This document shows positions 1 through 64,000 of a stretch of DNA of 64,000 nucleotides, piece after piece (position 1 is the stretch's first letter; every line of letters begins with the position of its first letter). This DNA is from Bartonella henselae str. Houston-1 (GTDB taxonomy: Bacteria; Pseudomonadota; Alphaproteobacteria; Rhizobiales; Rhizobiaceae). The notes below the pieces were generated by a model. The model saw only the letters and a program-made list of their open reading frames with translations, made no database searches and was not told where the DNA came from. The position numbers and the translations under genes are program-made. The stretch is from positions 372,001-436,000 of the forward strand of contig NC_005956.1 in assembly GCF_000046705.1 (NCBI RefSeq), read 5' to 3'.

Positions 1-642
1 AAATATGCTGCGGCTCTTGGTTTGGACGTTGATTTACAAGCTTGTATGAAAGCACGCGCCCTTTTAGGAAAACCCCGTGCTACATCAACAAATATTCCTG
101 CTATGCCATGGCAAGAGGTTCCGGCATTTTATCAAAGCTTGGATGATAAGATTCTTTCAAATTTAGCACTGAAGCTCTTGATTTTGACTGGAGTACGGTC
201 GTATCCATTGCGCTATTTGCGCCTCGAACAAATTGATAAAGATATATGGACGATACCCAAAGAAAATATGAAGGGTATTGTAGGGAAAGTTTCAGATTTT
301 CGCGTGCCATTAAGTCATGAAGCTTTGAAAATGATTGAGAAATCCCTCCCCTTTGAAAAGAATGGTTTTTTATTTGCTGGGAGTTCTGGAAAGCCTATAT
401 CTGATGTAACACTTTCTAAATTCATGAAAGACAAAGGTTTTGATTATAGACCCCATGGTTTCAGATCTAGTCTTCGTGACTGGATAGCAGAAACAACGTC
501 AACACCCTTTGAGATTGCTGAAACTGTTCTTGCGCATTCAGTTGGGAGTTCAGTGACAAAAGCTTATATGCGGACAGATTTTTTAGAACAACGACATACC
601 CTTATGGAACAGTGGGCTGCATTTATAACAGGAGCGACTTGA
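1..642 (+). CDS. int: Phage tyrosine integrase, C-terminal part (5' end outside window)
   Basis: The frame is open from base 1, so this is the 3' part of a longer gene. Counting from the codon at base 22, the catalytic set of a tyrosine recombinase is visible: Arg59 in TGVRS, the His145-x-x-Arg148 box in HGFRSSLRDW, His172 in AHSVG and nucleophile Tyr182 in KAYMRTD. The family cuts and rejoins attP and attB during integration and excision. The stop codon overlaps the -35 box of the next promoter (639-644), so the following C4 cassette is packed against the integrase. Family call is firm; target site is inferred from the tRNA-Phe at 54.1 kb. Confidence 0.93.
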   Translation, partial: KYAAALGLDVDLQACMKARALLGKPRATSTNIPAMPWQEVPAFYQSLDDKILSNLALKLLILTGVRSYPLRYLRLEQIDKDIWTIPKENMKGIVGKVSDFRVPLSHEALKMIEKSLPFEKNGFLFAGSSGKPISDVTLSKFMKDKGFDYRPHGFRSSLRDWIAETTSTPFEIAETVLAHSVGSSVTKAYMRTDFLEQRHTLMEQWAAFITGAT

Positions 643-668
643 CAGGCTTATAACAATGTGTCTATTGT
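639..668 (+). promoter_or_regulatory. Promoter of C4 cassette A
   Basis: TTGACA at 639-644 and TATTGT at 663-668, 18 bases apart. The same arrangement (TTGACA, 16-18 bases, TATTGT or AATAAT, then CGAATCAGG) recurs in front of cassettes B-D, F-K on the other strand. The -35 box overlaps the integrase stop codon. Confidence 0.65.
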
Positions 669-913
669 CGAATCAGGTGCCTAAGAAACATCTTGAATCG
701 ATAGCGGATAGATTACCGAAACAATCTTTTCTCCGCGCCTTAAAGACTTTGACTCGTTGTATGCGTGTAGCATATAAAGGTTTTGTCGGGTGTAGCTATG
801 CCATACAATACCCTTATGGGGAAAGCATAGCGACGGACTATCGACCGTGTTTCTTAGCGCCCGGCATTCCTCTGGAATGTCAATAAGAAACCTCTAATCG
901 ATAGGAGTTCGTT
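639..913 (+). ncRNA. c4: C4-type antisense RNA leader, cassette A
   Basis: Leader of the antirepressor gene at 914. Target boxes a1 UAAGAAAC (682-689) and b1 UCGAUAG (698-704) come first. The structured core follows, closed by GUCGGGUG pairing with CGCCCGGC and containing the inner stem GCTATGC/GCATAGC. It holds antisense boxes b' (838-844) and a' (849-856). A second target pair a2 (884-891) and b2 (898-904) lies just before the start codon, b2 overlapping the AGGAG Shine-Dalgarno (903-907). This matches the phage P1 C4 scheme, where the RNA blocks translation of the antirepressor operon. Code: UAAGAAAC + UCGAUAG. Confidence 0.85.
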
Positions 914-1504
914 ATGAACACTCTTATAAAAATTACGGAACAAACAATTGATCAGGAAGCTGTTCAGACAGTAAATGCACGTGAGTTGCATACATTTTTG
1001 GAAGTTAAATCTAATTTTAGAGATTGGATAAAAAATCGCATTGAGGACTACGGATTCTTAGAAAATAAGGACTTTATAAGTTTCGCTAAAATTTTAGCGA
1101 AACCTAATGCCCCTCAAGAAAATCAAGACTTTATGAGTTTTACTCAAAAAAGAGTAAAACCTAAAAGCGGTCGTCCAAGTATCGAATATCATCTTACTCT
1201 AGACATGGCAAAAGAGCTTTCAATGGTTGAACGCAATGAGAAAGGCAGGCAAGCTCGTCGTTACTTTATTGAGTGTGAGAAAAAGTTAAAAAGTCAATCT
1301 GTTGAGTATGATGTTGATAGACGCTTTGATTTGCCAAGCCATTGGGAGGGTATGAATGCTGGTGAAAAAGCTTTATATCTTTTAGGTCCTATCCATGTTC
1401 GTCTTATTGATGCTTTTAGAGTGGATGAAGAGAATAGAAAATATAAAGCTCTTATTAAAGAAGCTAAGCAGGTTTTAGCAACATCTGTTACGAAAGCTGC
1501 TTAG
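914..1504 (+). CDS. AntA-type phage antirepressor with variant C-terminal tail
   Basis: Residues 1-120 are an AntA-type domain (QTVNARELHTFLEV, DWIKNRIEDYGF, YHLTLDMAKELSMVERN). The C-terminal 60 residues (FDLPSHWEGMNAGEKALYLL to the end) are not the usual KilAC domain; a closely similar tail is found on the Rha-type protein at 13,898. In the AntA part a segment of about 19 codons is doubled (ENKDFISFAKILAKP and ENQDFMSFTQKRVKP), each copy holding a different 24-base inverted repeat (1080-1103, 1137-1160). Translation is predicted to be blocked by the C4 leader directly upstream. Antirepressors relieve prophage repression by binding or displacing the repressor; the target here is unknown. Confidence 0.85.
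   Translation: MNTLIKITEQTIDQEAVQTVNARELHTFLEVKSNFRDWIKNRIEDYGFLENKDFISFAKILAKPNAPQENQDFMSFTQKRVKPKSGRPSIEYHLTLDMAKELSMVERNEKGRQARRYFIECEKKLKSQSVEYDVDRRFDLPSHWEGMNAGEKALYLLGPIHVRLIDAFRVDEENRKYKALIKEAKQVLATSVTKAA
1080..1103 (+). repeat. Private inverted repeat 1 in antirepressor A
   Basis: Perfect 24-base palindrome, half-site GTTTCGCTAAAA. It sits directly after the codons DFIS at the site where the related genes carry their own, differing inverted repeats. Confidence 0.9.
1137..1160 (+). repeat. Private inverted repeat 2 in antirepressor A
   Basis: Arms GTTTTACTC and GAGTAAAAC around AAAAAA, also 24 bases, in the second copy of the duplicated segment. Length and phase equal those of the first repeat, but the arm sequence is different. 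Confidence 0.9.
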
Positions 1505-1522
1505 TTTTAAAAGCGATTTCAT

Positions 1523-1545
1523 CTCCCCGTTTCAAAAGCGGGGAG
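1523..1545. terminator. CTCCCCG/CGGGGAG hairpin
   Basis: Seven-base perfect stem with a nine-base loop between the antirepressor and the dinJ-type gene; no strong T-run follows. Similar C-rich/G-rich hairpins stand at 4324, 14437, 24149 and 36345, always at an edge of a regulatory module. Confidence 0.6.
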
Positions 1546-1565
1546 GGGATTATTGGATAAATCGC

Positions 1566-1601
1566 TTGACATAATCTTTAGATGTAGTACATTGTAGTAC
1601 A
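1566..1601 (+). promoter_or_regulatory. Promoter and operator of the dinJ-yafQ-like pair
   Basis: TTGACA at 1566-1571, then two direct copies of TGTAGTACA (1583-1591, 1593-1601) over the probable -10 (TACATT, 1588-1593). This fits autoregulation by the antitoxin or toxin-antitoxin complex, usual for RelB/DinJ families. The AGTAC core resembles the CI-type operators at 48.4 and 49.3 kb. Confidence 0.6.
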
Positions 1602-1623
1602 AACAGATAGGAGGTTTAAGCGA

Positions 1624-1899
1624 ATGGGTAAAATTCAAGCACGCATACCTGATGAAGTTCAGGAAGTTGCAAGCGCAGTAATCAAATCCACGGGCTTAAC
1701 TGTATCAGATGCGGTACGTATGTTTATGACCCGCATTGCTAGAGATAGAGCATTACCGCTTGATCTATTTCAACCCAATCTGGAAACATTACAGGCTATC
1801 GAGGATGCTGAAATGGGACGTGTCGAACGTACGTCATTAGATGGTTTGCGAGCCATGATTCGTGATGATAAAGCCGAAGTATGTAAGTCTGCAAAGTGA
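1624..1899 (+). CDS. dinJ: RelB/DinJ-family antitoxin
   Basis: 91 residues. The N-terminal ribbon-helix-helix pattern IQARIPDEVQEVASAVIKST followed by GLTVSDAVRMFMTRIARD is typical of DinJ/RelB antitoxins, which bind their own operator and neutralise a ribosome-dependent mRNase. A good Shine-Dalgarno (AGGAGG, 1610-1615) precedes the ATG. The toxin gene follows after 12 bases. A second, diverged copy of the pair is at 35,809-36,340. Confidence 0.85.
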   Translation: MGKIQARIPDEVQEVASAVIKSTGLTVSDAVRMFMTRIARDRALPLDLFQPNLETLQAIEDAEMGRVERTSLDGLRAMIRDDKAEVCKSAK

Positions 1900-1911
1900 C
1901 TTTGGTTAGCT

Positions 1912-2202
1912 ATGCGGGAAATTGTTTATACTAAATCTTTTCGGTGTGATCTGAAACGTGAAAGTAAAGGGCGATATGCTGATACATTAGAGACAGAAGA
2001 GACAGATTTGCTACTTGTGATCAAAGCATTAGCGGAAAACGAGCTCCTAAAAGTGCAGTGGAGAGATCACGCACTAACAGGGCAATGGCGAAACTGTCGT
2101 GATTGCCATATTAAACCAGATTTAGTTTTGATCTATCGAAAGCCTGATGATGAGACTTTAGAACTTTTGCGGCTTGGTTCACATTCTGAACTGCGTTTAT
2201 GA
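1912..2202 (+). CDS. yafQ: YafQ/RelE-family mRNA interferase toxin
   Basis: 96 residues with the YafQ pattern: YTKSFRCDLKRESKGR at the N-terminus, WRDHALTGQW and RDCHIKPDLVLIYR in the middle, and the C-terminal LLRLGSHSEL with the conserved His. YafQ-type toxins cleave mRNA on the ribosome. Length and key positions look intact, so it is probably functional. About 60 percent similar by eye to the copy at 36,059. Confidence 0.85.
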   Translation: MREIVYTKSFRCDLKRESKGRYADTLETEETDLLLVIKALAENELLKVQWRDHALTGQWRNCRDCHIKPDLVLIYRKPDDETLELLRLGSHSELRL

Positions 2203-2324
2203 TAATTTTTCAATTTTTTGAAAACCACTGTTTCATATGTGCAACGACATTATCTCTCGTATCTGTGAGACGTGCGAAATTGATAATTCATTTGCTAAAC
2301 AGTTTCGCACATCTGAGAATGTAT

Positions 2325-2537
2325 TTAGAGTCGGATATTTGGTTTTTGTGTAAAAATATTTCCTACAGCATCTATAAGACGTGAAAAATCAAGCGCTAAT
2401 AAGAGTATAATGAGTACAATCCATTTTGTATAACGTGACATCACTTTTATACTTTTGTAGGTCATGATAATTTCTTGAAGGATTTCTTTTTCTCCTTCTG
2501 TAAGCTCTATATCGTCTTGTGTTTTTTTCCTAGCCAT
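2325..2537 (-). CDS. Small single-span membrane protein beside the lysis genes
   Basis: 70 residues from the internal ATG (MARKKTQDD). An acidic N-terminal part of about 40 residues is followed by one hydrophobic segment (KWIVLIILLLALDF). It follows the spanin-like genes and overlaps the lipoprotein gene by a few bases. Position suggests a lysis role such as a holin, but one span and no recognised family make this only a guess. Confidence 0.5.
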   Translation of the reverse strand: MARKKTQDDIELTEGEKEILQEIIMTYKSIKVMSRYTKWIVLIILLLALDFSRLIDAVGNIFTQKPNIRL

Positions 2538-2733
2538 GTTTCCACCCACACACACGTTCGCCCTGCTTGTTATGCTTTAAGATCTCTCTTGCTAAATTGG
2601 AACTGATGACGTCAACATCTTGCCTCTCTAAATAAATTGGTAACCAACCAACACAAGAGACATACTTATTTGTTCCGCAACCAACGAGAGAGAGCAGCAC
2701 GCACATCAGTATCACTTTTCTGATTAACTTCAT
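2530..2733 (-). CDS. Small lipoprotein, candidate outer-membrane spanin (Rz1-like)
   Basis: 67 residues with a lipoprotein signal: KKVILM-type basic start, hydrophobic stretch and lipobox LSLVGC with Cys19. The remaining part (SCVGWLPIYLERQDVDVIS and further) resembles small proteins often seen in phage lysis cassettes. Its start lies inside the upstream gene in another frame (68-base overlap), the arrangement typical of Rz/Rz1 pairs. The o-spanin role is inferred from lipobox and overlap. Confidence 0.6.
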   Translation of the reverse strand: MKLIRKVILMCVLLSLVGCGTNKYVSCVGWLPIYLERQDVDVISSNLAREILKHNKQGERVCGWKHG

Positions 2734-2881
2734 TTTCCACCTCCAGCCGTGTTGTTGCTGCCTTTAGGGTTTTTTCTTTTTGCTTTTGCTGTTCTGCTTT
2801 TTTTCCAAGGGTAAAAGCTTTTGCCAAAGCCATAAAAAAAGCGGCTAGAGCCGCGCCTGTTAATAGTAGATTTCTTTTCAT
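2666..2881 (-). CDS. Candidate inner-membrane spanin (Rz-like)
   Basis: 71 residues from MKRNLLL. One N-terminal membrane helix (LLLTGAALAAFFMALAKAF) is followed by a charged, coiled-coil-prone segment (KKAEQQKQKEKTLKAATTRLE) and the ending DVRAALSRWLRNK, common in phage proteins at this position. i-spanins have this topology and link to a lipoprotein o-spanin to disrupt the outer membrane. It starts about 9 bases past the endolysin stop and overlaps the lipoprotein gene. Confidence 0.6.
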   Translation of the reverse strand: MKRNLLLTGAALAAFFMALAKAFTLGKKAEQQKQKEKTLKAATTRLEVENEVNQKSDTDVRAALSRWLRNK

Positions 2882-2889
2882 CCATAAGA

Positions 2890-3552
2890 TCATAAACGGT
2901 GTTCCTGAAAACGTTTAGCAACAAAGAAAATGCCAGCACAGGCGGCTAAAACCATGATAGTGGCGAGCGCCCATTGCACTGGACCATTGCCGGCTAATAA
3001 GCCACCAAGCCCAGAAAAAGAACCAATGACTGGTGCAAGGGCTTCGGCTTTGAAAAGCCCTGTTGGTGCTTGCGTTTCTACGGTTTGGTAATTCGAGGAA
3101 ACAAAAGCACCTTTCGCCCATAATCCTGCTTCAGCTGCACGCCGGTGTACAAGACCTTGTAAGCGCTTACCACCGGCTTTGGTCCATTTCTGTAATTCGG
3201 TTGGGATCGCTTCATAATCGCCACTATTGAGTTTCCTTAACAAGGTCGAATTGCAAAAAGCTGTTGTTCCTACATTATAGCAAAAGGAGACCAATGCCGC
3301 GAATTGTTCATCCGTTAAGGAAACTTGAACCGCTTGTTCAACGGTATTTTCAAATTGTCTTAAATCTTGGCAAAGAAGTTCTTCAGCTTGTTTTTCAGTG
3401 ATTGCCATGCCTTTGTAAACAAAAGGTTTTCCGGCATTGTTTGTATGTCCATAACCGATTGTCCATACCCCAATGGCATCTTTATAGGCATTCAAACGCA
3501 AACCTTCCCATTGTTTAATCAGTGCTAGTCCTTCTTGTGATATTGTTCTCAT
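2890..3552 (-). CDS. Phage endolysin, GH24 lysozyme with C-terminal membrane segment
   Basis: 220 residues from the ATG at 3552, chosen because GGAG stands 6-7 bases upstream. Residues 5-145 are a T4/P22-type lysozyme with the catalytic Glu16, Asp25 and Thr31 spacing (KQWEGLRLNAYKDAIGVWT) and the GYGHT motif. The enzyme cleaves peptidoglycan. A C-terminal hydrophobic segment (WALATIMVLAACAGIFFVA) is unusual; membrane tethering could control release. It is the first gene of the lysis cassette and lies just after a terminator-like hairpin. Confidence 0.92.
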   Translation of the reverse strand: MRTISQEGLALIKQWEGLRLNAYKDAIGVWTIGYGHTNNAGKPFVYKGMAITEKQAEELLCQDLRQFENTVEQAVQVSLTDEQFAALVSFCYNVGTTAFCNSTLLRKLNSGDYEAIPTELQKWTKAGGKRLQGLVHRRAAEAGLWAKGAFVSSNYQTVETQAPTGLFKAEALAPVIGSFSGLGGLLAGNGPVQWALATIMVLAACAGIFFVAKRFQEHRL

Positions 3553-3564
3553 ATGCTTCTCCAT

Positions 3565-3591
3565 AAAAAAAGCCCTGCAAAAAGCAGAGCT
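3565..3591 (-). terminator. Hairpin with T-run just upstream of the endolysin
   Basis: On the minus strand AGCTCTGC, TTTTT, GCAGGGCT and then seven T. It lies immediately before the endolysin start, so either it ends an incoming transcript or read-through controls lysis gene expression. Confidence 0.65.
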
Positions 3592-3711
3592 GGATTTAAA
3601 AATTGACCTCTTTCCCATTCGGAAGGTTGGCTTGTTAAAACCTATGTAGCTTTTTCATTGGAACAAAAGAATGTATTTGACATTATAGAAATTGTATCTT
3701 ATAAGTTACAG

Positions 3712-4014
3712 ATGTTTACAATATACAAAACAGAGCATTTTATAAAATGGTTAGATTCTTTAAAAGATGAGATTGCGCAAGCACATATTGTTAAACGCAT
3801 AGCAAGAATAGAAACGGGATTTCTTGGAAATGTAAAATTTTTCCGTGGAATTGGAGAATTAAAAATACATCATGGTCCTGGCTATAGAATCTATTTTGTA
3901 AAACAAGGTAAACAAATCATTTTGTTATTAAATGCTGGTGATAAATCTACACAACAAAAGGATATCGAAAAAGCTCTTCAATTAGTAAAGGAAATGAAAC
4001 ATGGAAATTACTAA
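3712..4014 (+). CDS. RelE/HigB-like addiction module killer protein (Gp49-like)
   Basis: 100 residues from MFTIYKTEHF; an upstream ATG at 3658 would add 18 residues without family similarity. Pattern FIKWLDSLKDEIAQAHIVKRIARIETG, then GIGELKIHHGPGYRIYFVKQG and LLLNAGDKSTQQKDIEKALQLVKE, matches the phage Gp49-like/RelE addiction killer family. It overlaps the antitoxin gene by 14 bases, so the toxin comes first, as usual for this family. Confidence 0.82.
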   Translation: MFTIYKTEHFIKWLDSLKDEIAQAHIVKRIARIETGFLGNVKFFRGIGELKIHHGPGYRIYFVKQGKQIILLLNAGDKSTQQKDIEKALQLVKEMKHGNY

Positions 4015-4321
4015 ATTTGACACAAGTGAATATTTCAAGACACCTGAGACACAAAGGATTCTTTTAGAAGATGCTCTTGAAAGCAAAGATAGTAAGTATC
4101 TTGCTCATGCTCTTGGTATAATAGCAAAAAACCAAGGAATGAGTAAAATCGCTCAAAATACTGGACTATCAAGAGAGTCTCTTTATCGTTCTTTAAGCGA
4201 TAAAGGTGATCCACGGCTTTCTACTTTTCTTAGTGTGTTAAGTGCATTAGATTTACAAATGAGTTTAACACCTATTCAAAAGAATTGTAAGGAGCAAAAA
4301 GCTTTAGAAGAAGCCTCTTAA
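4001..4321 (+). CDS. HTH addiction module antidote protein
   Basis: 106 residues. The sequence FDTSEYFKTPETQRILLEDALESKDSKYLAHALGIIAKNQGMSKIAQNTGLSRESLYRSLSDKGDP is that of the probable addiction module antidote family with a helix-turn-helix at about residues 45-70. It should neutralise the overlapping upstream toxin and bind the module's promoter. The gene ends at a hairpin shared with the convergent antirepressor array. Confidence 0.82.
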   Translation: MEITKFDTSEYFKTPETQRILLEDALESKDSKYLAHALGIIAKNQGMSKIAQNTGLSRESLYRSLSDKGDPRLSTFLSVLSALDLQMSLTPIQKNCKEQKALEEAS

Positions 4322-4323
4322 TC

Positions 4324-4351
4324 CCCTCCCCATTTTTGAGAACGAGGAGGG
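4324..4351. terminator. Shared hairpin between toxin-antitoxin pair and antirepressor array 1
   Basis: CCCTCC (4324-4329) pairs with GGAGGG (4346-4351). It lies between two convergent gene groups and can serve both. Confidence 0.6.
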
Positions 4352-4364
4352 AGTATATATTTAC

Positions 4365-4643
4365 TTAAGCAACCTTTTTAATAGGGTTATCCAAATCTGG
4401 TTCATAAGCGCGCAACAAAGAATCCATGCTATGTGGTAACTCTGAATCGCCAAAATCTGTTAGAACTGCTAAAATCTTAACAATATTCGGTACATCATCT
4501 TGGAGTTTTAAAACTAAAACCTTTTCTACCAGACTCATGATGTCAACCAGAGCTGTACACTCTTTTTCGTTGATATTTTCATCATTAGAAAACTGAAACA
4601 ATGCCATCCACAAATCGCATAAGAAGTTGGTGTCTATCTTCAT
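4365..4643 (-). CDS. Conserved small protein coupled to full-length antirepressor B
   Basis: 92 residues from MKIDTNFLCDLWMAL; GGAGGT stands just before this ATG, which overlaps the antirepressor stop as ATGA, so translation is coupled. No known domain recognised. It is mostly helical and acidic and ends SMDSLLRAYEPDLDNPIKKVA. Near-identical copies follow the two other full-length antirepressors (24,194 and 36,383) and none follows a truncated one. A role together with the antirepressor is likely but undefined. Confidence 0.7.
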   Translation of the reverse strand: MKIDTNFLCDLWMALFQFSNDENINEKECTALVDIMSLVEKVLVLKLQDDVPNIVKILAVLTDFGDSELPHSMDSLLRAYEPDLDNPIKKVA

Positions 4644-5374
4644 TGCACACCTCCATGGATTTGTTCTCTCAAACAAGCTAATCCTTTTGGTGTAATTTTT
4701 GTTGAAGGGAGCACCTTTTCTGTACCATCCGGTCTTTGAATGGTGATAGCAGGACAGTCCATAAAACCTTTCTTTATCTTATCTTGATAAGGTAACAGTG
4801 GGCCACTCGGAGCACGTCGATAGACCCAATCGTGTTTACGTAAGTAATCGGTTAAATCTTTTGGACGTACTTCAAGCATCTTCGCTGCTTCGATAAGACC
4901 GAACAGCCCATCCGAACGTTTTAAGCCTTCCAAAGCTTCTGCTTTTGGCGCTAATTCAGCAATAACATGATCTTTCTGCTCGATTTGACTTTGCAAATGA
5001 TTCAAGACACCAAGTAATGCTTCAGGTTTGGAGTAGTCAACTTGTGGTGTTGCTACTTGTTTCAAAAGCCGTTCACATTTGATAAAATATTGACGAGCTT
5101 CATGTCCTTTATCATTCCTCTCTATCATAGAAAGGTGTTTAGCCATGTCTAATGTAATGTGGTATTCTTTTACCTTTCCACCGTTTACTAAATTTTTAGT
5201 AAGCGTTATAAAGTTTATATTTTCCTGAAACTTACATTCTTTAATGCGATTTTTAATCCAGTCATTAAAGCGGGCTTTTATCTCTAAAAATGCATGCAAA
5301 TCACGCGCATTGACCGTTTGAACAGTCTCTTGATCAATGACTTGTTCTGATATTTCTATAAGAGTGTTCATCAT
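4640..5374 (-). CDS. ant: Full-length AntA-KilAC antirepressor, cassette B
   Basis: 244 residues. AntA domain at about 1-110 (NARDLHAFLEIKARFNDWIKNRI, YHITLDMAKHLSMIERN), a linker predicted to be coiled coil (LLGVLNHLQSQIEQKDHVIAEL), and a KilAC-type C-terminal domain from about 155 (DGLFGLIEAAKMLEVRPKDL, GPLLPYQDKIKKGFMDCPAI). It is the last and only full-length gene of array 1. The inverted repeat at 5182-5205 lies in the AntA part. Expression is predicted to be held off by C4 leader B. This family switches phages to lytic growth by antagonising repressors. Confidence 0.88.
   Translation of the reverse strand: MMNTLIEISEQVIDQETVQTVNARDLHAFLEIKARFNDWIKNRIKECKFQENINFITLTKNLVNGGKVKEYHITLDMAKHLSMIERNDKGHEARQYFIKCERLLKQVATPQVDYSKPEALLGVLNHLQSQIEQKDHVIAELAPKAEALEGLKRSDGLFGLIEAAKMLEVRPKDLTDYLRKHDWVYRRAPSGPLLPYQDKIKKGFMDCPAITIQRPDGTEKVLPSTKITPKGLACLREQIHGGVQ
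5182..5205 (-). repeat. Private inverted repeat in antirepressor B
   Basis: 24 bases with half-site CGTTTACTAAAT read on the plus strand; one arm mismatch plus the centre. Same codon site as in the related genes. Confidence 0.85.
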
Positions 5375-5645
5375 GAACTCCTATTGGTTAGATGTTTGTT
5401 AATGACGCTCTAAATAGAGTGCCGGGTGCTAACAAACACGGCCAATAGTCCGTCGTCACACTTTCCCCGTTAGGGTATTGTATAGTGTAACCACACCCGA
5501 CAACATTATTATATGCACGTAGCATACAATGAGTCAAAGTCTTTAATGTGCGGAGAAAAGATTGTATCGGCAATCTATCCGCTATTGGTTTAAGGTGTTC
5601 GTTAGGCACCTGATTCGATTATTCATATTGTTGCCACATTGTCAA
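5375..5645 (-). ncRNA. c4: C4-type antisense RNA leader, cassette B
   Basis: Promoter TTGACA 5640-5645 and AATAAT 5618-5623. Target boxes a1 5597-5604 (one G-U pair) and b1 5582-5588; structured core 5421-5501 with inner stem GTTACAC/GTGTGAC; antisense boxes b' 5442-5448 and a' 5430-5437; second targets a2 5394-5401 and b2 5381-5387 against the Shine-Dalgarno of the gene ending at 4640. Code: UAACAAAC + CCAAUAG. Start of the element overlaps the 3' end of truncated gene C. Confidence 0.85.
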
Positions 5646-6195
5646 GTTGCAATGTAATATTTTTATAAAAATAATCCGTTAAATCCTTTGGTCGTACTTC
5701 AAGCATCTTCGCTGCTTCAATAAGACCGAACAGCCCATCCGAACGTTTTAAACCTTCCAAAGCCTCTGCTTTTGGAGTCAATTCGGCAATGGTGTTATCC
5801 TTTTGCTCGATTTGGCTTTGCAAATGATTCAAGACACCAAGTAATGCTTCAGGTTTGGAGTAGTCAACTTGTGGTGTTGCTACTTGTTTCAAAAGCCGTT
5901 CACATTTGATAAAATATTGACGTGCTTCATGTCCTTTCTCATTCCTCTCTATCATAGAAAGGTGTTTAGCCATGTCTAATGTAATGTGGTATTCTTTCAC
6001 TTTTCCACCCCGGTAAAAATTTACCGCAGTTACAAAGTTTATATTTTCCTGAAATTTACATTCTTTAATGCGGTTTTTAATCCAATTTCTAAATTCAGAC
6101 TTTATTTCCAAAAATGCATGCAAATCACGCGCATTGACCGTTTGAACAGTTTCTTGATCAATAACCTGTTCTGATATTTCTATAAGAGTGTTCAT
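5623..6195 (-). CDS. 3'-truncated antirepressor, cassette C
   Basis: 190 residues. AntA domain and coiled-coil linker are intact and the start of the C-terminal domain is present (DGLFGLIEAAKMLEVRPKDLTDY), but identity to the full-length genes stops at DLTDY. The remaining residues are read from the promoter of the next cassette. Only cassette J shares this breakpoint. It lacks most of the KilAC domain, so it may act as a domain fragment, as an inhibitor of full-length protein, or only as a recombination donor. Confidence 0.75.
   Translation of the reverse strand: MNTLIEISEQVIDQETVQTVNARDLHAFLEIKSEFRNWIKNRIKECKFQENINFVTAVNFYRGGKVKEYHITLDMAKHLSMIERNEKGHEARQYFIKCERLLKQVATPQVDYSKPEALLGVLNHLQSQIEQKDNTIAELTPKAEALEGLKRSDGLFGLIEAAKMLEVRPKDLTDYFYKNITLQLDNVATI
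6011..6026 (-). repeat. Private inverted repeat in antirepressor C
   Basis: Arms CGGTAAA and TTTACCG, 16 bases in all, at the same site in the AntA domain. It is the shortest of the set. Confidence 0.8.
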
Positions 6196-6470
6196 GTGAA
6201 CTCCTATGCAGTTAGACGTTTCTTAATGACACTCAAAAAGAGTGCCGGGTGCTAAGAAACACGGTGCATAGTCCGTCGTCACGCTTTTCCCATAAGGGTA
6301 TTGTATAGCGTAACTACACCCGACAAAACCACTATATGCCACACGCATATAATGAGTCAAAGCCTTTAATGTGCGGAAAATAAACTGTTTCGGCAATCCA
6401 TCCGCTATGCATTTAAGGTGTTTCTTAGGCACCTGATTCGACAATAGACATAATATTGACATGTTGTCAA
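6196..6470 (-). ncRNA. c4: C4-type antisense RNA leader, cassette C
   Basis: Promoter TTGACA 6465-6470 and TATTGT 6441-6446. a1 6420-6427, b1 6405-6411; core 6244-6324; b' 6265-6271, a' 6253-6260; a2 6218-6225, b2 6204-6210 next to the Shine-Dalgarno of gene C. Code: UAAGAAAC + UGCAUAG. The truncated gene D is read through most of this element. Confidence 0.85.
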
Positions 6471-6771
6471 ATAAAAAATTAAAATATTGACGAGCTTCAT
6501 GTCCTTTCTCATTCCTCTCTATCATAGAAAGGTGTTTAGCCATGTCTAAGGTAATGTGGTATTCTATGCTTGGACGCCCACCTTTTTCTAAATTTTTAGA
6601 AAAACCTATAAAGTCTATATTTTCTCGAAAATTACATTCTTTAATGCGATTTTTAATCCAGTCTGCAAACTTTGATGTAATTCCCAAAAATACATGCAAA
6701 TCACGTGCGTTAACAGTTTGAACAGTTTCCTGTCCAACAGTTTGTTCCGATATCGGAATAAGAGTGTTCAT
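6223..6771 (-). CDS. 3'-truncated antirepressor fused in frame to the next C4 region, cassette D
   Basis: 182 residues. The AntA domain runs to HEARQYF (about residue 97), where similarity to the full-length genes ends exactly. The rest (NFLFDNMSILCLLSNQVPKK and further) is a translation of the promoter and C4 core of cassette C. The same breakpoint and the same frame recur in cassettes G, I and K. The fusion part is probably not selected as protein, but its translation would run across the downstream C4 RNA. Confidence 0.7.
   Translation of the reverse strand: MNTLIPISEQTVGQETVQTVNARDLHVFLGITSKFADWIKNRIKECNFRENIDFIGFSKNLEKGGRPSIEYHITLDMAKHLSMIERNEKGHEARQYFNFLFDNMSILCLLSNQVPKKHLKCIADGLPKQFIFRTLKALTHYMRVAYSGFVGCSYAIQYPYGKSVTTDYAPCFLAPGTLFECH
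6583..6604 (-). repeat. Private inverted repeat in antirepressor D
   Basis: Perfect arms TTTTTCTAAA and TTTAGAAAAA around TT, 22 bases, at the common site in the AntA domain. Confidence 0.88.
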
Positions 6772-7044
6772 GAGAACTCCTTATCGTTAAATGTTTTTGA
6801 TTGACACTCGATAAAAGAGTGCCGGGTGCTCAAAAACACGGCGATAAGTCCGTCGTTATGCTTTCCCCCAAGGGGTATTGTATAGCATAACCACACCCGA
6901 CAAGCCATTTATATGCTATACGCATATAATGAGTCAAAGCTTTTAATCTGCGGAAAAAAGACTGTTTCGGCAATCCACCCGCTTATCGTCAAGGTGTTTT
7001 TGAGGCACCTGATTCGATTATTCATATTGTCGCTACATTGTCAA
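6772..7044 (-). ncRNA. c4: C4-type antisense RNA leader, cassette D
   Basis: Promoter TTGACA 7039-7044 and AATAAT 7017-7022. a1 6996-7003, b1 6982-6988; core 6821-6901; b' 6842-6848, a' 6830-6837; a2 6793-6800, b2 6780-6786 before gene D. Code: UCAAAAAC + CGAUAAG. First cassette of array 1, directly downstream of the tail gene D end. Confidence 0.85.
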
Positions 7045-7082
7045 GCGGCTTTCGAGATTTTTTACATTTTTGCTAATTTGAT

Positions 7083-8390
7083 TTATCTATCTTCCTCATC
7101 CATATGGATTACGCCTTCGCCTTCATCACATGCGTTAGGGGGGGCGTTTGGATCAAGGGTATCATCTTTATCTGGTGTGGTGTTTGCAACGTTTCCAGCC
7201 GCATCTTCTTGGGTTTCATCAAAAAGCTCGCAATCTATTTTTGTGGTATAACCACCTGTTTTATCAAGCTTGTGTTTAACGCTTTTTATGCGCCATTCTG
7301 CTGGAATATAGGGGCGGAAAGGGGGCTCTTGAACAAGCTTGGCTTCTGCTTGCACAAAGGGATCACCTCCGATATCACATGAGAAAGAAGATTTCCCACG
7401 CGATGATTTATTGCGATAAGCCGCAATGGCTGCAACAGCTTCTGATTGATTGTGGTAGGTGTATTTGAGTTCATGAAACGGTGCTTTGCCAACCTTGACT
7501 TCCTTTTTTTCACCAGTACGGATATCATGATAGCTTGCAAGTACACCGCCTTTTTTCTCTTCATCTTGCTCTTGATTTTCAGGTGTTTTGGCTTCCGTTT
7601 CTGCTTTAGGCAAATTGGGGGCGTCACTTTCGTCCATATGGATAACATCTTCGCCTTCTTCAACTTCTTCTGGTTCTCGTGCATCAGCGGCGGCTTTTTG
7701 ATCATCTCCTGCCTCTGTTGCTAAGCCATTGGCTGCTCCTGCTTCATCCCGTGCGCTGTATTTAAAATCCCAAGAGCTGCAGAGTTTCTCATGGATAACA
7801 ACAACGGGGAGTGTTTCACCAGTGATGGCTTTGCCTTCGCCCCGTTTAGCTAAAACAAGTTTGCCATCAACGGGTTTTGCTACCGCATCATAGTCTTCTG
7901 CAAGGCGTGTGGCAAAAGCCATATCGCTCTCAGAAGTTTGATCAATGTGACGCACAACAATTTTTGCAAGAGCAGGATCAACTTTTGGTGTATAGCCATT
8001 GCGCTCTGCTATCTCTTGAATAATATTGCCAAGGGTTTGTTGGTGATAGGATTGGCTTTTGGGTGTTCTATAAGACGTGTTCATAGAGGCGGCGCGTCCT
8101 GTCACGCTTAAACTTTGTGGGGGGCTGCTTACAGAGATTTCATCAATCAGATAGGCTCCCATATCGCGGTTTTTACCGCCTTCATAGCCAAGTGTGACAG
8201 AAATGATTGTTCCGATGAGAGGGATATCAAGAAAGCCATTGTCGCACTCACGGGCACGGTCATCAAGCTCTATGGTGATGCGGTCACTTTTGTCTTCTGC
8301 TTCATCCGTAATTTCAATCGACAAAACATAGTCCATCAGCGTTCTTGTGATGTCCTCTCCATTTGCCATCACTGTGCAAAAAGGTTTCAT
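7083..8390 (-). CDS. D: Tail protein gpD (late control D / baseplate hub family)
   Basis: 435 residues from MKPFCTVMANGEDIT; this ATG overlaps the gpX stop as ATGA. The N-terminal half is the P2 gpD/late control D family (SDRITIELDDRARECDNGF, TLGYEGGKNRDMGAYLIDEI, TLGNIIQEIAERNGY). In P2 gpD forms the hub under the spike. An acidic insertion of roughly 60 residues lies in the middle. The motif GEDVIHMDESD in the insertion is repeated as GEGVIHMDEEDR at the C-terminus, a sign of internal duplication. Confidence 0.88.
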   Translation of the reverse strand: MKPFCTVMANGEDITRTLMDYVLSIEITDEAEDKSDRITIELDDRARECDNGFLDIPLIGTIISVTLGYEGGKNRDMGAYLIDEISVSSPPQSLSVTGRAASMNTSYRTPKSQSYHQQTLGNIIQEIAERNGYTPKVDPALAKIVVRHIDQTSESDMAFATRLAEDYDAVAKPVDGKLVLAKRGEGKAITGETLPVVVIHEKLCSSWDFKYSARDEAGAANGLATEAGDDQKAAADAREPEEVEEGEDVIHMDESDAPNLPKAETEAKTPENQEQDEEKKGGVLASYHDIRTGEKKEVKVGKAPFHELKYTYHNQSEAVAAIAAYRNKSSRGKSSFSCDIGGDPFVQAEAKLVQEPPFRPYIPAEWRIKSVKHKLDKTGGYTTKIDCELFDETQEDAAGNVANTTPDKDDTLDPNAPPNACDEGEGVIHMDEEDR

Positions 8391-8611
8391 GATTGACTGC
8401 CCCAAATTCTAATGACCGGTGTGGCTTTAGGATAGGGAAGGATTGGCAAAACGATTGTGATGCCTGCTTTTAAGATGGGTCCATAGTCTGCAAGACCAAA
8501 GTTTGCTGCATAAACGCGTTCAACAGCAAGGGCTTGTTGACCCTTGGCATAGTATCTCCAGCAAATGGCATCAACCATATCGCCTTCTTTTGTCACGTAA
8601 AGATCACTCAT
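8387..8611 (-). CDS. X: Tail protein gpX (LysM-like tail protein X)
   Basis: 74 residues, typical for P2 tail protein X: YVTKEGDMVDAICWRYYAKGQ, then VERVYAANFGLADYGPIL and the ending IVLPILP. The fold is LysM-like. It overlaps gpU and gpD by four bases each, so the three genes are translationally coupled. Confidence 0.9.
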   Translation of the reverse strand: MSDLYVTKEGDMVDAICWRYYAKGQQALAVERVYAANFGLADYGPILKAGITIVLPILPYPKATPVIRIWGSQS

Positions 8612-8988
8612 AGCTCTTCACCATATTCTCTCAACTTTATTGTAAATTCTTGTTTTTTGGGGGTCCCATTTTGGTGAAAAATGCTTTGTTTTTCCTCTAC
8701 AGAAAGAATGACAAACTTTCCTAAAATTTTCCCCTGACCCGTCACAAGGATATGAGGACCATTATGTGCCATTTGTCGCAAATACTCGATTTGTCCGTGA
8801 CCGCCTTTAAAATCTGGATAGATCACACCGGTTAAAGAAAATTCCGCATTTGCAACGGCAGGCAATTGAAGTGCTGCTTTGCGCCCCAATCGCCCTTGCT
8901 CCACCCATGGAATGCCATAAGACATGTCAAGGGTTTGATAAGCGGCCGTTTCAATGGAAAAAATAAAACCACCCAAAGCTAACATCAT
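8608..8988 (-). CDS. U: Tail completion protein gpU
   Basis: 126 residues matching P2 gpU: N-terminal MLALGGFIFSIETAAYQTL, the WVEQGRLGRKAALQ region and IEYLRQMAHNGPHILV. gpU caps the tail tube or takes part in tail assembly. It follows the tape measure after five bases. Confidence 0.88.
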   Translation of the reverse strand: MMLALGGFIFSIETAAYQTLDMSYGIPWVEQGRLGRKAALQLPAVANAEFSLTGVIYPDFKGGHGQIEYLRQMAHNGPHILVTGQGKILGKFVILSVEEKQSIFHQNGTPKKQEFTIKLREYGEEL

Positions 8989-8993
8989 GATGT

Positions 8994-11294
8994 TTAATCC
9001 GAAAGGCTAGAGGCGATAGCCAAGCGTTGCTGTTTGGCATAGCGTTCAAGGGCTTGATTGACAGCGGCGCGGATTTCGTCCTTTAAACCATTGGGGACGG
9101 AAATATTTAAATTTGAAATCATCACGCGGGCATCGATTTCTACTGGCTTATGAACCGTAATGGGCTTGGGAGCTTTGAAGGCGCCCACTTTTGTATTTGT
9201 AGCCTGCATTTGTCCTGCTTCGACTATGCCTGTATTAAAACCACTCTTGCGTTTTTCAGGGGGGGTATTTGTAACCACGGCTGTATCGAGCATTTTTTTT
9301 GCTCGTGTATTGGTTTCTTCGGTAAAGGTTTTAATGGTCTCCGTTGAAGTTTTGTTGATTGAAACATTAAACCCTAACTTTTCTTTCATCCAATTTGGCA
9401 TCCAACTGGTTAATTTACGCATCATGCCGCTAAGCCAGTCAGACAGAGCGTTCCATTTGCTTTTGATACCTTCCCAAAGTCCGTTAATCAGATTGGTTCC
9501 TGCGGCCATTAAATCGACACCGAACAGCCATTCAATGAGTTCATTGATTTTTTTCGAAATCCAAGAGAGTGGTGAAAAGTTTTTAAAGAGCGCAAAGAGG
9601 TTATTGAAAGCATTACTACATAAGCTTGCAAAAGAATCCCATAACTTGCTTATAAAGCTTATGACTGTGTCCCAATTTTTGTAGAGCAGATATCCGGCAG
9701 CAACAAGAGCTGCAATACCGCCAAGTATCCAGCCAATAGGTGTGGTCATGATAGCAACACCAAGCGATATAAAAGCAGAACCAACGGCAGTTATTGCCGA
9801 AATCAGTGTACCTACAAGAGTTAAAGCAAGACTGGCAACTGCGGAAGCAGCTGAGGCTAATGCTGAAAGCAGTGATCTTCCCAGAGTAGCAGAAAATCTA
9901 ATAAAAGCTTTATCTGCTGCGACTATTTTTGAGAGCAGGGATTTTCCAAGGTTTACAGCCAGACCGGTAATTTTAGAACCAACGGAAGTGAAGGCCGCAA
10001 GCACTGGTCCTGAAAGAGCAAAAGCAAGCCTGATAAAAACTGCGCTTACTATGGCTAGTGATGTAAGCAGCCAGCCATTGATTTTGTCCCAATTTTTGTA
10101 GAGCAAATATCCGGCAGCAACAAGAGCTGTAATACCACCAATGATCCAGCCAATAGGCGTCGTCATGATTGTGATACCAAGGCTAACAAAAGCAGCTCCC
10201 ACGGCTGCTAATGCGGCAATGAGTGGACCAAAAATGAAGGAACCAAGAGCTACAAGCCCCACCTTGAAAAGAGTTATTTCACCAATCAGAGGTTCTAGCC
10301 ATCGAAACCAGCCTTTAATCCTCTCTGTGAGATCACTGATGCCCTTTCTTAAATCAGAGGTAGGATTAAGCAAATCTTGTAAGACTTTTCTTAAGGTTTT
10401 CGCCCAGCGCGCAACGGTTGTTTGAATAAGGTCACGGTTTTCATCAATCAACTTTGAAAAACCGTCAACCATATCATTGATCACGGGCATGAAACGTGCA
10501 CCAATAAAGCTCGCGATACCCCCTATTTTTTTCTTAAAGGCACCAAGCTTGTCACTCAAATCTGCGGCATAGCGTGCAACATCGGCACCTATCAGCCATT
10601 TTCCTTTTCTCGCTTTTGCAAACAGCTCTTTGATGGGCGCCATGCCTTGTGAGAGCATGGATGCCATCTCTTTACCATCACCCCCAAACAGCAGAGCAGC
10701 AATATGCTGTCTTTGTGCTTGATTTTTCATCTTACTCATCTTGTCGGTAATTTCTTCCAACAAAACGGAGTTTGATTTGAGTTTTCCAGAAGCGTTTTTG
10801 ACAGAAATGCCAAGCGCGTCAAAGCCCATCATGCCTCTTTTTTGTCCGGCATATGCTTGGGCTGAACGCCTATTTAAAGTTGCCAAGGATTGTTGAAAGA
10901 GTTCGGCAGAATATCCTGAATTATCGGCGGCATCACCCCATAATTGAAGTGATGCAACACTCATACCTAAATGGTGTGAGGCATGGTGAAGACTATCGCC
11001 CAGATGCATGGTTTTCATGGTGAGGGCAGTTACACTTGCCACAAGACCACCTCCAGCAAGCCCTAAGACACCGGTAAAGACCGAAGCACGACTTGCCGCT
11101 GTGCTAAGAGCACCTTGAACACCATGAAGACTTTTTGTCATGTTTTGTACAGCAGCAGAAAAGCGCGGAATACCCAAACTATGGGATAATTTTTTTGACA
11201 ATGTATCAAATTGCTTTTGTACACGTTTAAGAGGTGCGGTGAGTTCGTCTTCAAGAGACAATTTCACCTTTGCATCAGCAACTTTTTCACTCAT
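8994..11294 (-). CDS. T: Tail tape measure protein (gpT-like)
   Basis: 766 residues, the longest tail gene next to the DUF4815-like one. It sits between E/E' and U as in P2. The N-terminal 300 residues are helical; the middle is hydrophobic with two near-identical repeats at about residues 364-402 and 503-541 (both contain MTTPIGWI and AAGYLLYKNWD). Tape measure proteins set tail length and help DNA enter the cell. Its ATG overlaps the E' stop as ATGA. Confidence 0.9.
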   Translation of the reverse strand: MSEKVADAKVKLSLEDELTAPLKRVQKQFDTLSKKLSHSLGIPRFSAAVQNMTKSLHGVQGALSTAASRASVFTGVLGLAGGGLVASVTALTMKTMHLGDSLHHASHHLGMSVASLQLWGDAADNSGYSAELFQQSLATLNRRSAQAYAGQKRGMMGFDALGISVKNASGKLKSNSVLLEEITDKMSKMKNQAQRQHIAALLFGGDGKEMASMLSQGMAPIKELFAKARKGKWLIGADVARYAADLSDKLGAFKKKIGGIASFIGARFMPVINDMVDGFSKLIDENRDLIQTTVARWAKTLRKVLQDLLNPTSDLRKGISDLTERIKGWFRWLEPLIGEITLFKVGLVALGSFIFGPLIAALAAVGAAFVSLGITIMTTPIGWIIGGITALVAAGYLLYKNWDKINGWLLTSLAIVSAVFIRLAFALSGPVLAAFTSVGSKITGLAVNLGKSLLSKIVAADKAFIRFSATLGRSLLSALASAASAVASLALTLVGTLISAITAVGSAFISLGVAIMTTPIGWILGGIAALVAAGYLLYKNWDTVISFISKLWDSFASLCSNAFNNLFALFKNFSPLSWISKKINELIEWLFGVDLMAAGTNLINGLWEGIKSKWNALSDWLSGMMRKLTSWMPNWMKEKLGFNVSINKTSTETIKTFTEETNTRAKKMLDTAVVTNTPPEKRKSGFNTGIVEAGQMQATNTKVGAFKAPKPITVHKPVEIDARVMISNLNISVPNGLKDEIRAAVNQALERYAKQQRLAIASSLSD

Positions 11295-11464
11295 TTTGTC
11301 TTATACCTTTCTGCTGCTTGTTTTCGCCAGAATATGAGTTCTTGTGGTTCCATTTCCATCATCTCTGAAAGGGACCAATGGAACACAATGGCAATATCGG
11401 CTATCAGTTTTGCGGCGGTTTCCCAGTCGAGGTATCCCGCCGTTTGATAAAAGACTCCAAGATC
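11291..11464 (-). CDS. E': gpE' extension, expected from -1 frameshifting within gpE
   Basis: In the -1 frame relative to gpE there is an open stretch ending at 11,291 with sensible coding (LDWETAAKLIADIAIVFHWS, then MMEMEPQELIFWRKQAAERY). It overlaps the end of gpE (11,404) and has no ATG, GTG or TTG start of its own after the preceding in-frame stop. P2 makes E+E' by a programmed -1 frameshift before the tape measure gene. The exact slip site is not clear; CTTTTA near 11,452 is one candidate. Its stop overlaps the tape measure ATG. Confidence 0.7.
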   Translation of the reverse strand, partial: DLGVFYQTAGYLDWETAAKLIADIAIVFHWSLSEMMEMEPQELIFWRKQAAERYKTK

Positions 11465-11688
11465 TCTCCAATGCTTGACAAATCATTGATGTCGAGTTCA
11501 CTGATAGCCTCATGCGGCCATCCAGAAAGGCGTGCGATCATAGCGATTGTTTGCTCTACGCCTTCTTTTTTATCAATGGCTTGCAAATCTTTTGTTTTGG
11601 GGCGCTGTAAGGTAATTGTGGTGTGCTCTTTTCCTTCAAAGGTAATAGGGATAAGCAATTGATGGGTAACACTTTGTTGTATAGTCAT
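11404..11688 (-). CDS. E: Tail assembly chaperone gpE
   Basis: 94 residues of the P2 gpE/tail assembly chaperone family (LLIPITFEGKEHTTITLQRP, VEQTIAMIARLSGWPHEAIS, LDINDLSSIGEILESF). It acts with E' on the tape measure during assembly. It follows FII after one base and precedes the tape measure, the canonical order. Confidence 0.87.
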   Translation of the reverse strand: MTIQQSVTHQLLIPITFEGKEHTTITLQRPKTKDLQAIDKKEGVEQTIAMIARLSGWPHEAISELDINDLSSIGEILESFIKRRDTSTGKPPQN

Positions 11689-11689
11689 T

Positions 11690-12196
11690 TTATAATCCTA
11701 TGTTTTCTCTGTGGCCTGCGAGTTGATTGACGCCATTGAATTTTCTGATGAGATTGAGGACGTCTATCTCAACAATTTCAACGTCCTTTTGGACATATTT
11801 GAAATATTGCAATGTGAATGTTGCTGTAGAAGTTGCTTTGCCTCCCGGTTGCCATTCTGCCATTTCAAAGCCTTTGCAAAGTCCTCTCATGGTCATGACA
11901 ACACCTTCTGCGGGTGTGCCTTGCGCTTGCATTGAACTGCGCAATGAGATGTTGACATCCGTGCGTCCCAACAGTGCCATTAATTCTGGAGAGCAATCAG
12001 AAATGGTCATGCTAAGCGTGAGAGTTTCAAGACCAAGATCAACTTCAATAGAGCTATCCATGCCGCCGCCGCGATAATTTTCAACGACCAAACTCAAATT
12101 CGGTAGGGTGACACTTTCACATTTTGCTTGATAGGGAATGCCATCGACAAAAATGTTAAAATATTTCAAAACTCTTGGTAAAACAGGTACTGTCAT
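11690..12196 (-). CDS. FII: Contractile tail tube protein FII
   Basis: 168 residues of the P2 major tail tube family: PVLPRVLKYFNIFVDG at the N-terminus, LPNLSLVVENYRGGGMDSSIEVDLGLETL, and the C-terminal WQPGGKATSTATFTLQYFKY. It forms the inner tube of the contractile tail. Its start overlaps the sheath stop. Confidence 0.93.
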   Translation of the reverse strand: MTVPVLPRVLKYFNIFVDGIPYQAKCESVTLPNLSLVVENYRGGGMDSSIEVDLGLETLTLSMTISDCSPELMALLGRTDVNISLRSSMQAQGTPAEGVVMTMRGLCKGFEMAEWQPGGKATSTATFTLQYFKYVQKDVEIVEIDVLNLIRKFNGVNQLAGHRENIGL

Positions 12197-13428
12197 TAAA
12201 AGATCTCCTCTAGGTAATCATTGATGATTTGTGAACGGAACGTGATGTGTTCTGCGGGTGTTGTCGGGGTAAATTCCACATTGAAATAGACTCTGCCGCT
12301 TTCAATGGCGCTTGCTGTATTAAGCTCTAGATCAGGTGTACAACGCCCACCAAGAATAGCGCCTTGTGCTTTCAAATCACGCAAATAGGCATTAACGCTT
12401 TCACTGACATCATGCATGTACGTTTTTTTGATATTGCGGTCGACAGCCCATAGGTGTCCGCGCAAAATAGCATCATTGATCATATCTGCGGTGCGCACCA
12501 CGGATAAAAAAGCAAATTTTGTATCGCTTGAGAGCGTGCGATTTCCCCAGAGACGATAGCCATTTTCGCGAATAATGGTTGTGATGTTTTGTTCATTGAG
12601 AAGGTTGGCACGGCTTGATCTGTCCCCAATGGAAAAATCAATGGGGCGCGCAGTTCCCACAATGCCATTGATCACTTTATTGGAAGGGGAATGCCAAAAG
12701 CCATGGGTAAAATCCGTTTTGGCAATGACACCAGCAACCGCTGCACTTGCTGGTTCTTCTATGATTTTGCCATCACGATTCACCTTTACAAACGGGTCAA
12801 TGAGAATGGCGCGCTTTGAATCAAAATCCTTTGCTGTGCTAAGAGCTGCTTCATCTGTTGTGTTGGGTGCATCAAGCACCACAATGGCGCGCAAACGCTC
12901 GGCAATGCCAATCAATTCTGCTGCTATCCCATAACTTTCAACTGTCACAAGTGGTTCGTCTTGATAATCAAGTCCTTCTATTGATAAATCAGTTGTAGTA
13001 CGCTTATTCGTAAATCCTGGAGCAATCAGAATGCGTGGTGTTTGTCCTACAATGGATTGTGCTCCAATGAAAGCATGAACACCTTCATAAGCGCCATTTG
13101 CGTTCACACCACCTAGAATATTGGTGAGTGTTGTATTTTCGTTGTCACCTTCTTGCACGCGTACGACAACGACAATTGCGCCCACTTGCTTGAAAATGAG
13201 ATCAAGGGCATTGGGTAATGTACCGCGTCGTTTTCCTGTTCTATCCAGTTTTGCGGCTTGTGAAAGAGAGCCTGCTACCAAAACCGGTGTGTTAAGAGGA
13301 AAGGCTTGTTCATCGGCATCGGGTGCTGTGCCAACAATTCCGATAACGCCAGACTGAACTGCACGAAGGGGGCGGGTGCCGTCGTCAACCTCAACGACTT
13401 CAACACCGTGTAAAAAACCTGTTGCCAT
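12196..13428 (-). CDS. FI: Contractile tail sheath protein FI
   Basis: 410 residues, typical sheath length. Family features: GVEVVEVDDGTRPLRAVQSGVIGIVGTAP near the start, RILIAPGFTNK, the central DFDSKRAILIDPFVKVN, and the C-terminal half ENGYRLWGNRTLSSD with ADMINDAILRG. The sheath contracts to drive the tube through the envelope. Upstream, the fibre genes are separated from it by the Rha cassette E and two antitoxin genes. Confidence 0.93.
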   Translation of the reverse strand: MATGFLHGVEVVEVDDGTRPLRAVQSGVIGIVGTAPDADEQAFPLNTPVLVAGSLSQAAKLDRTGKRRGTLPNALDLIFKQVGAIVVVVRVQEGDNENTTLTNILGGVNANGAYEGVHAFIGAQSIVGQTPRILIAPGFTNKRTTTDLSIEGLDYQDEPLVTVESYGIAAELIGIAERLRAIVVLDAPNTTDEAALSTAKDFDSKRAILIDPFVKVNRDGKIIEEPASAAVAGVIAKTDFTHGFWHSPSNKVINGIVGTARPIDFSIGDRSSRANLLNEQNITTIIRENGYRLWGNRTLSSDTKFAFLSVVRTADMINDAILRGHLWAVDRNIKKTYMHDVSESVNAYLRDLKAQGAILGGRCTPDLELNTASAIESGRVYFNVEFTPTTPAEHITFRSQIINDYLEEIF

Positions 13429-13439
13429 TTTATACTCCT

Positions 13440-13625
13440 TTGAAATATTGGCTAGAAATGAATGGGGAAAAATGAGGGTTGGATTTGAAATCGCACCCTT
13501 TAAAACAGCAAATCATCAGGATTTTGGTTCACTCGCATTTCAAATGCGAGTGAATAGTAAAGGGTAGCATTTCAAATGCGATCCTTTGAAAACAACAATA
13601 TGTGAAATAATTTTTTAAAAGTATA
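13440..13625 (+). pseudogene. Remnant of a Rha-type gene with tandem palindromes
   Basis: Short stretches resemble the variable region of the Rha-type gene at 13,898: VGFEIAP, then HQDFGSLAFQMRV. Three palindrome-like units follow each other: about 13,478-13,500; 13,526-13,552 (half-site TTCACTCGCATTT, perfect); and about 13,559-13,588 (imperfect). The flanking coding sequence is lost. It is best read as debris of a palindrome-bearing cassette. Confidence 0.5.
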
Positions 13626-13897
13626 TTGACACTAATAAACCCTCATGTTACCTGAATCACAAGTGCTAGAAACACTAAACCATTAGCGGATAGGTCACGT
13701 AAGATCTCTCCCATGCATTTAAAATACTGATTGTCTTTTATGCTATTATTGGCATATAACGATTTTGTCGGGTGTAGCTATACTATACAATACCTTCTCA
13801 CGAGGGGAAGGCATAGCGACGGACTAATGGCCGTGTTTCTAACGCCCGGCACCCTTGGGGGTGTCAATAGAGACATTAAAACCATTAGGAGTTCATC
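13626..13897 (+). ncRNA. c4: C4-type antisense RNA leader, cassette E
   Basis: The only cassette besides A on the plus strand. TTGACA at 13,626-13,631. a1 13,667-13,673, b1 13,680-13,686; core 13,767-13,850; b' CTAATGG 13,824-13,830, a' GTTTCTA 13,835-13,841; a2 13,868-13,874 (one G-U pair), b2 13,882-13,888 overlapping the Shine-Dalgarno of the Rha-type gene. Code: UAGAAAC + CCAUUAG. The sequence between b1 and the core differs most from the other copies. Confidence 0.82.
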
Positions 13898-14419
13898 ATG
13901 AACAATTTAGTAACAATCGATAGTGCTGGTATTGCTGTTACAACTTCTTTAAAAATTGCCGAGGGTGTGGGGAATACGCATAAAACAGTTATACAGTTAG
14001 TACGCAATAATCGTAAGGATTTTGAAGAGTTTGGTTCACTTGGATTTGAAATCCAAGTGAGTAAAAGAGACGGTAAAGGCGGTCAAAAGAGAGAAGTTGC
14101 TATTCTCAATGAACCACAAGCAACCTTACTCATGACTTATATGCGCAATAATGACACGGTGCGCGCATTTAAAAAAGCTCTCGTTAAAGCTTTTTATGAT
14201 TTAAGAAATCAATTGATTGATAATGACCGCGATACACGGTTTGATTTTCCTAGCAACTGGAATGAAATGGGAGCGACTGAAAAAGCTGTCTACATTTATG
14301 GACCTCTCCATATGCATCTTGTTAAAGCCTTTACGTTAGTAGAAGAGAGTAAACATTATAAAACGCTTGTTGAAGAAGCCAAGCAAGTTTTAGAAAAAAC
14401 TATTGTAAAAGCTGCTTAA
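13898..14419 (+). CDS. Rha-type phage regulatory protein with AntA-A-like tail
   Basis: 173 residues. The N-terminal 105 residues are a Rha (pRha) domain: VTTSLKIAEGVGNTHKTVIQLVRNN, DFEEFGSLGFEI, NEPQATLLMTYMRNNDTVRAFKKALVKAFYDLR. The last 60 residues (RFDFPSNWNEMGATEKAVYI to the end) closely resemble the tail of the AntA protein at 914, so the two are domain-swapped relatives. Rha proteins regulate or interfere with phage lytic growth in known cases. It has its own C4 leader and a private palindrome at 14,036-14,060. Confidence 0.85.
   Translation: MNNLVTIDSAGIAVTTSLKIAEGVGNTHKTVIQLVRNNRKDFEEFGSLGFEIQVSKRDGKGGQKREVAILNEPQATLLMTYMRNNDTVRAFKKALVKAFYDLRNQLIDNDRDTRFDFPSNWNEMGATEKAVYIYGPLHMHLVKAFTLVEESKHYKTLVEEAKQVLEKTIVKAA
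14036..14060 (+). repeat. Private inverted repeat in the Rha-type gene
   Basis: Perfect 12-base arms TCACTTGGATTT and AAATCCAAGTGA around a G. It lies in the coding sequence for GSLGFEIQVS. The remnant at 13.5 kb has the same frame of sequence with a different core (CGCATTT). Confidence 0.9.
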
Positions 14420-14436
14420 GGTGAAACATGCTTTAT

Positions 14437-14460
14437 CTCCTCGTCTTTAAAGGTGGGGAG
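14437..14460. terminator. Imperfect hairpin between Rha gene and higA
   Basis: CTCCTCGTCTT can pair with AGGTGGGGAG with G-U pairs. It lies between convergent genes and belongs to the same hairpin set as 1523, 4324, 24,149 and 36,345. Confidence 0.5.
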
Positions 14461-14464
14461 AAGG

Positions 14465-14794
14465 TTACGAATGGCTATGTTCCATTTGCGTATCTACTTC
14501 ATTAGCTGTTAGTGTTGGAATAGAAGAGACATCAATGTCCCTCAAGGCATGCCATGTATCATAATTGGCTTGAAGCTGTAGCCAAAGGGCTGGTCCATTT
14601 CCTAACAATTTACCAATGCGAGCTGCTGTTACGGCTGTGACTGGACGTTCTCCTTTAAGGATACCGTGCAAGTGCTGGCGTGATATTTGAAGAATCCTAG
14701 CAATTTCGGTTTTGCTTGCATTTAAATGTTCTAAGGATTCAGCTAAAATTTCTCCTGGATGAGAAGGACAACGATTAGGATTACGTGTGGTCAT
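14465..14794 (-). CDS. higA: HigA/VapI-type HTH antitoxin without adjacent toxin
   Basis: 109 residues from MTTRNPNRCPSHPGEILAES. HTH of the HigA type (NASKTEIARILQISRQHLHGILKGERPVTAVTAARIGKLLGNG) followed by WLQLQANYDTWHALRD. HigA antitoxins bind HigB and their own promoter. No higB lies upstream on this strand, so this is an orphan; it converges with the Rha-type gene. Confidence 0.8.
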   Translation of the reverse strand: MTTRNPNRCPSHPGEILAESLEHLNASKTEIARILQISRQHLHGILKGERPVTAVTAARIGKLLGNGPALWLQLQANYDTWHALRDIDVSSIPTLTANEVDTQMEHSHS

Positions 14795-14881
14795 GGATAG
14801 TCTTCTTTGCAATTAATTTTAAAACCGTTACAATTTAAACAATATGCCATTGATATTATATCATTTAAAGAAATTTAAAAA

Positions 14882-15061
14882 ATGAACATCAAGCCTATTC
14901 GCACTGAACAAGATTATCAAGAAGCCTTAGAAATTGTGTCTGCAATGTTTGATAATCAACCTCAAGAGGGGACTCCCGAATTTGATCAAATGGAGGCTCT
15001 TGTATTATTAATTGAAGCTTATGAAGCCGAACACTATCCTGTTTCTCCAACTCATGCGTAA
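14882..15061 (+). pseudogene. N-terminal fragment of a HigA-like (COG5499-type) antitoxin
   Basis: 59 codons: NIKPIRTEQDYQEALEIVSA, then EGTPEFDQMEALVLLIEAYE and AEHYPVSP. This is the N-terminal region of antitoxins that normally continue for another 50-60 residues with an XRE helix-turn-helix. The helix-turn-helix and the toxin are missing. It diverges from the higA gene at 14,794. Confidence 0.6.
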
Positions 15062-15214
15062 AGAGAAGCACAAACTCATGGAGGGAATAAACTTGCACGT
15101 CAACATCAAGGATTTTACAACCACACCAATAACTGTCTGATCAAATATTGCTAAAAACTCAGATCTCTTACCATCCTTAATAAAGTGAATACGAAGTTTA
15201 AATTCTATTGCCAT
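15008..15214 (-). CDS. Short protein of unknown function after the tail fibre
   Basis: 68 residues from MAIEFKLRIHFIKDGKRSEF, with GGAGAG at a good distance from the ATG. The first 40 residues read like a real protein; the rest (from about MLTCKF) is atypical and overlaps the antitoxin fragment on the other strand, so the 3' end may be lost. No family recognised. It follows the tail fibre on the same strand but beyond a terminator. Confidence 0.4.
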   Translation of the reverse strand: MAIEFKLRIHFIKDGKRSEFLAIFDQTVIGVVVKSLMLTCKFIPSMSLCFSLRMSWRNRIVFGFISFN

Positions 15215-15315
15215 TTTGCTCTCCAAATCAATGGAGAAAACATAACAACAAGAGCTCCCTTTCATAAGTCTGACACTGTCAGTCAAAAAAAACCTTTAAA
15301 AGGGCTTTGAAAGAT

Positions 15316-15350
15316 CAATAAAAAGGCTTTGAAAATCATATAAAGCCTTT
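15316..15350 (-). terminator. Terminator after the tail fibre gene
   Basis: AAAGGCTTT (minus strand, 15,350-15,342) pairs with AAAGCCTTT (15,330-15,322), followed by a T-rich run on the minus strand. Confidence 0.7.
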
Positions 15351-15356
15351 AAAAAC

Positions 15357-16682
15357 TTATACAAAAACCTTTAATTTAACTGCACCATCTCCACCCCGTC
15401 CAGCACCACTTGCTGTTCCATCCTCGCCATCTCGATACCCGCCGCCACCGCCACCGCCTTTGCCTAATTCAGCGCCGTTTCCTCCATTGCCACCATACTG
15501 GCTTTTCCCACCATTCCCTCCATTATTAGGTACACGACCATCACCTCCACTACCACCTCCACCTGCACCACCATAGCTACTATCCCCCCCATTGCCACCA
15601 CGACCATTATTGGTACCACCGCCACCGCCTCCTCCTCCATGCCATGCATGGCTTTTTCCTGAAAAACCACTCTCGTTGTTGGACATAGAGCCACTACCAC
15701 CTGAAACACCACCGCCACTATTCCCACCAATATAACCGTTATTTCCCTTGCCCCCGCGAGCTGTAAGAACAGACCCCACTAATGTATTGCCACCATTCCC
15801 ACCATTCCCATATCCGCCTTTTCCTATCGTTATCACGTCATTATTCTGCAATTGGCGTTTTTGAATTTTTAGAGTAACACATTCACCGCCACCACCACCT
15901 CCACGTTGACCACCGCTACCGCCAGCTCCCCAAGCCGTAATTTCAATTTCCGTATCATCTGAGACACCGTCAGGCCAGGGAATATTGCCACTCTGCAGCA
16001 TGGTAATTTCAACGTATTCTTCTTTACGTTTTTTGATTAAAGAATCTAATAAAGCATCCACTTGCGCCTTGGTATAAACAAGATCACCATCGACTTTTAA
16101 AGGTCCTTTAAGCAAGCTTCCCTTTGTGCTTAGGTTGGTGACCACTTCATTATTATGGGTGAGGCTAAACGGAGAATTTCCTAATAGCTCTAAGCCACCA
16201 CTCATCGTGACTTTGCTGGTAAATTTATTGTAATTCCGCCATTCATTTGGATTTGCTAGGCGCCCATAGCTTGTCAGATCTTGATTGATTTTGGCTCTAA
16301 AATCATCAAGCCCCACGATATCTTCGGTTTTATGTTGGTGCGCACCTAACAGGGAGACAGCACTGCCAAAGGTAAAGTTATTGTTGCTTGATTTGTAGAG
16401 CACATAATTGTTAGCAGCATCTTTTGCTCCCTCGATATCGCTTAAATCAGCAAAAGTGAAGGTTTTATCCGCTGCCATTTTACCATTGAGAGCGCTTTCT
16501 AGATCTGTGATTTCGCTTATGGTATGCGTGTGTTGTAAAGGTGCCTTTTCGTCTATTTTTTTCTCAACTTGCGCTATTGCCTGATCAATCTTGGTCAAGT
16601 TTTCACGCAAAATAGGGAATTCAGAACTGATAAAACGCCCCTCTTTAGGCAATTCCATGTCGAGTTTTTTGGTTTTTGTCAT
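15357..16682 (-). CDS. Tail fibre protein with polyglycine-rich tip
   Basis: 441 residues. The N-terminal part has a coiled-coil stretch (LRENLTKIDQAIAQVEKKIDEK) and short fibre-type repeats (LQHTHTISEITDLESALNGK, AHQHKTEDIVGLDDF). From about residue 252 to the end it is dominated by glycine, with runs such as GGGGGGGG and GGNGGN broken by Asn, Ser and aromatic residues. Such glycine-rich domains form polyglycine type II helix bundles in receptor-binding tips such as T-even gp38. It is the last gene of the baseplate/fibre block, so it is the best candidate for host recognition. Confidence 0.82.
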   Translation of the reverse strand: MTKTKKLDMELPKEGRFISSEFPILRENLTKIDQAIAQVEKKIDEKAPLQHTHTISEITDLESALNGKMAADKTFTFADLSDIEGAKDAANNYVLYKSSNNNFTFGSAVSLLGAHQHKTEDIVGLDDFRAKINQDLTSYGRLANPNEWRNYNKFTSKVTMSGGLELLGNSPFSLTHNNEVVTNLSTKGSLLKGPLKVDGDLVYTKAQVDALLDSLIKKRKEEYVEITMLQSGNIPWPDGVSDDTEIEITAWGAGGSGGQRGGGGGGECVTLKIQKRQLQNNDVITIGKGGYGNGGNGGNTLVGSVLTARGGKGNNGYIGGNSGGGVSGGSGSMSNNESGFSGKSHAWHGGGGGGGGTNNGRGGNGGDSSYGGAGGGGSGGDGRVPNNGGNGGKSQYGGNGGNGAELGKGGGGGGGYRDGEDGTASGAGRGGDGAVKLKVFV

Positions 16683-16696
16683 CTCTCATTTTCCCC

Positions 16697-19600
16697 TCAT
16701 AATATGCCGGCGCCAAAATCACGCACCATGGAGCGTGCAGCAGGTCCACCGGTAAGCGTGATTTTAAGGCGTGCTTGTCGTGCTGTTTTGTCACCACTGA
16801 TAAATTTGCGTTCTGTCCAAAGTGGTTCAGCAAGTTGTTCTGTTTCGTCGAGTTTTAAAGGGACAAAGGTACCATCATCCAGTTGCATCTCGAGGGTGAA
16901 AGAGGAACCGCCCGGCAAGAAGGTTTTGATATAGCTGGTCAATCTTGCCTTTTCCCCAAAGGCAAAAGCCCGCGTGATATAAGTTGCTGTTTTATGAATC
17001 TTTCCTGCAATCAACTGAACCGGGGCAAATAACACCGGTGAAAGCTTCTCTGTGCCTTTAAGAATGGCGCGAAGCTTGACCTTTTCACTGATATATTCGC
17101 TAAGGCTTAGCAATTGAAAGGGTAGCAGTTGGTAAATCGTGCCGTTGTTGCGTTCAATTTCAAAGATGACAGAGCAATCGCTTGAAGGCAATTCGACAGC
17201 TGCACGCACTTGCAAATCAGAACAATCCACAAGATCAAAGGTGCCTAAATCAACCATCTTTTCTGTTTGCCTGTAGCGTGCAGCCAACACCCGAAAGGCT
17301 AATGCTTCATCTTGATGGGCGCTCCAGCTCTGCGCATTGACAGAAGAAAAACGCGGACCCGTCACATAGGGGTGGCTTGAGACATATCTTTGGCTGTCTT
17401 TATCAAAATCCCCAAGTTTAGCCAGTGATACGGAATGATCCGCATCATCGGTTTTAATGACAAAGGCGGTCAGACGATCATCAGGGACGGTTAAGGGTAC
17501 ATCATAGCGTGCGCCAGTCCACCCTTCCTTTGCACCCTTCATTGAATAGGAGGTTTGTGCTTGAATATCAGCGGTTGGATAACCGTTTTCGGTAGTGACC
17601 AAATCAATCACCAGATCATGGTTTTGATTGCCTATTTTACAAAGATGGAAATCAATCCCTGTGATTTGTCGTGTTTCATCGGGAGTAAAGACTTGGGCTT
17701 GCGGGTCTACTTGTGTCCATATTTTCACTGTGGTGGTACGTCGCATCACCTTTACATCAATCACCCCTTGACCGGTAAAAAGCCCCGTTGCTGTTGTTCC
17801 ACCTTTCCCTCGTGCTATAACATTCTTTGTACCAGCCGTAATGTTTGGAGGAATCTTGAAACTCCCTTCAAGGGTGCCTTTGCTATCGGCAACAAGGCGG
17901 CTTGTTGGCAAGACATTCACGCCATCAAAGGTAAGACTGTCCAAGATTTCTCCACGACCAAAACCTTCAATCTTAAAATTCAATTTAATTTGTCTTAAAA
18001 AATCGATTTGCTCTCGAGTCTCATTGATGAGGTCATCACGTACTTCCGTGTTACGGATAGTTCTCCCGCGATTCCATCCCATATTGAGTTGATTGGTGAC
18101 ACTTGAAAGCCAATCGGTGCGCTGTTCATGCCAAAAATCTGTTGCGGGGTTCAAGGTAACAGTCCCGGGCAAAGGCGCAAAATTTTGATAGGGGTTGATC
18201 TTTTCGCAAGCCGTTGTCAATTCTTGTGCAATGATCACTTCATTTGTCCAGTCAAGGGTGATGGGTGCGGTCAGGTGAGCGGTGTAAAAGGTTGGATCAA
18301 TAGCAAGCTGTAAAATGCCATGACCAATAGCTCCTGTTTGTTCAAAACCTTCGTCTCTGTAACTGTCATCGAGAAAAGGGTCTGCAAACATGCCTTTTTT
18401 GGCAACGGGCTCTTTAGAGTCAACATTGCTTTTAATGCGCTCTAATTGCATGAGGCGGTCAAGAGAGAGCACCCGTTGAAAATAACGCCACATCTCATCA
18501 TAAGGCGCAACACGCGTGCCATCATTAGCCACTTGGGGGGTGCTAAGCCAATTGTTGGTAATGGTAGCAAGGGAGAGCACATCATCCGGGACACTGGGTG
18601 CCATGGGTTGGTCTGCCGAGACGCCTTTGATATAGACAACATTGCCTCCTGTGTTGAGACCAATACGGTCAATGCGGGGGAGTTTATAAGTGTAGCTTAC
18701 AATGATATCACCTCCCTCAGCCCCTCCTGAGACGGTGATTTCCTGCGCTGTTACTTTATCCGCTTTTATGCTCGCGCGGTATCGATAGGTCACTTTATAA
18801 CTACTGCCGGGGAGTGGTTCATCGCCCATGGGCGCCCAATCAATGGTGTCTCCGGTTTTTTTGAAATCCTTGCCTTCTTTAAATTCCCTGGTTCCTTGAA
18901 CAATTTTGATAAAAGCGGTGATGCTTTTGTCCGCCACCCCATCACGCCCGGAGGCAACTGCACCGCGGGTTATTGTCACGGTTTTTTCTTTCGTCAACAA
19001 AAGGGAATGAACAGCAGCAATGGGAGCGTAATAGGTTTTAAAGGTAAAGCTTGTCTTGCCCTTTGGAGGTGCAAAAATATGGGTTTCACTAGGAACGGCA
19101 CTTGTCGAAAAATCCTCGAGTTCTTCATAGCGCAAAGCAGCCAAACGCTTGCGTTTGAAACCATTGATATTGGCTTCTCCCTCTTGAATACTGAACACTT
19201 GCTTTTGTCCCTCTTGCCCCAAAGCTGTGACACGGCATCCCCCCACGATATAGTGTCCATGGGCGCGATCATACGTTGCAATGGCTTGCATAGCGGGTTC
19301 AAGTAATGAGGGGGATTTTTGATCAATCAAAACACCATCTTGCAAAATATAGACCGGAAAAAAAGTCCCTTTCTGGTCATCATCTTTGAGAGCCCAGACA
19401 AGTTTTGCGACCTCGCGTGCCGCCCCGGGCTCTCCTTCTGCCAAGGAGCCTGGAACTTGTCCTAACAGTTCTGGATCATCCTCATATGTCACCCATTTCT
19501 TTTGCAACTTTACACCGATTTCCACGCGCCCCATCATGGAAATATTCTCCAAGACAGCATTTGAGACGGGAAAGATATCGCCTGCGATATAAATCTTGCC

Positions 19601-19840
19601 CTCCGTTAAGGTAACGGTTTTTGTGTCTTTATTGACAAAGGCATCTGCTCGTTCAACGCGGTCTCCTTCTTGTGCCACAAGGCGCCCCAAACGGTCATGA
19701 CGCCCCCTTATGATGGTTTGCATTTCATTGAGTTCACCACCTTGAAGAAAAGAGCGCCTGCCATAAAACACCACGCTTTGTTGTTCATCTTTGCCTACCG
19801 ATCTATCAATTGCAAAGGGTAGTCCGCTTTCATGTTTCAT
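16697..19840 (-). CDS. Large tail protein, DUF4815-like
   Basis: 1047 residues. The N-terminal region (SGLPFAIDRSVGKDEQQSVV, FLQGGELNEMQTIIRGRHDRLG) and the following blocks resemble the DUF4815 family found between tail protein I and fibres in phages of this type. Later segments look like beta-sandwich repeats (TRQITGIDFHLCKIGNQNHD). It probably belongs to the baseplate periphery or fibre attachment. The gene starts right after gpI and is followed by the fibre gene 14 bases after its stop. Confidence 0.75.
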   Translation of the reverse strand: MKHESGLPFAIDRSVGKDEQQSVVFYGRRSFLQGGELNEMQTIIRGRHDRLGRLVAQEGDRVERADAFVNKDTKTVTLTEGKIYIAGDIFPVSNAVLENISMMGRVEIGVKLQKKWVTYEDDPELLGQVPGSLAEGEPGAAREVAKLVWALKDDDQKGTFFPVYILQDGVLIDQKSPSLLEPAMQAIATYDRAHGHYIVGGCRVTALGQEGQKQVFSIQEGEANINGFKRKRLAALRYEELEDFSTSAVPSETHIFAPPKGKTSFTFKTYYAPIAAVHSLLLTKEKTVTITRGAVASGRDGVADKSITAFIKIVQGTREFKEGKDFKKTGDTIDWAPMGDEPLPGSSYKVTYRYRASIKADKVTAQEITVSGGAEGGDIIVSYTYKLPRIDRIGLNTGGNVVYIKGVSADQPMAPSVPDDVLSLATITNNWLSTPQVANDGTRVAPYDEMWRYFQRVLSLDRLMQLERIKSNVDSKEPVAKKGMFADPFLDDSYRDEGFEQTGAIGHGILQLAIDPTFYTAHLTAPITLDWTNEVIIAQELTTACEKINPYQNFAPLPGTVTLNPATDFWHEQRTDWLSSVTNQLNMGWNRGRTIRNTEVRDDLINETREQIDFLRQIKLNFKIEGFGRGEILDSLTFDGVNVLPTSRLVADSKGTLEGSFKIPPNITAGTKNVIARGKGGTTATGLFTGQGVIDVKVMRRTTTVKIWTQVDPQAQVFTPDETRQITGIDFHLCKIGNQNHDLVIDLVTTENGYPTADIQAQTSYSMKGAKEGWTGARYDVPLTVPDDRLTAFVIKTDDADHSVSLAKLGDFDKDSQRYVSSHPYVTGPRFSSVNAQSWSAHQDEALAFRVLAARYRQTEKMVDLGTFDLVDCSDLQVRAAVELPSSDCSVIFEIERNNGTIYQLLPFQLLSLSEYISEKVKLRAILKGTEKLSPVLFAPVQLIAGKIHKTATYITRAFAFGEKARLTSYIKTFLPGGSSFTLEMQLDDGTFVPLKLDETEQLAEPLWTERKFISGDKTARQARLKITLTGGPAARSMVRDFGAGIL

Positions 19841-19841
19841 G

Positions 19842-20948
19842 TTAAAACCTCAATAAAATCTTGAATTGTTCGCGAACATCAGCACGCAAAGGAATGTTGA
19901 TGGGTGTTTTGAGAATTTCTACACCGCCACGTAGTTCATCAGCCCCTAACCAAAGTTTACCAAGGGGTGTTTGTTCTACGAGAGAGCCATGAACGAGGAG
20001 GGGAACAGAGGCAGCTTGTTTGTTCTCAACATCCTCAAAATCTGTGCGGGCTGCAAGAAACAACATTGTCCCTGTTGGAGAAGGATTAAATCTGTTGCCG
20101 CAATGGCTGTAAACACCCTCGACCGCTTGTTCGACAGGCTGTACAGCATAGCATCTTCGATAGCCAATCAGAGTGTTATCGAGATCTCTTAAAGCCAAAT
20201 AAAGGGGACGGTTTTGGAACCACTTTGCTATGAGTATATCGCGTTCGTGTTTTTTGACCGAACACCAGGGGAAATTTGCCAACTCCCAAGGGTAATCGAT
20301 TTGGTTCCAGCTTAACTCCTCATCCACATCATCAATCCAGTTGCCAATGAGTTTGCCTTCTTCTTTTGTGAGCGTGTGTTTGATTTGTGTTGTGCGTCCA
20401 AAGGAAAACAGTGTGTCACGAGCTGTTAAGCGCACGCCACTTTCAAAATCCAGCATGCTGTCATCAAGGTGTGACATATCGCCTTCTGTGGCTTCCACAT
20501 CATAACCATAGGTGCTACGGCGAAAATCAGAGCGAAAGCTTTTGGAAAGGTCGACAATGGCTTCAATGGCTTCAAGGCTGCTTTGTTCAGGCAATTGATC
20601 AAAATCAAGTTGAAAGGAATTCCACCATGCACGCCCTGACCATGCGGGTGTAAAGCGTGCAGAAAGCTCTAACCATTTAAGTCCCAATTCAATGGCTGCA
20701 ACAGAGCCACGCAAGCGCTGCCATGCAAGCCCTTGGTCAATCAGATCATAGAGGTTTGGAACATAAGGCGTGAGTTCACCAAGTCCATATTCTTCAATCA
20801 ACCATGGCAAAAAGCGGGGAGGGCGTGTGATCAGTTTTGCACGTGAAATCCCCAAAACAGCTCCATCAACATCTTGATGAAAGTCGCAAGCATCGGCAAG
20901 GCGTTTCTCAAATTCTGTTGCATGTGAGGGGAGCAGCGAGCCAACCAT
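19842..20948 (-). CDS. I: Baseplate tail protein I
   Basis: 368 residues. The N-terminal half matches phage tail protein I (SLLPSHATEFEKRLADACDF, LPWLIEEYGLGELTPYVPN, QGLAWQRLRGSVAAIELGLKWL). gpI joins gpJ in the baseplate wedge. It is longer than P2 gpI because of a C-terminal extension (about residues 180-368). It starts at the last base of gpJ. Confidence 0.85.
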   Translation of the reverse strand: MVGSLLPSHATEFEKRLADACDFHQDVDGAVLGISRAKLITRPPRFLPWLIEEYGLGELTPYVPNLYDLIDQGLAWQRLRGSVAAIELGLKWLELSARFTPAWSGRAWWNSFQLDFDQLPEQSSLEAIEAIVDLSKSFRSDFRRSTYGYDVEATEGDMSHLDDSMLDFESGVRLTARDTLFSFGRTTQIKHTLTKEEGKLIGNWIDDVDEELSWNQIDYPWELANFPWCSVKKHERDILIAKWFQNRPLYLALRDLDNTLIGYRRCYAVQPVEQAVEGVYSHCGNRFNPSPTGTMLFLAARTDFEDVENKQAASVPLLVHGSLVEQTPLGKLWLGADELRGGVEILKTPINIPLRADVREQFKILLRF

Positions 20949-21775
20949 TAGCGCGCCCGCCCTTTAAAGTTTAAGGTGATTTTGCCAATCGATAAGATTT
21001 CTTCATCACAAACCACACTGTCCTTTGTTGGTGCAATGGCAATCACTTTCTGGACACCAGGAATCATCAGTTTTGAAACCCACCACGAGAGGCTTAATTC
21101 GCGACCAATGGCTTGTTCTTGTTTCCAAGCCGTGCGTAAATTTGCCTCCATTGTCGTGAGAATTTTCAAAGATGCTTCTGGGAGCAGCCAAACATCGGCT
21201 TCTAAGTCCAGCACTTTTTTGACAGCAGCATGCACAATAATGGTATCATTGGTCATGATGATATTTTTTCTGTGAAGAGCTTGTGAAACTGTTTGTAAGA
21301 GATCTTCAGAGGCTGTCCCTTCTTCATTGTTGCCAAAAATAGCAACATAGATGGTTGGATCTTTGCCTTTACGATAGATAATGGCATCTTTCACTCGACT
21401 ATCGGCTGTTAAGGCGATAAGCTTGTAATAGGGTTCTGTTCCACTTCCATTTCCCCCACGGGCATGAAGCTGTACGCGTTCACGATACCTCTCATCACTC
21501 TCACCCTCTATGCGGGCAATACCATGCCAGTTTCCCAAAGCATCAAGGGATTCACCGGTGGCAAAATCAAGAATATTATTGCGTGCTGCCTCGTTAATAC
21601 GCTGTCTTAAAAGCAGTTCTCGATAGCTAAAAGCCTCTATGACTTTTACGGCTGGATCACTTTCCAAAAATGTATATTCAGGTAAAAGCTCTTTTAAATG
21701 GGTCAGAACAGCAGCGCGGATTTCCTCAAAAGAAAGTTCTGTAATAATTTCCGGTTTTGCAAGCGCTCTACTCAT
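20948..21775 (-). CDS. J: Baseplate wedge protein J
   Basis: 275 residues of the baseplate J family: LSFEEIRAAVLTHLKELLPEY, then AFSYRELLLRQRINEAARNN, DALGNWHGIARIEGESDERY and the central HARGGNGSGTEPYYKLIALT. It forms the wedge with gpW and gpI. Overlaps gpW by four bases. Confidence 0.92.
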   Translation of the reverse strand: MSRALAKPEIITELSFEEIRAAVLTHLKELLPEYTFLESDPAVKVIEAFSYRELLLRQRINEAARNNILDFATGESLDALGNWHGIARIEGESDERYRERVQLHARGGNGSGTEPYYKLIALTADSRVKDAIIYRKGKDPTIYVAIFGNNEEGTASEDLLQTVSQALHRKNIIMTNDTIIVHAAVKKVLDLEADVWLLPEASLKILTTMEANLRTAWKQEQAIGRELSLSWWVSKLMIPGVQKVIAIAPTKDSVVCDEEILSIGKITLNFKGRAR

Positions 21776-22113
21776 TGTATCAATAATCCTTCCATGGTGA
21801 TGGGCTTTCCTGATGGCAAATACATGCCCTCAAAAGACAGAGAAACTTGTCCGGTTCCAAGCATTTTAAAATCAATCTTTTTGAGCTTAAAACGTGGTTC
21901 CCACTTGTCTAAAGCTTCAGCAACGGCGGCATAAAGAGCAATAGAAAAGCTGCTGTTAACCGGTGCATCAATGAGTTCTGCAATGCGTGAACCATAATCA
22001 CGTCGCATCACCCGTGTGCCAATGCGTGTTGATAAGATATCAATAATCGACTGCCGCAAATGCTCTATGCCAACCAATGGCTTTCCTGTTGTGCGGTCCA
22101 TTCCACTGTTCAA
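21772..22113 (-). CDS. W: Baseplate protein W (gp25-like)
   Basis: 113 residues of the gpW/gp25 family: GIEHLRQSIIDILSTRIGTRVMRRDYGSRI with the EPRFKLKKIDF region. The lysozyme-like fold is structural here. Overlaps gpV and gpJ by four bases each. Confidence 0.92.
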   Translation of the reverse strand: MNSGMDRTTGKPLVGIEHLRQSIIDILSTRIGTRVMRRDYGSRIAELIDAPVNSSFSIALYAAVAEALDKWEPRFKLKKIDFKMLGTGQVSLSFEGMYLPSGKPITMEGLLIQ

Positions 22114-22799
22114 TTTGGACCTCCTGTCATGGAGCCACCAGGGGAAACACCTCCATGAACATGGCTGTTTCCAATATTGGTGCCATTATGCTTTAAATCA
22201 CTAGAATGGATGGAAACACCCTCACTTGAATGAAGAGCAATGCCATCATCCGAATGGAGTGAAACACTTCCACCTGCTTTCAGGGCAATGTTTTTTTCTG
22301 CACTTAAACTCAGGTCACCTTGTGAAATAATTTTGATGCCCTCTGCGGCTTGCAGTTCTAACTTTTTACCATCCCCTTTTATCGATACGCCATCAGAAAT
22401 CGTGAGACTAAACTTTCCTCCTGATGTGAGGTGAAGGGCATAGCTGTTTTGTTCATCGTCATACTCAATGGTGGTTCCATCTGGATAAAGTGTCTTATGA
22501 AGATTGCCTTTATCGGCTGCTTGGTTTGCATCGGTATGAATAGAGCCAACAATCACCCCTTGTGATAAATCGCCTGATGATGAAACAACAACCACTTGTT
22601 CTCCAACATCGCGCCCTTCATAAGAGCGTGTTTTACCAGCACGGGCTTGGGTATCTGGAATCCAATCACTGACAAGATTTCCAGTTTTTACTCGATAGCG
22701 TGCGTTTTTATGGTCAACATGGCTAATTTTCCCTACCACAACCATATTGGCTACACGTCTCTTTAAATCGGTGATCTCTTTATCGCGTCGCTCTAACAT
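22110..22799 (-). CDS. V: Baseplate spike protein V
   Basis: 229 residues from MLERRDKEITDLKRRVANMV, with GAAGGTG before this ATG; an upstream start would add 26 residues. OB-fold N-terminus (GKISHVDHKNARYRVKTGN, WIPDTQARAGKTRSYEGRDVGE), then a repetitive beta-helix (LSLSAEKNIALKAGGSVSLH, HSSEGVSIHSSD) and the C-terminal SHVHGG, the His-x-His pattern that holds an iron ion at the tip of P2-type spikes. Confidence 0.92.
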   Translation of the reverse strand: MLERRDKEITDLKRRVANMVVVGKISHVDHKNARYRVKTGNLVSDWIPDTQARAGKTRSYEGRDVGEQVVVVSSSGDLSQGVIVGSIHTDANQAADKGNLHKTLYPDGTTIEYDDEQNSYALHLTSGGKFSLTISDGVSIKGDGKKLELQAAEGIKIISQGDLSLSAEKNIALKAGGSVSLHSDDGIALHSSEGVSIHSSDLKHNGTNIGNSHVHGGVSPGGSMTGGPN

Positions 22800-23322
22800 G
22801 GTCACCTTCAATTTTATGGTATTTGTCTTTGTTTCCCATACCTGTTTCGGGTTTAAAACCGACAAGGGGTTCAACAACTCCTACGGTTGCCTTTCCTTCA
22901 TCAGGGCAGGGGATATTGGTTATGTGCGTCACGTCAAAGGTTAAAATTGCACCATGGAGTGCTAGGGAACCATTATCACCAAAGGCAAAAGCAATATTTT
23001 GTAAGCGGCATGTCTCAACGGTGTTGTTAAGATTGGGATTGGCATAGAAAATCTCTTCAACTTCCCATGCTAATTGGTCAACAAAACGTGCGCCATCTTC
23101 ACATGTTGCATAGCATTCAACATCTACTGTTAAAACACGCCGCCTTAAGCCAAAATCATGTCCATCTTCAATGGTTTCACTTTGCGTTGAGATATTAATA
23201 GCTGGCATTGTTTCAATAAATAAATTGAAGTCACGCATATTGAAAACATTGTCACCAGCCACTGTTTTTGCTGCCTTTATTAACGCAACAAATGTTTCTC
23301 TTATCGTCTCGCGGGGGTGCAT
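22780..23322 (-). CDS. Tail-completion-type protein upstream of spike V
   Basis: 180 residues from MHPRETIRETFVALIKAAKT. The sequence has GRARFVDQLAWEVEE-like features of tail terminator/minor tail proteins (HDFGLRRRVLTVDVECYATC, GARFVDQLAWEVEEIF). It overlaps gpV by 20 bases and would be the first tail gene after the head-tail genes. In the order known for lambda-head/P2-tail phages a gpZ-like gene should stand just before it; here that gene is at 40.0 kb. Confidence 0.6.
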   Translation of the reverse strand: MHPRETIRETFVALIKAAKTVAGDNVFNMRDFNLFIETMPAINISTQSETIEDGHDFGLRRRVLTVDVECYATCEDGARFVDQLAWEVEEIFYANPNLNNTVETCRLQNIAFAFGDNGSLALHGAILTFDVTHITNIPCPDEGKATVGVVEPLVGFKPETGMGNKDKYHKIEGDHVRATR

Positions 23323-23357
23323 GGGGGGGCTCCTGTTCAATTAAGTGTATAAAATGA

Positions 23358-23386
23358 TTGACTAGGATTAATAATGATACTATTAT
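23358..23386 (+). promoter_or_regulatory. Promoter with inverted repeat before hicA
   Basis: TTGACT 23,358-23,363, 17 bases, TATTAT 23,381-23,386. AATAAT and ATTATT arms overlap the -10 and could be the HicB operator. Confidence 0.6.
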
Positions 23387-23391
23387 TGATT

Positions 23392-23646
23392 ATGAGTAAT
23401 AAAGTTGCAAAAATAATCAGCTTGATGAAAGCATCACCAAAAAACATCAAGTTCTCAGATTTGTTGGCTGTATGTGTCTATTTCTTTGGAGAACCAAGGA
23501 ACAATCGTACAAGCCACTTTGTTTTTAAAACACCGTGGCTTGGTGATCCTCGTGTGAATATTCAAAAAGATTCTGGCAATAAGACAAAAGTCTATCAGGT
23601 TAAGCAAGTCTTACAAGCGATAGAAAGGATGAAACATGAACAATAA
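23392..23646 (+). CDS. hicA: HicA-like toxin
   Basis: 84 residues from MSNKVAKIISLMKASP. KNIKFSDLLAVCVYFFGEP followed by TSHFVFKTPW with the probable catalytic His, and NIQKDSGNKTKVYQVKQVLQ, resemble the HicA mRNA interferase family with double-stranded-RNA-binding-like fold. It overlaps hicB by 11 bases. A divergent member, so family is likely rather than certain. Confidence 0.75.
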   Translation: MSNKVAKIISLMKASPKNIKFSDLLAVCVYFFGEPRNNRTSHFVFKTPWLGDPRVNIQKDSGNKTKVYQVKQVLQAIERMKHEQ

Positions 23647-23953
23647 TCATTATACATATCGTGTTTTGTGGTCGCAAGAAGATGAGGAATATGTCGGATT
23701 ATGTGCAGAATTCCCATCCCTTTCATGGTTAGACGCTCAAGCAGAGAAAGCTTTAAAAGGCATTATGGATCTCGTTTCAGAGGTTGTTGAGGATATGCAA
23801 CACAACGGAGAAGAGGTTCCCGTGCCTTTGTCACATGGTAAATATAGTGGTAAGTTTCAATTAAGAATTCCACCAGAACTTCATAGAAAACTCGCAATTC
23901 AAGCCGCCGAAAATGGTGTAAGTTTAAATAGATATATTTCTTCTAAACTTTAA
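23636..23953 (+). CDS. hicB: HicB-like antitoxin
   Basis: 105 residues: YTYRVLWSQEDEEYVGLCAEFPSLSWL is the HicB partial RNase H-like domain, and the C-terminal FQLRIPPELHRKLAIQAAEN with GVSLNRYISSKL is a ribbon-helix-helix DNA-binding part. It neutralises HicA and represses the pair. Confidence 0.88.
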   Translation: MNNNHYTYRVLWSQEDEEYVGLCAEFPSLSWLDAQAEKALKGIMDLVSEVVEDMQHNGEEVPVPLSHGKYSGKFQLRIPPELHRKLAIQAAENGVSLNRYISSKL

Positions 23954-23998
23954 AGCTTTTAAAGGCGGCTTATACGCACCAAAAAAAGATTAATTTTT

Positions 23999-24145
23999 AT
24001 GGAAACCTCTCAATTAAAACAAATACCCGTTTTCAAGACGGATGAGGAAGTAGAGAACTTTGTTGATACTGCCGATCTCACGGATTATGATTTAACTGGT
24101 TTTAAACCCATTTATTTCGAATTTTTACCTAAAGAAGCCTCTTAG
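23999..24145 (+). CDS. Orphan CopG/BrnA-type antitoxin fragment
   Basis: 48 codons: QIPVFKTDEEVENFVDTADL, TDYDLTGFKPIYFEFLPKE. This is the N-terminal motif of CopG-type antitoxins that pair with BrnT-like toxins (the EEV-x-F-x-D-T-x-D-L-T-D-Y pattern). The DNA-binding C-terminus is absent and no toxin lies beside it. It runs up to the hairpin shared with array 2. Confidence 0.55.
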   Translation: METSQLKQIPVFKTDEEVENFVDTADLTDYDLTGFKPIYFEFLPKEAS

Positions 24146-24148
24146 CCA

Positions 24149-24187
24149 CCTCCCCATTTTGGAGAACGGGGAGGGGATTTCTGTTTT
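24149..24187. terminator. Hairpin between toxin-antitoxin genes and array 2
   Basis: CCTCCCC (24,149-24,155) pairs with GGGGAGG (24,168-24,174), followed on the plus strand by a T-rich run. Serves convergent groups. Confidence 0.75.
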
Positions 24188-24193
24188 TTGAAC

Positions 24194-24472
24194 TTAAGCA
24201 ACCTTTTTAATAGGGTTATCCAAATCTGGTTCGTAAGCGCGCAACAAAGAATCCATGCTATGCGGTAACTCTGAATCGCCAAAATCTGTTAGAACTGTTA
24301 AGATTTTAAGTATACTTGGCATCTCATCTTGAAGTTTTAAAATCAAAGCTTTTTCTATTACACTCATAGTATCAACCAGAGCAGTACAATCTTTATCATT
24401 CATATTTTCATGTTTAGAAAATTGAGATAATGCCATCCACAAATCGCATAAGAAGTTGGTGTCTATCTTCAT
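24194..24472 (-). CDS. Conserved small protein coupled to full-length antirepressor F
   Basis: 92 residues from MKIDTNFLCDLWMALSQFSK. The start overlaps the antirepressor stop as ATGA. Compared with the copies at 4365 and 36,383, which are identical to each other, this one has about 14 substitutions in the middle (SKHENMNDKDCTALVDTMSV) but the same ends. That pattern suggests a maintained protein. No function recognised. Confidence 0.7.
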   Translation of the reverse strand: MKIDTNFLCDLWMALSQFSKHENMNDKDCTALVDTMSVIEKALILKLQDEMPSILKILTVLTDFGDSELPHSMDSLLRAYEPDLDNPIKKVA

Positions 24473-25227
24473 TGTACACCCCCAAAGATTTGCTCTCTTA
24501 AGCATGCCAATCCTCTGGAGGTGATTTTCGTTGAAGGGAGCACCTTTTCTGTACCATCCGGTCTTTGAATGGTGATAGCAGGGCAATCCATAAAGCCTTT
24601 CTTGATCTTGTCCTGATAAGGTAACAGAGGCGCCCCTGGAGCTCGTCGATAGACCCAGTCATGTTTGCGCAAGTAATCGGTTAAGTCCTTTGGTCGCACC
24701 TCCAACATCTTCGCCGCTTCAATTAAACCAAACAGACCATCAGAACGTTTTAACCCTTCCAAAGCCTCTGCTTTTGGTGCTAATTCTGCAATAACATGGT
24801 CTTTTTGCTCGATTTGACTTTGTAGGTGATTCAAGACACCAAGTAATGCTTCGGGTTTGGAGTAATCAACTTGTGGAGGGGCTATCTGTGGTGTTGCTAC
24901 TTGTTTTAACCGTCTTTCACATTCGATAAAGTATAAACGAGCTTCTCTACCTTTCTTATTATTTTCAAGCATAGAGAGCTCTTTGGCTACGCTTAAAGTC
25001 AGATGATAATCTTTACGATTGTGACCACCTCTGCCTTTGCTCCCCAAAATCGGGGAGCAAACAAAATCTTGATTTTCTAATAAATTATATTTGTTGATAC
25101 GGTCAGTAATCCAAGTAGAGAAATCTTTTCCTATTTCCAAAAACGTATGTAATTCACGTGCATTTACCGTCTGAACAGTGTCGCCACCAATACTGGTTTG
25201 ATATATGTCGATTAAATATTGTGCCAT
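24469..25227 (-). CDS. ant: Full-length AntA-KilAC antirepressor, cassette F
   Basis: 252 residues starting MAQYLIDIYQTS, a second N-terminal type shared with cassettes H and J. AntA domain about 1-115 (VNARELHTFLEIGKDFSTWI, YHLTLSVAKELSMLENNKKG), coiled-coil linker, KilAC domain from about 165. The linker has an extra repeat (ATPQIAPPQVDYSKPEALLG). It is the last gene of array 2 and the only full-length one there. Private inverted repeat at 25,036-25,061; translation predicted to be controlled by C4 leader F. Confidence 0.88.
   Translation of the reverse strand: MAQYLIDIYQTSIGGDTVQTVNARELHTFLEIGKDFSTWITDRINKYNLLENQDFVCSPILGSKGRGGHNRKDYHLTLSVAKELSMLENNKKGREARLYFIECERRLKQVATPQIAPPQVDYSKPEALLGVLNHLQSQIEQKDHVIAELAPKAEALEGLKRSDGLFGLIEAAKMLEVRPKDLTDYLRKHDWVYRRAPGAPLLPYQDKIKKGFMDCPAITIQRPDGTEKVLPSTKITSRGLACLREQIFGGVQ
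25036..25061 (-). repeat. Private inverted repeat in antirepressor F
   Basis: Perfect ten-base arms TTTGCTCCCC and GGGGAGCAAA around six bases. Its nearest relative is the repeat of cassette J, which differs by one base pair in each arm (TTTGCTTCCC). Confidence 0.9.
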
Positions 25228-25505
25228 GATTTGGCTCCTATGTGCTTAAAGGTTTTTCATTGACACTCTATGAAGAGCGCCGGGTGCTGAAAAACACGGC
25301 ACATAGCCCGTCGTTATGCCTTTCCCATAAGGGTATTGTATAGCATAACCACACCCGACGATATTATTATATGCCTGTAGCATATAATGAGTCAAAGCTT
25401 TTAATTGGCGGTGAAAAGACTGTTTCGGCAATCTATCCGCTATGTGTTTAAGGTGTTTTTCAAGCACCTGATTCGACAATAGACATAATGTTGACATGTT
25501 GTCAA
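25228..25505 (-). ncRNA. c4: C4-type antisense RNA leader, cassette F
   Basis: Promoter TTGACA 25,500-25,505 and TATTGT 25,476-25,481. a1 25,455-25,462, b1 25,440-25,446; core 25,279-25,359 with inner stem GTTATGC/GCATAAC; b' 25,300-25,306, a' 25,288-25,295; a2 25,252-25,259, b2 25,238-25,244 before gene F. Code: UGAAAAAC + CACAUAG. Confidence 0.85.
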
Positions 25506-25800
25506 ACAAAAAATTAAAATATTGACGAGCTTCATGTCCTTTATCATTACGTTCGATCATGGAAAGGTGTTTAGCCATGTCTAAGGTAATGTGGTATTCT
25601 TTTACTTTTCCACCGTTTTCTAAATTTTTAGAAAGCGTTATAAAGTTTATGTTTTCCAAAAACTTACATTCTTTAATGCGATTTTTAATCCAGTCATTAA
25701 AGCGGGCTTTTATCTCTAAAAATGCATGCAATTCGCGTGCATTGACTGTTTGAACAATCTCTTGTCCAATTGCTTGTTCTGATATTTTAATGAGAGTCAT
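25246..25800 (-). CDS. 3'-truncated antirepressor fused in frame to the next C4 region, cassette G
   Basis: 184 residues. AntA domain to HEARQYF, then read-through of C4 element F (NFLFDNMSTLCLLSNQVLEK). The AntA coding part is almost the same as that of cassette K, including an identical inverted repeat, but the two leaders have different codes. Likely a 5' donor cassette or an AntA-only protein. Confidence 0.7.
   Translation of the reverse strand: MTLIKISEQAIGQEIVQTVNARELHAFLEIKARFNDWIKNRIKECKFLENINFITLSKNLENGGKVKEYHITLDMAKHLSMIERNDKGHEARQYFNFLFDNMSTLCLLSNQVLEKHLKHIADRLPKQSFHRQLKALTHYMLQAYNNIVGCGYAIQYPYGKGITTGYVPCFSAPGALHRVSMKNL
25615..25636 (-). repeat. Inverted repeat in antirepressor G
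   Basis: Arms GTTTTCTAAA and TTTAGAAAGC (one mismatch) around TT. Identical to the repeat in cassette K at 39,236-39,257. Confidence 0.88.
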
Positions 25801-26076
25801 TGTAAACTCCTTGTGGGTTAGATGTTTGTTAATGACACTCGAAAAGAGTGCCGGGTGCTAACAAACACGGCCACAAGCCCGTCGCTATGCTTTTCCCATT
25901 AAGGGTATTTTATGGCATAGCTACACCCGACAAGCCATTTATATGCTATACGCATATAATGAGTCAAAGCCTTTAATGCGCGGAGAAAAGATTGTGTCGG
26001 CAATCTACCCGCTTGTGGATTCAAGGTGTTTGTTAGGCCCCTGATTCGATTATTCATATTGTCGCCACATTGTCAA
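25801..26076 (-). ncRNA. c4: C4-type antisense RNA leader, cassette G
   Basis: Promoter TTGACA 26,071-26,076 with AATAAT near 26,049-26,054. a1 26,028-26,035, b1 26,012-26,018; core 25,850-25,931; b' 25,871-25,877, a' 25,859-25,866; a2 25,824-25,831, b2 25,810-25,816. Code: UAACAAAC + CCACAAG. Confidence 0.85.
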
Positions 26077-26184
26077 GCAGTAATATTACATTTTTCTCAA
26101 TTATATAAGTACGTCTTTACTTCATTTGTCGACTCGCTTTAGATTTTCCGCTTCACTTTTTTATTTATAGCGGAGGGGAAAATA

Positions 26185-27258
26185 ATGCTTGATACACTTA
26201 ATATAATTGCGATGATCGTGTGCTTGTTATCATTGCCAATGATGATTGTCGGACTCGTTTTAGTATGTATAAAGAAATGGCGGAAAAACGGACTAAAAAC
26301 TCTTGGTATTGGAGTTCTATTATTTATCAGCTCTGCAATAGTAGGTGCTTCTGTACACAAAGACAAACCAGATCAAGTTGCACACAATAATGAAATTGTT
26401 TCTTCTTCCTCAACTTCGTCAATAGATGTTAGCTCTCAAGATGAAAGCATGACTCAGGTACCAGCTGAGAGTATTGATAAACAAATCACCTCCATTCAAG
26501 ACAATAAATCAGATGAAAATGATGGATTAGGCTTTTGGGGATGGTTTTGGTTAATTTTCTTTGCGTTTTTTGCATTTTCCATTTTCGCTTATTGGCAAGA
26601 TAAACGCAAAAAACGTTTTGAAGAGAAAGTTCCAGAACAGGTTTCAATGTCGCTCCCTCCTGCACATCCTTCTTCTTATTTCTCAGTCGTTAATAAAACA
26701 TCTCCGGCATTTAAAAACGAACGATTGGAAAAGGGGATCAAGATTTTTCTCCTTTGTGCTCTATTGATTGGGGGCGTAGTAGCAATAATAAGTATTTCAC
26801 CATGGTTATTAGTAGCCACTATTATTGTTTTACTTTTGGGGGTCGCTGTCCATTCTGAAAATAAAAAAGTAAAGCTTTTTGAAGAACAAGTTGCGATGTT
26901 GCAACCAGACATTCCTCCCTCTAATTTTGAGGAAGGATGTAAAATGCTTCAAGAACTTGACGCAAGTGAGTATGATTATCGTTTAGCACGCAATGAAAAA
27001 CTGTTGGGAGTTCAAGAACGCGTTTCCTTTGATATTAGTAAAAAGACCAGACTTTTGGGACGTCTTTTGGTTACAGATAAAGCTATTGTATTTGAAAGTC
27101 CCGAAAGGAATGAAAGGACTACTTGGACACGAATTGCATCAGTAGCTATAACATACAAAGGATGCCAAATCAGTCGCCGTACCGGTGTTCCACTGAATTA
27201 CCAATTCACTGCTTTTTCAAGTCCAAGGTTTACAGCAGTAATTCGAACGCTTGGATAG
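26185..27258 (+). CDS. Membrane protein of unknown function (prophage cargo gene)
   Basis: 357 residues with a strong Shine-Dalgarno (GGAGGGG) before the ATG. Membrane segments at about 5-28 and 38-55, a Ser/Thr-rich stretch, then segments near 113-132 and 183-222. The C-terminal 100 residues are soluble and contain KTRLLGRLLVTDKAIVFESPERNERTTWTRI, reminiscent of GRAM/PH-like membrane domains. It is transcribed against the late operon between head and tail modules, typical of a lysogenic cargo gene. Function unknown. Confidence 0.65.
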   Translation: MLDTLNIIAMIVCLLSLPMMIVGLVLVCIKKWRKNGLKTLGIGVLLFISSAIVGASVHKDKPDQVAHNNEIVSSSSTSSIDVSSQDESMTQVPAESIDKQITSIQDNKSDENDGLGFWGWFWLIFFAFFAFSIFAYWQDKRKKRFEEKVPEQVSMSLPPAHPSSYFSVVNKTSPAFKNERLEKGIKIFLLCALLIGGVVAIISISPWLLVATIIVLLLGVAVHSENKKVKLFEEQVAMLQPDIPPSNFEEGCKMLQELDASEYDYRLARNEKLLGVQERVSFDISKKTRLLGRLLVTDKAIVFESPERNERTTWTRIASVAITYKGCQISRRTGVPLNYQFTAFSSPRFTAVIRTLG

Positions 27259-27293
27259 CCTTATTGATTTTAAACACACCAAACAAAGATACC

Positions 27294-27647
27294 TCATTGT
27301 TTTTGCTCCCGTAAAATAAGTTTATACATACCGGATTCTGAAGCTTGGACATCTGAGACAATGAAGTATTCTTGAGAGGCGTCTTCAGTGTTTTCAGGCG
27401 CCATCACAACAACGCTATCTTGAGGTTTTGGTGGTATTCCCCCGATATCATTGATACAAAGATCAAGTTCCTTTTTTGCGATTGTGGTGGGGATTCTGCC
27501 ACCAGCCTCCGATTCCGAATGTTTAATGGTGTAAATCGCTGTAATTTGAAACGATTGTTGATTATCCTTTCGCGTGTAGATGACGGGTTGCCCAAAGGTG
27601 TTGCGCACGTCTTGAATCATTTTATGAAGCAACCCATGCCATCGCAT
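27294..27647 (-). CDS. Head-tail joining type protein
   Basis: 117 residues from MRWHGLLHKMIQDVRNTFGQ; GGAGG stands eight bases before this ATG, which touches the capsid stop. The sequence (PVIYTRKDNQQSFQITAIYT, ELDLCINDIGGIPPKPQDSV, EYFIVSDVQASESGMYKLIL) fits the head-tail joining/FII-like proteins at this position. It is the last head gene before the insertion at 23.3-27.3 kb. Confidence 0.65.
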   Translation of the reverse strand: MRWHGLLHKMIQDVRNTFGQPVIYTRKDNQQSFQITAIYTIKHSESEAGGRIPTTIAKKELDLCINDIGGIPPKPQDSVVVMAPENTEDASQEYFIVSDVQASESGMYKLILREQKQ

Positions 27648-27648
27648 G

Positions 27649-28725
27649 TTATTTTCCTCCACTGACCGCTTTAAAGAGCATTTCAGGACGCGTGCAAATA
27701 TAAAGCGGATAGCTATAGACCTCCGGTTTTACCCATGCATTACGGTCGTTATCAACGATCAACATGGTGTAGAGAGGTTTTCCAACCGTGTTGGCAAAAT
27801 CCAAACTTTCTCCTGGTGCAAAGGTTTTTTGAAACACTCCCGGTGCATTGGCAGGCAAGAATTGACATTCATCAGGCTTAATGCCTATGGCGCGCTTTGT
27901 TCCAGCCTTCGCACTCACATTATAGTTGTGAATGCTCCGGTAATTAATGAAAGTGACGCCCGCAAAGTCAAAACTGCCAAAGCTCCCAGAGCCAATCGCA
28001 CTTGGTGTTGCAACACCTCCAGCACTATTTAAAGTTTGTGCAAGAGCTGTGTTGAGATAAGTCTCACGAATTGTTTTATGGTTTTTCAATTTGGAGAAAA
28101 ATTCATTTCCACAAAGCCCAATAATGCGTGAACGATCAGAAAATGCTCCCTTTGAAGCTTCAATCATTTTCATAATGACTTGATCAACATGATCCGCAAC
28201 ATTTGTTGTTTCATTATTGAGTTTAAAATCAATCGGCTTTGGTGGTGCGATTTCCCATTCCTTGTACCAATCGACAATAACAGAGCCATCGGCATCAAGC
28301 ACAACACCCTGGACAGCGCCAAGTTGCATGTTTTCCCATGTCAATTCGATTTCAGAAATCAGTTTCTTTTGTTTTCTGGCAATATATTTCATTGCCGTCT
28401 CTAACTGGTCTTCTGTACCAAATTCCCGTCGGTTCTGGATTTCCTCTGATTTCACCGTATCACTTTTGGCAATACGTGTTGTTTTGAAAAAGCGGAGATT
28501 CCGCCCATCTCTATCACCTTCAACCAAGGGGGCGCCACGTTCACTGGTTTGAATCAAGGACAATGTATTGTCACGTCTTTCAATACCAACCACTGTGGTG
28601 CTTGTTTCCACTTCCTCAAAAAGATTAAGAGAACTAATGAGACCCGGTTGAAACTCATAGTTTTCAATCGCTTTCATCATTGTGGTGGCAGAGAAAGCAT
28701 CATGTTTAAAAAAATTCATATCCAT
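27649..28725 (-). CDS. Major capsid protein, lambda gpE type
   Basis: 358 residues with the gpE-family pattern: FSATTMMKAIENYEFQPGLI, ERGAPLVEGDRDGRNLRFFK, the central ENMQLGAVQGVVLDADGSVI and C-terminal FINYRSIHNYNVSAKAGTKR. It builds the icosahedral head on the scaffold encoded upstream. Shine-Dalgarno AGGAG precedes the ATG. Confidence 0.93.
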   Translation of the reverse strand: MDMNFFKHDAFSATTMMKAIENYEFQPGLISSLNLFEEVETSTTVVGIERRDNTLSLIQTSERGAPLVEGDRDGRNLRFFKTTRIAKSDTVKSEEIQNRREFGTEDQLETAMKYIARKQKKLISEIELTWENMQLGAVQGVVLDADGSVIVDWYKEWEIAPPKPIDFKLNNETTNVADHVDQVIMKMIEASKGAFSDRSRIIGLCGNEFFSKLKNHKTIRETYLNTALAQTLNSAGGVATPSAIGSGSFGSFDFAGVTFINYRSIHNYNVSAKAGTKRAIGIKPDECQFLPANAPGVFQKTFAPGESLDFANTVGKPLYTMLIVDNDRNAWVKPEVYSYPLYICTRPEMLFKAVSGGK

Positions 28726-28737
28726 GTGCGCATTCTC

Positions 28738-29106
28738 CTATCGAAATAGAATGTTGTTATGGTCTTCTAAAAACTGAATGGCATCTTTCTTCTGATCGTC
28801 TGTGATGGCATCTGGCCATAGCAGTTCAGAAGCTTTTACGGTGCATAAGCGTGCTGTAATCACCGCGCGTTGATCTGCCTCTGTTGCATCAACAGTGGCA
28901 AAAGAAATCCCAACAGGTCTTGTACTGCCATCTGATGCTGATGGATTAAGAGGAACATATTTTCCTGTTGCCATTATTTTTCCCATAACAGTGCCGGCTT
29001 CAATGAATGCTCCTGATGCAAATATCACTTCTTCATTGGACATATCCGGATCGTAGGGTCCAAGATAAGCACCATTGCGTACGTCTTCATAAAAAACTTG
29101 ACTCAT
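28738..29106 (-). CDS. Head decoration protein D
   Basis: 122 residues from MSQVFYEDVRNGAYLGPYDP, with GGAGGG upstream; overlaps the scaffold stop as ATGA. Lambda gpD family (GAFIEAGTVMGKIMATGKYV, PVGISFATVDATEADQRAVI). Decoration proteins stabilise the expanded capsid. Confidence 0.85.
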   Translation of the reverse strand: MSQVFYEDVRNGAYLGPYDPDMSNEEVIFASGAFIEAGTVMGKIMATGKYVPLNPSASDGSTRPVGISFATVDATEADQRAVITARLCTVKASELLWPDAITDDQKKDAIQFLEDHNNILFR

Positions 29107-29516
29107 TTTATTGCCCTCCAAGCTGTTTCCCATTTTGCATGAATTTTTTCCTTGCTCGTCCCATCCCTATGAGGAGCTGTGGTTGATAGTTTTAAAGATG
29201 CGCTTTTCGAGACAGCGGCGGTTAAAACAACATTTTTTGCTTTCTCAACACTCATGCCGCTTTTAATGGCTTTTGCTGCATCAAAAGAAACGCCTAAGCG
29301 CTTTGCTTGCCTTTCAAGGTTTGTCAGTGCCTCGCCACGTTTTCTTTCCTTTTCAAGAGCAGCTTTTACGCTTTCCTGTTTATCTTCGTCCTCATCTTCG
29401 TCTTCGTCGAAGTCTTCATCAATGTCGCTCTTGTTTTCGTCCTCTTCGTCTTCGTTGATGACGTCGACAACTTTTTCATCATCATCTTCTTCGGCGCGGT
29501 ATTGTGTGCGTGCCAT
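29103..29516 (-). CDS. Putative head scaffold protein overlapping the protease gene
   Basis: 137 residues. Residues 8-48 are strongly acidic (runs of Asp and Glu such as DEDFDEDEDEDEDK); the rest is helical with KAALEKERKRGEALTNLERQ. The first 150 bases lie inside the 3' end of the protease gene in another frame. In lambda the scaffold Nu3 is encoded within the protease gene C in the same frame; here the overlap is out of frame. Role inferred from position between protease and decoration gene. Confidence 0.65.
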   Translation of the reverse strand: MARTQYRAEEDDDEKVVDVINEDEEDENKSDIDEDFDEDEDEDEDKQESVKAALEKERKRGEALTNLERQAKRLGVSFDAAKAIKSGMSVEKAKNVVLTAAVSKSASLKLSTTAPHRDGTSKEKIHAKWETAWRAIK

Positions 29517-30409
29517 GTGTTTTGTCCTTCTTTTGTTGCTGTTGGGGTTTGTGATATGGAATCCGTTAAGGCTTCCAAAGCTTGCGCAAGGGTGCCCTGC
29601 GCATCTGCTAATCCAAGCTCTAAAGCTTGGATGCCTATAAAAGTTTCTGCTTTTGTGTCACGAATTGCGTCCGCACTCAGAGGTCTGTTTTTTGCAACCC
29701 AATCGACAAACATCTCGTAGAGCAGGGCACAATCGGCTTGCATTTTTATCTGTGCTGTATCGCTCAAGGGTTCGTGAGAATTGCCATGCGTTTTGTGATC
29801 ACCTTCAAAAACAAAGGTCCATTTAAGTCCCTGTTTCTCATCTGCAAGAGATTGGTCAAGATGGGCGCAAACAACCCCAATGGAACCCACAACACCTGTG
29901 CGTGCAATCCATATTTGAGAAGCTGCACAAGCAATGGCATAAGCTGCCGAACAAGCAAATTCATTGGCATGCGCCCAAATGGGCTTGGCATATTGTTTTG
30001 AAAGGGTTTGAAACTCTTCAACCAAATCAAAGATGCCACCGGCTTCTCCACCACCACTATCAATATCAAGTAAGACAGCATTCACATCAGGCTGTGCAAT
30101 GGCTTCACGAAAAGAAGCCCTTAAACCTTCATAAGAAGTCAAGCCCGATAAAGCTCCAAGCCATGCGCTACGGCGTACAAGTGTGCCATGAACCGGTATG
30201 ATGGCAATATTGTTTTGGACCACGTAAGTTTCTGGTGGTCTGAAAGCTTCTGTATTACCTTGCGAATAAGCTTCAATGGGAAACTTTTCACCTGCAAAAA
30301 GGCGTGGTGCAAGAGCATTAAGGATGATATCAAGCTTTGTGGAGGCAAGCATGTGTGGAACCACAAAAAGCCGTGATGCCAAAAACGGCATGTCGAGATT
30401 ATTCACCAT
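29366..30409 (-). CDS. Phage capsid maturation protease, S49 (SppA/gpC) family
   Basis: 347 residues from MVNNLDMPFLASRLFVVPHM, overlapping the portal stop. The S49 fold is visible: LLDIDSGGGEAGGIFDLV, catalytic Ser154 in EFACSAAYAIACAASQI, GSIGVV, and probable catalytic Lys206 in GDHKTHGN. It trims head proteins during maturation. The C-terminal 40 residues are very rich in Lys, Thr and Met because they are read across the acidic codons of the scaffold frame. Confidence 0.9.
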   Translation of the reverse strand: MVNNLDMPFLASRLFVVPHMLASTKLDIILNALAPRLFAGEKFPIEAYSQGNTEAFRPPETYVVQNNIAIIPVHGTLVRRSAWLGALSGLTSYEGLRASFREAIAQPDVNAVLLDIDSGGGEAGGIFDLVEEFQTLSKQYAKPIWAHANEFACSAAYAIACAASQIWIARTGVVGSIGVVCAHLDQSLADEKQGLKWTFVFEGDHKTHGNSHEPLSDTAQIKMQADCALLYEMFVDWVAKNRPLSADAIRDTKAETFIGIQALELGLADAQGTLAQALEALTDSISQTPTATKEGQNTWHAHNTAPKKMMMKKLSTSSTKTKRTKTRATLMKTSTKTKMRTKINRKA

Positions 30410-31955
30410 TTTTGTGTGCCTCGCTGCCTTGGTTGCTTTCATAAGTCTCTGAAGGGTCTGAATCTGTGGTATCAATTATTTGATTGTCACCAGAGGATGC
30501 CGCCATATCCGTATCAAAAGATAAACCGCGTGCACGAGCATCTGTGTGTTCTTCCTCAAGTTCGGCATGAATGCTGTCGATATCAAAGCCGCGCTCGGCC
30601 AGTGCCATGCGTCGTGTTTTCAAGCCTGCACGGATTTCTTCTTTTTCTGCCGAAATATCCTTGTTTGGATCAATCATTTCAAGGGGTGGTGCAAAGCTTT
30701 CACATTGAAGCCATGGCAAGGGATTTTCTTCCCATCCGGGTAAGTGAACGCGTCCAGAAAGTACTGCCATTTCAACAAAACGTTCCCAAACAATGCGGTT
30801 AAACTGAAAGGCAATGATATGTTCACGCCATTGTTTGACATGCCGTCTAAACTGAATGATAGAAGTTCGCACATTGGAAAAATTACCGCGCGTAACGTCT
30901 CCAGTAACAACGGCATAAGGCATATTGAGAGCCGAGCAAATTTTTAAAATATTGCGAAATTGGAAAGCCTCATAAGAACCTCCAACCTCAACAGGGGTTG
31001 AAAATGTAATTTGTTTTTCGCCATCCACCATGTTGACCGAGCCAGGGTAAATTTTATCCACGTCAGCTGCCTCTTCAGGCTTCTTTGGGAGCCTCGTTTG
31101 TTCACGATTCTCCTCTAATGCCGCATCATGAGATTCCTTTCCTGTAATAAACACTGCAAAAAGAGCCGCTGTCCTTTTTCGATCAAGTTCTGCATCGTCA
31201 TAGGATTCGAGTTGAAAGATCTTTGTCATAGAGCGCGTTATTTTGGGAGAACCGCGTAATTGTCCTGCGATACGGCGCTCTTTGATATGAAGGACCATTT
31301 CAGCAGGCACACGTATGCGGTCTTGGCTCTTAAAGGCTCTGTTTGCAGGGCAATCATCATAGGGATGATGTTCCCAGAAATGATAAGCAACACGCTTGCC
31401 ACTTGCATTAAACTCAATCCCCATACGAATGTAATTGCCTTCAGTTTCAGCAGGTCCATTGTAGGTAAGGTCCAGCATTTCGGTGGGATAAATTTGCAAT
31501 TGAAACGGCACACCAGAGCGCCCATAAAGGTCAACATAATGCAGCCTGACAAAACATTCTCCGGTTAAAAAAACCTCTCGTGCAATCGTTGCTTGTAGAC
31601 CATAAAAGTTGGCATCTTCATCGTAGTCTGCTTCATCAACCCATTGCCACCATAAGTCTAAAAGCTTTTTCTTTTCTTCTTGAAAACCTTCAATACGAGG
31701 ATAAGGTTTAATCCCATCACTCACAGCCGCAGAGACCCATTCCTCCGTTGCAGATCCATAAAGAGATTCATTGTCATAAAGCCATCTTGAACGGGCAACA
31801 ATGGTATCACCGCATTCTTCAATTGCTTTATTGATATGTTTTTTTGCGGGATCAAAACCACCCATGCGACGGCTTTTGCTTGCAGCTTCAAAAGGCGGAT
31901 TATGTTGACGAGAAATTGTAAAAAAGCCTGTGAGTTTATTGAAAAAGCCAGCCAT
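30399..31955 (-). CDS. Portal protein, lambda gpB family
   Basis: 518 residues, normal for the family. N-terminal RSRWLYDNESLYGSATEEWV, core RIAGQLRGSPKITRSMTKIF and YAVVTGDVTRGNFSNVRTSI, and C-terminal EWREHI-like region (RHVKQWREHIIAFQFNRIVW). The dodecameric portal is the DNA gate of the head. Its start overlaps gpW. Confidence 0.93.
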   Translation of the reverse strand: MAGFFNKLTGFFTISRQHNPPFEAASKSRRMGGFDPAKKHINKAIEECGDTIVARSRWLYDNESLYGSATEEWVSAAVSDGIKPYPRIEGFQEEKKKLLDLWWQWVDEADYDEDANFYGLQATIAREVFLTGECFVRLHYVDLYGRSGVPFQLQIYPTEMLDLTYNGPAETEGNYIRMGIEFNASGKRVAYHFWEHHPYDDCPANRAFKSQDRIRVPAEMVLHIKERRIAGQLRGSPKITRSMTKIFQLESYDDAELDRKRTAALFAVFITGKESHDAALEENREQTRLPKKPEEAADVDKIYPGSVNMVDGEKQITFSTPVEVGGSYEAFQFRNILKICSALNMPYAVVTGDVTRGNFSNVRTSIIQFRRHVKQWREHIIAFQFNRIVWERFVEMAVLSGRVHLPGWEENPLPWLQCESFAPPLEMIDPNKDISAEKEEIRAGLKTRRMALAERGFDIDSIHAELEEEHTDARARGLSFDTDMAASSGDNQIIDTTDSDPSETYESNQGSEAHKNGE

Positions 31956-32203
31956 TAATAGCCCCTAGAGATATTTAAATAAAAAACACGTGAACCTTTG
32001 CGTCCTTCAAGGTCCGCTATTTGCGTATTGATCATTTCAAGAGCTCTGCGCAGTTCCTCAACAGAGCGGTTGCTGACTTGCTTATCGCCGTGACGCACTG
32101 ATTGCGCTCCCGAATAAAGAGCCTCTTCAATTTGTTCTCGCCGCCTTTTTAAACTTTCCAGTCTGTCAGTTTTGCTGTTTACTTGGTTCAAGTCTGTGCG
32201 CAT
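31955..32203 (-). CDS. Head-tail joining protein gpW
   Basis: 82 residues of the lambda gpW family: LESLKRRREQIEEALYSGAQ, then VRHGDKQVSNRSVEELRRAL and the short C-terminus. gpW completes the filled head. It lies between terminase and portal, its usual place. Confidence 0.88.
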   Translation of the reverse strand: MRTDLNQVNSKTDRLESLKRRREQIEEALYSGAQSVRHGDKQVSNRSVEELRRALEMINTQIADLEGRKGSRVFYLNISRGY

Positions 32204-32206
32204 AAA

Positions 32207-34135
32207 TTACCTCCAGTCCCCTCGCATATAAGGACTTATCACTGTTCTGAATGGCTTCTTTTTAGGCTGTGTTGTCTGAGATCTTCTTGGAGAAGGAGAG
32301 GGAGGATGTTCTGATGTTGGCTGCTCTAAAGCACCTTCAATTTTAAGTTTTTCCAAACGCTCTTCTAAGATATCGACTTCTCGATTAAGGTTTATTCCTG
32401 CCGAAATCAGACCTTGTAAAGCAGCATAAGCATAGACTCTACAGTCCAAGGCTTCATTTCTTGCCTTTTCACTTTTTTGCCATTCAATACGCTTGAAACC
32501 TTTAAAATATTTAATGACTTTTCTTTCAGCGGTTAGCTGGTCAAAATATTCCTGGTCAAGGCTTTTATGAAAGTGTGTTGCACCAGCCCCCGTTGCTTCA
32601 GGACCCGATTTCTTAAACCGTGCTGTAATGATATCTTTCGCTGCATCAACCCCAACAATATAAAGATTAATCTGTCCTTTATTGTTTTTGCTTGGTCGGC
32701 GTGGCCATACCGCACGCCATCCCGCCTGTCCTTTAATCCCCCAGATACGCCGCCCCTCACGCGGGCGTACATAATTATAAACCGCCTGTGTGTGTCCACC
32801 ACCGGTATCAATACAAGCCGCTGTTATCCTAATCCCCTCTTTATAGCCTGGATGTGGCCAGCGCTTTGCAAGATATTCATCCAATTGGTCCCACACTTCA
32901 AAAGAAGAGGGATCACCAAGGATAACTTGATAATCAATATGCCAACTTTCTTCACTACGCCCCCATCCCACCACTTCAAGCTCTAAACGGTCATTTTGCA
33001 CATCAATGCCTGCTGTCAACACGACGGCTTGTTCTGGTGCAAGGGGATACTCTTCGCGTTTTGCATAGAGGCTGTCTGGATCAACAACTTCGCCTGTTCT
33101 GTCCTCCCATGGCTCTCCAAGCACTGTATTGACAAAAGGCTGTAGAAGAGCTGGATCATCCTTGGCATTTAAAAACTCTCTTGCGCATTCCCCCCATGTA
33201 AGCCAAGGAGAATAAAGTGCCGAAATATGATAAGAACGCAAATTGGGTCTGCTTGACTCACTGGTTGGGACCCAGCATGCACCTCTTTCTTCACACATGA
33301 GATCTGTTTTTCGGTGCTCGGCATGTTCATGACCACAATGCGTACAAACAAAAACAGCTTTTTCAGGGGCGCCTTTTGGCCATTTAATTTGTGACCAAAC
33401 AATGGGTTGTAAAACACCACACGCATCACAAGGGACGTTGTAATATCGCTGGTCTCCTAGCACAAAATCCTTAGCAATACGGCTTGTGTCACGGTGGGTG
33501 GGTGTAGACAATTTAAAAATCTTTCTCTGCACAAAGGTTGAAGTGCGCTTTTCTGCAATCATCACCGGATCACCTTCGTTATCGACACTGAGAGGATAAG
33601 CATCCACTTCATCCAAAATCAGATAACGAATAGGCATAGAACGCAAACCAGCCGCACTGTTTGCTCCTGTAAGCATCAATGCACCACCATCAAACTCTTT
33701 TGAAAACATGGTATTACCGCTGTCACGTGCTCGCGCTGGGGCAATGCGTTCACTTAAAACTGGGCTTGCCATAATCATGGGATCAAGCCGCGTCTTTGAA
33801 AGCTTCTTGGCTGTCTCAACCGTGGGCATGACATAAAGGGCAGGTCCAGGACTATAATGAATAGCATAACCACAGAAGTTCAATCCTGCCTCTGACATGC
33901 CAACCTGCGCTCCTTTCATGACAATGGTTGTTTCAATCGGTTTGTGAGAGGAAAGGTTATCCATGATTTCACGCAAATAGGGGGTGCGTTTTGTTCTCCA
34001 CAATCCAGGTTCAGCACTTGCTACGGTGCTAAGGTATCTATTCTTGTCCGCCCATTGCGAAACCGTATACGGTGGGTCCGGTTGTCTTGCATCATTGGCA
34101 TTGGCGAAAAATTCTTCGACTGCATTGTCATCCAT
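32207..34135 (-). CDS. Terminase large subunit, GpA family
   Basis: 642 residues. ATPase part: Walker A-like KGAQVGMSEA (74-83) and Walker B RYLILDEVDAYP (about 170-181). Zinc-binding Cys pairs (CDACG and CTHCGHEH) follow, and the nuclease region begins with LTAGIDVQNDRLELEVVGWG with Asp, then ACIDTGGGHT. It packages DNA into the prohead. It overlaps the small subunit by eight bases. Confidence 0.95.
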   Translation of the reverse strand: MDDNAVEEFFANANDARQPDPPYTVSQWADKNRYLSTVASAEPGLWRTKRTPYLREIMDNLSSHKPIETTIVMKGAQVGMSEAGLNFCGYAIHYSPGPALYVMPTVETAKKLSKTRLDPMIMASPVLSERIAPARARDSGNTMFSKEFDGGALMLTGANSAAGLRSMPIRYLILDEVDAYPLSVDNEGDPVMIAEKRTSTFVQRKIFKLSTPTHRDTSRIAKDFVLGDQRYYNVPCDACGVLQPIVWSQIKWPKGAPEKAVFVCTHCGHEHAEHRKTDLMCEERGACWVPTSESSRPNLRSYHISALYSPWLTWGECAREFLNAKDDPALLQPFVNTVLGEPWEDRTGEVVDPDSLYAKREEYPLAPEQAVVLTAGIDVQNDRLELEVVGWGRSEESWHIDYQVILGDPSSFEVWDQLDEYLAKRWPHPGYKEGIRITAACIDTGGGHTQAVYNYVRPREGRRIWGIKGQAGWRAVWPRRPSKNNKGQINLYIVGVDAAKDIITARFKKSGPEATGAGATHFHKSLDQEYFDQLTAERKVIKYFKGFKRIEWQKSEKARNEALDCRVYAYAALQGLISAGINLNREVDILEERLEKLKIEGALEQPTSEHPPSPSPRRSQTTQPKKKPFRTVISPYMRGDWR

Positions 34136-34745
34136 TATTCGTTTCTTGCAAGTTCTCTAACTCTGGAGAATGAGGATCATGAAAAGGCACTGGAATATGA
34201 ACCGCTTCAAGCAAAGCTTTTCGTATGTAATAATCAATGGCACCGATAAGGCTTGCTGCATCACATCCAACTTGTGCGGCAATGCTTGCCCCGAAACGAT
34301 GAGGAAAGTTCAACATGGCATCACGGTGTGCTCTTCCAAACTCACGCGCTGCTCTCTTGACTTCTTCACGGTCAACGGTTGTTTCGCGTAAGCGTTCAAG
34401 GGCAATCTTTTCGCTTTCAAGGGCAACTTGCATTCGCTCCAGTTTAATTTCGTATTCATTGGCACCCTCTGTAGAGACTTGTTTGATCTTTGTTCGCGGT
34501 TGACCATCTGGTGCTAAAAATGGAGCTGGGCGCTTTGTTGGATTCTCATTCCAGATAGCTGTTGCAAGCGCTTCATTGACAGAACCATCTTCAAAAAGAG
34601 CCTGATCAAATTTTCCTGTTTTAAAACGAGAAACCACTGCATTCGGTGAAACACGCATCTTTTTGGCAAACGCACGAAGCGATAGACCTTCACGATGCTT
34701 CTTTGTCATTTCTACCTCTTTTGCTAAATATTTTTCAACATTCAT
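34128..34745 (-). CDS. Terminase small-subunit-type protein
   Basis: 205 residues; the ATG at 34,709 (MTKKHREGLSLRAFAKKMRV) with AGAGGT upstream is an alternative start. N-terminal helix-turn-helix (LSLRAFAKKMRVSPNAVVSR), then a helical region (YEIKLERMQVALESEKIALE) and IAAQVGCDAASLIGAIDYYI. The layout matches Nu1-like DNA-recognition subunits. It is the first late gene. Confidence 0.78.
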   Translation of the reverse strand: MNVEKYLAKEVEMTKKHREGLSLRAFAKKMRVSPNAVVSRFKTGKFDQALFEDGSVNEALATAIWNENPTKRPAPFLAPDGQPRTKIKQVSTEGANEYEIKLERMQVALESEKIALERLRETTVDREEVKRAAREFGRAHRDAMLNFPHRFGASIAAQVGCDAASLIGAIDYYIRKALLEAVHIPVPFHDPHSPELENLQETNNG

Positions 34746-34771
34746 CCTTTTCTTTAGATTAGTATCATGTT

Positions 34772-35086
34772 ATGATACATAAAAGAACGAATGAAGGTGA
34801 CTTGGTAATTGAATCTTTTGCGGATAAGCGGTGTAAAGATCTTTTAGAAGGCAATCCACCTAAAGGTTTTCCCACAACTCTCGTGCGTATAGTCCAACGA
34901 AAATTATTTATGCTGGATAAAGCAGTTGATCTCAAAGATTTACGCAGTCCTCCGGGTAATCGTTTAGAGGCATTGAAAGGAGAGCGTAAAGGTCAATATT
35001 CTATTCGTATTAATGACCAGTTTCGCATTTGTTTTGAGTGGCGTTCTAATGGTGCCTATGAAGTTGAAATCGTCGATTATCATTGA
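34772..35086 (+). CDS. higB: HigB-type toxin
   Basis: 104 residues. The HigB pattern is clear at the C-terminal half: DLRSPPGNRLEALKGERKGQ, YSIRINDQFRICFEW, EVEIVDYH. It is a RelE-fold mRNA interferase. The start is divergent from the terminase small subunit. The antitoxin follows after 16 bases with an AGGAGG site. Confidence 0.88.
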   Translation: MIHKRTNEGDLVIESFADKRCKDLLEGNPPKGFPTTLVRIVQRKLFMLDKAVDLKDLRSPPGNRLEALKGERKGQYSIRINDQFRICFEWRSNGAYEVEIVDYH

Positions 35087-35102
35087 TCCGTAGGAGGTCG
35101 AG

Positions 35103-35399
35103 ATGAAAAATTATATTGCTATTCATCCCGGAGAAATTTTACGGGAAGAATATTTAAAAGAATATGCTCTCTCTGCTTATGCTCTTGCCAAAGCCTTGAA
35201 TGTTCCACGCACTCGGATAGAACGGATTGTAGCAGAAAATAGTCGGATAACTCCTGATACAGCACTACGATTAGCCTCTTTTTTTGATACAACAGCTGAA
35301 TTCTGGCTCAACATGCAAGCTGCTTACGATGTCAGTGTCTTACAAGCTGAAAAAGCAGATGAATTTTCCAAAATTAGTAAATTTGAATGTAGAGTTTAA
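35103..35399 (+). CDS. higA: HigA-type antitoxin
   Basis: 98 residues: YIAIHPGEILREEYLKEYAL, the HTH (SAYALAKALNVPRTRIERIV), then PDTALRLASFFDTTAEFWLN and MQAAYDV. Typical partner of HigB. The pair appears intact. Confidence 0.9.
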   Translation: MKNYIAIHPGEILREEYLKEYALSAYALAKALNVPRTRIERIVAENSRITPDTALRLASFFDTTAEFWLNMQAAYDVSVLQAEKADEFSKISKFECRV

Positions 35400-35510
35400 T
35401 GATCTTTCCACTTATAAGGTTTTACGACGTAACAGATAATTGACGATCCGGTATAATCGGGTCTATATTCCGGTATGCGAACGGATACACTTCAAGTCAC
35501 ATAAGGATTA
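35400..35510 (+). promoter_or_regulatory. Intergenic promoter before a BrnA-like fragment
   Basis: TTGACG about 35,440 and TATATT 18 bases later form a plausible promoter. No toxin gene remains here although a BrnT partner would be expected. Confidence 0.4.
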
Positions 35511-35684
35511 TTGGTTTTCAAAAAAAACTTTGAAACAAGATGTGGCTACACAAAAGAAGATTTGGAAGCCGTGGATTCTCTACCACTAACAGATGAAGAA
35601 CTTGCACGCTTAAAACCAGCTAAAGAAGTTTTACCACCCTCCTTCTTTAAGTATGTAATAGAAGAGCGCTGTAAACGTGGGTGA
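35511..35684 (+). CDS. Orphan BrnA-like antitoxin
   Basis: 57 codons from a TTG start; no ATG in frame. ETRCGYTKEDLEAVDSLPLT, DEELARLKPAKEVLPPSFFK is the BrnA pattern (D-x-P-x-L-T-D-E-E-L-A-x-L-x-P-A-x-E-V-L-P). It should pair with a BrnT toxin, which is missing, and the usual C-terminal RGRP-type end is shortened to CKRG. Probably a decaying remnant. Confidence 0.5.
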   Translation: MVFKKNFETRCGYTKEDLEAVDSLPLTDEELARLKPAKEVLPPSFFKYVIEERCKRG

Positions 35685-35808
35685 AGTCTTAAAAAAGAAA
35701 GCGATTGTTAAGCCAAACGATCTCTCCACTTTAAAAATAATGCTTTACAGTTGAAATTAAACTTCAATTGTATTACATTGAAATACAGTTGAGAGAGGAG
35801 AAATCATC

Positions 35809-36072
35809 ATGGCTACCAGTCGCATGGTTCAAGCACGTGTACCGGAAGAAATTCAAAATGTCGCTAGTCAAGTTATTCAAGCTTCAGGTTTGACAGTGAG
35901 TGATGTTGTGAGGGTATTGATGACTCGTATCGCGCAAGATAAAGCTATTCCATCTGTTTTGTTTCAACCCAATGCAGAAACCATAGCAGCTTTTGCTGAA
36001 GTTGATGAAGGCAACTTAAAAAAGTTTCATTCCGTAGACGAATTATTTGATGATCTTTATGCGGACGATTGA
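35809..36072 (+). CDS. dinJ: RelB/DinJ-family antitoxin, second copy
   Basis: 87 residues: VQARVPEEIQNVASQVIQAS, GLTVSDVVRVLMTRIAQDKA. Same family as 1624 but diverged. GAGAGGAG precedes the ATG. The promoter region has two TGTATTACA/GAAATACAG-like elements. Overlaps its toxin by 14 bases. Confidence 0.88.
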   Translation: MATSRMVQARVPEEIQNVASQVIQASGLTVSDVVRVLMTRIAQDKAIPSVLFQPNAETIAAFAEVDEGNLKKFHSVDELFDDLYADD

Positions 36073-36340
36073 ACGTACGACTATCTTCAAACGTGATTTC
36101 AAGCGTGAGATGAAAGGACAACATCGGCATCTTTTAGATACTGATTTACGCAAAGTCATCGCAGCATTAGCAAACGATCAACCTTTAGAGATACGGTACC
36201 GTGATCATGCATTGACTGGAAATTGGAGTAATTACCGAGATTGTCATATTCGACCTGATCTAGTGTTGATTTATCGCTTGATTGGTCAAGATAGGCTAGT
36301 TTTAGTGCGTCTTGGTTCTCATTCACAACTTGATCTTTAA
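36059..36340 (+). CDS. yafQ: YafQ-family toxin, second copy
   Basis: 93 residues from MRTIERTTIFKRDFKREMKG; an upstream GTG would add four residues. RYRDHALTGNW, YRDCHIRPDLVLIYR and the C-terminal VRLGSHSQL carry the conserved His residues of YafQ. Intact by length. The gene converges on antirepressor array 3. Confidence 0.88.
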   Translation: MRTIERTTIFKRDFKREMKGQHRHLLDTDLRKVIAALANDQPLEIRYRDHALTGNWSNYRDCHIRPDLVLIYRLIGQDRLVLVRLGSHSQLDL

Positions 36341-36344
36341 ATCA

Positions 36345-36370
36345 CCTCCCCACCTTAAAGATGGGGAAGG
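36345..36370. terminator. Hairpin between yafQ and array 3
   Basis: CCTCCCCA can pair with TGGGGAAGG. It lies between convergent groups, as at 4324 and 24,149. Confidence 0.6.
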
Positions 36371-36382
36371 GGATGTTTCATT

Positions 36383-36661
36383 TTAAGCAACCTTTTTAAT
36401 AGGGTTATCCAAATCTGGTTCATAAGCGCGCAACAAAGAATCCATGCTATGTGGTAACTCTGAATCGCCAAAATCTGTTAGAACTGCTAAAATCTTAACA
36501 ATATTCGGTACATCATCTTGGAGTTTTAAAACTAAAACCTTTTCTACCAGACTCATGATGTCAACCAGAGCTGTACACTCTTTTTCGTTGATATTTTCAT
36601 CATTAGAAAACTGAAACAATGCCATCCACAAATCGCATAAGAAGTTGGTGTCTATCTTCAT
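36383..36661 (-). CDS. Conserved small protein coupled to full-length antirepressor H
   Basis: 92 residues from MKIDTNFL, the same protein sequence as at 4365. ATGA overlap with the antirepressor stop and GGAGGT before the start. The near-identity of this 3' block (small gene plus KilAC coding part) between arrays 1 and 3 points to recent gene conversion or duplication. Confidence 0.7.
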   Translation of the reverse strand: MKIDTNFLCDLWMALFQFSNDENINEKECTALVDIMSLVEKVLVLKLQDDVPNIVKILAVLTDFGDSELPHSMDSLLRAYEPDLDNPIKKVA

Positions 36662-37416
36662 TGCACACCTCCATGGATTTGTTCTCTCAAACAAGCTAAT
36701 CCTTTTGGTGTAATTTTTGTTGAAGGGAGCACCTTTTCTGTACCATCCGGTCTTTGAATGGTGATAGCAGGACAGTCCATAAAACCTTTCTTTATCTTAT
36801 CTTGATAAGGTAACAGTGGGCCACTCGGAGCACGTCGATAGACCCAATCGTGTTTACGTAAGTAATCGGTTAAATCTTTTGGACGTACTTCAAGCATCTT
36901 CGCTGCTTCGATAAGACCGAACAGCCCATCCGAACGTTTTAAGCCTTCCAAAGCTTCTGCTTTTGGCGCTAATTCAGCAATCACATGATCTTTCTGCTCA
37001 ATTTGGCTTTGTAGGTGATTCAAGACACCACGCAACACTTCGGGTTTAGAATAGTCAACTTGTGGTGTTTCTATCTGTAAAGTAGCTGCTTGTTTTAACC
37101 GTCTTTCACACTCAATAAAGTATAAACGAGCTTCTCTACCTTTCTTATTGTTCTCCACCATAGAAAGTTCTTTGGCTACATTTAAGGTGAGGTGATAATC
37201 TTTAGAGGGACGACCACCTTGGAGGTTTTCCCCAAAATTGGTGAAAACTAAATAATCCTGATTTTCTAATAAATTATATTTGTTGATGCGATCTTTAATC
37301 CAAGTAGAAAAATCTTTACCTACTTCTAAGAATGTATGTAACTCACGTGCATTTACTGTCTGAACGATATCACCATCAATCGTAGTTTTGTGTATGTCGA
37401 TTAAATATTGTGCCAT
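36658..37416 (-). CDS. ant: Full-length AntA-KilAC antirepressor, cassette H
   Basis: 252 residues from MAQYLIDIHKTTIDGD; a longer reading frame upstream runs through the C4 leader and is not used. AntA domain 1-115 (VNARELHTFLEVGKDFSTWI, YHLTLNVAKELSMVENNKKG), linker predicted as coiled coil, KilAC domain from about 165, the latter identical to that of cassette B. Last and only full-length gene of array 3. Private repeat at 37,225-37,248. Confidence 0.88.
   Translation of the reverse strand: MAQYLIDIHKTTIDGDIVQTVNARELHTFLEVGKDFSTWIKDRINKYNLLENQDYLVFTNFGENLQGGRPSKDYHLTLNVAKELSMVENNKKGREARLYFIECERRLKQAATLQIETPQVDYSKPEVLRGVLNHLQSQIEQKDHVIAELAPKAEALEGLKRSDGLFGLIEAAKMLEVRPKDLTDYLRKHDWVYRRAPSGPLLPYQDKIKKGFMDCPAITIQRPDGTEKVLPSTKITPKGLACLREQIHGGVQ
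37225..37248 (-). repeat. Private inverted repeat in antirepressor H
   Basis: Arms GTTTTCCCC and GGTGAAAAC (one mismatch) around six bases, 24 in all. Confidence 0.85.
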
Positions 37417-37693
37417 GATGTTGGCTCCTGTGTAGTTAAACGTTTTTGATTGACACTTCAAAAAGTGCCGGGTGCTCAAAAACACGGTACACAGTCCGTC
37501 GTTACGCTTTCCCCGCGAGGGTATTGTATAGCATAACCACACCCGACAAGCCATTTATATGCCACAAGCATATAATGAGTCAAAGCCTTTAATGTGCGGA
37601 GAAGAGATTGTTTCGGCAATCTACCCGCTGTGTATTTAAGGTGTTTTTGAGGCACCTGATTCGACAATAGACATAATACTGACATGTTGTCAA
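37417..37693 (-). ncRNA. c4: C4-type antisense RNA leader, cassette H
   Basis: Promoter TTGACA 37,688-37,693. a1 37,643-37,650, b1 37,628-37,634; core 37,467-37,547; b' 37,488-37,494, a' 37,476-37,483; a2 37,442-37,449, b2 37,428-37,434 before gene H. Code: UCAAAAAC + UACACAG. Same b box as cassette J but a different a box. Confidence 0.85.
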
Positions 37694-37991
37694 ACAAAAA
37701 ATTAAAATATTGACGAGCTTCATGTCCTTTATCATTACGTTCGATCATGGAAAGGTGTTTAGCCATGTCTAAGGTAATGTGGTATTCTTTAGAAGGACGC
37801 CCACCTGAACTTTCGCTCAAAAAAGAGCAAAAGTCATATCCTTCTTTAAATTTACAGTCTTGAATACGTCTGATAATCCAGTCTTTAAAGCTGGTTTTTA
37901 CTTCTAAAAACGCATGCAAATCACGTGCGTTAACAGTTTGAACAGTTTCCTGTCCAACAGTTTGTTCCGATATCGGAATAAGAGTATTCAT
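37476..37991 (-). CDS. 3'-truncated antirepressor fused in frame to the next C4 region, cassette I
   Basis: 171 residues. AntA domain (TSFKDWIIRRIQDCKF, YHITLDMAKHLSMIERNDKG) up to HEARQYF, then read-through of C4 element H. The N-terminus (MNTLIPISEQTVGQETVQTV) equals that of cassette D. Private repeat at 37,809-37,834. Confidence 0.7.
   Translation of the reverse strand: MNTLIPISEQTVGQETVQTVNARDLHAFLEVKTSFKDWIIRRIQDCKFKEGYDFCSFLSESSGGRPSKEYHITLDMAKHLSMIERNDKGHEARQYFNFLFDNMSVLCLLSNQVPQKHLKYTAGRLPKQSLLRTLKALTHYMLVAYKWLVGCGYAIQYPRGESVTTDCVPCF
37809..37834 (-). repeat. Private inverted repeat in antirepressor I
   Basis: Arms ACTTTCGCTC and GAGCAAAAGT (one mismatch) around AAAAAA. Confidence 0.85.
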
Positions 37992-38267
37992 AATGAACTC
38001 CTATCGATTAGAGGTTTTTGATTGACACTTTAAAAGAGTGCCGGGCGCTCAAAAACACGGTCGATAGTCCGTCGTTACACTTTCCCCACAAAGGGTATTG
38101 TATAGCGTAACTACACCCGACAAATCTATTATACGCATGTAGCGTATAATGAGTCAAAGCCTTTAATGCACGGAAAAAAGATTGTGTCGGCAATCTATCC
38201 GCTATCGATTTAAGGTGTTTTTGAGGCACCTGATTCGACAATAGACATACTGACAGTACATTGTCAA
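37992..38267 (-). ncRNA. c4: C4-type antisense RNA leader, cassette I
   Basis: Promoter TTGACA 38,262-38,267. a1 38,217-38,224, b1 38,202-38,208; core 38,040-38,121; b' 38,061-38,067, a' 38,049-38,056; a2 38,014-38,021, b2 38,001-38,007. Code: UCAAAAAC + UCGAUAG. Same b box as cassette A but a different a box. Confidence 0.85.
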
Positions 38268-38847
38268 ATAAAAATTTAGCAAATCTACGTAAGTAATCGG
38301 TTAAATCCTTTGGTCGCACCTCTAACATCTTCGCGGCTTCGATAAGACCGAACAGCCCATCCGAACGTTTTAAACCTTCCAAAGCCTCTGCTTTTGGAGT
38401 CAATTCGGCAATGGTGTTATCCTTTTGCTCGATTTGGCTTTGCAAATGATTCAAGACACCAAGTAATGCTTCAGGTTTGGAGTAGTCAACTTGTGGTGTT
38501 TCTATCTGTAAAGTAGCTGCTTGTTTTAACCGTCTTTCACACTCAATAAAGTATAAACGAGCTTCTCTACCTTTCTTATTGTTCTCCACCATAGAAAGTT
38601 CTTTGGCTACACTTAAGGTGAGGTGATATTCTTTACGATTGTGACCACCTCTACCTTTGCTTCCCAAAATAGGGAAGCAAACAAAATCTTGATTTTCTAA
38701 TAAATTGTATTTGTGGATACGTTCTGTAATCCAATCCGCAAATTTTTTACCTACTTCTAAGAATGTATGTAACTCACGTGCATTTACTGTCTGAACGATA
38801 TCACCATCAATCGTAGTTTTGTGTATGTCGATTAAATATTGTGCCAT
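38008..38847 (-). CDS. 3'-truncated antirepressor fused to the next C4 region, cassette J
   Basis: 279 residues, of which about 190 belong to the antirepressor: MAQYLIDIHKTT-type start, AntA domain, linker, and the first part of the KilAC domain up to KDLTDYLR. The rest is read from C4 element I in the same frame as in the other fusions. The breakpoint is the same as in cassette C. Private repeat at 38,656-38,681. Confidence 0.7.
   Translation of the reverse strand: MAQYLIDIHKTTIDGDIVQTVNARELHTFLEVGKKFADWITERIHKYNLLENQDFVCFPILGSKGRGGHNRKEYHLTLSVAKELSMVENNKKGREARLYFIECERRLKQAATLQIETPQVDYSKPEALLGVLNHLQSQIEQKDNTIAELTPKAEALEGLKRSDGLFGLIEAAKMLEVRPKDLTDYLRRFAKFLFDNVLSVCLLSNQVPQKHLKSIADRLPTQSFFRALKALTHYTLHAYNRFVGCSYAIQYPLWGKCNDGLSTVFLSARHSFKVSIKNL
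38656..38681 (-). repeat. Private inverted repeat in antirepressor J
   Basis: Perfect arms TTTGCTTCCC and GGGAAGCAAA around AAAATA. Compared with cassette F one base pair is changed on both arms at once. Confidence 0.9.
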
Positions 38848-39126
38848 GATGTTGGCTCCTGTGTAGTTTAGACGTTTCTTAATGACACTCCAAAAGAGTG
38901 CCGGGTGCTAAGAAACACGGTACACAGTCCGTCGTTATACTTTTCCCAAAAGGGTATTGTATAGCATAACCACACCCGACAAAATCATTATATGCGTTTA
39001 ACCTACAACGAGTCAAAGCCTTTAATGCGCGGAAAAGAGATTGTTTCGGCAATCTATCCGCTGTGTATTCAAGGTGTTTCTTAGGCACCTGATTCGACAA
39101 TAGACATAATACTGACATGTTGTCAA
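38848..39126 (-). ncRNA. c4: C4-type antisense RNA leader, cassette J
   Basis: Promoter TTGACA 39,121-39,126. a1 39,076-39,083, b1 39,061-39,067; core 38,900-38,980; b' 38,921-38,927, a' 38,909-38,916; a2 38,874-38,881, b2 38,859-38,865. Code: UAAGAAAC + UACACAG. Confidence 0.85.
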
Positions 39127-39421
39127 ACAAAAAATTAAAATATTGACGAGCTTCATGTCCTTTATCATTACGTTCGATCATGGAAAGGTGTTTAGCCATG
39201 TCTAAGGTAATGTGGTATTCTTTTACCTTTCCACCGTTTTCTAAATTTTTAGAAAGCGTTATAAAGTTTATGTTTTCCAAAAACTTACATTCTTTAATGC
39301 GATTTTTAATCCAGTCTGCAAACTTTGATGTGATTCCCAAAAATGCATGCAAATCACGAGCATTGACGGTTTGAACAGTTTCCTGATCAATAACCTGTTC
39401 TGATATTTTAATGAGAGTCAT
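38879..39421 (-). CDS. 3'-truncated antirepressor fused in frame to the next C4 region, cassette K
   Basis: 180 residues. AntA domain to HEARQYF, then read-through of C4 element J. The variable segment and its inverted repeat equal those of cassette G, while the leader code differs, so leader code and repeat assort independently. First cassette of array 3. Confidence 0.7.
   Translation of the reverse strand: MTLIKISEQVIDQETVQTVNARDLHAFLGITSKFADWIKNRIKECKFLENINFITLSKNLENGGKVKEYHITLDMAKHLSMIERNDKGHEARQYFNFLFDNMSVLCLLSNQVPKKHLEYTADRLPKQSLFRALKALTRCRLNAYNDFVGCGYAIQYPFGKSITTDCVPCFLAPGTLLECH
39236..39257 (-). repeat. Inverted repeat in antirepressor K
   Basis: Arms GTTTTCTAAA and TTTAGAAAGC around TT, identical to that of cassette G. 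Confidence 0.88.
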
Positions 39422-39697
39422 TGTGAATCCCTAGTTGTTAGATGTTTTTCATTGACACTTTAAAAGAGTGCCGGGTGCTGAAAAACACGGCAACTAGTCC
39501 GTCGTTACACTTTTCCCATAAGGGTATTGTATAGTGTAACCACACCCGACAAACCTCTTTATACGCTATACGCATATAATGAGTCAAAATTTTAAATTTG
39601 CGGAAAAAAGATTGTTTCGGCAATCCATCCGCTAGTTGCTTAAGGCGTTTTTCAGGCACCTGATTCGACAATAGACATAACGTTACTATCTTGTCAA
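39422..39697 (-). ncRNA. c4: C4-type antisense RNA leader, cassette K
   Basis: Promoter TTGACA 39,692-39,697 and TATTGT 39,668-39,673. a1 39,647-39,654, b1 39,632-39,638; core 39,470-39,550 with inner stem GTTACAC/GTGTAAC; b' 39,491-39,497, a' 39,479-39,486; a2 39,444-39,451, b2 39,431-39,437. Code: UGAAAAAC + CAACUAG. The Shine-Dalgarno is weaker (AGGGATTC) than in the others. Confidence 0.85.
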
Positions 39698-40017
39698 GTA
39701 GCAATGTAGTCTTTTTCTAAAAATAATCATAGATTGTACAGTGTGTATATGAGTGCACATTAAATTCGTTATTTATCAATGTGTTATGTGTACAATGTAC
39801 AGTCAATTTGAAAATTCTGTCGCTAGCGATAGTTCGCGCTGGCCTGCCCCGCAACGAAGCCAACCCGCTGGGAAGTACCTTTTACATTGATTTTATTGAC
39901 TTTTTTATGGAAAAAACAAAGCATAAGTGATAATCTATTTTTAAAATTGCAATAAGAATAGGTAATGCCTAAACTCATAAAGATATGGAATATAGAGATA
40001 AAGCTTGAGAACATGAT
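39698..40017. other. Intergenic region between array 3 and the gpZ-like gene
   Basis: 320 bases without a convincing gene. It contains the short palindrome TCGCTAGCGA near 39,820 and several TGTACA/TGTGTA elements. The stretch from about 39,820 to 39,880 is clearly more GC-rich than its surroundings and may be a relic of other DNA. Confidence 0.4.
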
Positions 40018-40596
40018 CTAGCCTTTCTTGTTGGCAGCGTATTCTTGACGAGCAAGTTGTCTCTGTATGTTTTTGGTTAATCTTTCATTGGCATATTGTG
40101 CAATAGCACTTGCAATCTCTGGCTTTGACATCACTTTAGCAATTGAAGGTCCTTCTTGTTTTGCAATGGGGAATTGGTCTCCATCATCTCTTTGAAACAC
40201 ATTCCCTCCCATTTTCAAATCAACACGCTTTGGAAAACTGCCTCCCTTGATAAAACCATGGGTCAAGATTTGTTTCTTTCCAAACAGTGTGTAAGTCACG
40301 CCGTGTTTTGTTTCTTTTGCTTTAAAAAATTTAAGAGGCAAGGGAGTTCCAGAACCAATGAGATCTGTCTCAAGAAACCTTGCTGTCGCCTTTTCTTTAA
40401 TATAAACACCTCTTCTTATACGCTTTATTTGGGCGGATGAGAGGTCGGCAACTTGCTTCTCAGTAAAGCGCTCGACTTGCTTTGCTGCGGTGTTTAGAGC
40501 ATTCCGTAAAGCCCAATGAAGGCGTGGTGCTTGAAGATTGGTAAAGGTATCTTTTACCTGTTGAAGATACCATTTTTGGTGGATAATTAATTTCAA
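40018..40596 (-). CDS. Minor tail protein Z-like (gpZ family)
   Basis: 192 residues: ALNTAAKQVERFTEKQVADL, IKRIRRGVYIKEKATARFLE, FPIAKQEGPSIAKVMSKPEI, resembling prophage minor tail protein Z. In lambda-type genomes Z stands between the head-tail joining gene and the tail terminator gene. Here that place (27.3 to 23.3 kb) holds array 2 and cargo genes, and gpZ lies upstream of the terminase. This suggests a rearrangement. Confidence 0.72.
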   Translation of the reverse strand: MKLIIHQKWYLQQVKDTFTNLQAPRLHWALRNALNTAAKQVERFTEKQVADLSSAQIKRIRRGVYIKEKATARFLETDLIGSGTPLPLKFFKAKETKHGVTYTLFGKKQILTHGFIKGGSFPKRVDLKMGGNVFQRDDGDQFPIAKQEGPSIAKVMSKPEIASAIAQYANERLTKNIQRQLARQEYAANKKG

Positions 40597-40599
40597 CTT

Positions 40600-40920
40600 T
40601 TAAGCCTTTTTGGGGGTAGGTGTTGAAGGCTTGGAAGCTTTGGATGCTTTTGGTTTTTCGAGAGAGGTTTCCTCTGTTACTGTTTCAGATGATATTTGGT
40701 TGGGTTCTTTTTCTATTTGCTTAATCTGTTCAACTGCCTTGTCGGGTTTTATTTTTGTTTTGACGTCAACAAAAGGTTTAGCAGCATTGGCGCGCTTGAG
40801 ACGAGCATAGACTTGATTAGAAATCTCCACAAATGGATTATTGGGAGTTGAAGTTTCAAAACGAACAGTGCTTTTATTATCGCCAACAACACACATTGGC
40901 TTGGTGATGATTGCTTTCAT
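40600..40920 (-). CDS. Phage protein of unknown function upstream of gpZ
   Basis: 106 residues. An N-terminal folded part (ITKPMCVVGDNKSTVRFETS, FVEISNQVYARLKRANAAKP) is followed by a low-complexity tail rich in Lys, Pro, Ser and Thr (KASKASKPSTPTPKKA). It is probably cotranscribed with gpZ (3-base gap) and may be a small head or joining protein moved together with it. Confidence 0.6.
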   Translation of the reverse strand: MKAIITKPMCVVGDNKSTVRFETSTPNNPFVEISNQVYARLKRANAAKPFVDVKTKIKPDKAVEQIKQIEKEPNQISSETVTEETSLEKPKASKASKPSTPTPKKA

Positions 40921-41212
40921 CTTCTCTCCTTTTGAGGCAATGAATTAATGACATTCTTGGTCACTTAATGGCTTTTGATATGTGCAAAATAGATTAGCCT
41001 GTTTTATCAATAAAAACAGTAAGTTAAGCCCTCTTGAAAGCTTAAGATTTTATCAAATTTTAGGGGATGTTTTTGAAATTTAGACGCAATACAACTAGGG
41101 ACAGCATGATCATTAAATAAAATTTTTTACACATTGTCAATAGAAAAAATCTATATTTTGTATTTTTTATCTAAATATTTATAAATATTGAGCAGTATAG
41201 GAGAGAAAGGGA
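40921..41212. other. Intergenic region upstream of the gpZ block
   Basis: About 290 AT-rich bases with no gene seen. It probably holds the promoter of the 40.9-40.0 kb pair. Confidence 0.4.
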
Positions 41213-41308
41213 ATGACAGGTCCAGAAATATTAGATGCCGTGTATATGATATCAATGATAGTTATATCATTCTTAACTATAGCGTTTTGTTTTCCTGCCA
41301 CCTTTTGA
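41213..41308 (+). CDS. Possible 31-residue membrane peptide
   Basis: ATG at 41,213 behind a very good AGGAGAGAAAGG. The product starts MTGPEILDAVYMISMIVISF and ends LTIAFCFPATF, a single hydrophobic span with a short acidic N-terminus. Such peptides occur as type I toxins or small membrane regulators. No relative recognised. Confidence 0.35.
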   Translation: MTGPEILDAVYMISMIVISFLTIAFCFPATF

Positions 41309-41392
41309 TTTTCATTAATATTTTGCAGATCATATGCAATTATACGCTTTTGCAAAAAAATCTAGAGTGAGAAATTTCTCCATATTGATGAG

Positions 41393-41788
41393 CTAAATAT
41401 TAAGCTCGTGACGGGCTGCTGTTGCCAAAAAAGCAGATCTTGTTAACCCTCTCTCTTGTGCACAATTATCAATTGCACGCAAAAGCCCTCGTTCAATTGA
41501 TATATTTGTACGTACGACTTCTGAATCATTTTCAATAAAAGGAACTTGTATTAAAAAAGCTCCTTCTGACAAAGCTTTTTTGACAGCTTTCTGTTGTATC
41601 ACTTCTTCAAATTTTAAAGGAACAGGCACTGTATCCATATCTTCACAGTAAAGTTGCAAAGCTTCGGTTGCATTTATGATAAGATTTTCTTCTTCATCAG
41701 CAGCAGAGAATAGACCTTCAAAATCAGGAAATTGAACACCAAAAGCAGAATCCTCATCTTTATGAACAAGAGCAAAAAATCTTTTCAT
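41393..41788 (-). CDS. hicB: HicB-type antitoxin
   Basis: 131 residues: FFALVHKDEDSAFGVQFPDF and FSAADEEENLIINATEALQL form the HicB domain, and the C-terminal ISIERGLLRAIDNCAQERGL, TRSAFLATAARHEL is a ribbon-helix-helix. It starts at the stop of the hicA frame (ATGA). Confidence 0.88.
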   Translation of the reverse strand: MKRFFALVHKDEDSAFGVQFPDFEGLFSAADEEENLIINATEALQLYCEDMDTVPVPLKFEEVIQQKAVKKALSEGAFLIQVPFIENDSEVVRTNISIERGLLRAIDNCAQERGLTRSAFLATAARHELNI

Positions 41789-41986
41789 TCTTCTTCTCCT
41801 TTTTTAAACCAGCCTGCTTGTTGTGCAATAGAACGCGCTGTACCAATTGGAAGATTTTTTTTAGGATGTGGGACAATAACAACCTTACCATCTTTTTTAA
41901 ATTTATGGTGCGAACCTTTTACTTTGACAAGTTTCAAAGCCATCGCGTTTTAATTTTGCAATTATCTTTCGGCTATTTTGTTCCAT
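41785..41986 (-). pseudogene. hicA: HicA toxin gene with one-base frameshift
   Basis: From the ATG at 41,986: MEQNSRKIIAKLKRDGFE, then after one extra A (GAAACTTGTC) the frame continues as LVKVKGSHHKFKKDGK, VVIVPHPKKNLPIGTARSIA, QQAGWFKKGEEE. The total is 202 bases, one more than a multiple of three. An internal ATG at 41,943 could give a 52-residue product that keeps the GSHHKF motif. The antitoxin is intact. Confidence 0.75.
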
Positions 41987-42078
41987 TCCCTAATCTCATA
42001 ATGTGTATATATTTACACACTATACTTTTTCTTATTTTAAGTCAACGTTTTTAATAACCACAATGTTTCTGGAGAGCG

Positions 42079-42588
42079 TTAAGGACTATCCGCCAATGAA
42101 GGTACAAGGTATGGTAATTCTTGATCTTCACTAACAAGATACTGTAGCGCAGCATAAAAATTATGCTGTCTATATAGGTGTTGTGTTTCTTTTATTACCT
42201 CTTGCATATTCAAAAATTGTTTTGTTGCAAATTCAACCCATTTTTTTCTAGCTGCTTCATCAGAAGATGAGGGCATTTTATCATAAATTGCACTAGGCAA
42301 TGTTTTTGCACAGAGGTAATCATTTCTCACTTCAAGATATTTTTGTGCAGCATCATATTGGTCTTGATTGATGTTGCCTTGTAGATAAAGCCGTCCGATA
42401 TAAGTACCGGAAAGCGGATTTTTTGCTTCTTGTAAGGTTAAACAGAAGCGTTTGGCACGCATTTCAATTGCCAATTTATCGATAGGATCAAGAGGCATTT
42501 TTGTCCGTGAGATACGACCATTGGGTTCTCTGATACATCCATTAATACGAGGGCGTCCGCGTTTTGTCCGTTTTTTTCTTTTAGCCAT
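42079..42588 (-). CDS. Phage protein of unknown function downstream of ssb
   Basis: 169 residues from MAKRKKRTKRGRPRINGCIR. Very basic N-terminus with a GRPR AT-hook-like motif, then a helical region (DPIDKLAIEMRAKRFCLTLQEA, IGRLYLQGNINQDQYDAAQK). Similar proteins lie near ssb in other prophages of this group, but no function is recognised. DNA binding is suggested by composition only. Confidence 0.6.
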   Translation of the reverse strand: MAKRKKRTKRGRPRINGCIREPNGRISRTKMPLDPIDKLAIEMRAKRFCLTLQEAKNPLSGTYIGRLYLQGNINQDQYDAAQKYLEVRNDYLCAKTLPSAIYDKMPSSSDEAARKKWVEFATKQFLNMQEVIKETQHLYRQHNFYAALQYLVSEDQELPYLVPSLADSP

Positions 42589-42598
42589 ATTTTTTCCA

Positions 42599-43045
42599 TC
42601 AGAATGGGACGCCATCATTAAGAGCTGTGCTATGATCTTGAGCACCTGAGGCAATAGCATAATTTTGAGAAGTAATGGGTGAGGGGTGTTCAGATTGCTC
42701 TTTCTTTGCATCAAGTAAATGCAACTCGCCTTTATATTGTGGCAGGACAATCTCTGTTGTGTAACGGTCATGACCGTTTTTATCTTGCCATTTACGGGTT
42801 TGTAATTTGCCTTCTATGTAAACCTTTGAACCTTTGTGTAGATACTGAAGTGCTATTTTTGCAAAATGCGGATTAAAAACCACTACGGAATGCCATTCTG
42901 TTTTTTCTACTTTTTGGTACGTATTTTTATTCATATAGCTTTCAGAGGTTGCCATACGAAAATTGACCACCTCAGCACCAGAAGTTATCGTTTTGCTCTC
43001 AGGATCATCTCCTAAATAGCCAATTAACATCACTTTATTGAGCAT
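42599..43045 (-). CDS. ssb: Single-stranded DNA-binding protein
   Basis: 148 residues. OB-fold pattern LNKVMLIGYLGDDPESKTIT, VVNFRMATSESY, TEWHSVVVFNPHFAKIALQY, LHKGSKVYIEGKLQTRKWQD. The C-terminus NDGVPF is the acidic-hydrophobic tip used to recruit replication partners. It protects ssDNA during phage replication and recombination. Confidence 0.93.
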   Translation of the reverse strand: MLNKVMLIGYLGDDPESKTITSGAEVVNFRMATSESYMNKNTYQKVEKTEWHSVVVFNPHFAKIALQYLHKGSKVYIEGKLQTRKWQDKNGHDRYTTEIVLPQYKGELHLLDAKKEQSEHPSPITSQNYAIASGAQDHSTALNDGVPF

Positions 43046-43236
43046 GTTTTCACTTACCTTAAATTGTATTTAAATATGTAAAAAATCTTAGCATAATTTG
43101 GTTAATTTTTTCCATTATTTCAAATAGATATTATTGATTATTAACATATAACATTATGTTTTATATGACGAAATTAATAAATAATCGATTGACTAAATGC
43201 ATTGTGTATCGTATCAAGTAACAAAAGGGGTCATAT

Positions 43237-43520
43237 ATGGCAATCGTTAGTTTCAAACATAAAGGGTTGAAGTTGTTTTTCGAAAGAGGAATTGTTAAAG
43301 GAATACAACCTGCACATGCTAAAAAATTAGCAAATATTTTAGTGATTTAGATACGACGATATTCGCTCCTGAACAAATGACTATTAAATCATACCGTCTC
43401 CACGAGCTTACAGGCGATTTAAAAGGCTATTGGTCAATGCGTGTTAATGCAAATTGGCGTGTTACTTTTCGTTTTATTGGAACAAATGTTGAACTTGTTG
43501 ATTACCAAGATTACCATTAA
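43237..43520 (+). pseudogene. higB: HigB toxin gene with one-base deletion
   Basis: AVIVSFKHKG-type start, LKLFFERGIVKGIQPAHAKK, LANIL, then a stop after VI. In the next frame the family continues: SDLDTTIFAPEQMTIKSYRL, HELTGDLKGYWSMRVNANWR, VTFRFIGTNVELVDYQDYH. One base is missing near 43,344. The antitoxin gene downstream is intact. Confidence 0.8.
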
Positions 43521-43536
43521 TTTTTGAGGTGTTATC

Positions 43537-43830
43537 ATGATGTACAATCCCCCACACCCTGGTGGTATTTTGAAAGAAGAGTTGCTTGATGAACGAGGAT
43601 TGACAATAACAGAGGCAGCAAATCGTCTCGGCGTTGCGCGTTTAACTTTATCACGTGTTTTGAATTGTCATGCAGCAATTAGCATTAATTTAGCTTTACG
43701 CTTAGAAATAGCTGGTTTAAACGACGCAGAATTTTGGCTTAAATTGCAACAAAAGCATGATTTATGGCAAGCTCGGCATAATAACCCCATGCCGGATATT
43801 TCGTCTTTAGAGCAAGTAAGCCATCCTTAG
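43537..43830 (+). CDS. higA: HigA-type antitoxin
   Basis: 97 residues: NPPHPGGILKEELLDERGLT, ITEAANRLGVARLTLSRVLN (HTH), then NLALRLEIAGLNDAEFWLKL and QQKHDLWQARH. Partner of the broken higB just upstream. Confidence 0.9.
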   Translation: MMYNPPHPGGILKEELLDERGLTITEAANRLGVARLTLSRVLNCHAAISINLALRLEIAGLNDAEFWLKLQQKHDLWQARHNNPMPDISSLEQVSHP

Positions 43831-43926
43831 CAATTAAGACTTGGCTTGACCGTTTTTTCGCTTAAAACACATCAAATGTTTTTTGATAATTTTTTAATTT
43901 CTCTATTGATCTCGGCTATGAGGGGT

Positions 43927-44154
43927 TCATAATTTGAGAACACTTTTAGGTACCGCACCCCCATAAATCCACGCTTTTACTTGCGCTTTGGTGCTAAAGT
44001 CCGCATTCTCAGGTATTTTGTAATACTGACCGCCATCAAATTTTTCACACTCTCTTGTACCGTCTTCATATTCGTAGAGATTATAAAAATACTCAGCGGC
44101 TCCATCTCCCCACGGCACATATCCAACAGCGGTTGCAACAAATTTTTTTTGCAT
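43927..44154 (-). CDS. Phage protein of unknown function
   Basis: 75 residues from MQKKFVATAVGYVPWGDGAA; an upstream ATG at 44,199 would add 15. Aromatic-rich, EYFYNLYEYEDGTRECEKFD, then GQYYKIPENADFSTKAQVKAW. No family recognised. Isolated between higA and the replication genes. Confidence 0.55.
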   Translation of the reverse strand: MQKKFVATAVGYVPWGDGAAEYFYNLYEYEDGTRECEKFDGGQYYKIPENADFSTKAQVKAWIYGGAVPKSVLKL

Positions 44155-44363
44155 GGGCTGTTTACGGTTTTTTAAGAGCAAATGTTTTAAAATGGGCATG
44201 TTTTCATCCTATATTTTACCAATAGCGTTATTTGTCTCAAATTTGACCGTATGGTGCGTTTTATGTTCCTAATGTGGTTTGTATCAAAAAAGTTCTAAAT
44301 CGCGCTGTACGGTGCCTTTTTGTTGATTTAAACGCATATCTAATCCAAAAAGATCAGCACTTT

Positions 44364-44858
44364 TCACTGAAAAGGATTTAACCCAATCTTCGGTTTTTCA
44401 AGCATTTGCATCAATTTATCCCATTTTTCAGCAGAAATAGGTTCTCCTTTCGGCTTAATCTCTGGTCTATCGAGTGAGGTAAATATCCCTTTAACAGTAG
44501 TTCGAATATCGTCTTCAAGCTTTTCACAGTAAAGCAAAAGATCAGCAGAAGCGGGCATAAATGTCGTCGACAAGCCTTCTGCTTTACCCTTCATCACATC
44601 CCTTGTTGCAGTTTTGATTGCCCAACGGCTTAAACCATCGAGAGAAAAAAGATAAGCAACAGCTGTGGCTTTTTCATCTTCTCCAGGTTGGCTTTTAAGT
44701 CCACCAGAAAGCATGAGAAACATAGCTTTTATTTCTTCCTCAGAAGCTTTTTCATCAAGCATTTGCAAAGCTTCATTACCCAACGAAATAATTCTCTTCG
44801 CTTCTGCAGGTGATGGCTTTTTGCCCGGTAGCCAATGGAATGGAGGGTTTTGCATCAT
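44364..44858 (-). CDS. Phage protein of unknown function after the DUF1376-like gene
   Basis: 164 residues from the ATG at 44,858, chosen because GAGG precedes it and the overlap with the upstream gene is then short. Helical: PSPAEAKRIISLGNEALQML, DEKASEEEIKAMFLMLSGGL, GLSRWAIKTATRDVMKGKAE. Not recognised; position suggests a part in phage replication or its control. Confidence 0.6.
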   Translation of the reverse strand: MMQNPPFHWLPGKKPSPAEAKRIISLGNEALQMLDEKASEEEIKAMFLMLSGGLKSQPGEDEKATAVAYLFSLDGLSRWAIKTATRDVMKGKAEGLSTTFMPASADLLLYCEKLEDDIRTTVKGIFTSLDRPEIKPKGEPISAEKWDKLMQMLEKPKIGLNPFQ

Positions 44859-45888
44859 CCTCGAACAAAAATTTGTACGGACTGTCTGCATTTTTGAAAT
44901 CGGACATGTGTTGTGTAATTCTATAGGCACGACCGCGCTGTTGTCCTGTTTGGGAATTGGTTTGTGTTCCATAATTTTCTCCTTGTTTGTAATTTTTTGA
45001 ATTTCTCACCCAGTTACGCCACGTTGCTTGCCAATCGATTTTGGTTGCATTTGCTCCAGCTTTTGAATGCCAGTAATCTCGAAACTTTGCGATTTCGACT
45101 TTGACACGCTCTGGAGGCAAGCCCTCTTCGATTGCAAAATCGTAATCGGGTTCGAAATCATCCGGTAATCGACAACCCCGATTAGCTTTTGACCGCTTGG
45201 CTTTCTTAGGAACGTTTTCTTGCTCGTGAATGGGAGGTTGGTTATCTGATGATGTTGCGATTTGATCTGATTGGCTCTCAACAGCATCAACCTCTGTTGG
45301 CTCTTCAACCAAATCCGTTGTTTGTAAATTTTCAGAACCAATTTCTTTTTTTGCTAAAACGATAGTTTTAGTTTTTTTATTATATATGTTATTGTTATTG
45401 TTAATGGCATCATTAAGCATTGCTTGTGCATTGCTAAAATCCCCACAAGCATCATGCTTAGCATCCTTAAGCATACCGTTAGCATCATGCTTAGCATTTT
45501 TAGCATCTTGATCATCACTCATTGTTTTTGCTTTATGATATTTTTCCCATTTTGCCTGCGCTGCTTTCTTTGCTCTCTCTGAAAACTTATTTAAATTTTC
45601 GTTTGAGTTATTGAGTTCTTCTTCAACATCTGAACTCCACAAACGTCCATCTTCTAAACAAATGATGTGTCCGGATCTAAATAAATAATCTAACGCCTTT
45701 TCAAATCTTTTTACTGTACAACAAGTAAAATGAGATAATATTCGTGCATCATTCAAAAGAGGTTCCCGCATGTGTAACATTCTTATCCGCAACTTCACAT
45801 AAACATTGACTTCCATAGGTGGTAAATCAGAGAGTTTAAATAGCCACTGGTCTGTATTAAGTCTCGTCCAAGCCAATTTAGTTGACAT
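44776..45888 (-). CDS. DUF1376-like phage replication protein
   Basis: 370 residues. The N-terminal 90 residues (NTDQWLFKLSDLPPMEVNVY, RILSHFTCCTVKRFEKALDY) resemble DUF1376 winged-helix-type domains. A low-complexity middle has NAKHDANG/DAKHDACG repeats and NNNNN. The C-terminal PDDFEPDYDFAIEEGLPPER and IDWQATWRNWVRNSK is the end typical of replication initiator/primosomal-type phage proteins. Likely a replication initiation factor. Confidence 0.72.
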   Translation of the reverse strand: MSTKLAWTRLNTDQWLFKLSDLPPMEVNVYVKLRIRMLHMREPLLNDARILSHFTCCTVKRFEKALDYLFRSGHIICLEDGRLWSSDVEEELNNSNENLNKFSERAKKAAQAKWEKYHKAKTMSDDQDAKNAKHDANGMLKDAKHDACGDFSNAQAMLNDAINNNNNIYNKKTKTIVLAKKEIGSENLQTTDLVEEPTEVDAVESQSDQIATSSDNQPPIHEQENVPKKAKRSKANRGCRLPDDFEPDYDFAIEEGLPPERVKVEIAKFRDYWHSKAGANATKIDWQATWRNWVRNSKNYKQGENYGTQTNSQTGQQRGRAYRITQHMSDFKNADSPYKFLFEDDAKPSIPLATGQKAITCRSEENYFVG

Positions 45889-46225
45889 ATTTTACCTCCT
45901 TTTCTTCATTATTATTAAAGGTAAAATTATCTAACTCTTCACTGAGGTTATTGAGTTCCTCTTCAACATCGAGATTCCATAAACGACCATCTATCTCAAT
46001 AAGTTTATCATTTCTCATGAGATATTCGACAATAGCTGCAAATTTTTTCTGCGAACAATGACAAACGCGTGCAAGCGTTTCAAAATCTGTTTTAAGTGGT
46101 TCTTTTTTTTCATACATGCAAACGAGAAGGGTTATATACACACCCCGTTGTTCAGATGTCATTCCATTTGTACCACTTATCCAGTCATACAAATAAAATC
46201 TTACCCATGGCATTGCATTAGACAT
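45878..46225 (-). CDS. Small DUF1376-type protein
   Basis: 115 residues: MPWVRFYLYDWISGTNGMTS, EQRGVYITLLVCMYEKKEPL, then RVCHCSQKKFAAIVEYLMRN. This is a short DUF1376 domain. It shares the ending LWNLDVEEELNN with LWSSDVEEELNN of the next gene, so the two arose by duplication. Overlaps both neighbours by a few bases. Confidence 0.75.
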   Translation of the reverse strand: MSNAMPWVRFYLYDWISGTNGMTSEQRGVYITLLVCMYEKKEPLKTDFETLARVCHCSQKKFAAIVEYLMRNDKLIEIDGRLWNLDVEEELNNLSEELDNFTFNNNEEKEVKYVN

Positions 46226-46694
46226 GCGTACCCCCTTCTTTCATTAGATATAAAATTGCCAAAGCATCTGCTTCGTTGTCATCTTTAGGCGCGTGCCCTT
46301 TTGCACACACCGCTTTAATCATCTCTTCTTTTGAGGCATTGCCTTTTCCTGTCGTTTCTTTCTTAATCGTCCCAACGGGAATGCCTTCATAAGGAATTTG
46401 GTGATGTTCACACCACGCCGTTAAGGTTGCTAACAAGCCGCCATAAACATGCGCTGCATCCGTCCCTACATGACGGCGCACTTCTTCAAAATACACCGCA
46501 TCAATTCTCCTTGCTGTCATCTTCATTTCAGTAAGCCATTGTTTAAAACGCAAATAACGCATCCCACCGCCTTCAAAGCGACGGGGCTGAAAATTCATGA
46601 CGCCACTGAATATATGACCATCAGCACCGCATATAGCCCAGCCAGTCTTGCTACCTAGATCAAGACAGAGAATGGTTCGCGTGTTATTGATCAT
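46218..46694 (-). CDS. RuvC-like Holliday junction resolvase
   Basis: 158 residues. RNase H-like fold with acidic residues in place: Asp in ILCLDLGSKTGWAI, Glu in VYFEEVRRHVG, and DDNEADALAILY near the end. GTIKKETTGKGNASKEEMI is typical of phage RuvC-like proteins. It would resolve recombination or replication intermediates before packaging. Confidence 0.85.
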   Translation of the reverse strand: MINNTRTILCLDLGSKTGWAICGADGHIFSGVMNFQPRRFEGGGMRYLRFKQWLTEMKMTARRIDAVYFEEVRRHVGTDAAHVYGGLLATLTAWCEHHQIPYEGIPVGTIKKETTGKGNASKEEMIKAVCAKGHAPKDDNEADALAILYLMKEGGTHV

Positions 46695-46821
46695 AATCCC
46701 CCCTTAGGCTCTACATATTTATATGCGTGCTATGACAGAGCGTGTTGTGATTGCTTGTCTTGAAAAAATGTTTTTGAAAAAGTATCCTCTCAACAATTCT
46801 AAAAAAGTGGGGAGGGGAAAG

Positions 46822-47598
46822 ATGCAAGAATGGATAGTTGATAAGGTTGTATTCTTATTGCACCGGATAAATGATAGTGCTGTATTTTTGCTGCACTGGA
46901 TAAGTGATAATCTTACGATTGCTCCTATCATTGCTACGATAGTTACTGGAATGGTGACACTTTTTGTGCAACAACGAAGCTTAAAAAAACAACTTAAAAT
47001 CTTCCAACGACAAACTATAGCATCAGAAACCCAGACAGCTATTCTATTAGAAGATAAAAAAGCACGGGATTTGGGACCATATTTGAAATTGAAGGCAGTA
47101 TTCTTCCCACAAAAATATGAAGGCACTTCACGCGTTAGGGTGAAATTGTGCATTATAAATCTTACTAAAGAAGATATAATGATAAGGAATATACGCATAT
47201 CGAAAAAAAGTCCATTTAAGTTTGTTAAAAATGCTTGCCCTTTCGTTAGATGGCCATCTAAAACTTCAGCTGAACACCTCGTCATTAAAAGAACAACGCC
47301 CAAACTTATTGCGTTATGTCCCCAAAATATAAAATCAAATGCTTCATCAGAGTATGCTTTAAATTTTTTTATTATACGTGCTAAATGCTACACTTTTTTA
47401 GATTTCATAATTAGCTGCCGTAAGCCTAATTCCCGCAACATTGCAAATTTTACACTTGACCACACTTCGATTGTTAACCCAGAGGAAACATTCACTGTTC
47501 ATTTTTGGGCCTCATATCCACGCTCAAAAGATACATATGATGAATTTGGCTCTGAATATTCCTTTTTGGCTGATAATCCTCATTTGTGGTTTTTTTGA
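46822..47598 (+). CDS. Membrane-anchored protein of unknown function (possible cargo gene)
   Basis: 258 residues from MQEWIVDKVVFLLHRINDSA with GGAGGGG upstream. One membrane segment (LTIAPIIATIVTGMVTLFVQ), a short coiled coil, then a beta-rich domain (YLKLKAVFFPQ, VRVKLCIINLTKEDIMIRNI). Encoded against the early leftward genes. No family recognised; position suggests an accessory gene expressed in the lysogen. Confidence 0.6.
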   Translation: MQEWIVDKVVFLLHRINDSAVFLLHWISDNLTIAPIIATIVTGMVTLFVQQRSLKKQLKIFQRQTIASETQTAILLEDKKARDLGPYLKLKAVFFPQKYEGTSRVRVKLCIINLTKEDIMIRNIRISKKSPFKFVKNACPFVRWPSKTSAEHLVIKRTTPKLIALCPQNIKSNASSEYALNFFIIRAKCYTFLDFIISCRKPNSRNIANFTLDHTSIVNPEETFTVHFWASYPRSKDTYDEFGSEYSFLADNPHLWFF

Positions 47599-47606
47599 TG
47601 CCAAAA

Positions 47607-48059
47607 TTAAAAGCATTCTCCTGCAAAAATAAAATCGATCAATCTTGGTTCTTCTTTTTTGTTAATTAAGCAAATGATTTTATTATTTAATTTATCAATT
47701 AGCTCCATTTGTGAAGCCAACTTTAATCTTTGTTCATACAGTGTCTTATTTTTTTGCTTAATTAAAGTGGATAGGTTTTCAAGTACTACTTGCTGTTGTT
47801 CAATTGACTTATCTCGCTCTGCAAGAGTGGCTTCATGCCATCTCATCCAACTATCAAATTTTGACTTATGCCATTCTTCTCGTTTTTTAAGAATTGTTGT
47901 GTGAGTTTCGTGTCGTTTCACAAGATCTTCTATGCTACAATCACGATCCGGTATCCGTCTAAATTCTTTCACCAATCTATCTCCATTCTTCATTTTCGAA
48001 TTACAACCTATTAATCTACAAAGCTGCATATAGAGTTTCTTCAATATCCTGTTACTCAT
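47607..48059 (-). CDS. Coiled-coil protein of unknown function
   Basis: 150 residues. Basic N-terminus, then long helices with coiled-coil periodicity (FDSWMRWHEATLAERDKSIE, QQQVVLENLSTLIKQKNKTL). No family recognised. It follows the Cro-like gene and is probably expressed with it. Confidence 0.55.
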   Translation of the reverse strand: MSNRILKKLYMQLCRLIGCNSKMKNGDRLVKEFRRIPDRDCSIEDLVKRHETHTTILKKREEWHKSKFDSWMRWHEATLAERDKSIEQQQVVLENLSTLIKQKNKTLYEQRLKLASQMELIDKLNNKIICLINKKEEPRLIDFIFAGECF

Positions 48060-48071
48060 GATCTTTCTTCT

Positions 48072-48431
48072 TTAAGCCTGTGAATTATGCTGTGAGTGTT
48101 TGTTGTTGTCTGTAGAATTATTCATACAAATTGCCCCATCCGATGTTGTAAACTTCTCCGTTAAAGAAATCGTACTTTTTCCTTGTTCTGTTATTAGAAG
48201 AGAAACACCATGAGATTTATTCTCATACATATGAAGAAACCAATCTAGCGTAACCCAAGGTGGACCTTTGGATTCAGACAATTGGATAATTATGTTCCAA
48301 TATTTTGGAGAAATACTATTGCGATCGCGCATTTTACGTGCAGCTTCATAGCTACAACCGATTTCCTTTGCAAATTGACCTATAGATCCCCAAGACTCAA
48401 TCAAATTTTTGACATAAAAATTATTAACCAT
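48072..48431 (-). CDS. Cro-like HTH regulator
   Basis: 119 residues from the ATG at 48,431. SWGSIGQFAKEIGCSYEAARKMRDRNSISPKYW is a helix-turn-helix of the Cro type. Divergent from the CI-like repressor across an operator region, so it should start the leftward early program. The C-terminal half is polar and unstructured. Confidence 0.7.
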   Translation of the reverse strand: MVNNFYVKNLIESWGSIGQFAKEIGCSYEAARKMRDRNSISPKYWNIIIQLSESKGPPWVTLDWFLHMYENKSHGVSLLITEQGKSTISLTEKFTTSDGAICMNNSTDNNKHSQHNSQA

Positions 48432-48441
48432 GATCAAAATA

Positions 48442-48513
48442 GTACATTACGTACAATTTAAAATCAAGACAAAATAGTACACAATGAATGAAAAAAATAG
48501 TGGATAATGTACG
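48442..48513. promoter_or_regulatory. Operators between cro-like and cI-like genes
   Basis: AGTACATTACGTACA at 48,442-48,456; a half-site AGTACACAATG at about 48,478; AGTGGATAATGTAC at 48,500-48,513. They share the AGTAC/GTAC pattern with the operator at 49,277 and fit binding by the CI-like protein. Confidence 0.65.
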
Positions 48514-48514
48514 A

Positions 48515-49132
48515 ATGAGTTATTTGCCAAAAGATAGACTTAAAATAGCACGTAAAAATGCTGGGTATGCAACACCGAGCGAGGCTGCGCGCGCTATATC
48601 AGCTCTTAATCAAAATACTCTAATTAGTCATGAAAATGGAAATCGTCCTGTTTCTCGACAAAAAGCCGAACTCTATGGACAAGTATTTAACGTCGATCCG
48701 GGATGGATTTTATATGGTGAATCTCCTCAAGAAAATCCTAGTCTTAATATAAGTATTCCTCTTATTTCATGGATTAGTGCTGGAGAGTTAAGCGGGCAAG
48801 ATGGGATAATGGATTTTTCAGATTATCCTATGACAGAAGCTGTTAATCTTCCTGCCGGTGAATGGATTGCATTGCGTGTGGATGGTGCGTCCATGAATAA
48901 AATTAGTCCTCCAGATTCCATAATACTTGTAAATATGCGAGACAAAAAGCTTGTACCTAATGCCTGCTATGTAATTGCAGATGAAACTGGGCAAGCTACA
49001 TATAAGCGATATAGACCAAATGATAATCCTCCTTTTCAGCCTGCTTCGTACGATAAAACAATAAAAGCTCCAAAACTTGAAGGTGCCATTTCTATAATAG
49101 GTCGTGTACGACGCACTATTCTTGACATGTAA
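48515..49132 (+). CDS. cI: CI-like prophage repressor with S24 peptidase domain
   Basis: 205 residues from MSYLPKDRLKIARKNAGYAT; an ATG at 48,488 would add nine residues and is possible. N-terminal XRE helix-turn-helix (residues 8-65), then LexA-like domain with the Ala89-Gly90 cleavage pair (WISAGEL), Ser126 (VDGASMNK) and Lys164 (ATYKRY). Such repressors keep the lysogenic state and are inactivated by RecA-stimulated self-cleavage. It is the probable ultimate target of the antirepressors, though this is not shown. Confidence 0.88.
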   Translation: MSYLPKDRLKIARKNAGYATPSEAARAISALNQNTLISHENGNRPVSRQKAELYGQVFNVDPGWILYGESPQENPSLNISIPLISWISAGELSGQDGIMDFSDYPMTEAVNLPAGEWIALRVDGASMNKISPPDSIILVNMRDKKLVPNACYVIADETGQATYKRYRPNDNPPFQPASYDKTIKAPKLEGAISIIGRVRRTILDM

Positions 49133-49276
49133 GTACAATTAAGATTCTCTATTTAAGTTATCAATTAGATGCCATCAGCAAGTCATAGCAGATTATTGAT
49201 TCTACAATAAACTGCATGCTTATTGATTCTTAAATTAGTCGATGATTCGTCATTTTTTATTTTTTTTGAAAAAAAT

Positions 49277-49319
49277 AGTACATTTTGTACTTGACTGTAT
49301 TTCATTCATATTGTACTAA
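49277..49319 (+). promoter_or_regulatory. Rightward early promoter with CI-type operators
   Basis: Perfect operator AGTACA-TTT-TGTACT at 49,277-49,291, promoter TTGACT 49,291-49,296 and TACTAA 49,314-49,319 (17-base spacer), with a half-site TTGTACT over the -10. It should drive genes 49,374-53,736 and be repressed by the CI-like protein. Confidence 0.72.
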
Positions 49320-49373
49320 TATATCCATAAATTAACACAAACAATTGCCAAGGGGCGTTAGGGAGGGGAAATC

Positions 49374-49748
49374 ATGGAAAAGCCAATTCTTATTCATTCC
49401 GATGAAATTTTATTAGTTGTGTATGATGATGATCAACACATTGGTCAGTCAGGACCACTTGATGCAAGCCAAGTTCAAGCAATTATTGATGAGGCAGAGG
49501 ATGCAACACAAATTCTTCGCGTGAATCCTTCTGAGAAGAGTTGTGAAGATATCTCTGAAGAGATCGCAGAAGCATATGTAGAAGAAAATATTGAACGCCT
49601 CGATGCGGATAGTGAAGTCCATTACTTTATACGTGAAAGTGATGCCTACAATAGACTTTTAGATGATTTAGCAAAAGAAAAATATAATGATGAGATTTAC
49701 GGTACTTATGAAGAGCAAAATAAATTGCGTCTTAGTGATGTCATTTAA
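49374..49748 (+). CDS. Acidic phage protein of unknown function
   Basis: 124 residues, very acidic (MEKPILIHSDEILLVVYDDD, DAEDATQIL-like, SCEDISEEIAEAYVEENIER). First gene behind the rightward early promoter with a GGAGGGG site. No family recognised. Small acidic first early proteins often interfere with host proteins or mimic DNA, but nothing in the sequence shows this directly. Confidence 0.6.
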   Translation: MEKPILIHSDEILLVVYDDDQHIGQSGPLDASQVQAIIDEAEDATQILRVNPSEKSCEDISEEIAEAYVEENIERLDADSEVHYFIRESDAYNRLLDDLAKEKYNDEIYGTYEEQNKLRLSDVI

Positions 49749-49812
49749 ATTCTAAGGGCGCGTGTAAAAGCGCCTTCTTTAATCTATCAATCCCATCAAT
49801 ATGAGGTCCGTA

Positions 49813-50205
49813 ATGGAAAAGCTTATTGCTATTCAACAAAATACAATCAAACAGGAAACTGTTCAAACTATGTCTAGCCGTGAAATTGCAGAGTTATGCG
49901 GTAAAAGACATGGCCATGTAATGCGAGATATTCGTAAACTATTTAGCGAACTTAAAATCGACCTGAGTAATTTTGCTGGATTATACAAAGATTCAACAGG
50001 TCGTACTCTTCCTTGTTACCATCTTCCTAAACGTGAAGCTCTTATTGTCATTTTAGGTTACAACACTGTATTACGCGCAAAAATCATAGATTATTGGAAA
50101 AAATTAGAAGAGCAAGCAGCTAATCCTCAAATCGATTTTTCAAGCCCTGAAATACGAGCAGCTATCATGATGCATCTTAAAAATAAAATTAAACAGACTG
50201 CATAG
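49813..50205 (+). CDS. rha: Rha-family phage regulatory protein
   Basis: 130 residues from MEKLIAIQQNTIKQETVQTM with GAGG five bases upstream. Rha domain: SSREIAELCGKRHGHVMRDI, LSNFAGLYKDSTGRTLPCYH, LPKREALIVILGYNTVLRAK. The ending NPQIDFSSPEIRAAIMMHLKN resembles the linker of the AntA proteins. It has no C4 leader and no palindrome, in contrast to the other Rha-type gene at 13,898. Confidence 0.85.
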   Translation: MEKLIAIQQNTIKQETVQTMSSREIAELCGKRHGHVMRDIRKLFSELKIDLSNFAGLYKDSTGRTLPCYHLPKREALIVILGYNTVLRAKIIDYWKKLEEQAANPQIDFSSPEIRAAIMMHLKNKIKQTA

Positions 50206-50214
50206 GAGTTCATC

Positions 50215-50974
50215 ATGAACACTCTCATAGAGATTAAAGAACAAGTCATTGGTCAGGATATTGTTCAAACTGTTAATGCACGTGATCTACACGCATTCTT
50301 AGAGGCAAAACGTGATTTTTCCAATTGGATTAAAGATCGTATTAGCAAATACAATTTTATAGAAGGACAAGATTTTATAAAAACACAAGATTTGCGCTCG
50401 CCAAATTTGGCGAACGCAAAATCTAGGGCTGTTATGGCAATTAATTATTATCTCACACTCGATAGAGCAAAAGAACTTTCTATGCTTGAGAACAATCAGA
50501 AAGGGAGAGAAGCACGTTTATACTTTATCGAATGTGAAAAGCGTGTAAAGCAAGCAATAACACCACAAATCGACTATTCAAGTCCAAAAGCTATGATTGG
50601 CTTTTTGAATTACCTACAAGGTCAAATAGATCAAAAAGACACCATCATTGAAGATTTAACACCAAAAGCCATTGGCTCTTGAAAGCTTACAGCGCCATGA
50701 TGGGCTCTTCGGTCTTACAGAAGCTGCTAAAATACTCGAGATGCAACCAAAACAATTCATTCAATTTTTACAGCAAAAAGGTTGGGTTTACAGACGTGCA
50801 GCAGGTGGAAATTTGCTTCCGTATCAAGACAAAATCCAAAAGCAACTGATGGATTGTCCAACCATCACGCTTCAAACCGCAAGTGGAATAGAAAAAGTCA
50901 TTCCTTGCGCAAAAATCACCACAAAAGGCATTGGTGTGTTGTCTGAAGAAATCAAAAAACAAAGCATGCATTAA
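50215..50974 (+). pseudogene. ant: Early AntA-KilAC antirepressor split by a frameshift
   Basis: The first frame (50,215-50,682) encodes the AntA domain and linker and ends TPKAIGS. The second frame (50,672-50,974) continues LESLQRHDGLFGLTEAAKIL to the KilAC end. Compared with APKAEALEGLKRSDGLFGL in the full-length genes, one base is extra or missing near 50,672. It has no C4 leader: it follows the Rha gene by nine bases and its Shine-Dalgarno is free. It carries a 30-base inverted repeat. It may be dead, or make two separate polypeptides, or use frameshifting. Confidence 0.75.
50391..50420 (+). repeat. Private inverted repeat in the early antirepressor
   Basis: Arms of 15 bases, TTTGCGCTCGCCAAA and its complement with one mismatch; longest of the set. 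Confidence 0.88.
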
Positions 50975-50986
50975 AAGGCAATAAGC

Positions 50987-51370
50987 ATGGAAAAGAAATA
51001 CGAACTGACTGATGAAACCACCGATATTGTAAGTTGCCATACATTGTACCGCATTCGTGCTTTAAGAGATTTTGATGATGTTAAGGCTGGCGACCTTGGG
51101 GGCTTTATAGAAAATGAAAGCAATCTCTCTCATGATGGCAATTGCTGGGTCTATGATAATGCTTGTGTTACTTGGGGTTCAAAAATTTATGACAATGCAA
51201 AAATTTATAATAACGCCCGAGTATATGGTGGTGGTCGCATTTTTGAAAACGCACAGATTTACGGAAATGCAATTGTTTATCCCAATGCAAGAATTTATGG
51301 CGACGCAAAAATTTACGGAGATTCAGAGATCTGCGGAGAAAGTCGTATCACAACAAACGAGAAAAAATAA
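50987..51370 (+). CDS. Phage protein with hexapeptide-like repeats
   Basis: 127 residues. N-terminal region (YELTDETTDIVSCHTLYRIR, KAGDLGGFIENESNLSHDGN) followed by at least ten short repeats of the YDNAxV/YGDAKI type (KIYDNAKIYNNARVYGGGRI, ENAQIYGNAIVYPNARIYGD). Such repeats form a left-handed beta helix. Proteins of this layout are common in early regions of prophages, with unknown role. Confidence 0.75.
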   Translation: MEKKYELTDETTDIVSCHTLYRIRALRDFDDVKAGDLGGFIENESNLSHDGNCWVYDNACVTWGSKIYDNAKIYNNARVYGGGRIFENAQIYGNAIVYPNARIYGDAKIYGDSEICGESRITTNEKK

Positions 51371-51373
51371 ATC

Positions 51374-51739
51374 ATGTATAAATATGAAATTAAACCTACC
51401 TTATGTGCACAGTTAGTTGTGAGAAATACTCACAATCTAGGTGAACTTTGTATCACTATCTCTGGGTATAAAGACGAGCCTTATGTAGATACCATAATTT
51501 CTGAAGACATAATGCATGATTTTTTAGGTGAGGATAATTTTAAAACAATGATGTCATCAAATGGCTTATTGGGATTTACATATTCATATGAATGCATAGC
51601 ATTTATGTGTACTGGATTTAAAATGGTCCCCCCCTATGCTAACAAAATCCTTATTTCACTTATGTATCATAACTTACGCGCACATACAGCAATATTACAA
51701 ACTGATGACATCATACAGCCTATAAAATCCAAACTCTAA
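51374..51739 (+). CDS. Phage protein of unknown function
   Basis: 121 residues: YKYEIKPTLCAQLVVRNTHN, GELCITISGYKDEPYVDTII, FKMVPPYANKILISLMYHNL. No family recognised. Three bases after the repeat protein, so probably cotranscribed. Confidence 0.55.
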   Translation: MYKYEIKPTLCAQLVVRNTHNLGELCITISGYKDEPYVDTIISEDIMHDFLGEDNFKTMMSSNGLLGFTYSYECIAFMCTGFKMVPPYANKILISLMYHNLRAHTAILQTDDIIQPIKSKL

Positions 51740-51811
51740 CAACCAAACCAACTTTTAACAGATGCGTGATTCACGCCACGGGGGAATTGCGCTTCAATGG
51801 AGGAAATCAAG

Positions 51812-52591
51812 ATGAGTGAACTCAGTATCACGCAAACTGAATTAGTGGAAAAAACAAAAGATTGTGCAATCAAAGCAACGGCTATGGATCGCATTTTAAC
51901 CAGAGCTTTAGAAAACGATGTCGATATGGACCGTCTCGAGCGTCTGATCGCATTGCGGGAAAAGGAAATAGAACGACAAAACTATCAAAGCTTTGTTGCT
52001 GACCTTTCCGCTATGCAAAGGGAATATCAAAAAATACAAAAAAACGCTACAAATACCCATACCAATAGCCAATATGCTACGCTTGATCAGTACATTGATG
52101 CCATCAAGGAGACCCTTTCAAAATACCACTTTGCTTTGTTTTCTCGTATCAAGGAACAGAGTTCAGACAGCATAAGCGTAGAAATGACTTTGACGCATCC
52201 GTCTGGAAATAAAATAGCAACAGAAGGAAAATTTCCTCATGATACGAAAGGATGTAAATCAAACATACAAGCGGTTGGCTCTGCTATCACCTATGCACGC
52301 AGATATCTGTTAGGCATGCTTCTTAATGTTGTGAGTGCAGATGATGATACGGATGGGAACGTGCCTCTCACAAGTGCATTTCCGCAGCAGATCAGTGAGA
52401 TCAGAACACTCATGGCACAAACCCAAACAGAAGAAACCAAGATACTTGCTTATGCCAAAGTCAACAATCTTGCCGATATGTCTGATGGACAGGCTCAAAC
52501 GGTATTGCATCTTTTGAAAGATAAACGAAACAAACAAATAGCAAAAGCAGAGCAATCTCTCTCACAACAAGAACAGCAAACGGCGGTGTAA
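51812..52591 (+). CDS. erf: ERF-family single-strand annealing recombinase
   Basis: 259 residues from MSELSITQTELVEKTKD with GGAGG seven bases upstream. ERF-family core: EIERQNYQSFVADLSAMQRE, YATLDQYIDAIKETLSKYHF, VEMTLTHPSGNKIATEG, then GSAITYARRYLLGMLLNVVS. It anneals homologous ssDNA and works with the exonuclease gene directly downstream. Confidence 0.9.
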   Translation: MSELSITQTELVEKTKDCAIKATAMDRILTRALENDVDMDRLERLIALREKEIERQNYQSFVADLSAMQREYQKIQKNATNTHTNSQYATLDQYIDAIKETLSKYHFALFSRIKEQSSDSISVEMTLTHPSGNKIATEGKFPHDTKGCKSNIQAVGSAITYARRYLLGMLLNVVSADDDTDGNVPLTSAFPQQISEIRTLMAQTQTEETKILAYAKVNNLADMSDGQAQTVLHLLKDKRNKQIAKAEQSLSQQEQQTAV

Positions 52592-52592
52592 C

Positions 52593-53216
52593 ATGGAGCA
52601 AAGAACAGCAGAGTGGTTTCAAGCAAGATTAGGCAAAGTCACTGCTTCAAACATTTACAATGTGCTCAGTAAAACAGCCAAAGGAACACCTACTAGCAAA
52701 TATGAGGAGTACAAAATCAAACTCATGACAGAGCGATTAACAGAGGAAATAAGCCAATCTTATCTAACACCAGCTATGCAATGGGGCATTGAGCATGAAG
52801 AGGATGCACTAAAAGAATATGCCATCATTTATGACACAGAGGTCATAAAATGTGGTTTCATTCAACATCCCACCATAGAAATGGCTGGAGCAAGCCCTGA
52901 TGGATTGATTGGGGAGGAGGGTTTAGTTGAAGTCAAATGCCCACACTCCACCAAGCATCTACGCTTTTATATGGATGGCACTATCAAGCCTGAATATAAG
53001 GCACAAATGCAATTCCAAATGGCATGTACAGGACGTCAATGGTGTGATTTTGTCAGCTATGATCCGCATTTTGTAGGCAGATCCCTTCGTTTGCGCATGA
53101 AAATTAAACGTATCCACCGTGATGAGAAACAAATTGAACAGATCAATCAAGCAGTTGAGATATTCTTAGAGGAAATAGAGCAAGAGATGAAACACAGCCA
53201 AAGGAACACCTACTAG
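52593..53216 (+). CDS. exo: YqaJ/lambda-type exonuclease, 3' end altered by duplication
   Basis: 207 residues: RTAEWFQARLGKVTASNIYN, PAMQWGIEHEEDALKEYAII, GASPDGLIGEEGLVEVKCPH with the Asp-(x)-Glu-x-Lys nuclease residues, and KAQMQFQMACTGRQWCDFVS. It resects DNA for the ERF protein. The end KHSQRNTY is created by the tandem duplication (junction at 53,194/53,195); the original end QEMKQILTQAA is kept by the second copy. The catalytic core remains complete, so activity is likely retained. Confidence 0.88.
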   Translation: MEQRTAEWFQARLGKVTASNIYNVLSKTAKGTPTSKYEEYKIKLMTERLTEEISQSYLTPAMQWGIEHEEDALKEYAIIYDTEVIKCGFIQHPTIEMAGASPDGLIGEEGLVEVKCPHSTKHLRFYMDGTIKPEYKAQMQFQMACTGRQWCDFVSYDPHFVGRSLRLRMKIKRIHRDEKQIEQINQAVEIFLEEIEQEMKHSQRNTY

Positions 53217-53714
53217 CAAATATGAGGAGTACAAAATCAAACTCATGACAGAGCGATTAACAGAGGAAATAAGCCAATCTTATCTAACACCAGCTATGCA
53301 ATGGGGCATTGAGCATGAAGAGGATGCACTAAAAGAATATGCCATCATTTATGACACAGAGGTCATAAAATGTGGTTTCATTCAACATCCCACCATAGAA
53401 ATGGCTGGAGCAAGCCCTGATGGATTGATTGGGGAGGAGGGTTTAGTTGAAGTCAAATGCCCACACTCCACCAAGCATCTACGCTTTTATATGGATGGCA
53501 CTATCAAGCCTGAATATAAGGCACAAATGCAATTCCAAATGGCATGTACAGGACGTCAATGGTGTGATTTTGTCAGCTATGATCCGCATTTTGTAGGCAG
53601 ATCCCTTCGTTTGCGCATGAAAATTAAACGTATCCACCGTGATGAGAAACAAATTGAACAGATCAATCAAGCAGTTGAGATATTCTTAGAGGAAATAGAG
53701 CAAGAGATGAAACA
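52675..53714 (+). repeat. Direct tandem duplication, 2 x 520 bases, in the exonuclease gene
   Basis: Bases 52,675-53,194 and 53,195-53,714 look identical. The junction shows short homology (AACA/ACAG). 520 is not a multiple of three, so the frame is broken at the junction. Confidence 0.9.
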
Positions 53715-53736
53715 GATCTTGACACAAGCCGCTTGA
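53245..53736 (+). pseudogene. Second, 5'-truncated copy of the exonuclease
   Basis: 163 codons from MTERLTEEISQSYLTPAMQW to the original C-terminus EEIEQEMKQILTQAA. It lacks the first 44 residues, including the SR-like start of the active-site region (EWFQARLGK). It could be translated from the internal ATG but has no evident Shine-Dalgarno. Confidence 0.75.
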
Positions 53737-53742
53737 CGTTAT

Positions 53743-53770
53743 GGGGGTGCTCTCTCCTCCCAGCACCCCC
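53743..53770 (+). terminator. GGGGGTGCT/AGCACCCCC hairpin after the exonuclease
   Basis: Nine-base perfect stem with a ten-base loop; no T-run. Probably the end of the early operon. Confidence 0.65.
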
Positions 53771-53808
53771 ACCCATTTACATAACATAAAAAATAGAAAG
53801 GTAATGAG

Positions 53809-54012
53809 ATGATATTTGATGATGGGGATAGATATGTAACAACCCGTGAATGTGCACAGCTTTTTAGCGTATCAACCACAACGATTCGCAATTGGGTGCT
53901 TCAAGGGGTATTTCCAAAGCCATACAAGCTTGGAAGAGCAGTAAGATGGAGAAAGAAAGAGATCTTAGCCTTTACTCCAGAGAAAAATACGGAGCAAATA
54001 AGAACAAATTAG
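53809..54012 (+). CDS. xis: AlpA/MerR-type excisionase
   Basis: 67 residues: YVTTRECAQLFSVSTTTIRN, WVLQGVFPKPYKLGRAVRWR, KKEILAF. This is the winged-helix DNA-binding domain of AlpA/excisionase proteins. Its place next to the likely attachment site supports a role in prophage excision. Confidence 0.82.
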   Translation: MIFDDGDRYVTTRECAQLFSVSTTTIRNWVLQGVFPKPYKLGRAVRWRKKEILAFTPEKNTEQIRTN

Positions 54013-54112
54013 GTAAAATTGTATAAACCACAAGAGGTGGACTAAAAGGTGGTCTAAAAACAGCGAATTAAAGAGAGAATCTATATATTTCAATATGTTA
54101 AACACAAGAAAG

Positions 54113-54188
<76 letters not shown>

Positions 54189-54587
54189 ATGTTTTACAAA
54201 ATACATGAATGTATGCGGTTATAACATTAAAATTTTCTCTGTCCAGCTATCAAAAAAAAAATAATTAATTTTTTATAATTTTATTTCCATATTATGGGTA
54301 GTTATAGTTGTTCTTTCCATAAAATAAACTTGATAGAGATAGTATGATGCGTTAATGTTTTGCTATCAGAATGCTGTCTTATCGTAGTGAAACACGATAA
54401 AATCTTTTAAAGAGACAATTTAAGGGCATGATTAAGAGAAATATTTTTCACAAGGTTTCCGTTTATCTTAAACTTACGAAATAAATAGAAACTGTTTTTG
54501 ATCTTTGTCTAAAGAGACTATTGGTATAGTCTTTATAAGAACTCGTTTTTCTTTAAAGGAAGGCAAGTCAGCTAAAAGGGGAGAATA
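54189..54587. other. Intergenic region upstream of serC
   Basis: No gene seen. A perfect hairpin AGACTAT-TGGT-ATAGTCT (54,515-54,532) lies 55 bases before serC. A serC leader RNA is known in alphaproteobacteria; whether this is one cannot be decided by eye. Confidence 0.4.
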
Positions 54588-55751
54588 ATGATAATGTTAG
54601 AAAAACCAACTTGTCGTCCAAATAATCCTAATTTTTCTTCTGGTCCTTGTAGCAAGCGACCTGGCTGGACTCTTGAAGTTCTTAAAAATGCATTAGTTGG
54701 GCGTTCGCATCGATCGAGAGAAGCAGCATTAAGACTTGCTGAAATCGTGGATTTAACGCGTGAGGTTCTTGAAGTACCTTCTGATTATCGTATAGGGATT
54801 GTTCCTGCTTCAGATACCGGTGCTGTTGAGATGTCTCTATGGTCTTTATTAGGTGAACGTGGTGTCGATATGGCGGCGTGGGAAAGCTTTGGTTCAGGGT
54901 GGATTACAGATGTAGTTGAGAAATTAAAACTTTCTGATGTGCGTCGTTTTGAAGCTCCTTATGGAGAACTGCCGGATTTAACACAAATGGATTTTGATCG
55001 TGATGTTGTTTTTACATGGAATGGGACAACTTCCGGTGTACGTATTCCTAACGCAGATTTCATTCCAGAGAGGCGTGCAGGATTGACAATTTGTGATGCA
55101 ACATCAGCAGCTTTTGCGCAAAATCTTGATTTTTCAAAATTAGATGTTGTTACTTTTTCATGGCAAAAAGTTTTGGGAGGTGAAGCTGCACATGGTATGT
55201 TGATTTTAAGCCCTCGTGCTGTTGAGCGGCTTGAAAGTTATGTTCCGACTTGGCCCATGCCGCAAATTTTCTGTCTGACAAAGGATGGAAAATTAAACGA
55301 AAATATTTTTAAAGGGGTAACTATCAATACACCCTCTTTGCTATGTATTGAAGATTTTCTTGATGCACTGAAGTGGGCAAAGGCACAAGGTGGTTTGCAC
55401 GCATTAATGGCGCGAGTTGAGAAAAATTTTGCGGTACTTGATGCTTTTGTTCGCAAAACACCGTGGTTAGAATATTTGGCAAAAGATCCTCAAGTGCGTT
55501 CTAATACATCTGTTTGTTTAGATATTGTCGATCCAGTGGTGACTGCTTTGGATACTGAAAAGCGCGTATCTTTTATAAAAGCAATCGTGAATCGTCTTGA
55601 TGAGGAAGAAGCCGCTTATGATATTGGTTCGTATAGAGACGCGCCTCCAGGCCTGCGGATTTGGACAGGTATAACAATTGAGGCTTCCGATCTTGAAATT
55701 TTAACATCATGGCTTGAATGGGCATTTCAGGTTGAAAAAGCTCAACTTTAG
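54588..55751 (+). CDS. serC: Phosphoserine aminotransferase
   Basis: 387 residues of the alphaproteobacterial SerC type: [40 protein letters not shown], and the PLP-binding Lys194 in [18 protein letters not shown]. It converts 3-phosphohydroxypyruvate and glutamate to phosphoserine. In many relatives serA follows; here purA is next and no serA remnant is visible. Confidence 0.95.
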
Positions 55752-56139
55752 GAAATTGTAAGCGATTTTTATAGGCGTGGCTTTTTCTGCAAAAAAATAT
55801 GGAAGATTATGATAGTCTTCCCTATCTTGGTATCAGACAAATGGCTTTCAAATGTGATACAGATCGTAAAAAGATTACACAGGTGGTATAAATAATTTGT
55901 CAGGTTTGGTAAAAGCAACAGCGATAAGCTCTCTAAATTTTTCTATTTTTTACAGCAAAAATAACTAATTTAAAATGAAGATATATTTTATATCTTACTG
56001 TTGTTGTCCTTTATGATCGTAGAACTGAAGATTGCGAAAAAGCTGAAATGAAGAGTCGCGCTTTCTCTAATGTTTCGTTATAAAGAAACGTTTGTTTTTG
56101 AATGCTGGTTTTGTTTGACCAAACACGACGGAGAAAGTT
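55752..56139. other. Intergenic region serC-purA
   Basis: 388 bases without a gene. A hairpin GGAAGA...TCTTCC near 55,801-55,821 may end serC; the rest should hold the purA promoter. Confidence 0.5.
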
Positions 56140-57429
56140 ATGGCCAATGTAGTAGTTGTAGGGACGCAATGGGGCGATGAAGGCAAAGGTAAAATTGTAG
56201 ATTGGTTGTCGGAGCGGGCAGATATCATAGTTAGATATCAGGGTGGACACAATGCAGGCCATACATTGGTTGTTAATGGAGTTAATTATAAATTATCACT
56301 TTTACCGTCTGGTTTAGTTCGTGGAAAATTATCAATTATCGGTAATGGTGTTGTCGTTGACCCTCATCATTTTGTAGTAGAATTAAAAAAACTACGTGAT
56401 CAAGGTGTGAAAATTGTACCGGAAATTTTACGTATTGCTGAAAATGCTCCATTGATTCTTTCCTTACATCGCGATCTTGACGCAATTCGCGAAAGTGGTT
56501 TTTCGGGTTTAAAAATTGGTACGACAAAGCGTGGTATTGGTCCGGCTTATGAAGATAAGGTGGGGCGTCGCGCTATCCGTGTGATGGATTTGGCGGAAGC
56601 TAATACGCTTATGGCTAAGATTAAACGACTTTTGCGACATCATAATGCTTTGCGTCGTGGGATGGGCGTTGCAGAGATTGATTCTCAAGCGCTTTATGAT
56701 GAATTAATGCAAGTGGCGGATGAAATTTTACCCTTTATGGATTGTACTTGGCGTCTTTTGGATGAAAGTTATCGGATGGGTAAGCACGTTCTTTTTGAAG
56801 GTGCACAAGGTGCTTTATTAGATAATGATTTCGGGACTTATCCTTATGTGACGTCATCCAATACAGTTGCTGGGCAGGCGTGTACTGGCTCAGGTATGGG
56901 ACCTGGTGCAATTCATTATGTTTTGGGTATTGCAAAAGCTTATACAACACGTGTTGGAGAAGGGCCGTTTCCGACAGAGCAGATAAATGATATTGGCGAA
57001 TTTCTTGGAATACGTGGGCATGAATTTGGCGTTGTTACTGGTCGAAAACGTCGATGTGGCTGGTTTGACGCTGTCTTAGTCCGTCAAATGGTAACGATTT
57101 GTGGTGTTCAGGGTATAGCATTGACAAAGCTTGATGTTTTGGATGGTTTGGATGAAATTAAAGTCTGTGTTGGTTATGAACTTGATGGGAAAAGAATTGA
57201 TTATTTACCCTCTTCCATGGGAGCACAATCCCGTGTAAAGCCTATTTATGAGACATTAGAAGGTTGGAAGCAAGCAACAGCGCATGCGTTGAAGTGGGAA
57301 GATTTACCAGTACAAGCTATCAAATATATACGCTATATTGAAGAATTGATCGGTACGCAGGTGGCTTTATTATCCACGAGCCCTGAGCGTGAAGATACTA
57401 TCCTTATTACGGATCCTTTTGCAAATTAA
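56140..57429 (+). CDS. purA: Adenylosuccinate synthetase
   Basis: 429 residues, full length. GTP-binding GDEGKGK loop at residues 12-18, [23 protein letters not shown], and the C-terminal TSPERED. It makes adenylosuccinate from IMP, aspartate and GTP, the first step from IMP to AMP. Confidence 0.97.
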
Positions 57430-57670
57430 TCATTATTTTTAGATTTCCGTATAGTTTTTCGGTTTTTTCTATGTTTCTCTAAGAAGAGAGACTTAAGAAT
57501 GAAGGAGAAAAAGCTGCAAAAGAGCATTGTTTATTTTTCATATTCATTTTAAACTATTCCAATAGTTGTATCAATATTAAGTGATCATCAATTTAGACAG
57601 CTAAAATAAAAGCGTTTTTAGCTTTACGGCTGGGGTTTCTTTCCTCAGTTTGAGGAAGATTATAGAACAT

Positions 57671-59026
57671 ATGGTAGATTTCGTTGGAATCTTAAAAAAG
57701 GCAATCAATGCGCAAAATAATGTTACACCACAATTGCGTAAGCGAATTTATAAGAGAGCTCTCAAAACACTAGAACACCAATTTGTAGCAACAACAATAC
57801 CACAAGCAATAGCAGAAGAGCAAAGAAAGATTTTGCAAAGTGCTATTGCAACTGTTGAAGCAGAATATTTAGCGGTTGAAAAAGAATTGCTTTCTTCAGT
57901 TATTGGGTGGAATCCTAAAGGTATAACTGAAGCTGACAAACACACACAAACCTCTGTCTTGTCACAAGGTCATGAGTCTTCCATTTTAGGTATGTCAGAT
58001 GCAGAGCCTGTCAATATGAAAGCTTGTTTTGCTTCTCAGCACGCTGACAACACTACGTTAAGGGTTTCTCCTTTAGCTTCTCCTTTGCAAGGAGATAATC
58101 CGCACATTGTTTCGCATATTTTTTCTCAAGCCTTGCGTCGTGCTAATAGGTCATCGATGCAAAGGCGTATTGTGATAAGTACTGCTATTGTTACCGGTTT
58201 TTTCACCTTAATAATTGGTATTTGTTTTGTTGGTGGACGTGTGTTTATATCAAATGATCATCAGTTGTCTGGGGGGAATGTTAAAGCTTCTCATGTATTA
58301 CCACAGACACTTTCGGTCAAAAGAAAGCTAACGCAACGCTTATTAGAAGACGGGAGTGAAGTTGATACCAGTTTAGATCAAACGGCAGATTCTTCAAATG
58401 AGGAAGGAATTTCAACAGCTATTTCCAGCAGTTTACAGTCAATGGAACAGCTCGGTGAAGCTGTTTTTTATCAAGCGCGTACGGATTATGATACAGAAAA
58501 AGTAGCAACTGGGAGTGCTCGTTGGACGCTTATAAAGGAATCTCGCGTGAAGGGAGCTCCAGAAGAATCGGCTATACAAGGTGATATAACAATTCCAGAT
58601 AAAGGATTATCATTACGGTTAATTTTACGTCGTAATACTGACGTATCTTTTCCTGCTGCGTATATTATGGATCTTATTTTTATTCTTTCTGATAAATTTT
58701 CAGGCCAGGCTATAAGCAGTGTTCAAGCATTAACTTTTAAAGCAAGTGAACAATCCGTTGGGCAGGCTTTAACTAGGACTGTTACTGCGAAGATTTGTGA
58801 TGATTTTTTTCTTGTTGCTTTGAGCAGCAAACATCCATTTCTTAACCGAAATTTACAATTGATGCGGGAATTAGATTGGATGCGTTTGGTATTGACTGAT
58901 AAAAACGGGCGTACAAACGAATTAACCTTTGCAAAAGGACCAATAGGTGAGTCTATTTTTAATAAGGTTATTGGAAAATGGCTTGAGGAACCAGAAAAGC
59001 TAACAGTTCTTGGTCAGAAGAAATAA
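57671..59026 (+). CDS. Conserved membrane protein of unknown function
   Basis: 451 residues from MVDFVGILKKAINAQNNVTP; a TTG start seven codons upstream is possible. N-terminal cytoplasmic helical region, one membrane segment (TAIVTGFFTLIIGICFVGGR) near residue 185, then a periplasmic domain (ARWTLIKESRVKGAPEESAI, LRLILRRNTDVSFPAAYIMD). Proteins of this layout are known between purA and rpoH in related bacteria, as hypothetical proteins. Confidence 0.75.
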   Translation: MVDFVGILKKAINAQNNVTPQLRKRIYKRALKTLEHQFVATTIPQAIAEEQRKILQSAIATVEAEYLAVEKELLSSVIGWNPKGITEADKHTQTSVLSQGHESSILGMSDAEPVNMKACFASQHADNTTLRVSPLASPLQGDNPHIVSHIFSQALRRANRSSMQRRIVISTAIVTGFFTLIIGICFVGGRVFISNDHQLSGGNVKASHVLPQTLSVKRKLTQRLLEDGSEVDTSLDQTADSSNEEGISTAISSSLQSMEQLGEAVFYQARTDYDTEKVATGSARWTLIKESRVKGAPEESAIQGDITIPDKGLSLRLILRRNTDVSFPAAYIMDLIFILSDKFSGQAISSVQALTFKASEQSVGQALTRTVTAKICDDFFLVALSSKHPFLNRNLQLMRELDWMRLVLTDKNGRTNELTFAKGPIGESIFNKVIGKWLEEPEKLTVLGQKK

Positions 59027-59107
59027 AGTTTCAATACGGATGATGGAAAAAGCTCTAAATAGAATTTTCGCCGTAAAAATAAATTACTCAACAACCTAAT
59101 ACAAAGA

Positions 59108-59136
59108 CAAAGAGCAAACCTTCTGCTGGCTCTTTG
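59108..59136. terminator. Hairpin between convergent genes
   Basis: CAAAGAGC (59,108-59,115) pairs perfectly with GCTCTTTG (59,129-59,136), between the membrane protein gene and rpoH. Confidence 0.75.
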
Positions 59137-59185
59137 CCATTTTAAAATACACAAATAATTGACTCTACACTGAACTTTGGAAGTT

Positions 59186-60070
59186 TTACACTTGATTTTG
59201 GGATAAAGCAGAAGCTTTGATAGAATTTTGTATTTTTTCAAATGCACGCATTTCAATTTGTCTTACACGTTCCCGACTGATGTTGAATTCACTTGAGAGT
59301 TCTTCTAGTGTCAGTGGTATATCGCTTAAACGACGTGCTTTAAAAATACGTTTTTCACGTTCATTTAAATTATCCAAGGCATTTGTTAGCATGGAACGAC
59401 GATTTTCCAATTCATTTTGTTCGATTAAAGTTTGTTCCTGATTATTGGAGTCATCGACCAGCCAATCCTGCCATTCACTATTTTCACCTTCTTTTGTTCG
59501 AAGTGGTGCATTGAGTGAAGTATCACCACCAAGTCGACGATTCATTGAGACAACTTCATCTTCGGTGACATTTAATTGGATTGCAATTTCTTTTACTTGC
59601 TCTGCATTAAGATCACCATTGTCAAGTGCTTGAAGTCTACTTTTTAACTTACGAAGGTTGAAAAACAAGCGCTTTTGATTAGCAGTTGTTCCCATTTTTA
59701 CCAAACTCCAAGACCGCAATACATATTCCTGGATAGATGCTTTAATCCACCATATTGCATAGGTTGCAAGGCGGAAACCCCGTTCTGGTTCGAAACGCTT
59801 AACGGCCTTCATAAGTCCAACATTCCCTTCTGAGATGACTTCCCCAATGGGCAGTCCGTAGCCCCGATATCCTACTGCGATTTTGGCTACGAGGCGCAAG
59901 TGACTGGTTACCAATTTATGCGCAGCTTTTAGGTCGTTATGTTTACGATAACGCTGAGCCAACATGTACTCTTCTTGCGGCTCAAGCATTGGAAAACGAC
60001 GTACTTCTTCCAGGTAACGACTCAAACCTCCATCACCTGTTGTTACTGATAGCAGATTCATATGGGCCAT
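59186..60070 (-). CDS. rpoH: RNA polymerase sigma-32 factor
   Basis: 294 residues. Sigma region 2 (LVAKIAVGYRGYGLPIGEVI, GFRLATYAIWWIKASIQEYV) and region 4 (TLEELSSEFNISRERVRQIE). The RpoH box is present: NQKRLFFNLRKLKS. It directs heat-shock transcription. GGAGGG precedes the ATG at the proper distance. Confidence 0.96.
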   Translation of the reverse strand: MAHMNLLSVTTGDGGLSRYLEEVRRFPMLEPQEEYMLAQRYRKHNDLKAAHKLVTSHLRLVAKIAVGYRGYGLPIGEVISEGNVGLMKAVKRFEPERGFRLATYAIWWIKASIQEYVLRSWSLVKMGTTANQKRLFFNLRKLKSRLQALDNGDLNAEQVKEIAIQLNVTEDEVVSMNRRLGGDTSLNAPLRTKEGENSEWQDWLVDDSNNQEQTLIEQNELENRRSMLTNALDNLNEREKRIFKARRLSDIPLTLEELSSEFNISRERVRQIEMRAFEKIQNSIKASALSQNQV

Positions 60071-60227
60071 ATAGCACCCTCCTTTTGCATGAATTCCCTA
60101 ATAAGGCAAATTCGATTTCTAGACATTATAAACAATAAACATCTCTACAAGCCTATATCGTATCATAATTTTCAATTTTGTTCAAAAAGAGATATTTTAT
60201 TGTCAAATCATGAGAGAGCTAAAAGTT

Positions 60228-61232
60228 TCAATTTATTTTTTTTAAATGCTTGATAAGTTCAGCCATATCTTGAGGGAGCGGTGAAGAAAAAGACATAATT
60301 TTACCTGTAGCGGGATGCTCAAAGGTAAGATTGGCTGCATGGAGAGCTTGTCGGTTGAATTGATCGATTGCATTTTTAATTATAGAATTAAGCGTATTTG
60401 ATTTTGTTTTAAAAGCATTGCCATAAACAGTATCACCTACAAGCGGGTGTCCGATGTGAGCCATATGAACACGGATTTGGTGAGTCCTTCCAGTTTCTAG
60501 ACGACATTCTAGAAGACTAGCAAAAGGTGTTTTATCTGCACAGGTGCCATATTGTTCTAGGAGAGAAAAATGTGTAACAGCGTGACGAGCATGGAGACAT
60601 TGGTTATAGACGACCGCCTGCTTTGTTCGATTATGCGGAGAACGGCCAACGGGGGCATCAATTGTCCAAACATTACGGTTAGGAGATCCCCAAATCAAGG
60701 CATGATAACGTCGATCTAATGCGCTAGTACGTCCATGGTCAAAAAATTGTGCACTAAGGCTTTTATGAGCAAGGTCGTTTTTGGCGACCACCATGACTCC
60801 ACTTGTATTTTTATCGAGACGATGCACAATGCCGGGACGCTTAACCCCGCCGATACCAGACAAACTCTTACCACAGTGATGAATAAGGGCGTTAACCAAT
60901 GTTCCAGTCCAATTGCCATTGCCGGGATGAACAACGAGACCAGCAGGTTTATTAATGACAATGACATGATCATCTTCAAAAAGAATGTCCAATGCAATAG
61001 CTTCACCGCTAGGTTCTGCATCACGAAGAGCAGGCATTGTCAATTCGATAATTTGATTGGATTTTAATTTTGTTTTCGGCTCCTTTATGAGTTGACCATC
61101 AACTTTAAGATAGCCTTCACGAATGAGGGCTTGCAGACGTGAACGTGACAGCACATTGTGATATTGTTTAGCAAGCCACTGATCGAGTCGTTGCCCAAGA
61201 GCATTCTCATCCGTTATTCGCTGTGTGACCAT
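60228..61232 (-). CDS. rluD: Pseudouridine synthase, RluD type
   Basis: 334 residues. N-terminal S4 domain (LDQWLAKQYHNVLSRSRLQA), then the RluA-family catalytic motif GIVHRLDKNTSGVMVVAK with Asp140, and ETGRTHQIRVHMAHIGHPLV. RluD-type enzymes modify helix 69 of 23S rRNA. RluD-type genes next to rpoH are common in Rhizobiales. The exact specificity (RluC/RluD) is not proven. Confidence 0.92.
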   Translation of the reverse strand: MVTQRITDENALGQRLDQWLAKQYHNVLSRSRLQALIREGYLKVDGQLIKEPKTKLKSNQIIELTMPALRDAEPSGEAIALDILFEDDHVIVINKPAGLVVHPGNGNWTGTLVNALIHHCGKSLSGIGGVKRPGIVHRLDKNTSGVMVVAKNDLAHKSLSAQFFDHGRTSALDRRYHALIWGSPNRNVWTIDAPVGRSPHNRTKQAVVYNQCLHARHAVTHFSLLEQYGTCADKTPFASLLECRLETGRTHQIRVHMAHIGHPLVGDTVYGNAFKTKSNTLNSIIKNAIDQFNRQALHAANLTFEHPATGKIMSFSSPLPQDMAELIKHLKKIN

Positions 61233-61265
61233 ACAATTCCTATTAAGCTTTTCATAAGAGCCTTA

Positions 61266-62696
61266 TTACCAGTATGAAATTGCTTTGGTATCGAGAAATT
61301 CTTTAATTCCCCAAAGACCTCCTTCACGGGCACGTCCAGAAAATTTTACACCTCCAAAGTAACTTCCACCCGGTAATTCATGTCCGTTAACTTCTACCAT
61401 ACCAGAGCGCACTTGTGCGGCAATACGACGACATTTGCTCCGATCTTGCGATTGTATATAGTTTGTAAGCCCATACTCAGTGTCATTTGCCAAAGTGACG
61501 GCTTCATCTTCTGTGTTAAAAGGAAGAAGAGAAAGGACTGGACCAAAGATTTCTTCTCGAAAGATACGCATATGAGGTTTCACATCGGCAAAAACTGTTG
61601 GGCGTACATAATAACCACGTTCCATTCCCATTGGCAAACCAGTCCCACCTGTGACAAGAGTTGCACCTTCATCAATTCCAGATTGGATAAGATCTTGGAT
61701 TTTATCATATTGTTCTTTTGAAACTACCGGACCAATATGATTTCCTGTTTGGTGTCCTGGTCCCACCTGTGTTTTTTCGGCAATATCTTTGGCTGTTTTG
61801 ATGGCTTTGTCATAGATGGCTTGTTCCACAAGCATACGTGTTGGTGCATTACAGCTTTGTCCACTATTATAAAAACAATGTCGTACACCACGTTGAAGAG
61901 CATCTATATCAGCATCAGCAAAGATAATATTTGCTCCTTTACCTCCCAGTTCCAGACAGACTCGTTTCAAAGTATTGCTAGCATTTTTAGAAATATCTTT
62001 TCCTGCTCTGGTTGATCCGGTAAAGCTGATCATTCCCAGATCTGGATGAGCAGAGAGGTAAGAGCCGACATTGGCGCCATCACCATTGATTAAATTAAAA
62101 ACGCCAGAAGGTAAGGCGGCTTCATCTAAAATTTCAGCAAAGAGCATAGCAGAAAGAGGAGCAATTTCAGAGGGTTTTAAGACCATAGTGCAGCCAGCTA
62201 AGAGAGCAGGAATAACTTTAAGAGTTACTTGGTTCATGGGCCAATTCCATGGGGTAATCAACCCTACGACGCCGATAGCGTCATAATGAAGAATCGCTTG
62301 TTCATTTCCTTCTATTAAAGCCTCTTGGAATGAAAACTCTTTGTAAGCTTTGATAAAGTTGCGAATATGAGAACTGCCAGTTGCTGTTTGTGCATTGAGC
62401 GCCATATCAATAGGTGCTCCCATTTCCATTGAAATGGTTTTTGCCATATCACTTGAGCGTTTTTCATAAATCTCTAAAATTTTTTCAACGAATCCAAGAC
62501 GTTCATGAGGTGAGGTTGTTTTCCAGGTTTGGAAAGCTTTTTTAGCAGCATTAATTGCTTTGTCTGCATCTCTCGTGCTACCAAGACTAATGACAGCACA
62601 GGCCTCCTCTGTGGAGGGGTCAATGACATATAAATCATGAGGAGTGCTTGGATCGTCCCATAGACCATTGATATAAAATTTCCGCTTATTTAACAT
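61266..62696 (-). CDS. NAD(P)-dependent aldehyde dehydrogenase
   Basis: 476 residues from MLNKRKFYINGLW with GGGAGTG upstream; a longer frame to 62,924 lacks similarity. Catalytic Glu249 (LELGGKGAN) and Cys282 (GQSCNAPTR), coenzyme motif GVVGLITPWNWPMNQ and FTGSTRAGK. Oxidises an aldehyde to the acid; substrate not predictable. Confidence 0.92.
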   Translation of the reverse strand: MLNKRKFYINGLWDDPSTPHDLYVIDPSTEEACAVISLGSTRDADKAINAAKKAFQTWKTTSPHERLGFVEKILEIYEKRSSDMAKTISMEMGAPIDMALNAQTATGSSHIRNFIKAYKEFSFQEALIEGNEQAILHYDAIGVVGLITPWNWPMNQVTLKVIPALLAGCTMVLKPSEIAPLSAMLFAEILDEAALPSGVFNLINGDGANVGSYLSAHPDLGMISFTGSTRAGKDISKNASNTLKRVCLELGGKGANIIFADADIDALQRGVRHCFYNSGQSCNAPTRMLVEQAIYDKAIKTAKDIAEKTQVGPGHQTGNHIGPVVSKEQYDKIQDLIQSGIDEGATLVTGGTGLPMGMERGYYVRPTVFADVKPHMRIFREEIFGPVLSLLPFNTEDEAVTLANDTEYGLTNYIQSQDRSKCRRIAAQVRSGMVEVNGHELPGGSYFGGVKFSGRAREGGLWGIKEFLDTKAISYW

Positions 62697-63124
62697 GATA
62701 CACTCCCTATTTTTTCTATTATTGAAATTCCATCCTATTTGAGACATTTTTAATAAGAATAACAAGGATAATCTTATCAAAGATACAGGATAGACTGTTT
62801 TATCATAAAAAGGCTGAAGAGTTGAAAAAGTACCAATCGTAACAACTCTTTGTATTATTTGTATAAAAGAGAATAGAAAAAAATAATGAGCGATTTTTTT
62901 GTAAGAGAATTTTTTTAAAATCAATTTCTGAAAACTATATAAGAGGATGAATTTTGCAATTTAGGCAGTCAATGTTGAGGAAGTTTCATTAAGAGGAATT
63001 ATAGCATTCTTTTTTTCATCAGAAAGTGACCGTTAGCAAAAGGTTATTAACCTTCATACGATAGTCTCTATACATTCTTTTTGAAGAGGTAATTGTTCTT
63101 ATTGCTATAAGTTTGTTGGGGATC
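62697..63124. other. Intergenic region between divergent genes
   Basis: About 430 AT-rich bases that should hold the promoters of the aldehyde dehydrogenase and the rightward gene. No RNA or repeat seen. Confidence 0.5.
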
Positions 63125-64000
63125 ATGCATAATTCGAAAACAAAATCCATTTCTATGTCTTCTTTGTCTAATGAGAGTACAAAAGGTGCATCAGAAAAAG
63201 TTTCATCTTCTAAGATTACTGAAATATTTCCTTATCCGGAAGTATGGAAAAAGGCGTTTACACTCGGACAGAATGTGCGTTTTACCCGAACACCAGAAGT
63301 TGAAATTTTACGCCGTCGCATAGAAACAGATCCAATTTTTGCAAAACAGTTTAAAATTTTTGCGAAGCAAGAGCAAAAAAATCTTACAAAAACGATACAT
63401 TATAACAAGAAAACAACAAATCTCCCTTCGACCAAAAAGGTGATGAATTCTCGATCGATAGAGAATAAAGCATCAATTTGTCATTCAACTGTTTTGGAGC
63501 AGTTGTCACAGCAAACTGTTCCTATGCCACTTGAGAAAAATGCCGGGAAGCATAAATTACAAATAGAAAATGTGGTGCAAAAAACACAGCCTATTTTTTA
63601 TCTTTCTGATGATGCATTTTTTGAGTGTGAAGCCTTTATGTTAGAACAGGTTGACACTAAAATTTTAGAAGAAAACCCCACATCGATTGATTTTACAAGT
63701 GATGAGGCTTTATTGAATACAGCTACTTCCTTTGATGAGTCAATTACTGCTCTTTATCGTGTTCTTGAATACCGTTTTCCACAATTTTACAATGCCATTA
63801 CATCGGAATCTCTAGAGGAGGAATGTCAGGGAATTGAAGAAACTTCTGATTTAATGCATGTAAAGAATGATACTGTTAAAGAAGTTCAAAAGTGTCATTC
63901 TGAAATGATTGTTGAAGATTCTACTCATACGTTAAACGATACAAGTGCGACTAATAAGCTCAAGAATAGTAACAATATTGGCAGTCGTATAAAAGAAAGC
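63125..64000 (+). CDS. 5' part of a large protein, cut by the window end (possibly FtsK-type)
   Basis: 292 codons, open to the last base. ITEIFPYPEVWKKAFTLGQN, VRFTRTPEVEILRRRIETDP near the start are followed by a long polar, low-complexity region. The layout recalls the long variable N-terminal region of some alphaproteobacterial FtsK-like DNA translocases, but the motor domain lies outside the window, so the identity is open. Confidence 0.6.
   Translation, partial: MHNSKTKSISMSSLSNESTKGASEKVSSSKITEIFPYPEVWKKAFTLGQNVRFTRTPEVEILRRRIETDPIFAKQFKIFAKQEQKNLTKTIHYNKKTTNLPSTKKVMNSRSIENKASICHSTVLEQLSQQTVPMPLEKNAGKHKLQIENVVQKTQPIFYLSDDAFFECEAFMLEQVDTKILEENPTSIDFTSDEALLNTATSFDESITALYRVLEYRFPQFYNAITSESLEEECQGIEETSDLMHVKNDTVKEVQKCHSEMIVEDSTHTLNDTSATNKLKNSNNIGSRIKES

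What the first reader, a model, noticed from the sequence alone, without database searches (positions are those of the whole stretch)
639..39697. Eleven C4-type antisense RNA leaders, each with its own two-part address
Seen: eleven copies (A-K) of a leader of about 275 bases, each with promoter, target boxes a1/b1, structured core with antisense boxes b'/a', and target boxes a2/b2 beside the Shine-Dalgarno. In each copy a' and b' match their own a and b boxes, with at most a G-U pair. The a boxes come in five types (UAAGAAAC, UAACAAAC, UCAAAAAC, UGAAAAAC, UAGAAAC), the b boxes in nine, and all eleven combinations differ. Where two copies share one box (A/I or H/J share b; A/C/J, D/H/I, B/G and F/K share a) the other box differs. 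The inner stem also shows compensating changes (GCTATGC/GCATAGC, GTTACAC/GTGTAAC, GTTATGC/GCATAAC). Known: in phages P1 and P7, C4 RNA blocks antirepressor synthesis through two such boxes. Inference: one prophage carries many insulated C4 switches, selected against crosstalk; this would be a natural set of orthogonal antisense regulators.
Basis: partly seen in the sequence, partly recalled or inferred. Interest (0 to 1): 0.93.

Follow-up and report, generated by a model that had tools for sequence, protein, structure and literature searches.

The report
Prophage antirepressor switches with private RNA addresses
A Bartonella prophage region carries eleven copies of a phage RNA switch, each with its own two-part recognition code, and the switch belongs to a widespread RNA family whose members share the layout of a classic phage immunity RNA.

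Summary
In detail: eleven leaders, all 44 boxes pair with their own core, all eleven addresses differ. They are the only RF02221 (sRNA-Xcc1) matches in the genome; the Rfam C4 model finds none. Layout nevertheless matches phage P1 C4, a1-b1-[b'-a']-a2-b2, with b2 at the Shine-Dalgarno of an antirepressor-type gene. In 290 units of 19 Bartonella genomes, 240 have all four boxes matched. RF02221-type sites elsewhere often show the same layout (14 of 30 loci, 26 of 114 genome sites, 25 of 29 viral sites), so sRNA-Xcc1 looks like a second C4-type family. A near-consensus promoter ends about 6 bases before the core. Insulation is good but not complete: the cognate is best in 11 of 11, yet J fits C's target without mismatch if G-U pairs count. 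'All eleven differ' has probability 0.73 under re-pairing; over 19 genomes, sharing of both boxes is rarer than re-pairing predicts (1 vs 5.26, P = 0.025). Selection against crosstalk is plausible, not proven.

The parts
639..904 (+). Unit A: upstream -35 at 639; a1 682-689, b1 698-704, core 784-874 with b' 838-844 and a' 849-856, a2 884-891, b2 898-904
914..1504 (+). AntA-domain antirepressor downstream of A
   Evidence: PF08346 E 1.8e-29
5381..5645 (-). Unit B: a1 5597-5604, b1 5582-5588, b' 5442-5448, a' 5430-5437, a2 5394-5401, b2 5381-5387
4640..5374 (-). Complete AntA + KilAC antirepressor downstream of B (end of array D-C-B)
6204..6470 (-). Unit C: a1 6420-6427, b1 6405-6411, b' 6265-6271, a' 6253-6260, a2 6218-6225, b2 6204-6210
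5623..6195 (-). AntA antirepressor with only a sub-threshold match to the first part of KilAC, downstream of C
6780..7044 (-). Unit D: a1 6996-7003, b1 6982-6988, b' 6842-6848, a' 6830-6837, a2 6793-6800, b2 6780-6786
6223..6771 (-). AntA-only ORF downstream of D whose frame runs through leader C
13614..13888 (+). Unit E: a1 13667-13673, b1 13680-13686, b' 13824-13830, a' 13835-13841, a2 13868-13874, b2 13882-13888; the -35 given here (13614) is a weak pattern match
13898..14419 (+). Rha (Phage_pRha) protein downstream of E
   Evidence: PF09669 E 5.9e-18
25238..25505 (-). Unit F: a1 25455-25462, b1 25440-25446, b' 25300-25306, a' 25288-25295, a2 25252-25259, b2 25238-25244
24469..25227 (-). 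Complete AntA + KilAC antirepressor downstream of F (end of array G-F)
25810..26076 (-). Unit G: a1 26028-26035, b1 26012-26018, b' 25871-25877, a' 25859-25866, a2 25824-25831, b2 25810-25816
25246..25800 (-). AntA-only ORF downstream of G, frame runs through leader F
37428..37693 (-). Unit H: a1 37643-37650, b1 37628-37634, b' 37488-37494, a' 37476-37483, a2 37442-37449, b2 37428-37434
36658..37416 (-). Complete AntA + KilAC antirepressor downstream of H (end of array K-J-I-H)
   Evidence: (scanned with an upstream extension)
38001..38267 (-). Unit I: a1 38217-38224, b1 38202-38208, b' 38061-38067, a' 38049-38056, a2 38014-38021, b2 38001-38007; second promoter-like site TTGACT-18-TATAAT 38157-38128
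37476..37991 (-). AntA-only ORF downstream of I, frame runs into the core of leader H
38859..39126 (-). Unit J: a1 39076-39083, b1 39061-39067, b' 38921-38927, a' 38909-38916, a2 38874-38881, b2 38859-38865; second promoter-like site TTGACT-18-TATAAT 39016-38987
38008..38847 (-). AntA + partial KilAC (below cut-off) ORF downstream of J, frame runs through leader I
39431..39697 (-). Unit K: a1 39647-39654, b1 39632-39638, b' 39491-39497, a' 39479-39486, a2 39444-39451, b2 39431-39437
38879..39421 (-). AntA-only ORF downstream of K, frame runs through leader J

Best explanation
Each leader is a self-contained C4-type antisense switch for one phage antirepressor-type gene. The core RNA, read from a promoter directly in front of it or from the longer leader transcript, folds with b' in a hairpin loop and a' single-stranded. 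It pairs with a2 and b2 on the mRNA, covers the Shine-Dalgarno and blocks translation of AntA or Rha. The upstream a1/b1 copy can pair with the same a'/b' and so competes for the core, as a brake or sponge. Because each unit carries its own a+b address, the units act largely independently. Shown here: boxes, order, covariation, overlap with the ribosome site, promoter-like sequences, downstream genes. Inferred: expression, binding, direction of regulation, the role of a1/b1, and that address avoidance is selected.
For: 44 of 44 window boxes pair with their own core, against a mean of 8.6 for random deals. In 290 units of 19 genomes a1, b1, a2, b2 pair without mismatch in 265, 270, 265, 271, and 240 of 290 have all four matched; in the first set of 188, a different unit's box fits in 14, 11, 10 and 7% of random draws. 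RNAalifold on 151 dereplicated leaders, given no boxes, pairs a1 with a' and b1 with b'; four b columns use all four Watson-Crick types. Start codons lie 8-12 nt after b2 in 241 of the 255 units with an ORF of 60 aa or more (35 of 290 had none). Downstream genes: AntA in 10 and Rha in 1 of 11 window units; AntA in 59 and Rha in 18 of 84 Bartonella ORFs scanned, of 222 unique ones. P1 C4 has the same order, and my box finder recovers sequences that lie at P1's annotated sites. The core promoter TTGACT-18-TATAAT scores 10 or more of 12 in 156 of 290 units and in 0 of 1,740 shifted controls. a1/b1 match the own core in 240 of 256 units with a cis target but in 11 of 19 without a matching b2 (Fisher 4e-5).
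Against: The Rfam C4 and c4-a1b1 models do not match. No transcript or repression was observed. J on C and D on I come within 2.0 kcal/mol of the cognate; J on C is mismatch-free with G-U pairs allowed, and across 19 genomes 12 of 256 target-bearing units have such a fit to a less than 95% identical unit of the same genome. The consensus fold is also compatible with a1/b1 pairing in cis inside one transcript. The core promoter is weaker (7-9 of 12) in 134 of 290 units, and a plain promoter scan of 36400-39900 finds 15 sites where shuffles give 9.9 (sd 3.4). Leaders of tandem arrays are close relatives, so the 11 are not independent.
Confidence: 0.76

Rival explanations
1. Cis-acting leader: a1/b1 pair with b'/a' of the same transcript and the leader is a self-contained attenuator or translation switch, with little action in trans by the core, in the manner proposed for IsrK or Brt leaders.
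For: a1<b1<b'<a' is nested, so cis pairing is possible and RNAalifold predicts it. IsrK of Gifsy-1 is a leader RNA with a terminator in front of an antirepressor gene (PMC4825925, abstract and passages).
Against: Nineteen of 290 units keep a core without a matching b2. The core has a promoter-like site of its own in at least 156 of 290. The Bartonella hairpin after b1 is weak: 77 of 290 reach -3 kcal/mol with a T run.
Confidence: 0.15
2. The address diversity is neutral: units were acquired with different phages or drifted together with their boxes, and nothing selects against crosstalk.
For: For the window alone, the chance that all eleven combinations differ is 0.73. Between-genome sharing at 75-95% identity may reflect orthology. 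Some G-U-tolerant cross-fits are tolerated: 12 of 256 units.
Against: Over 19 genomes 1 of 1,924 within-genome pairs share both boxes where re-pairing expects 5.26 (P = 0.025); at matched identity 1 is seen and 21.2 expected.
Confidence: 0.37
3. These are the published Brt RNAs of Bartonella (Brt1-9 with Trp regulators).
For: Same genus and a plastic region with prophage genes; 194-203 nt RNAs upstream of DNA-binding protein genes (PMC5387305, abstract, passages and sections 3.2, 3.4, 3.6).
Against: Nine Brts spread over 277 kb with Brt4 and Brt9 identical and HTH/XRE genes downstream; here eleven non-identical units within about 39 kb with AntA or Rha. The Brt coordinates (supplement) were not seen.
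Confidence: 0.04
4. Decayed phage repeats without current function.
For: The six array-internal AntA ORFs (after C, D, G, I, J, K) lack KilAC or have only a sub-threshold part of it.
Against: Matching of four boxes per unit, compensatory changes and promoter conservation.
Confidence: 0.06

Closest known systems
C4 antisense RNA of phages P1 and P7 (Rfam RF01695, with RF03163 c4-a1b1)
   Same: Order a1-b1-[b'-a']-a2-b2, three-stem core with b' in the second hairpin loop and a' single-stranded, b2 at the ribosome site, antirepressor operon downstream.
   Different: Different covariance family (no C4 hit); AntA or Rha directly downstream rather than icd-ant; promoter-like site at the core, while P1 C4 is cut out by RNase P (Hartmann 1995 as cited in PMC5320573, passage); eleven units in one genome.
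sRNA-Xcc1 (Rfam RF02221)
   Same: All eleven cores match the model; the Xanthomonas RNA was mapped as 88 nt, about the length of the 87-position model (PMC2996969, passage).
   Different: Described as an integron-encoded trans-acting sRNA under virulence regulators (title of Chen 2011 seen in a reference list). Of 72 Xanthomonadaceae-type sites here, 60 have a1+b1, 7 have a2+b2 (chance level), and 58 have a strong hairpin with a T run between b1 and core.
C4-like Group 1 sRNAs of Acinetobacter baumannii
   Same: A large family of C4-derived RNAs in one genome with variable a' (PMC5320573, abstract and passages).
   Different: Reported there as sRNAs matching the Rfam C4 motif, with targets suggested rather than shown; the passages I read give no matched a1/b1/a2/b2 set per copy.
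IsrK-AnrP of Salmonella Gifsy-1
   Same: Leader RNA controlling translation of an antirepressor gene; the isrK model also overlaps the P1 a1b1 region below its threshold.
   Different: Short IsrK activates translation in trans through orf45 (PMC4825925); no such activator was shown here.
Brt RNAs of Bartonella henselae
   Same: Multi-copy leader RNAs upstream of regulator genes in the same genus.
   Different: HTH/XRE genes downstream, different copy number and spread (PMC5387305).

Membership tests
C4 antisense RNA (RF01695) | Match to the Rfam covariance model | tested here: not met
   0 matches in the genome (its own control genomes also gave none) and none listed up to E 5 in the window; P1 as positive control 68.8 bits
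C4 antisense RNA (RF01695) | Order a1, b1, core with b' then a', a2, b2 | tested here: met
   11 of 11; P1 annotation
C4 antisense RNA (RF01695) | b2 overlaps or adjoins the Shine-Dalgarno of an antirepressor-type gene | tested here: met
   11 of 11: the last base of b2 begins GGAG, in K GGGA; AntA 10, Rha 1
C4 antisense RNA (RF01695) | RNase P processing at the 5' end of the core | not testable with these tools
   A promoter-like site about 6 nt before the core suggests another route in Bartonella
C4 antisense RNA (RF01695) | Antisense repression in trans | not testable with these tools
   Pairing energies only
sRNA-Xcc1 (RF02221) | Match to the Rfam covariance model | tested here: met
   11 of 11 at E 5e-4 or better; 4 of 11 over the gathering score
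sRNA-Xcc1 (RF02221) | Free-standing RNA of about 88 nt | tested here: inconclusive
   Core promoter-like site fits; no transcript data
Brt RNA family | HTH/XRE Trp gene downstream | tested here: not met
   AntA or Rha instead

The most novel reading that the evidence does not exclude
RF02221 is a second, widespread C4-type lineage whose a+b addresses act as RNA immunity groups: units with the same address are avoided within a genome, and target-less 'orphan' cores (19 of 290 Bartonella units, and most Xanthomonadaceae-type sRNA-Xcc1 sites) are free-standing guides that silence antirepressors of incoming phages of the same address. In Bartonella, 16 of 19 orphans have a mismatch-free two-box target (G-U allowed) in another sampled genome and 2 of 19 in their own (two of the 19 are near-identical). 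Target-bearing units show similar rates (203 of 256 elsewhere; 59 of 256 in the own genome, 12 of 256 when the partner is less than 95% identical), so this is compatible with, not evidence for, the immunity reading.
Probability: 0.25. Interest if true: 0.88.

Novelty: new variant of a known kind. Interest (0 to 1): 0.72.

Why it matters
It gives a working hypothesis for an Rfam family described so far as a virulence-linked sRNA, and supplies hundreds of natural cognate RNA pairs whose box differences can be counted. That makes the rules of short antisense specificity, and the idea of RNA-defined phage immunity groups, directly testable in E. coli.

Tried and rejected
C4 proper: searched and not matched.

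Relay idea: in the window 5 of 6 upstream array ORFs read on into the next leader, which could couple units. Tested: such a frame is open in 21 of 43 internal leaders and 24 of 61 first leaders, and many stops lie at a2 or 11 nt after its start, so no support.

Intrinsic terminator after b1 in Bartonella: a covarying hairpin exists but only 77 of 290 reach -3 kcal/mol with a T run, and the pattern scan of 36400-39900 found one terminator-like site, on the other strand, against 2.3 expected. Not claimed.

'All eleven differ' as evidence of selection: rejected (P = 0.73). The within/between comparison at matched identity (1 vs 21.2) is kept as supporting only, since between-genome pairs include orthologues.

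Orphan cores as immunity guides: tested against own and foreign targets, with rates similar to those of other units.

Literature: seven searches were answered. Their listings were capped in part (20 of 89, 20 of 49, 8 of 57). No listed paper, by title and abstract start, links sRNA-Xcc1 to C4 function or describes these Bartonella leaders. PMC12189769 holds both family names; I read passages only, in which one table lists both kinds in one Xylella genome and nothing links them.
Full report
What the window is. The window is part of a 1,931,047-base single-contig genome. That length equals, from memory, Bartonella henselae Houston-1; PMC5387305 lists 1.93 Mb for it. The region holds tailed-phage genes: of ten ORFs scanned, matches to integrase, terminase, portal, major head, neck/tail completion, tail sheath, tape measure, another tail protein and a primosomal protein, and one of unknown function, so it is a prophage region. 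Whether it is one prophage or a composite was not resolved.

The units. cmscan against Rfam finds sRNA-Xcc1 (RF02221) at all eleven places (E 3.9e-7 to 5e-4; 4 of 11 over the gathering score) and lists no C4 match up to E 5. A whole-genome search lists exactly these eleven. The alignment and coordinates show in each: a1 and b1, the core with b' in a hairpin loop and a' single-stranded, then a2 and b2. The last base of b2 begins GGAG (GGGA in K) and a start codon follows shortly after. An upstream -35 is marked in each, weak in E. All 44 boxes pair with their own core without mismatch, two of them with one G-U pair; random deals of the cores give a mean of 8.6 and a maximum of 32 in 20,000.

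Genes. AntA follows ten units and Rha follows E. Three arrays, D-C-B, G-F and K-J-I-H, each end in a complete AntA + KilAC gene. The six earlier members lack KilAC or have only a sub-threshold part of it, and five of the six ORFs read on into the next leader. That frame is not clearly more open inside arrays than outside (21 of 43 vs 24 of 61), so I draw no regulatory conclusion.

Beyond the window. RF02221 occurs in 50 of 71 Bartonella genomes searched, up to 46 copies in one. I took 19 genomes, chosen mainly for many copies, and obtained 297 cores, of which 290 could be parsed (7 unparsed or too near an end; some genomes are incompletely covered, for example 43 of 46 in G026). Boxes pair without mismatch in 265, 270, 265 and 271 of 290 for a1, b1, a2, b2; 240 of 290 have all four, and 34 of 290 lack a full a2+b2 pair. 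In an earlier set of 188 units, a random other unit's different box fitted in 14, 11, 10 and 7% of draws. RNAalifold on 151 dereplicated leaders of that set, without knowledge of the boxes, pairs a1 with a' and b1 with b', with all four Watson-Crick types at four b columns.

Outside Bartonella. In an even sample of 398 genomes of the phylum, 55 have a match (the window's genome included). I wrote a finder that knows no box sequence: two segments of the 3' half of the core, each complementary to one upstream and one downstream site in the order a1<b1, a2<b2. On P1 it returns sequences that lie at the annotated sites. Full architecture: 14 of 30 loci, one per genome, of the best matches (chimera null 12 of 1,500); 26 of 114 genome-contig sites with enough flank (null 19 of 1,500), and 25 of 29 viral sites (null 56 of 1,500). 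Several viral sites carry the same address and are not independent. Of the 114, 72 are a Xanthomonadaceae-type core: 60 have a1+b1 (null 9.5%), 7 have a2+b2 (null 11%), and 58 have a strong hairpin with a T run between b1 and core; of the other 42, 25 have the full architecture. Of 58 ORFs found downstream of full architectures, I scanned 45: P22_AR_C 5, Rha 4, Bro-N 4, P22_AR_N 3, ORF6N 3, KilA-N 2, ORF6C 2, AntA 1, SymE 1, two others once each; with 27 family matches in all, at least 18 of the 45 had none. Of the 72 Xanthomonadaceae-type sites 40 ORFs were scanned, with four marginal single matches. So RF02221 behaves as a C4-type family with antirepressor-type targets, plus a branch that mostly keeps only a1/b1.

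A second promoter. In Bartonella a TTGACT-18-TATAAT site ends 5-8 nt, mostly 6, before the core: 10 or more of 12 in 156 of 290 units, 0 of 1,740 at shifted anchors; window copies score 9-11. At 9 or more it is found in 0 of 29 viral, 0 of 30 phylum and 2 of 114 genome-contig sites. This predicts a primary C4-type transcript starting at the core, unlike P1, where RNase P cuts it out (PMC5320573 passage). It is a sequence prediction only; a plain scan of 36400-39900 gives 15 promoter-like sites against 9.9 (sd 3.4) in shuffles.

Insulation. Summed duplex energies: cognate -15.1 to -18.0, non-cognate mean -6.3; the cognate is best in 11 of 11 rows and columns, but J on C (-14.9) and D on I (-13.8) come within 2.0 kcal/mol. 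J on C is mismatch-free if G-U pairs are allowed; over 19 genomes, 59 of 256 target-bearing units have such a fit to another unit of their genome, 49 of them to a copy at least 95% identical and 12 to a less similar unit (two count in both). For P1 and P7 a four-base difference is reported to stop cross-reaction (PMC5320573 citing Citron and Schuster 1990); ten window pairs differ by only two or three bases in all, so leakage is possible. The window's eleven distinct combinations have probability 0.73 under re-pairing. Across 19 genomes, after collapsing copies 95% or more identical, 1 of 1,924 within-genome pairs share both boxes against 5.26 under re-pairing (P = 0.025; 0.023-0.045 at four thresholds). 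At 75-95% identity 1 is seen within genomes and 21.2 expected from between-genome pairs, a comparison confounded by orthology.

Orphan units. Nineteen of 290 units have no matching b2; 11 of these 19 keep a1/b1 matching the own core against 240 of 256 units with a cis target (Fisher 4e-5; two of the 19 are near-identical). This suggests that self-matching is maintained where there is a target. Orphan addresses match a target in the own genome in 2 of 19 and elsewhere in 16 of 19, similar to other units.

Mechanism and limits. The best-supported reading is a C4-type antisense switch per gene. Shown: anatomy, covariation, gene context, promoter-like sites. Inferred: expression, trans action, sponge role of a1/b1, selection for distinct addresses. 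No expression or interaction data were available here.

Noticed in passing
L095 12747-13020 and 5835-5562, L103 937-664 and 7765-7491, L068 872-598, L070 864-590, L429 10578-10853, L451 360-633, L447 5239-4967: Tandem pairs about 273 nt apart in which the first unit keeps a1/b1 and core but its a2/b2 are replaced by a conserved sequence leading into the next unit's promoter; in several the core no longer matches its own a1/b1.
   Followed up: partly
window, region just before each core, e.g. 38987-39016: A palindrome of the type TTATATGC-N5-GCATATAA covers the spacer and -10 of the core promoter-like site and varies in a paired way; it could be a repressor operator or an RNA hairpin.
   Followed up: no
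72 Xanthomonadaceae-type loci among L191-L309: sRNA-Xcc1-type cores mostly keep a1/b1 followed by a strong hairpin with a T run but lack a2/b2, which suggests attenuation of their own transcript.
   Followed up: partly
alignment A3 (84 Bartonella downstream ORFs): Seven members match YdcK beta-solenoid and seven hexapeptide-repeat families; 59 AntA + 18 Rha + 7 adds up to 84, so this may be a third class of controlled gene, not checked protein by protein.
   Followed up: no
window 1624-2202 and 3658-4321: Two toxin-antitoxin-like gene pairs (RelB with YafQ; Gp49-like with HI1420-like antidote) near units A and D-C-B.
   Followed up: no
alignment A1 (downstream ORFs outside Bartonella): One full-architecture unit lies upstream of a SymE-family gene, which fits the published symE + sRNA-Xcc1 integron cassette (PMC12444791, passages).
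   Followed up: no
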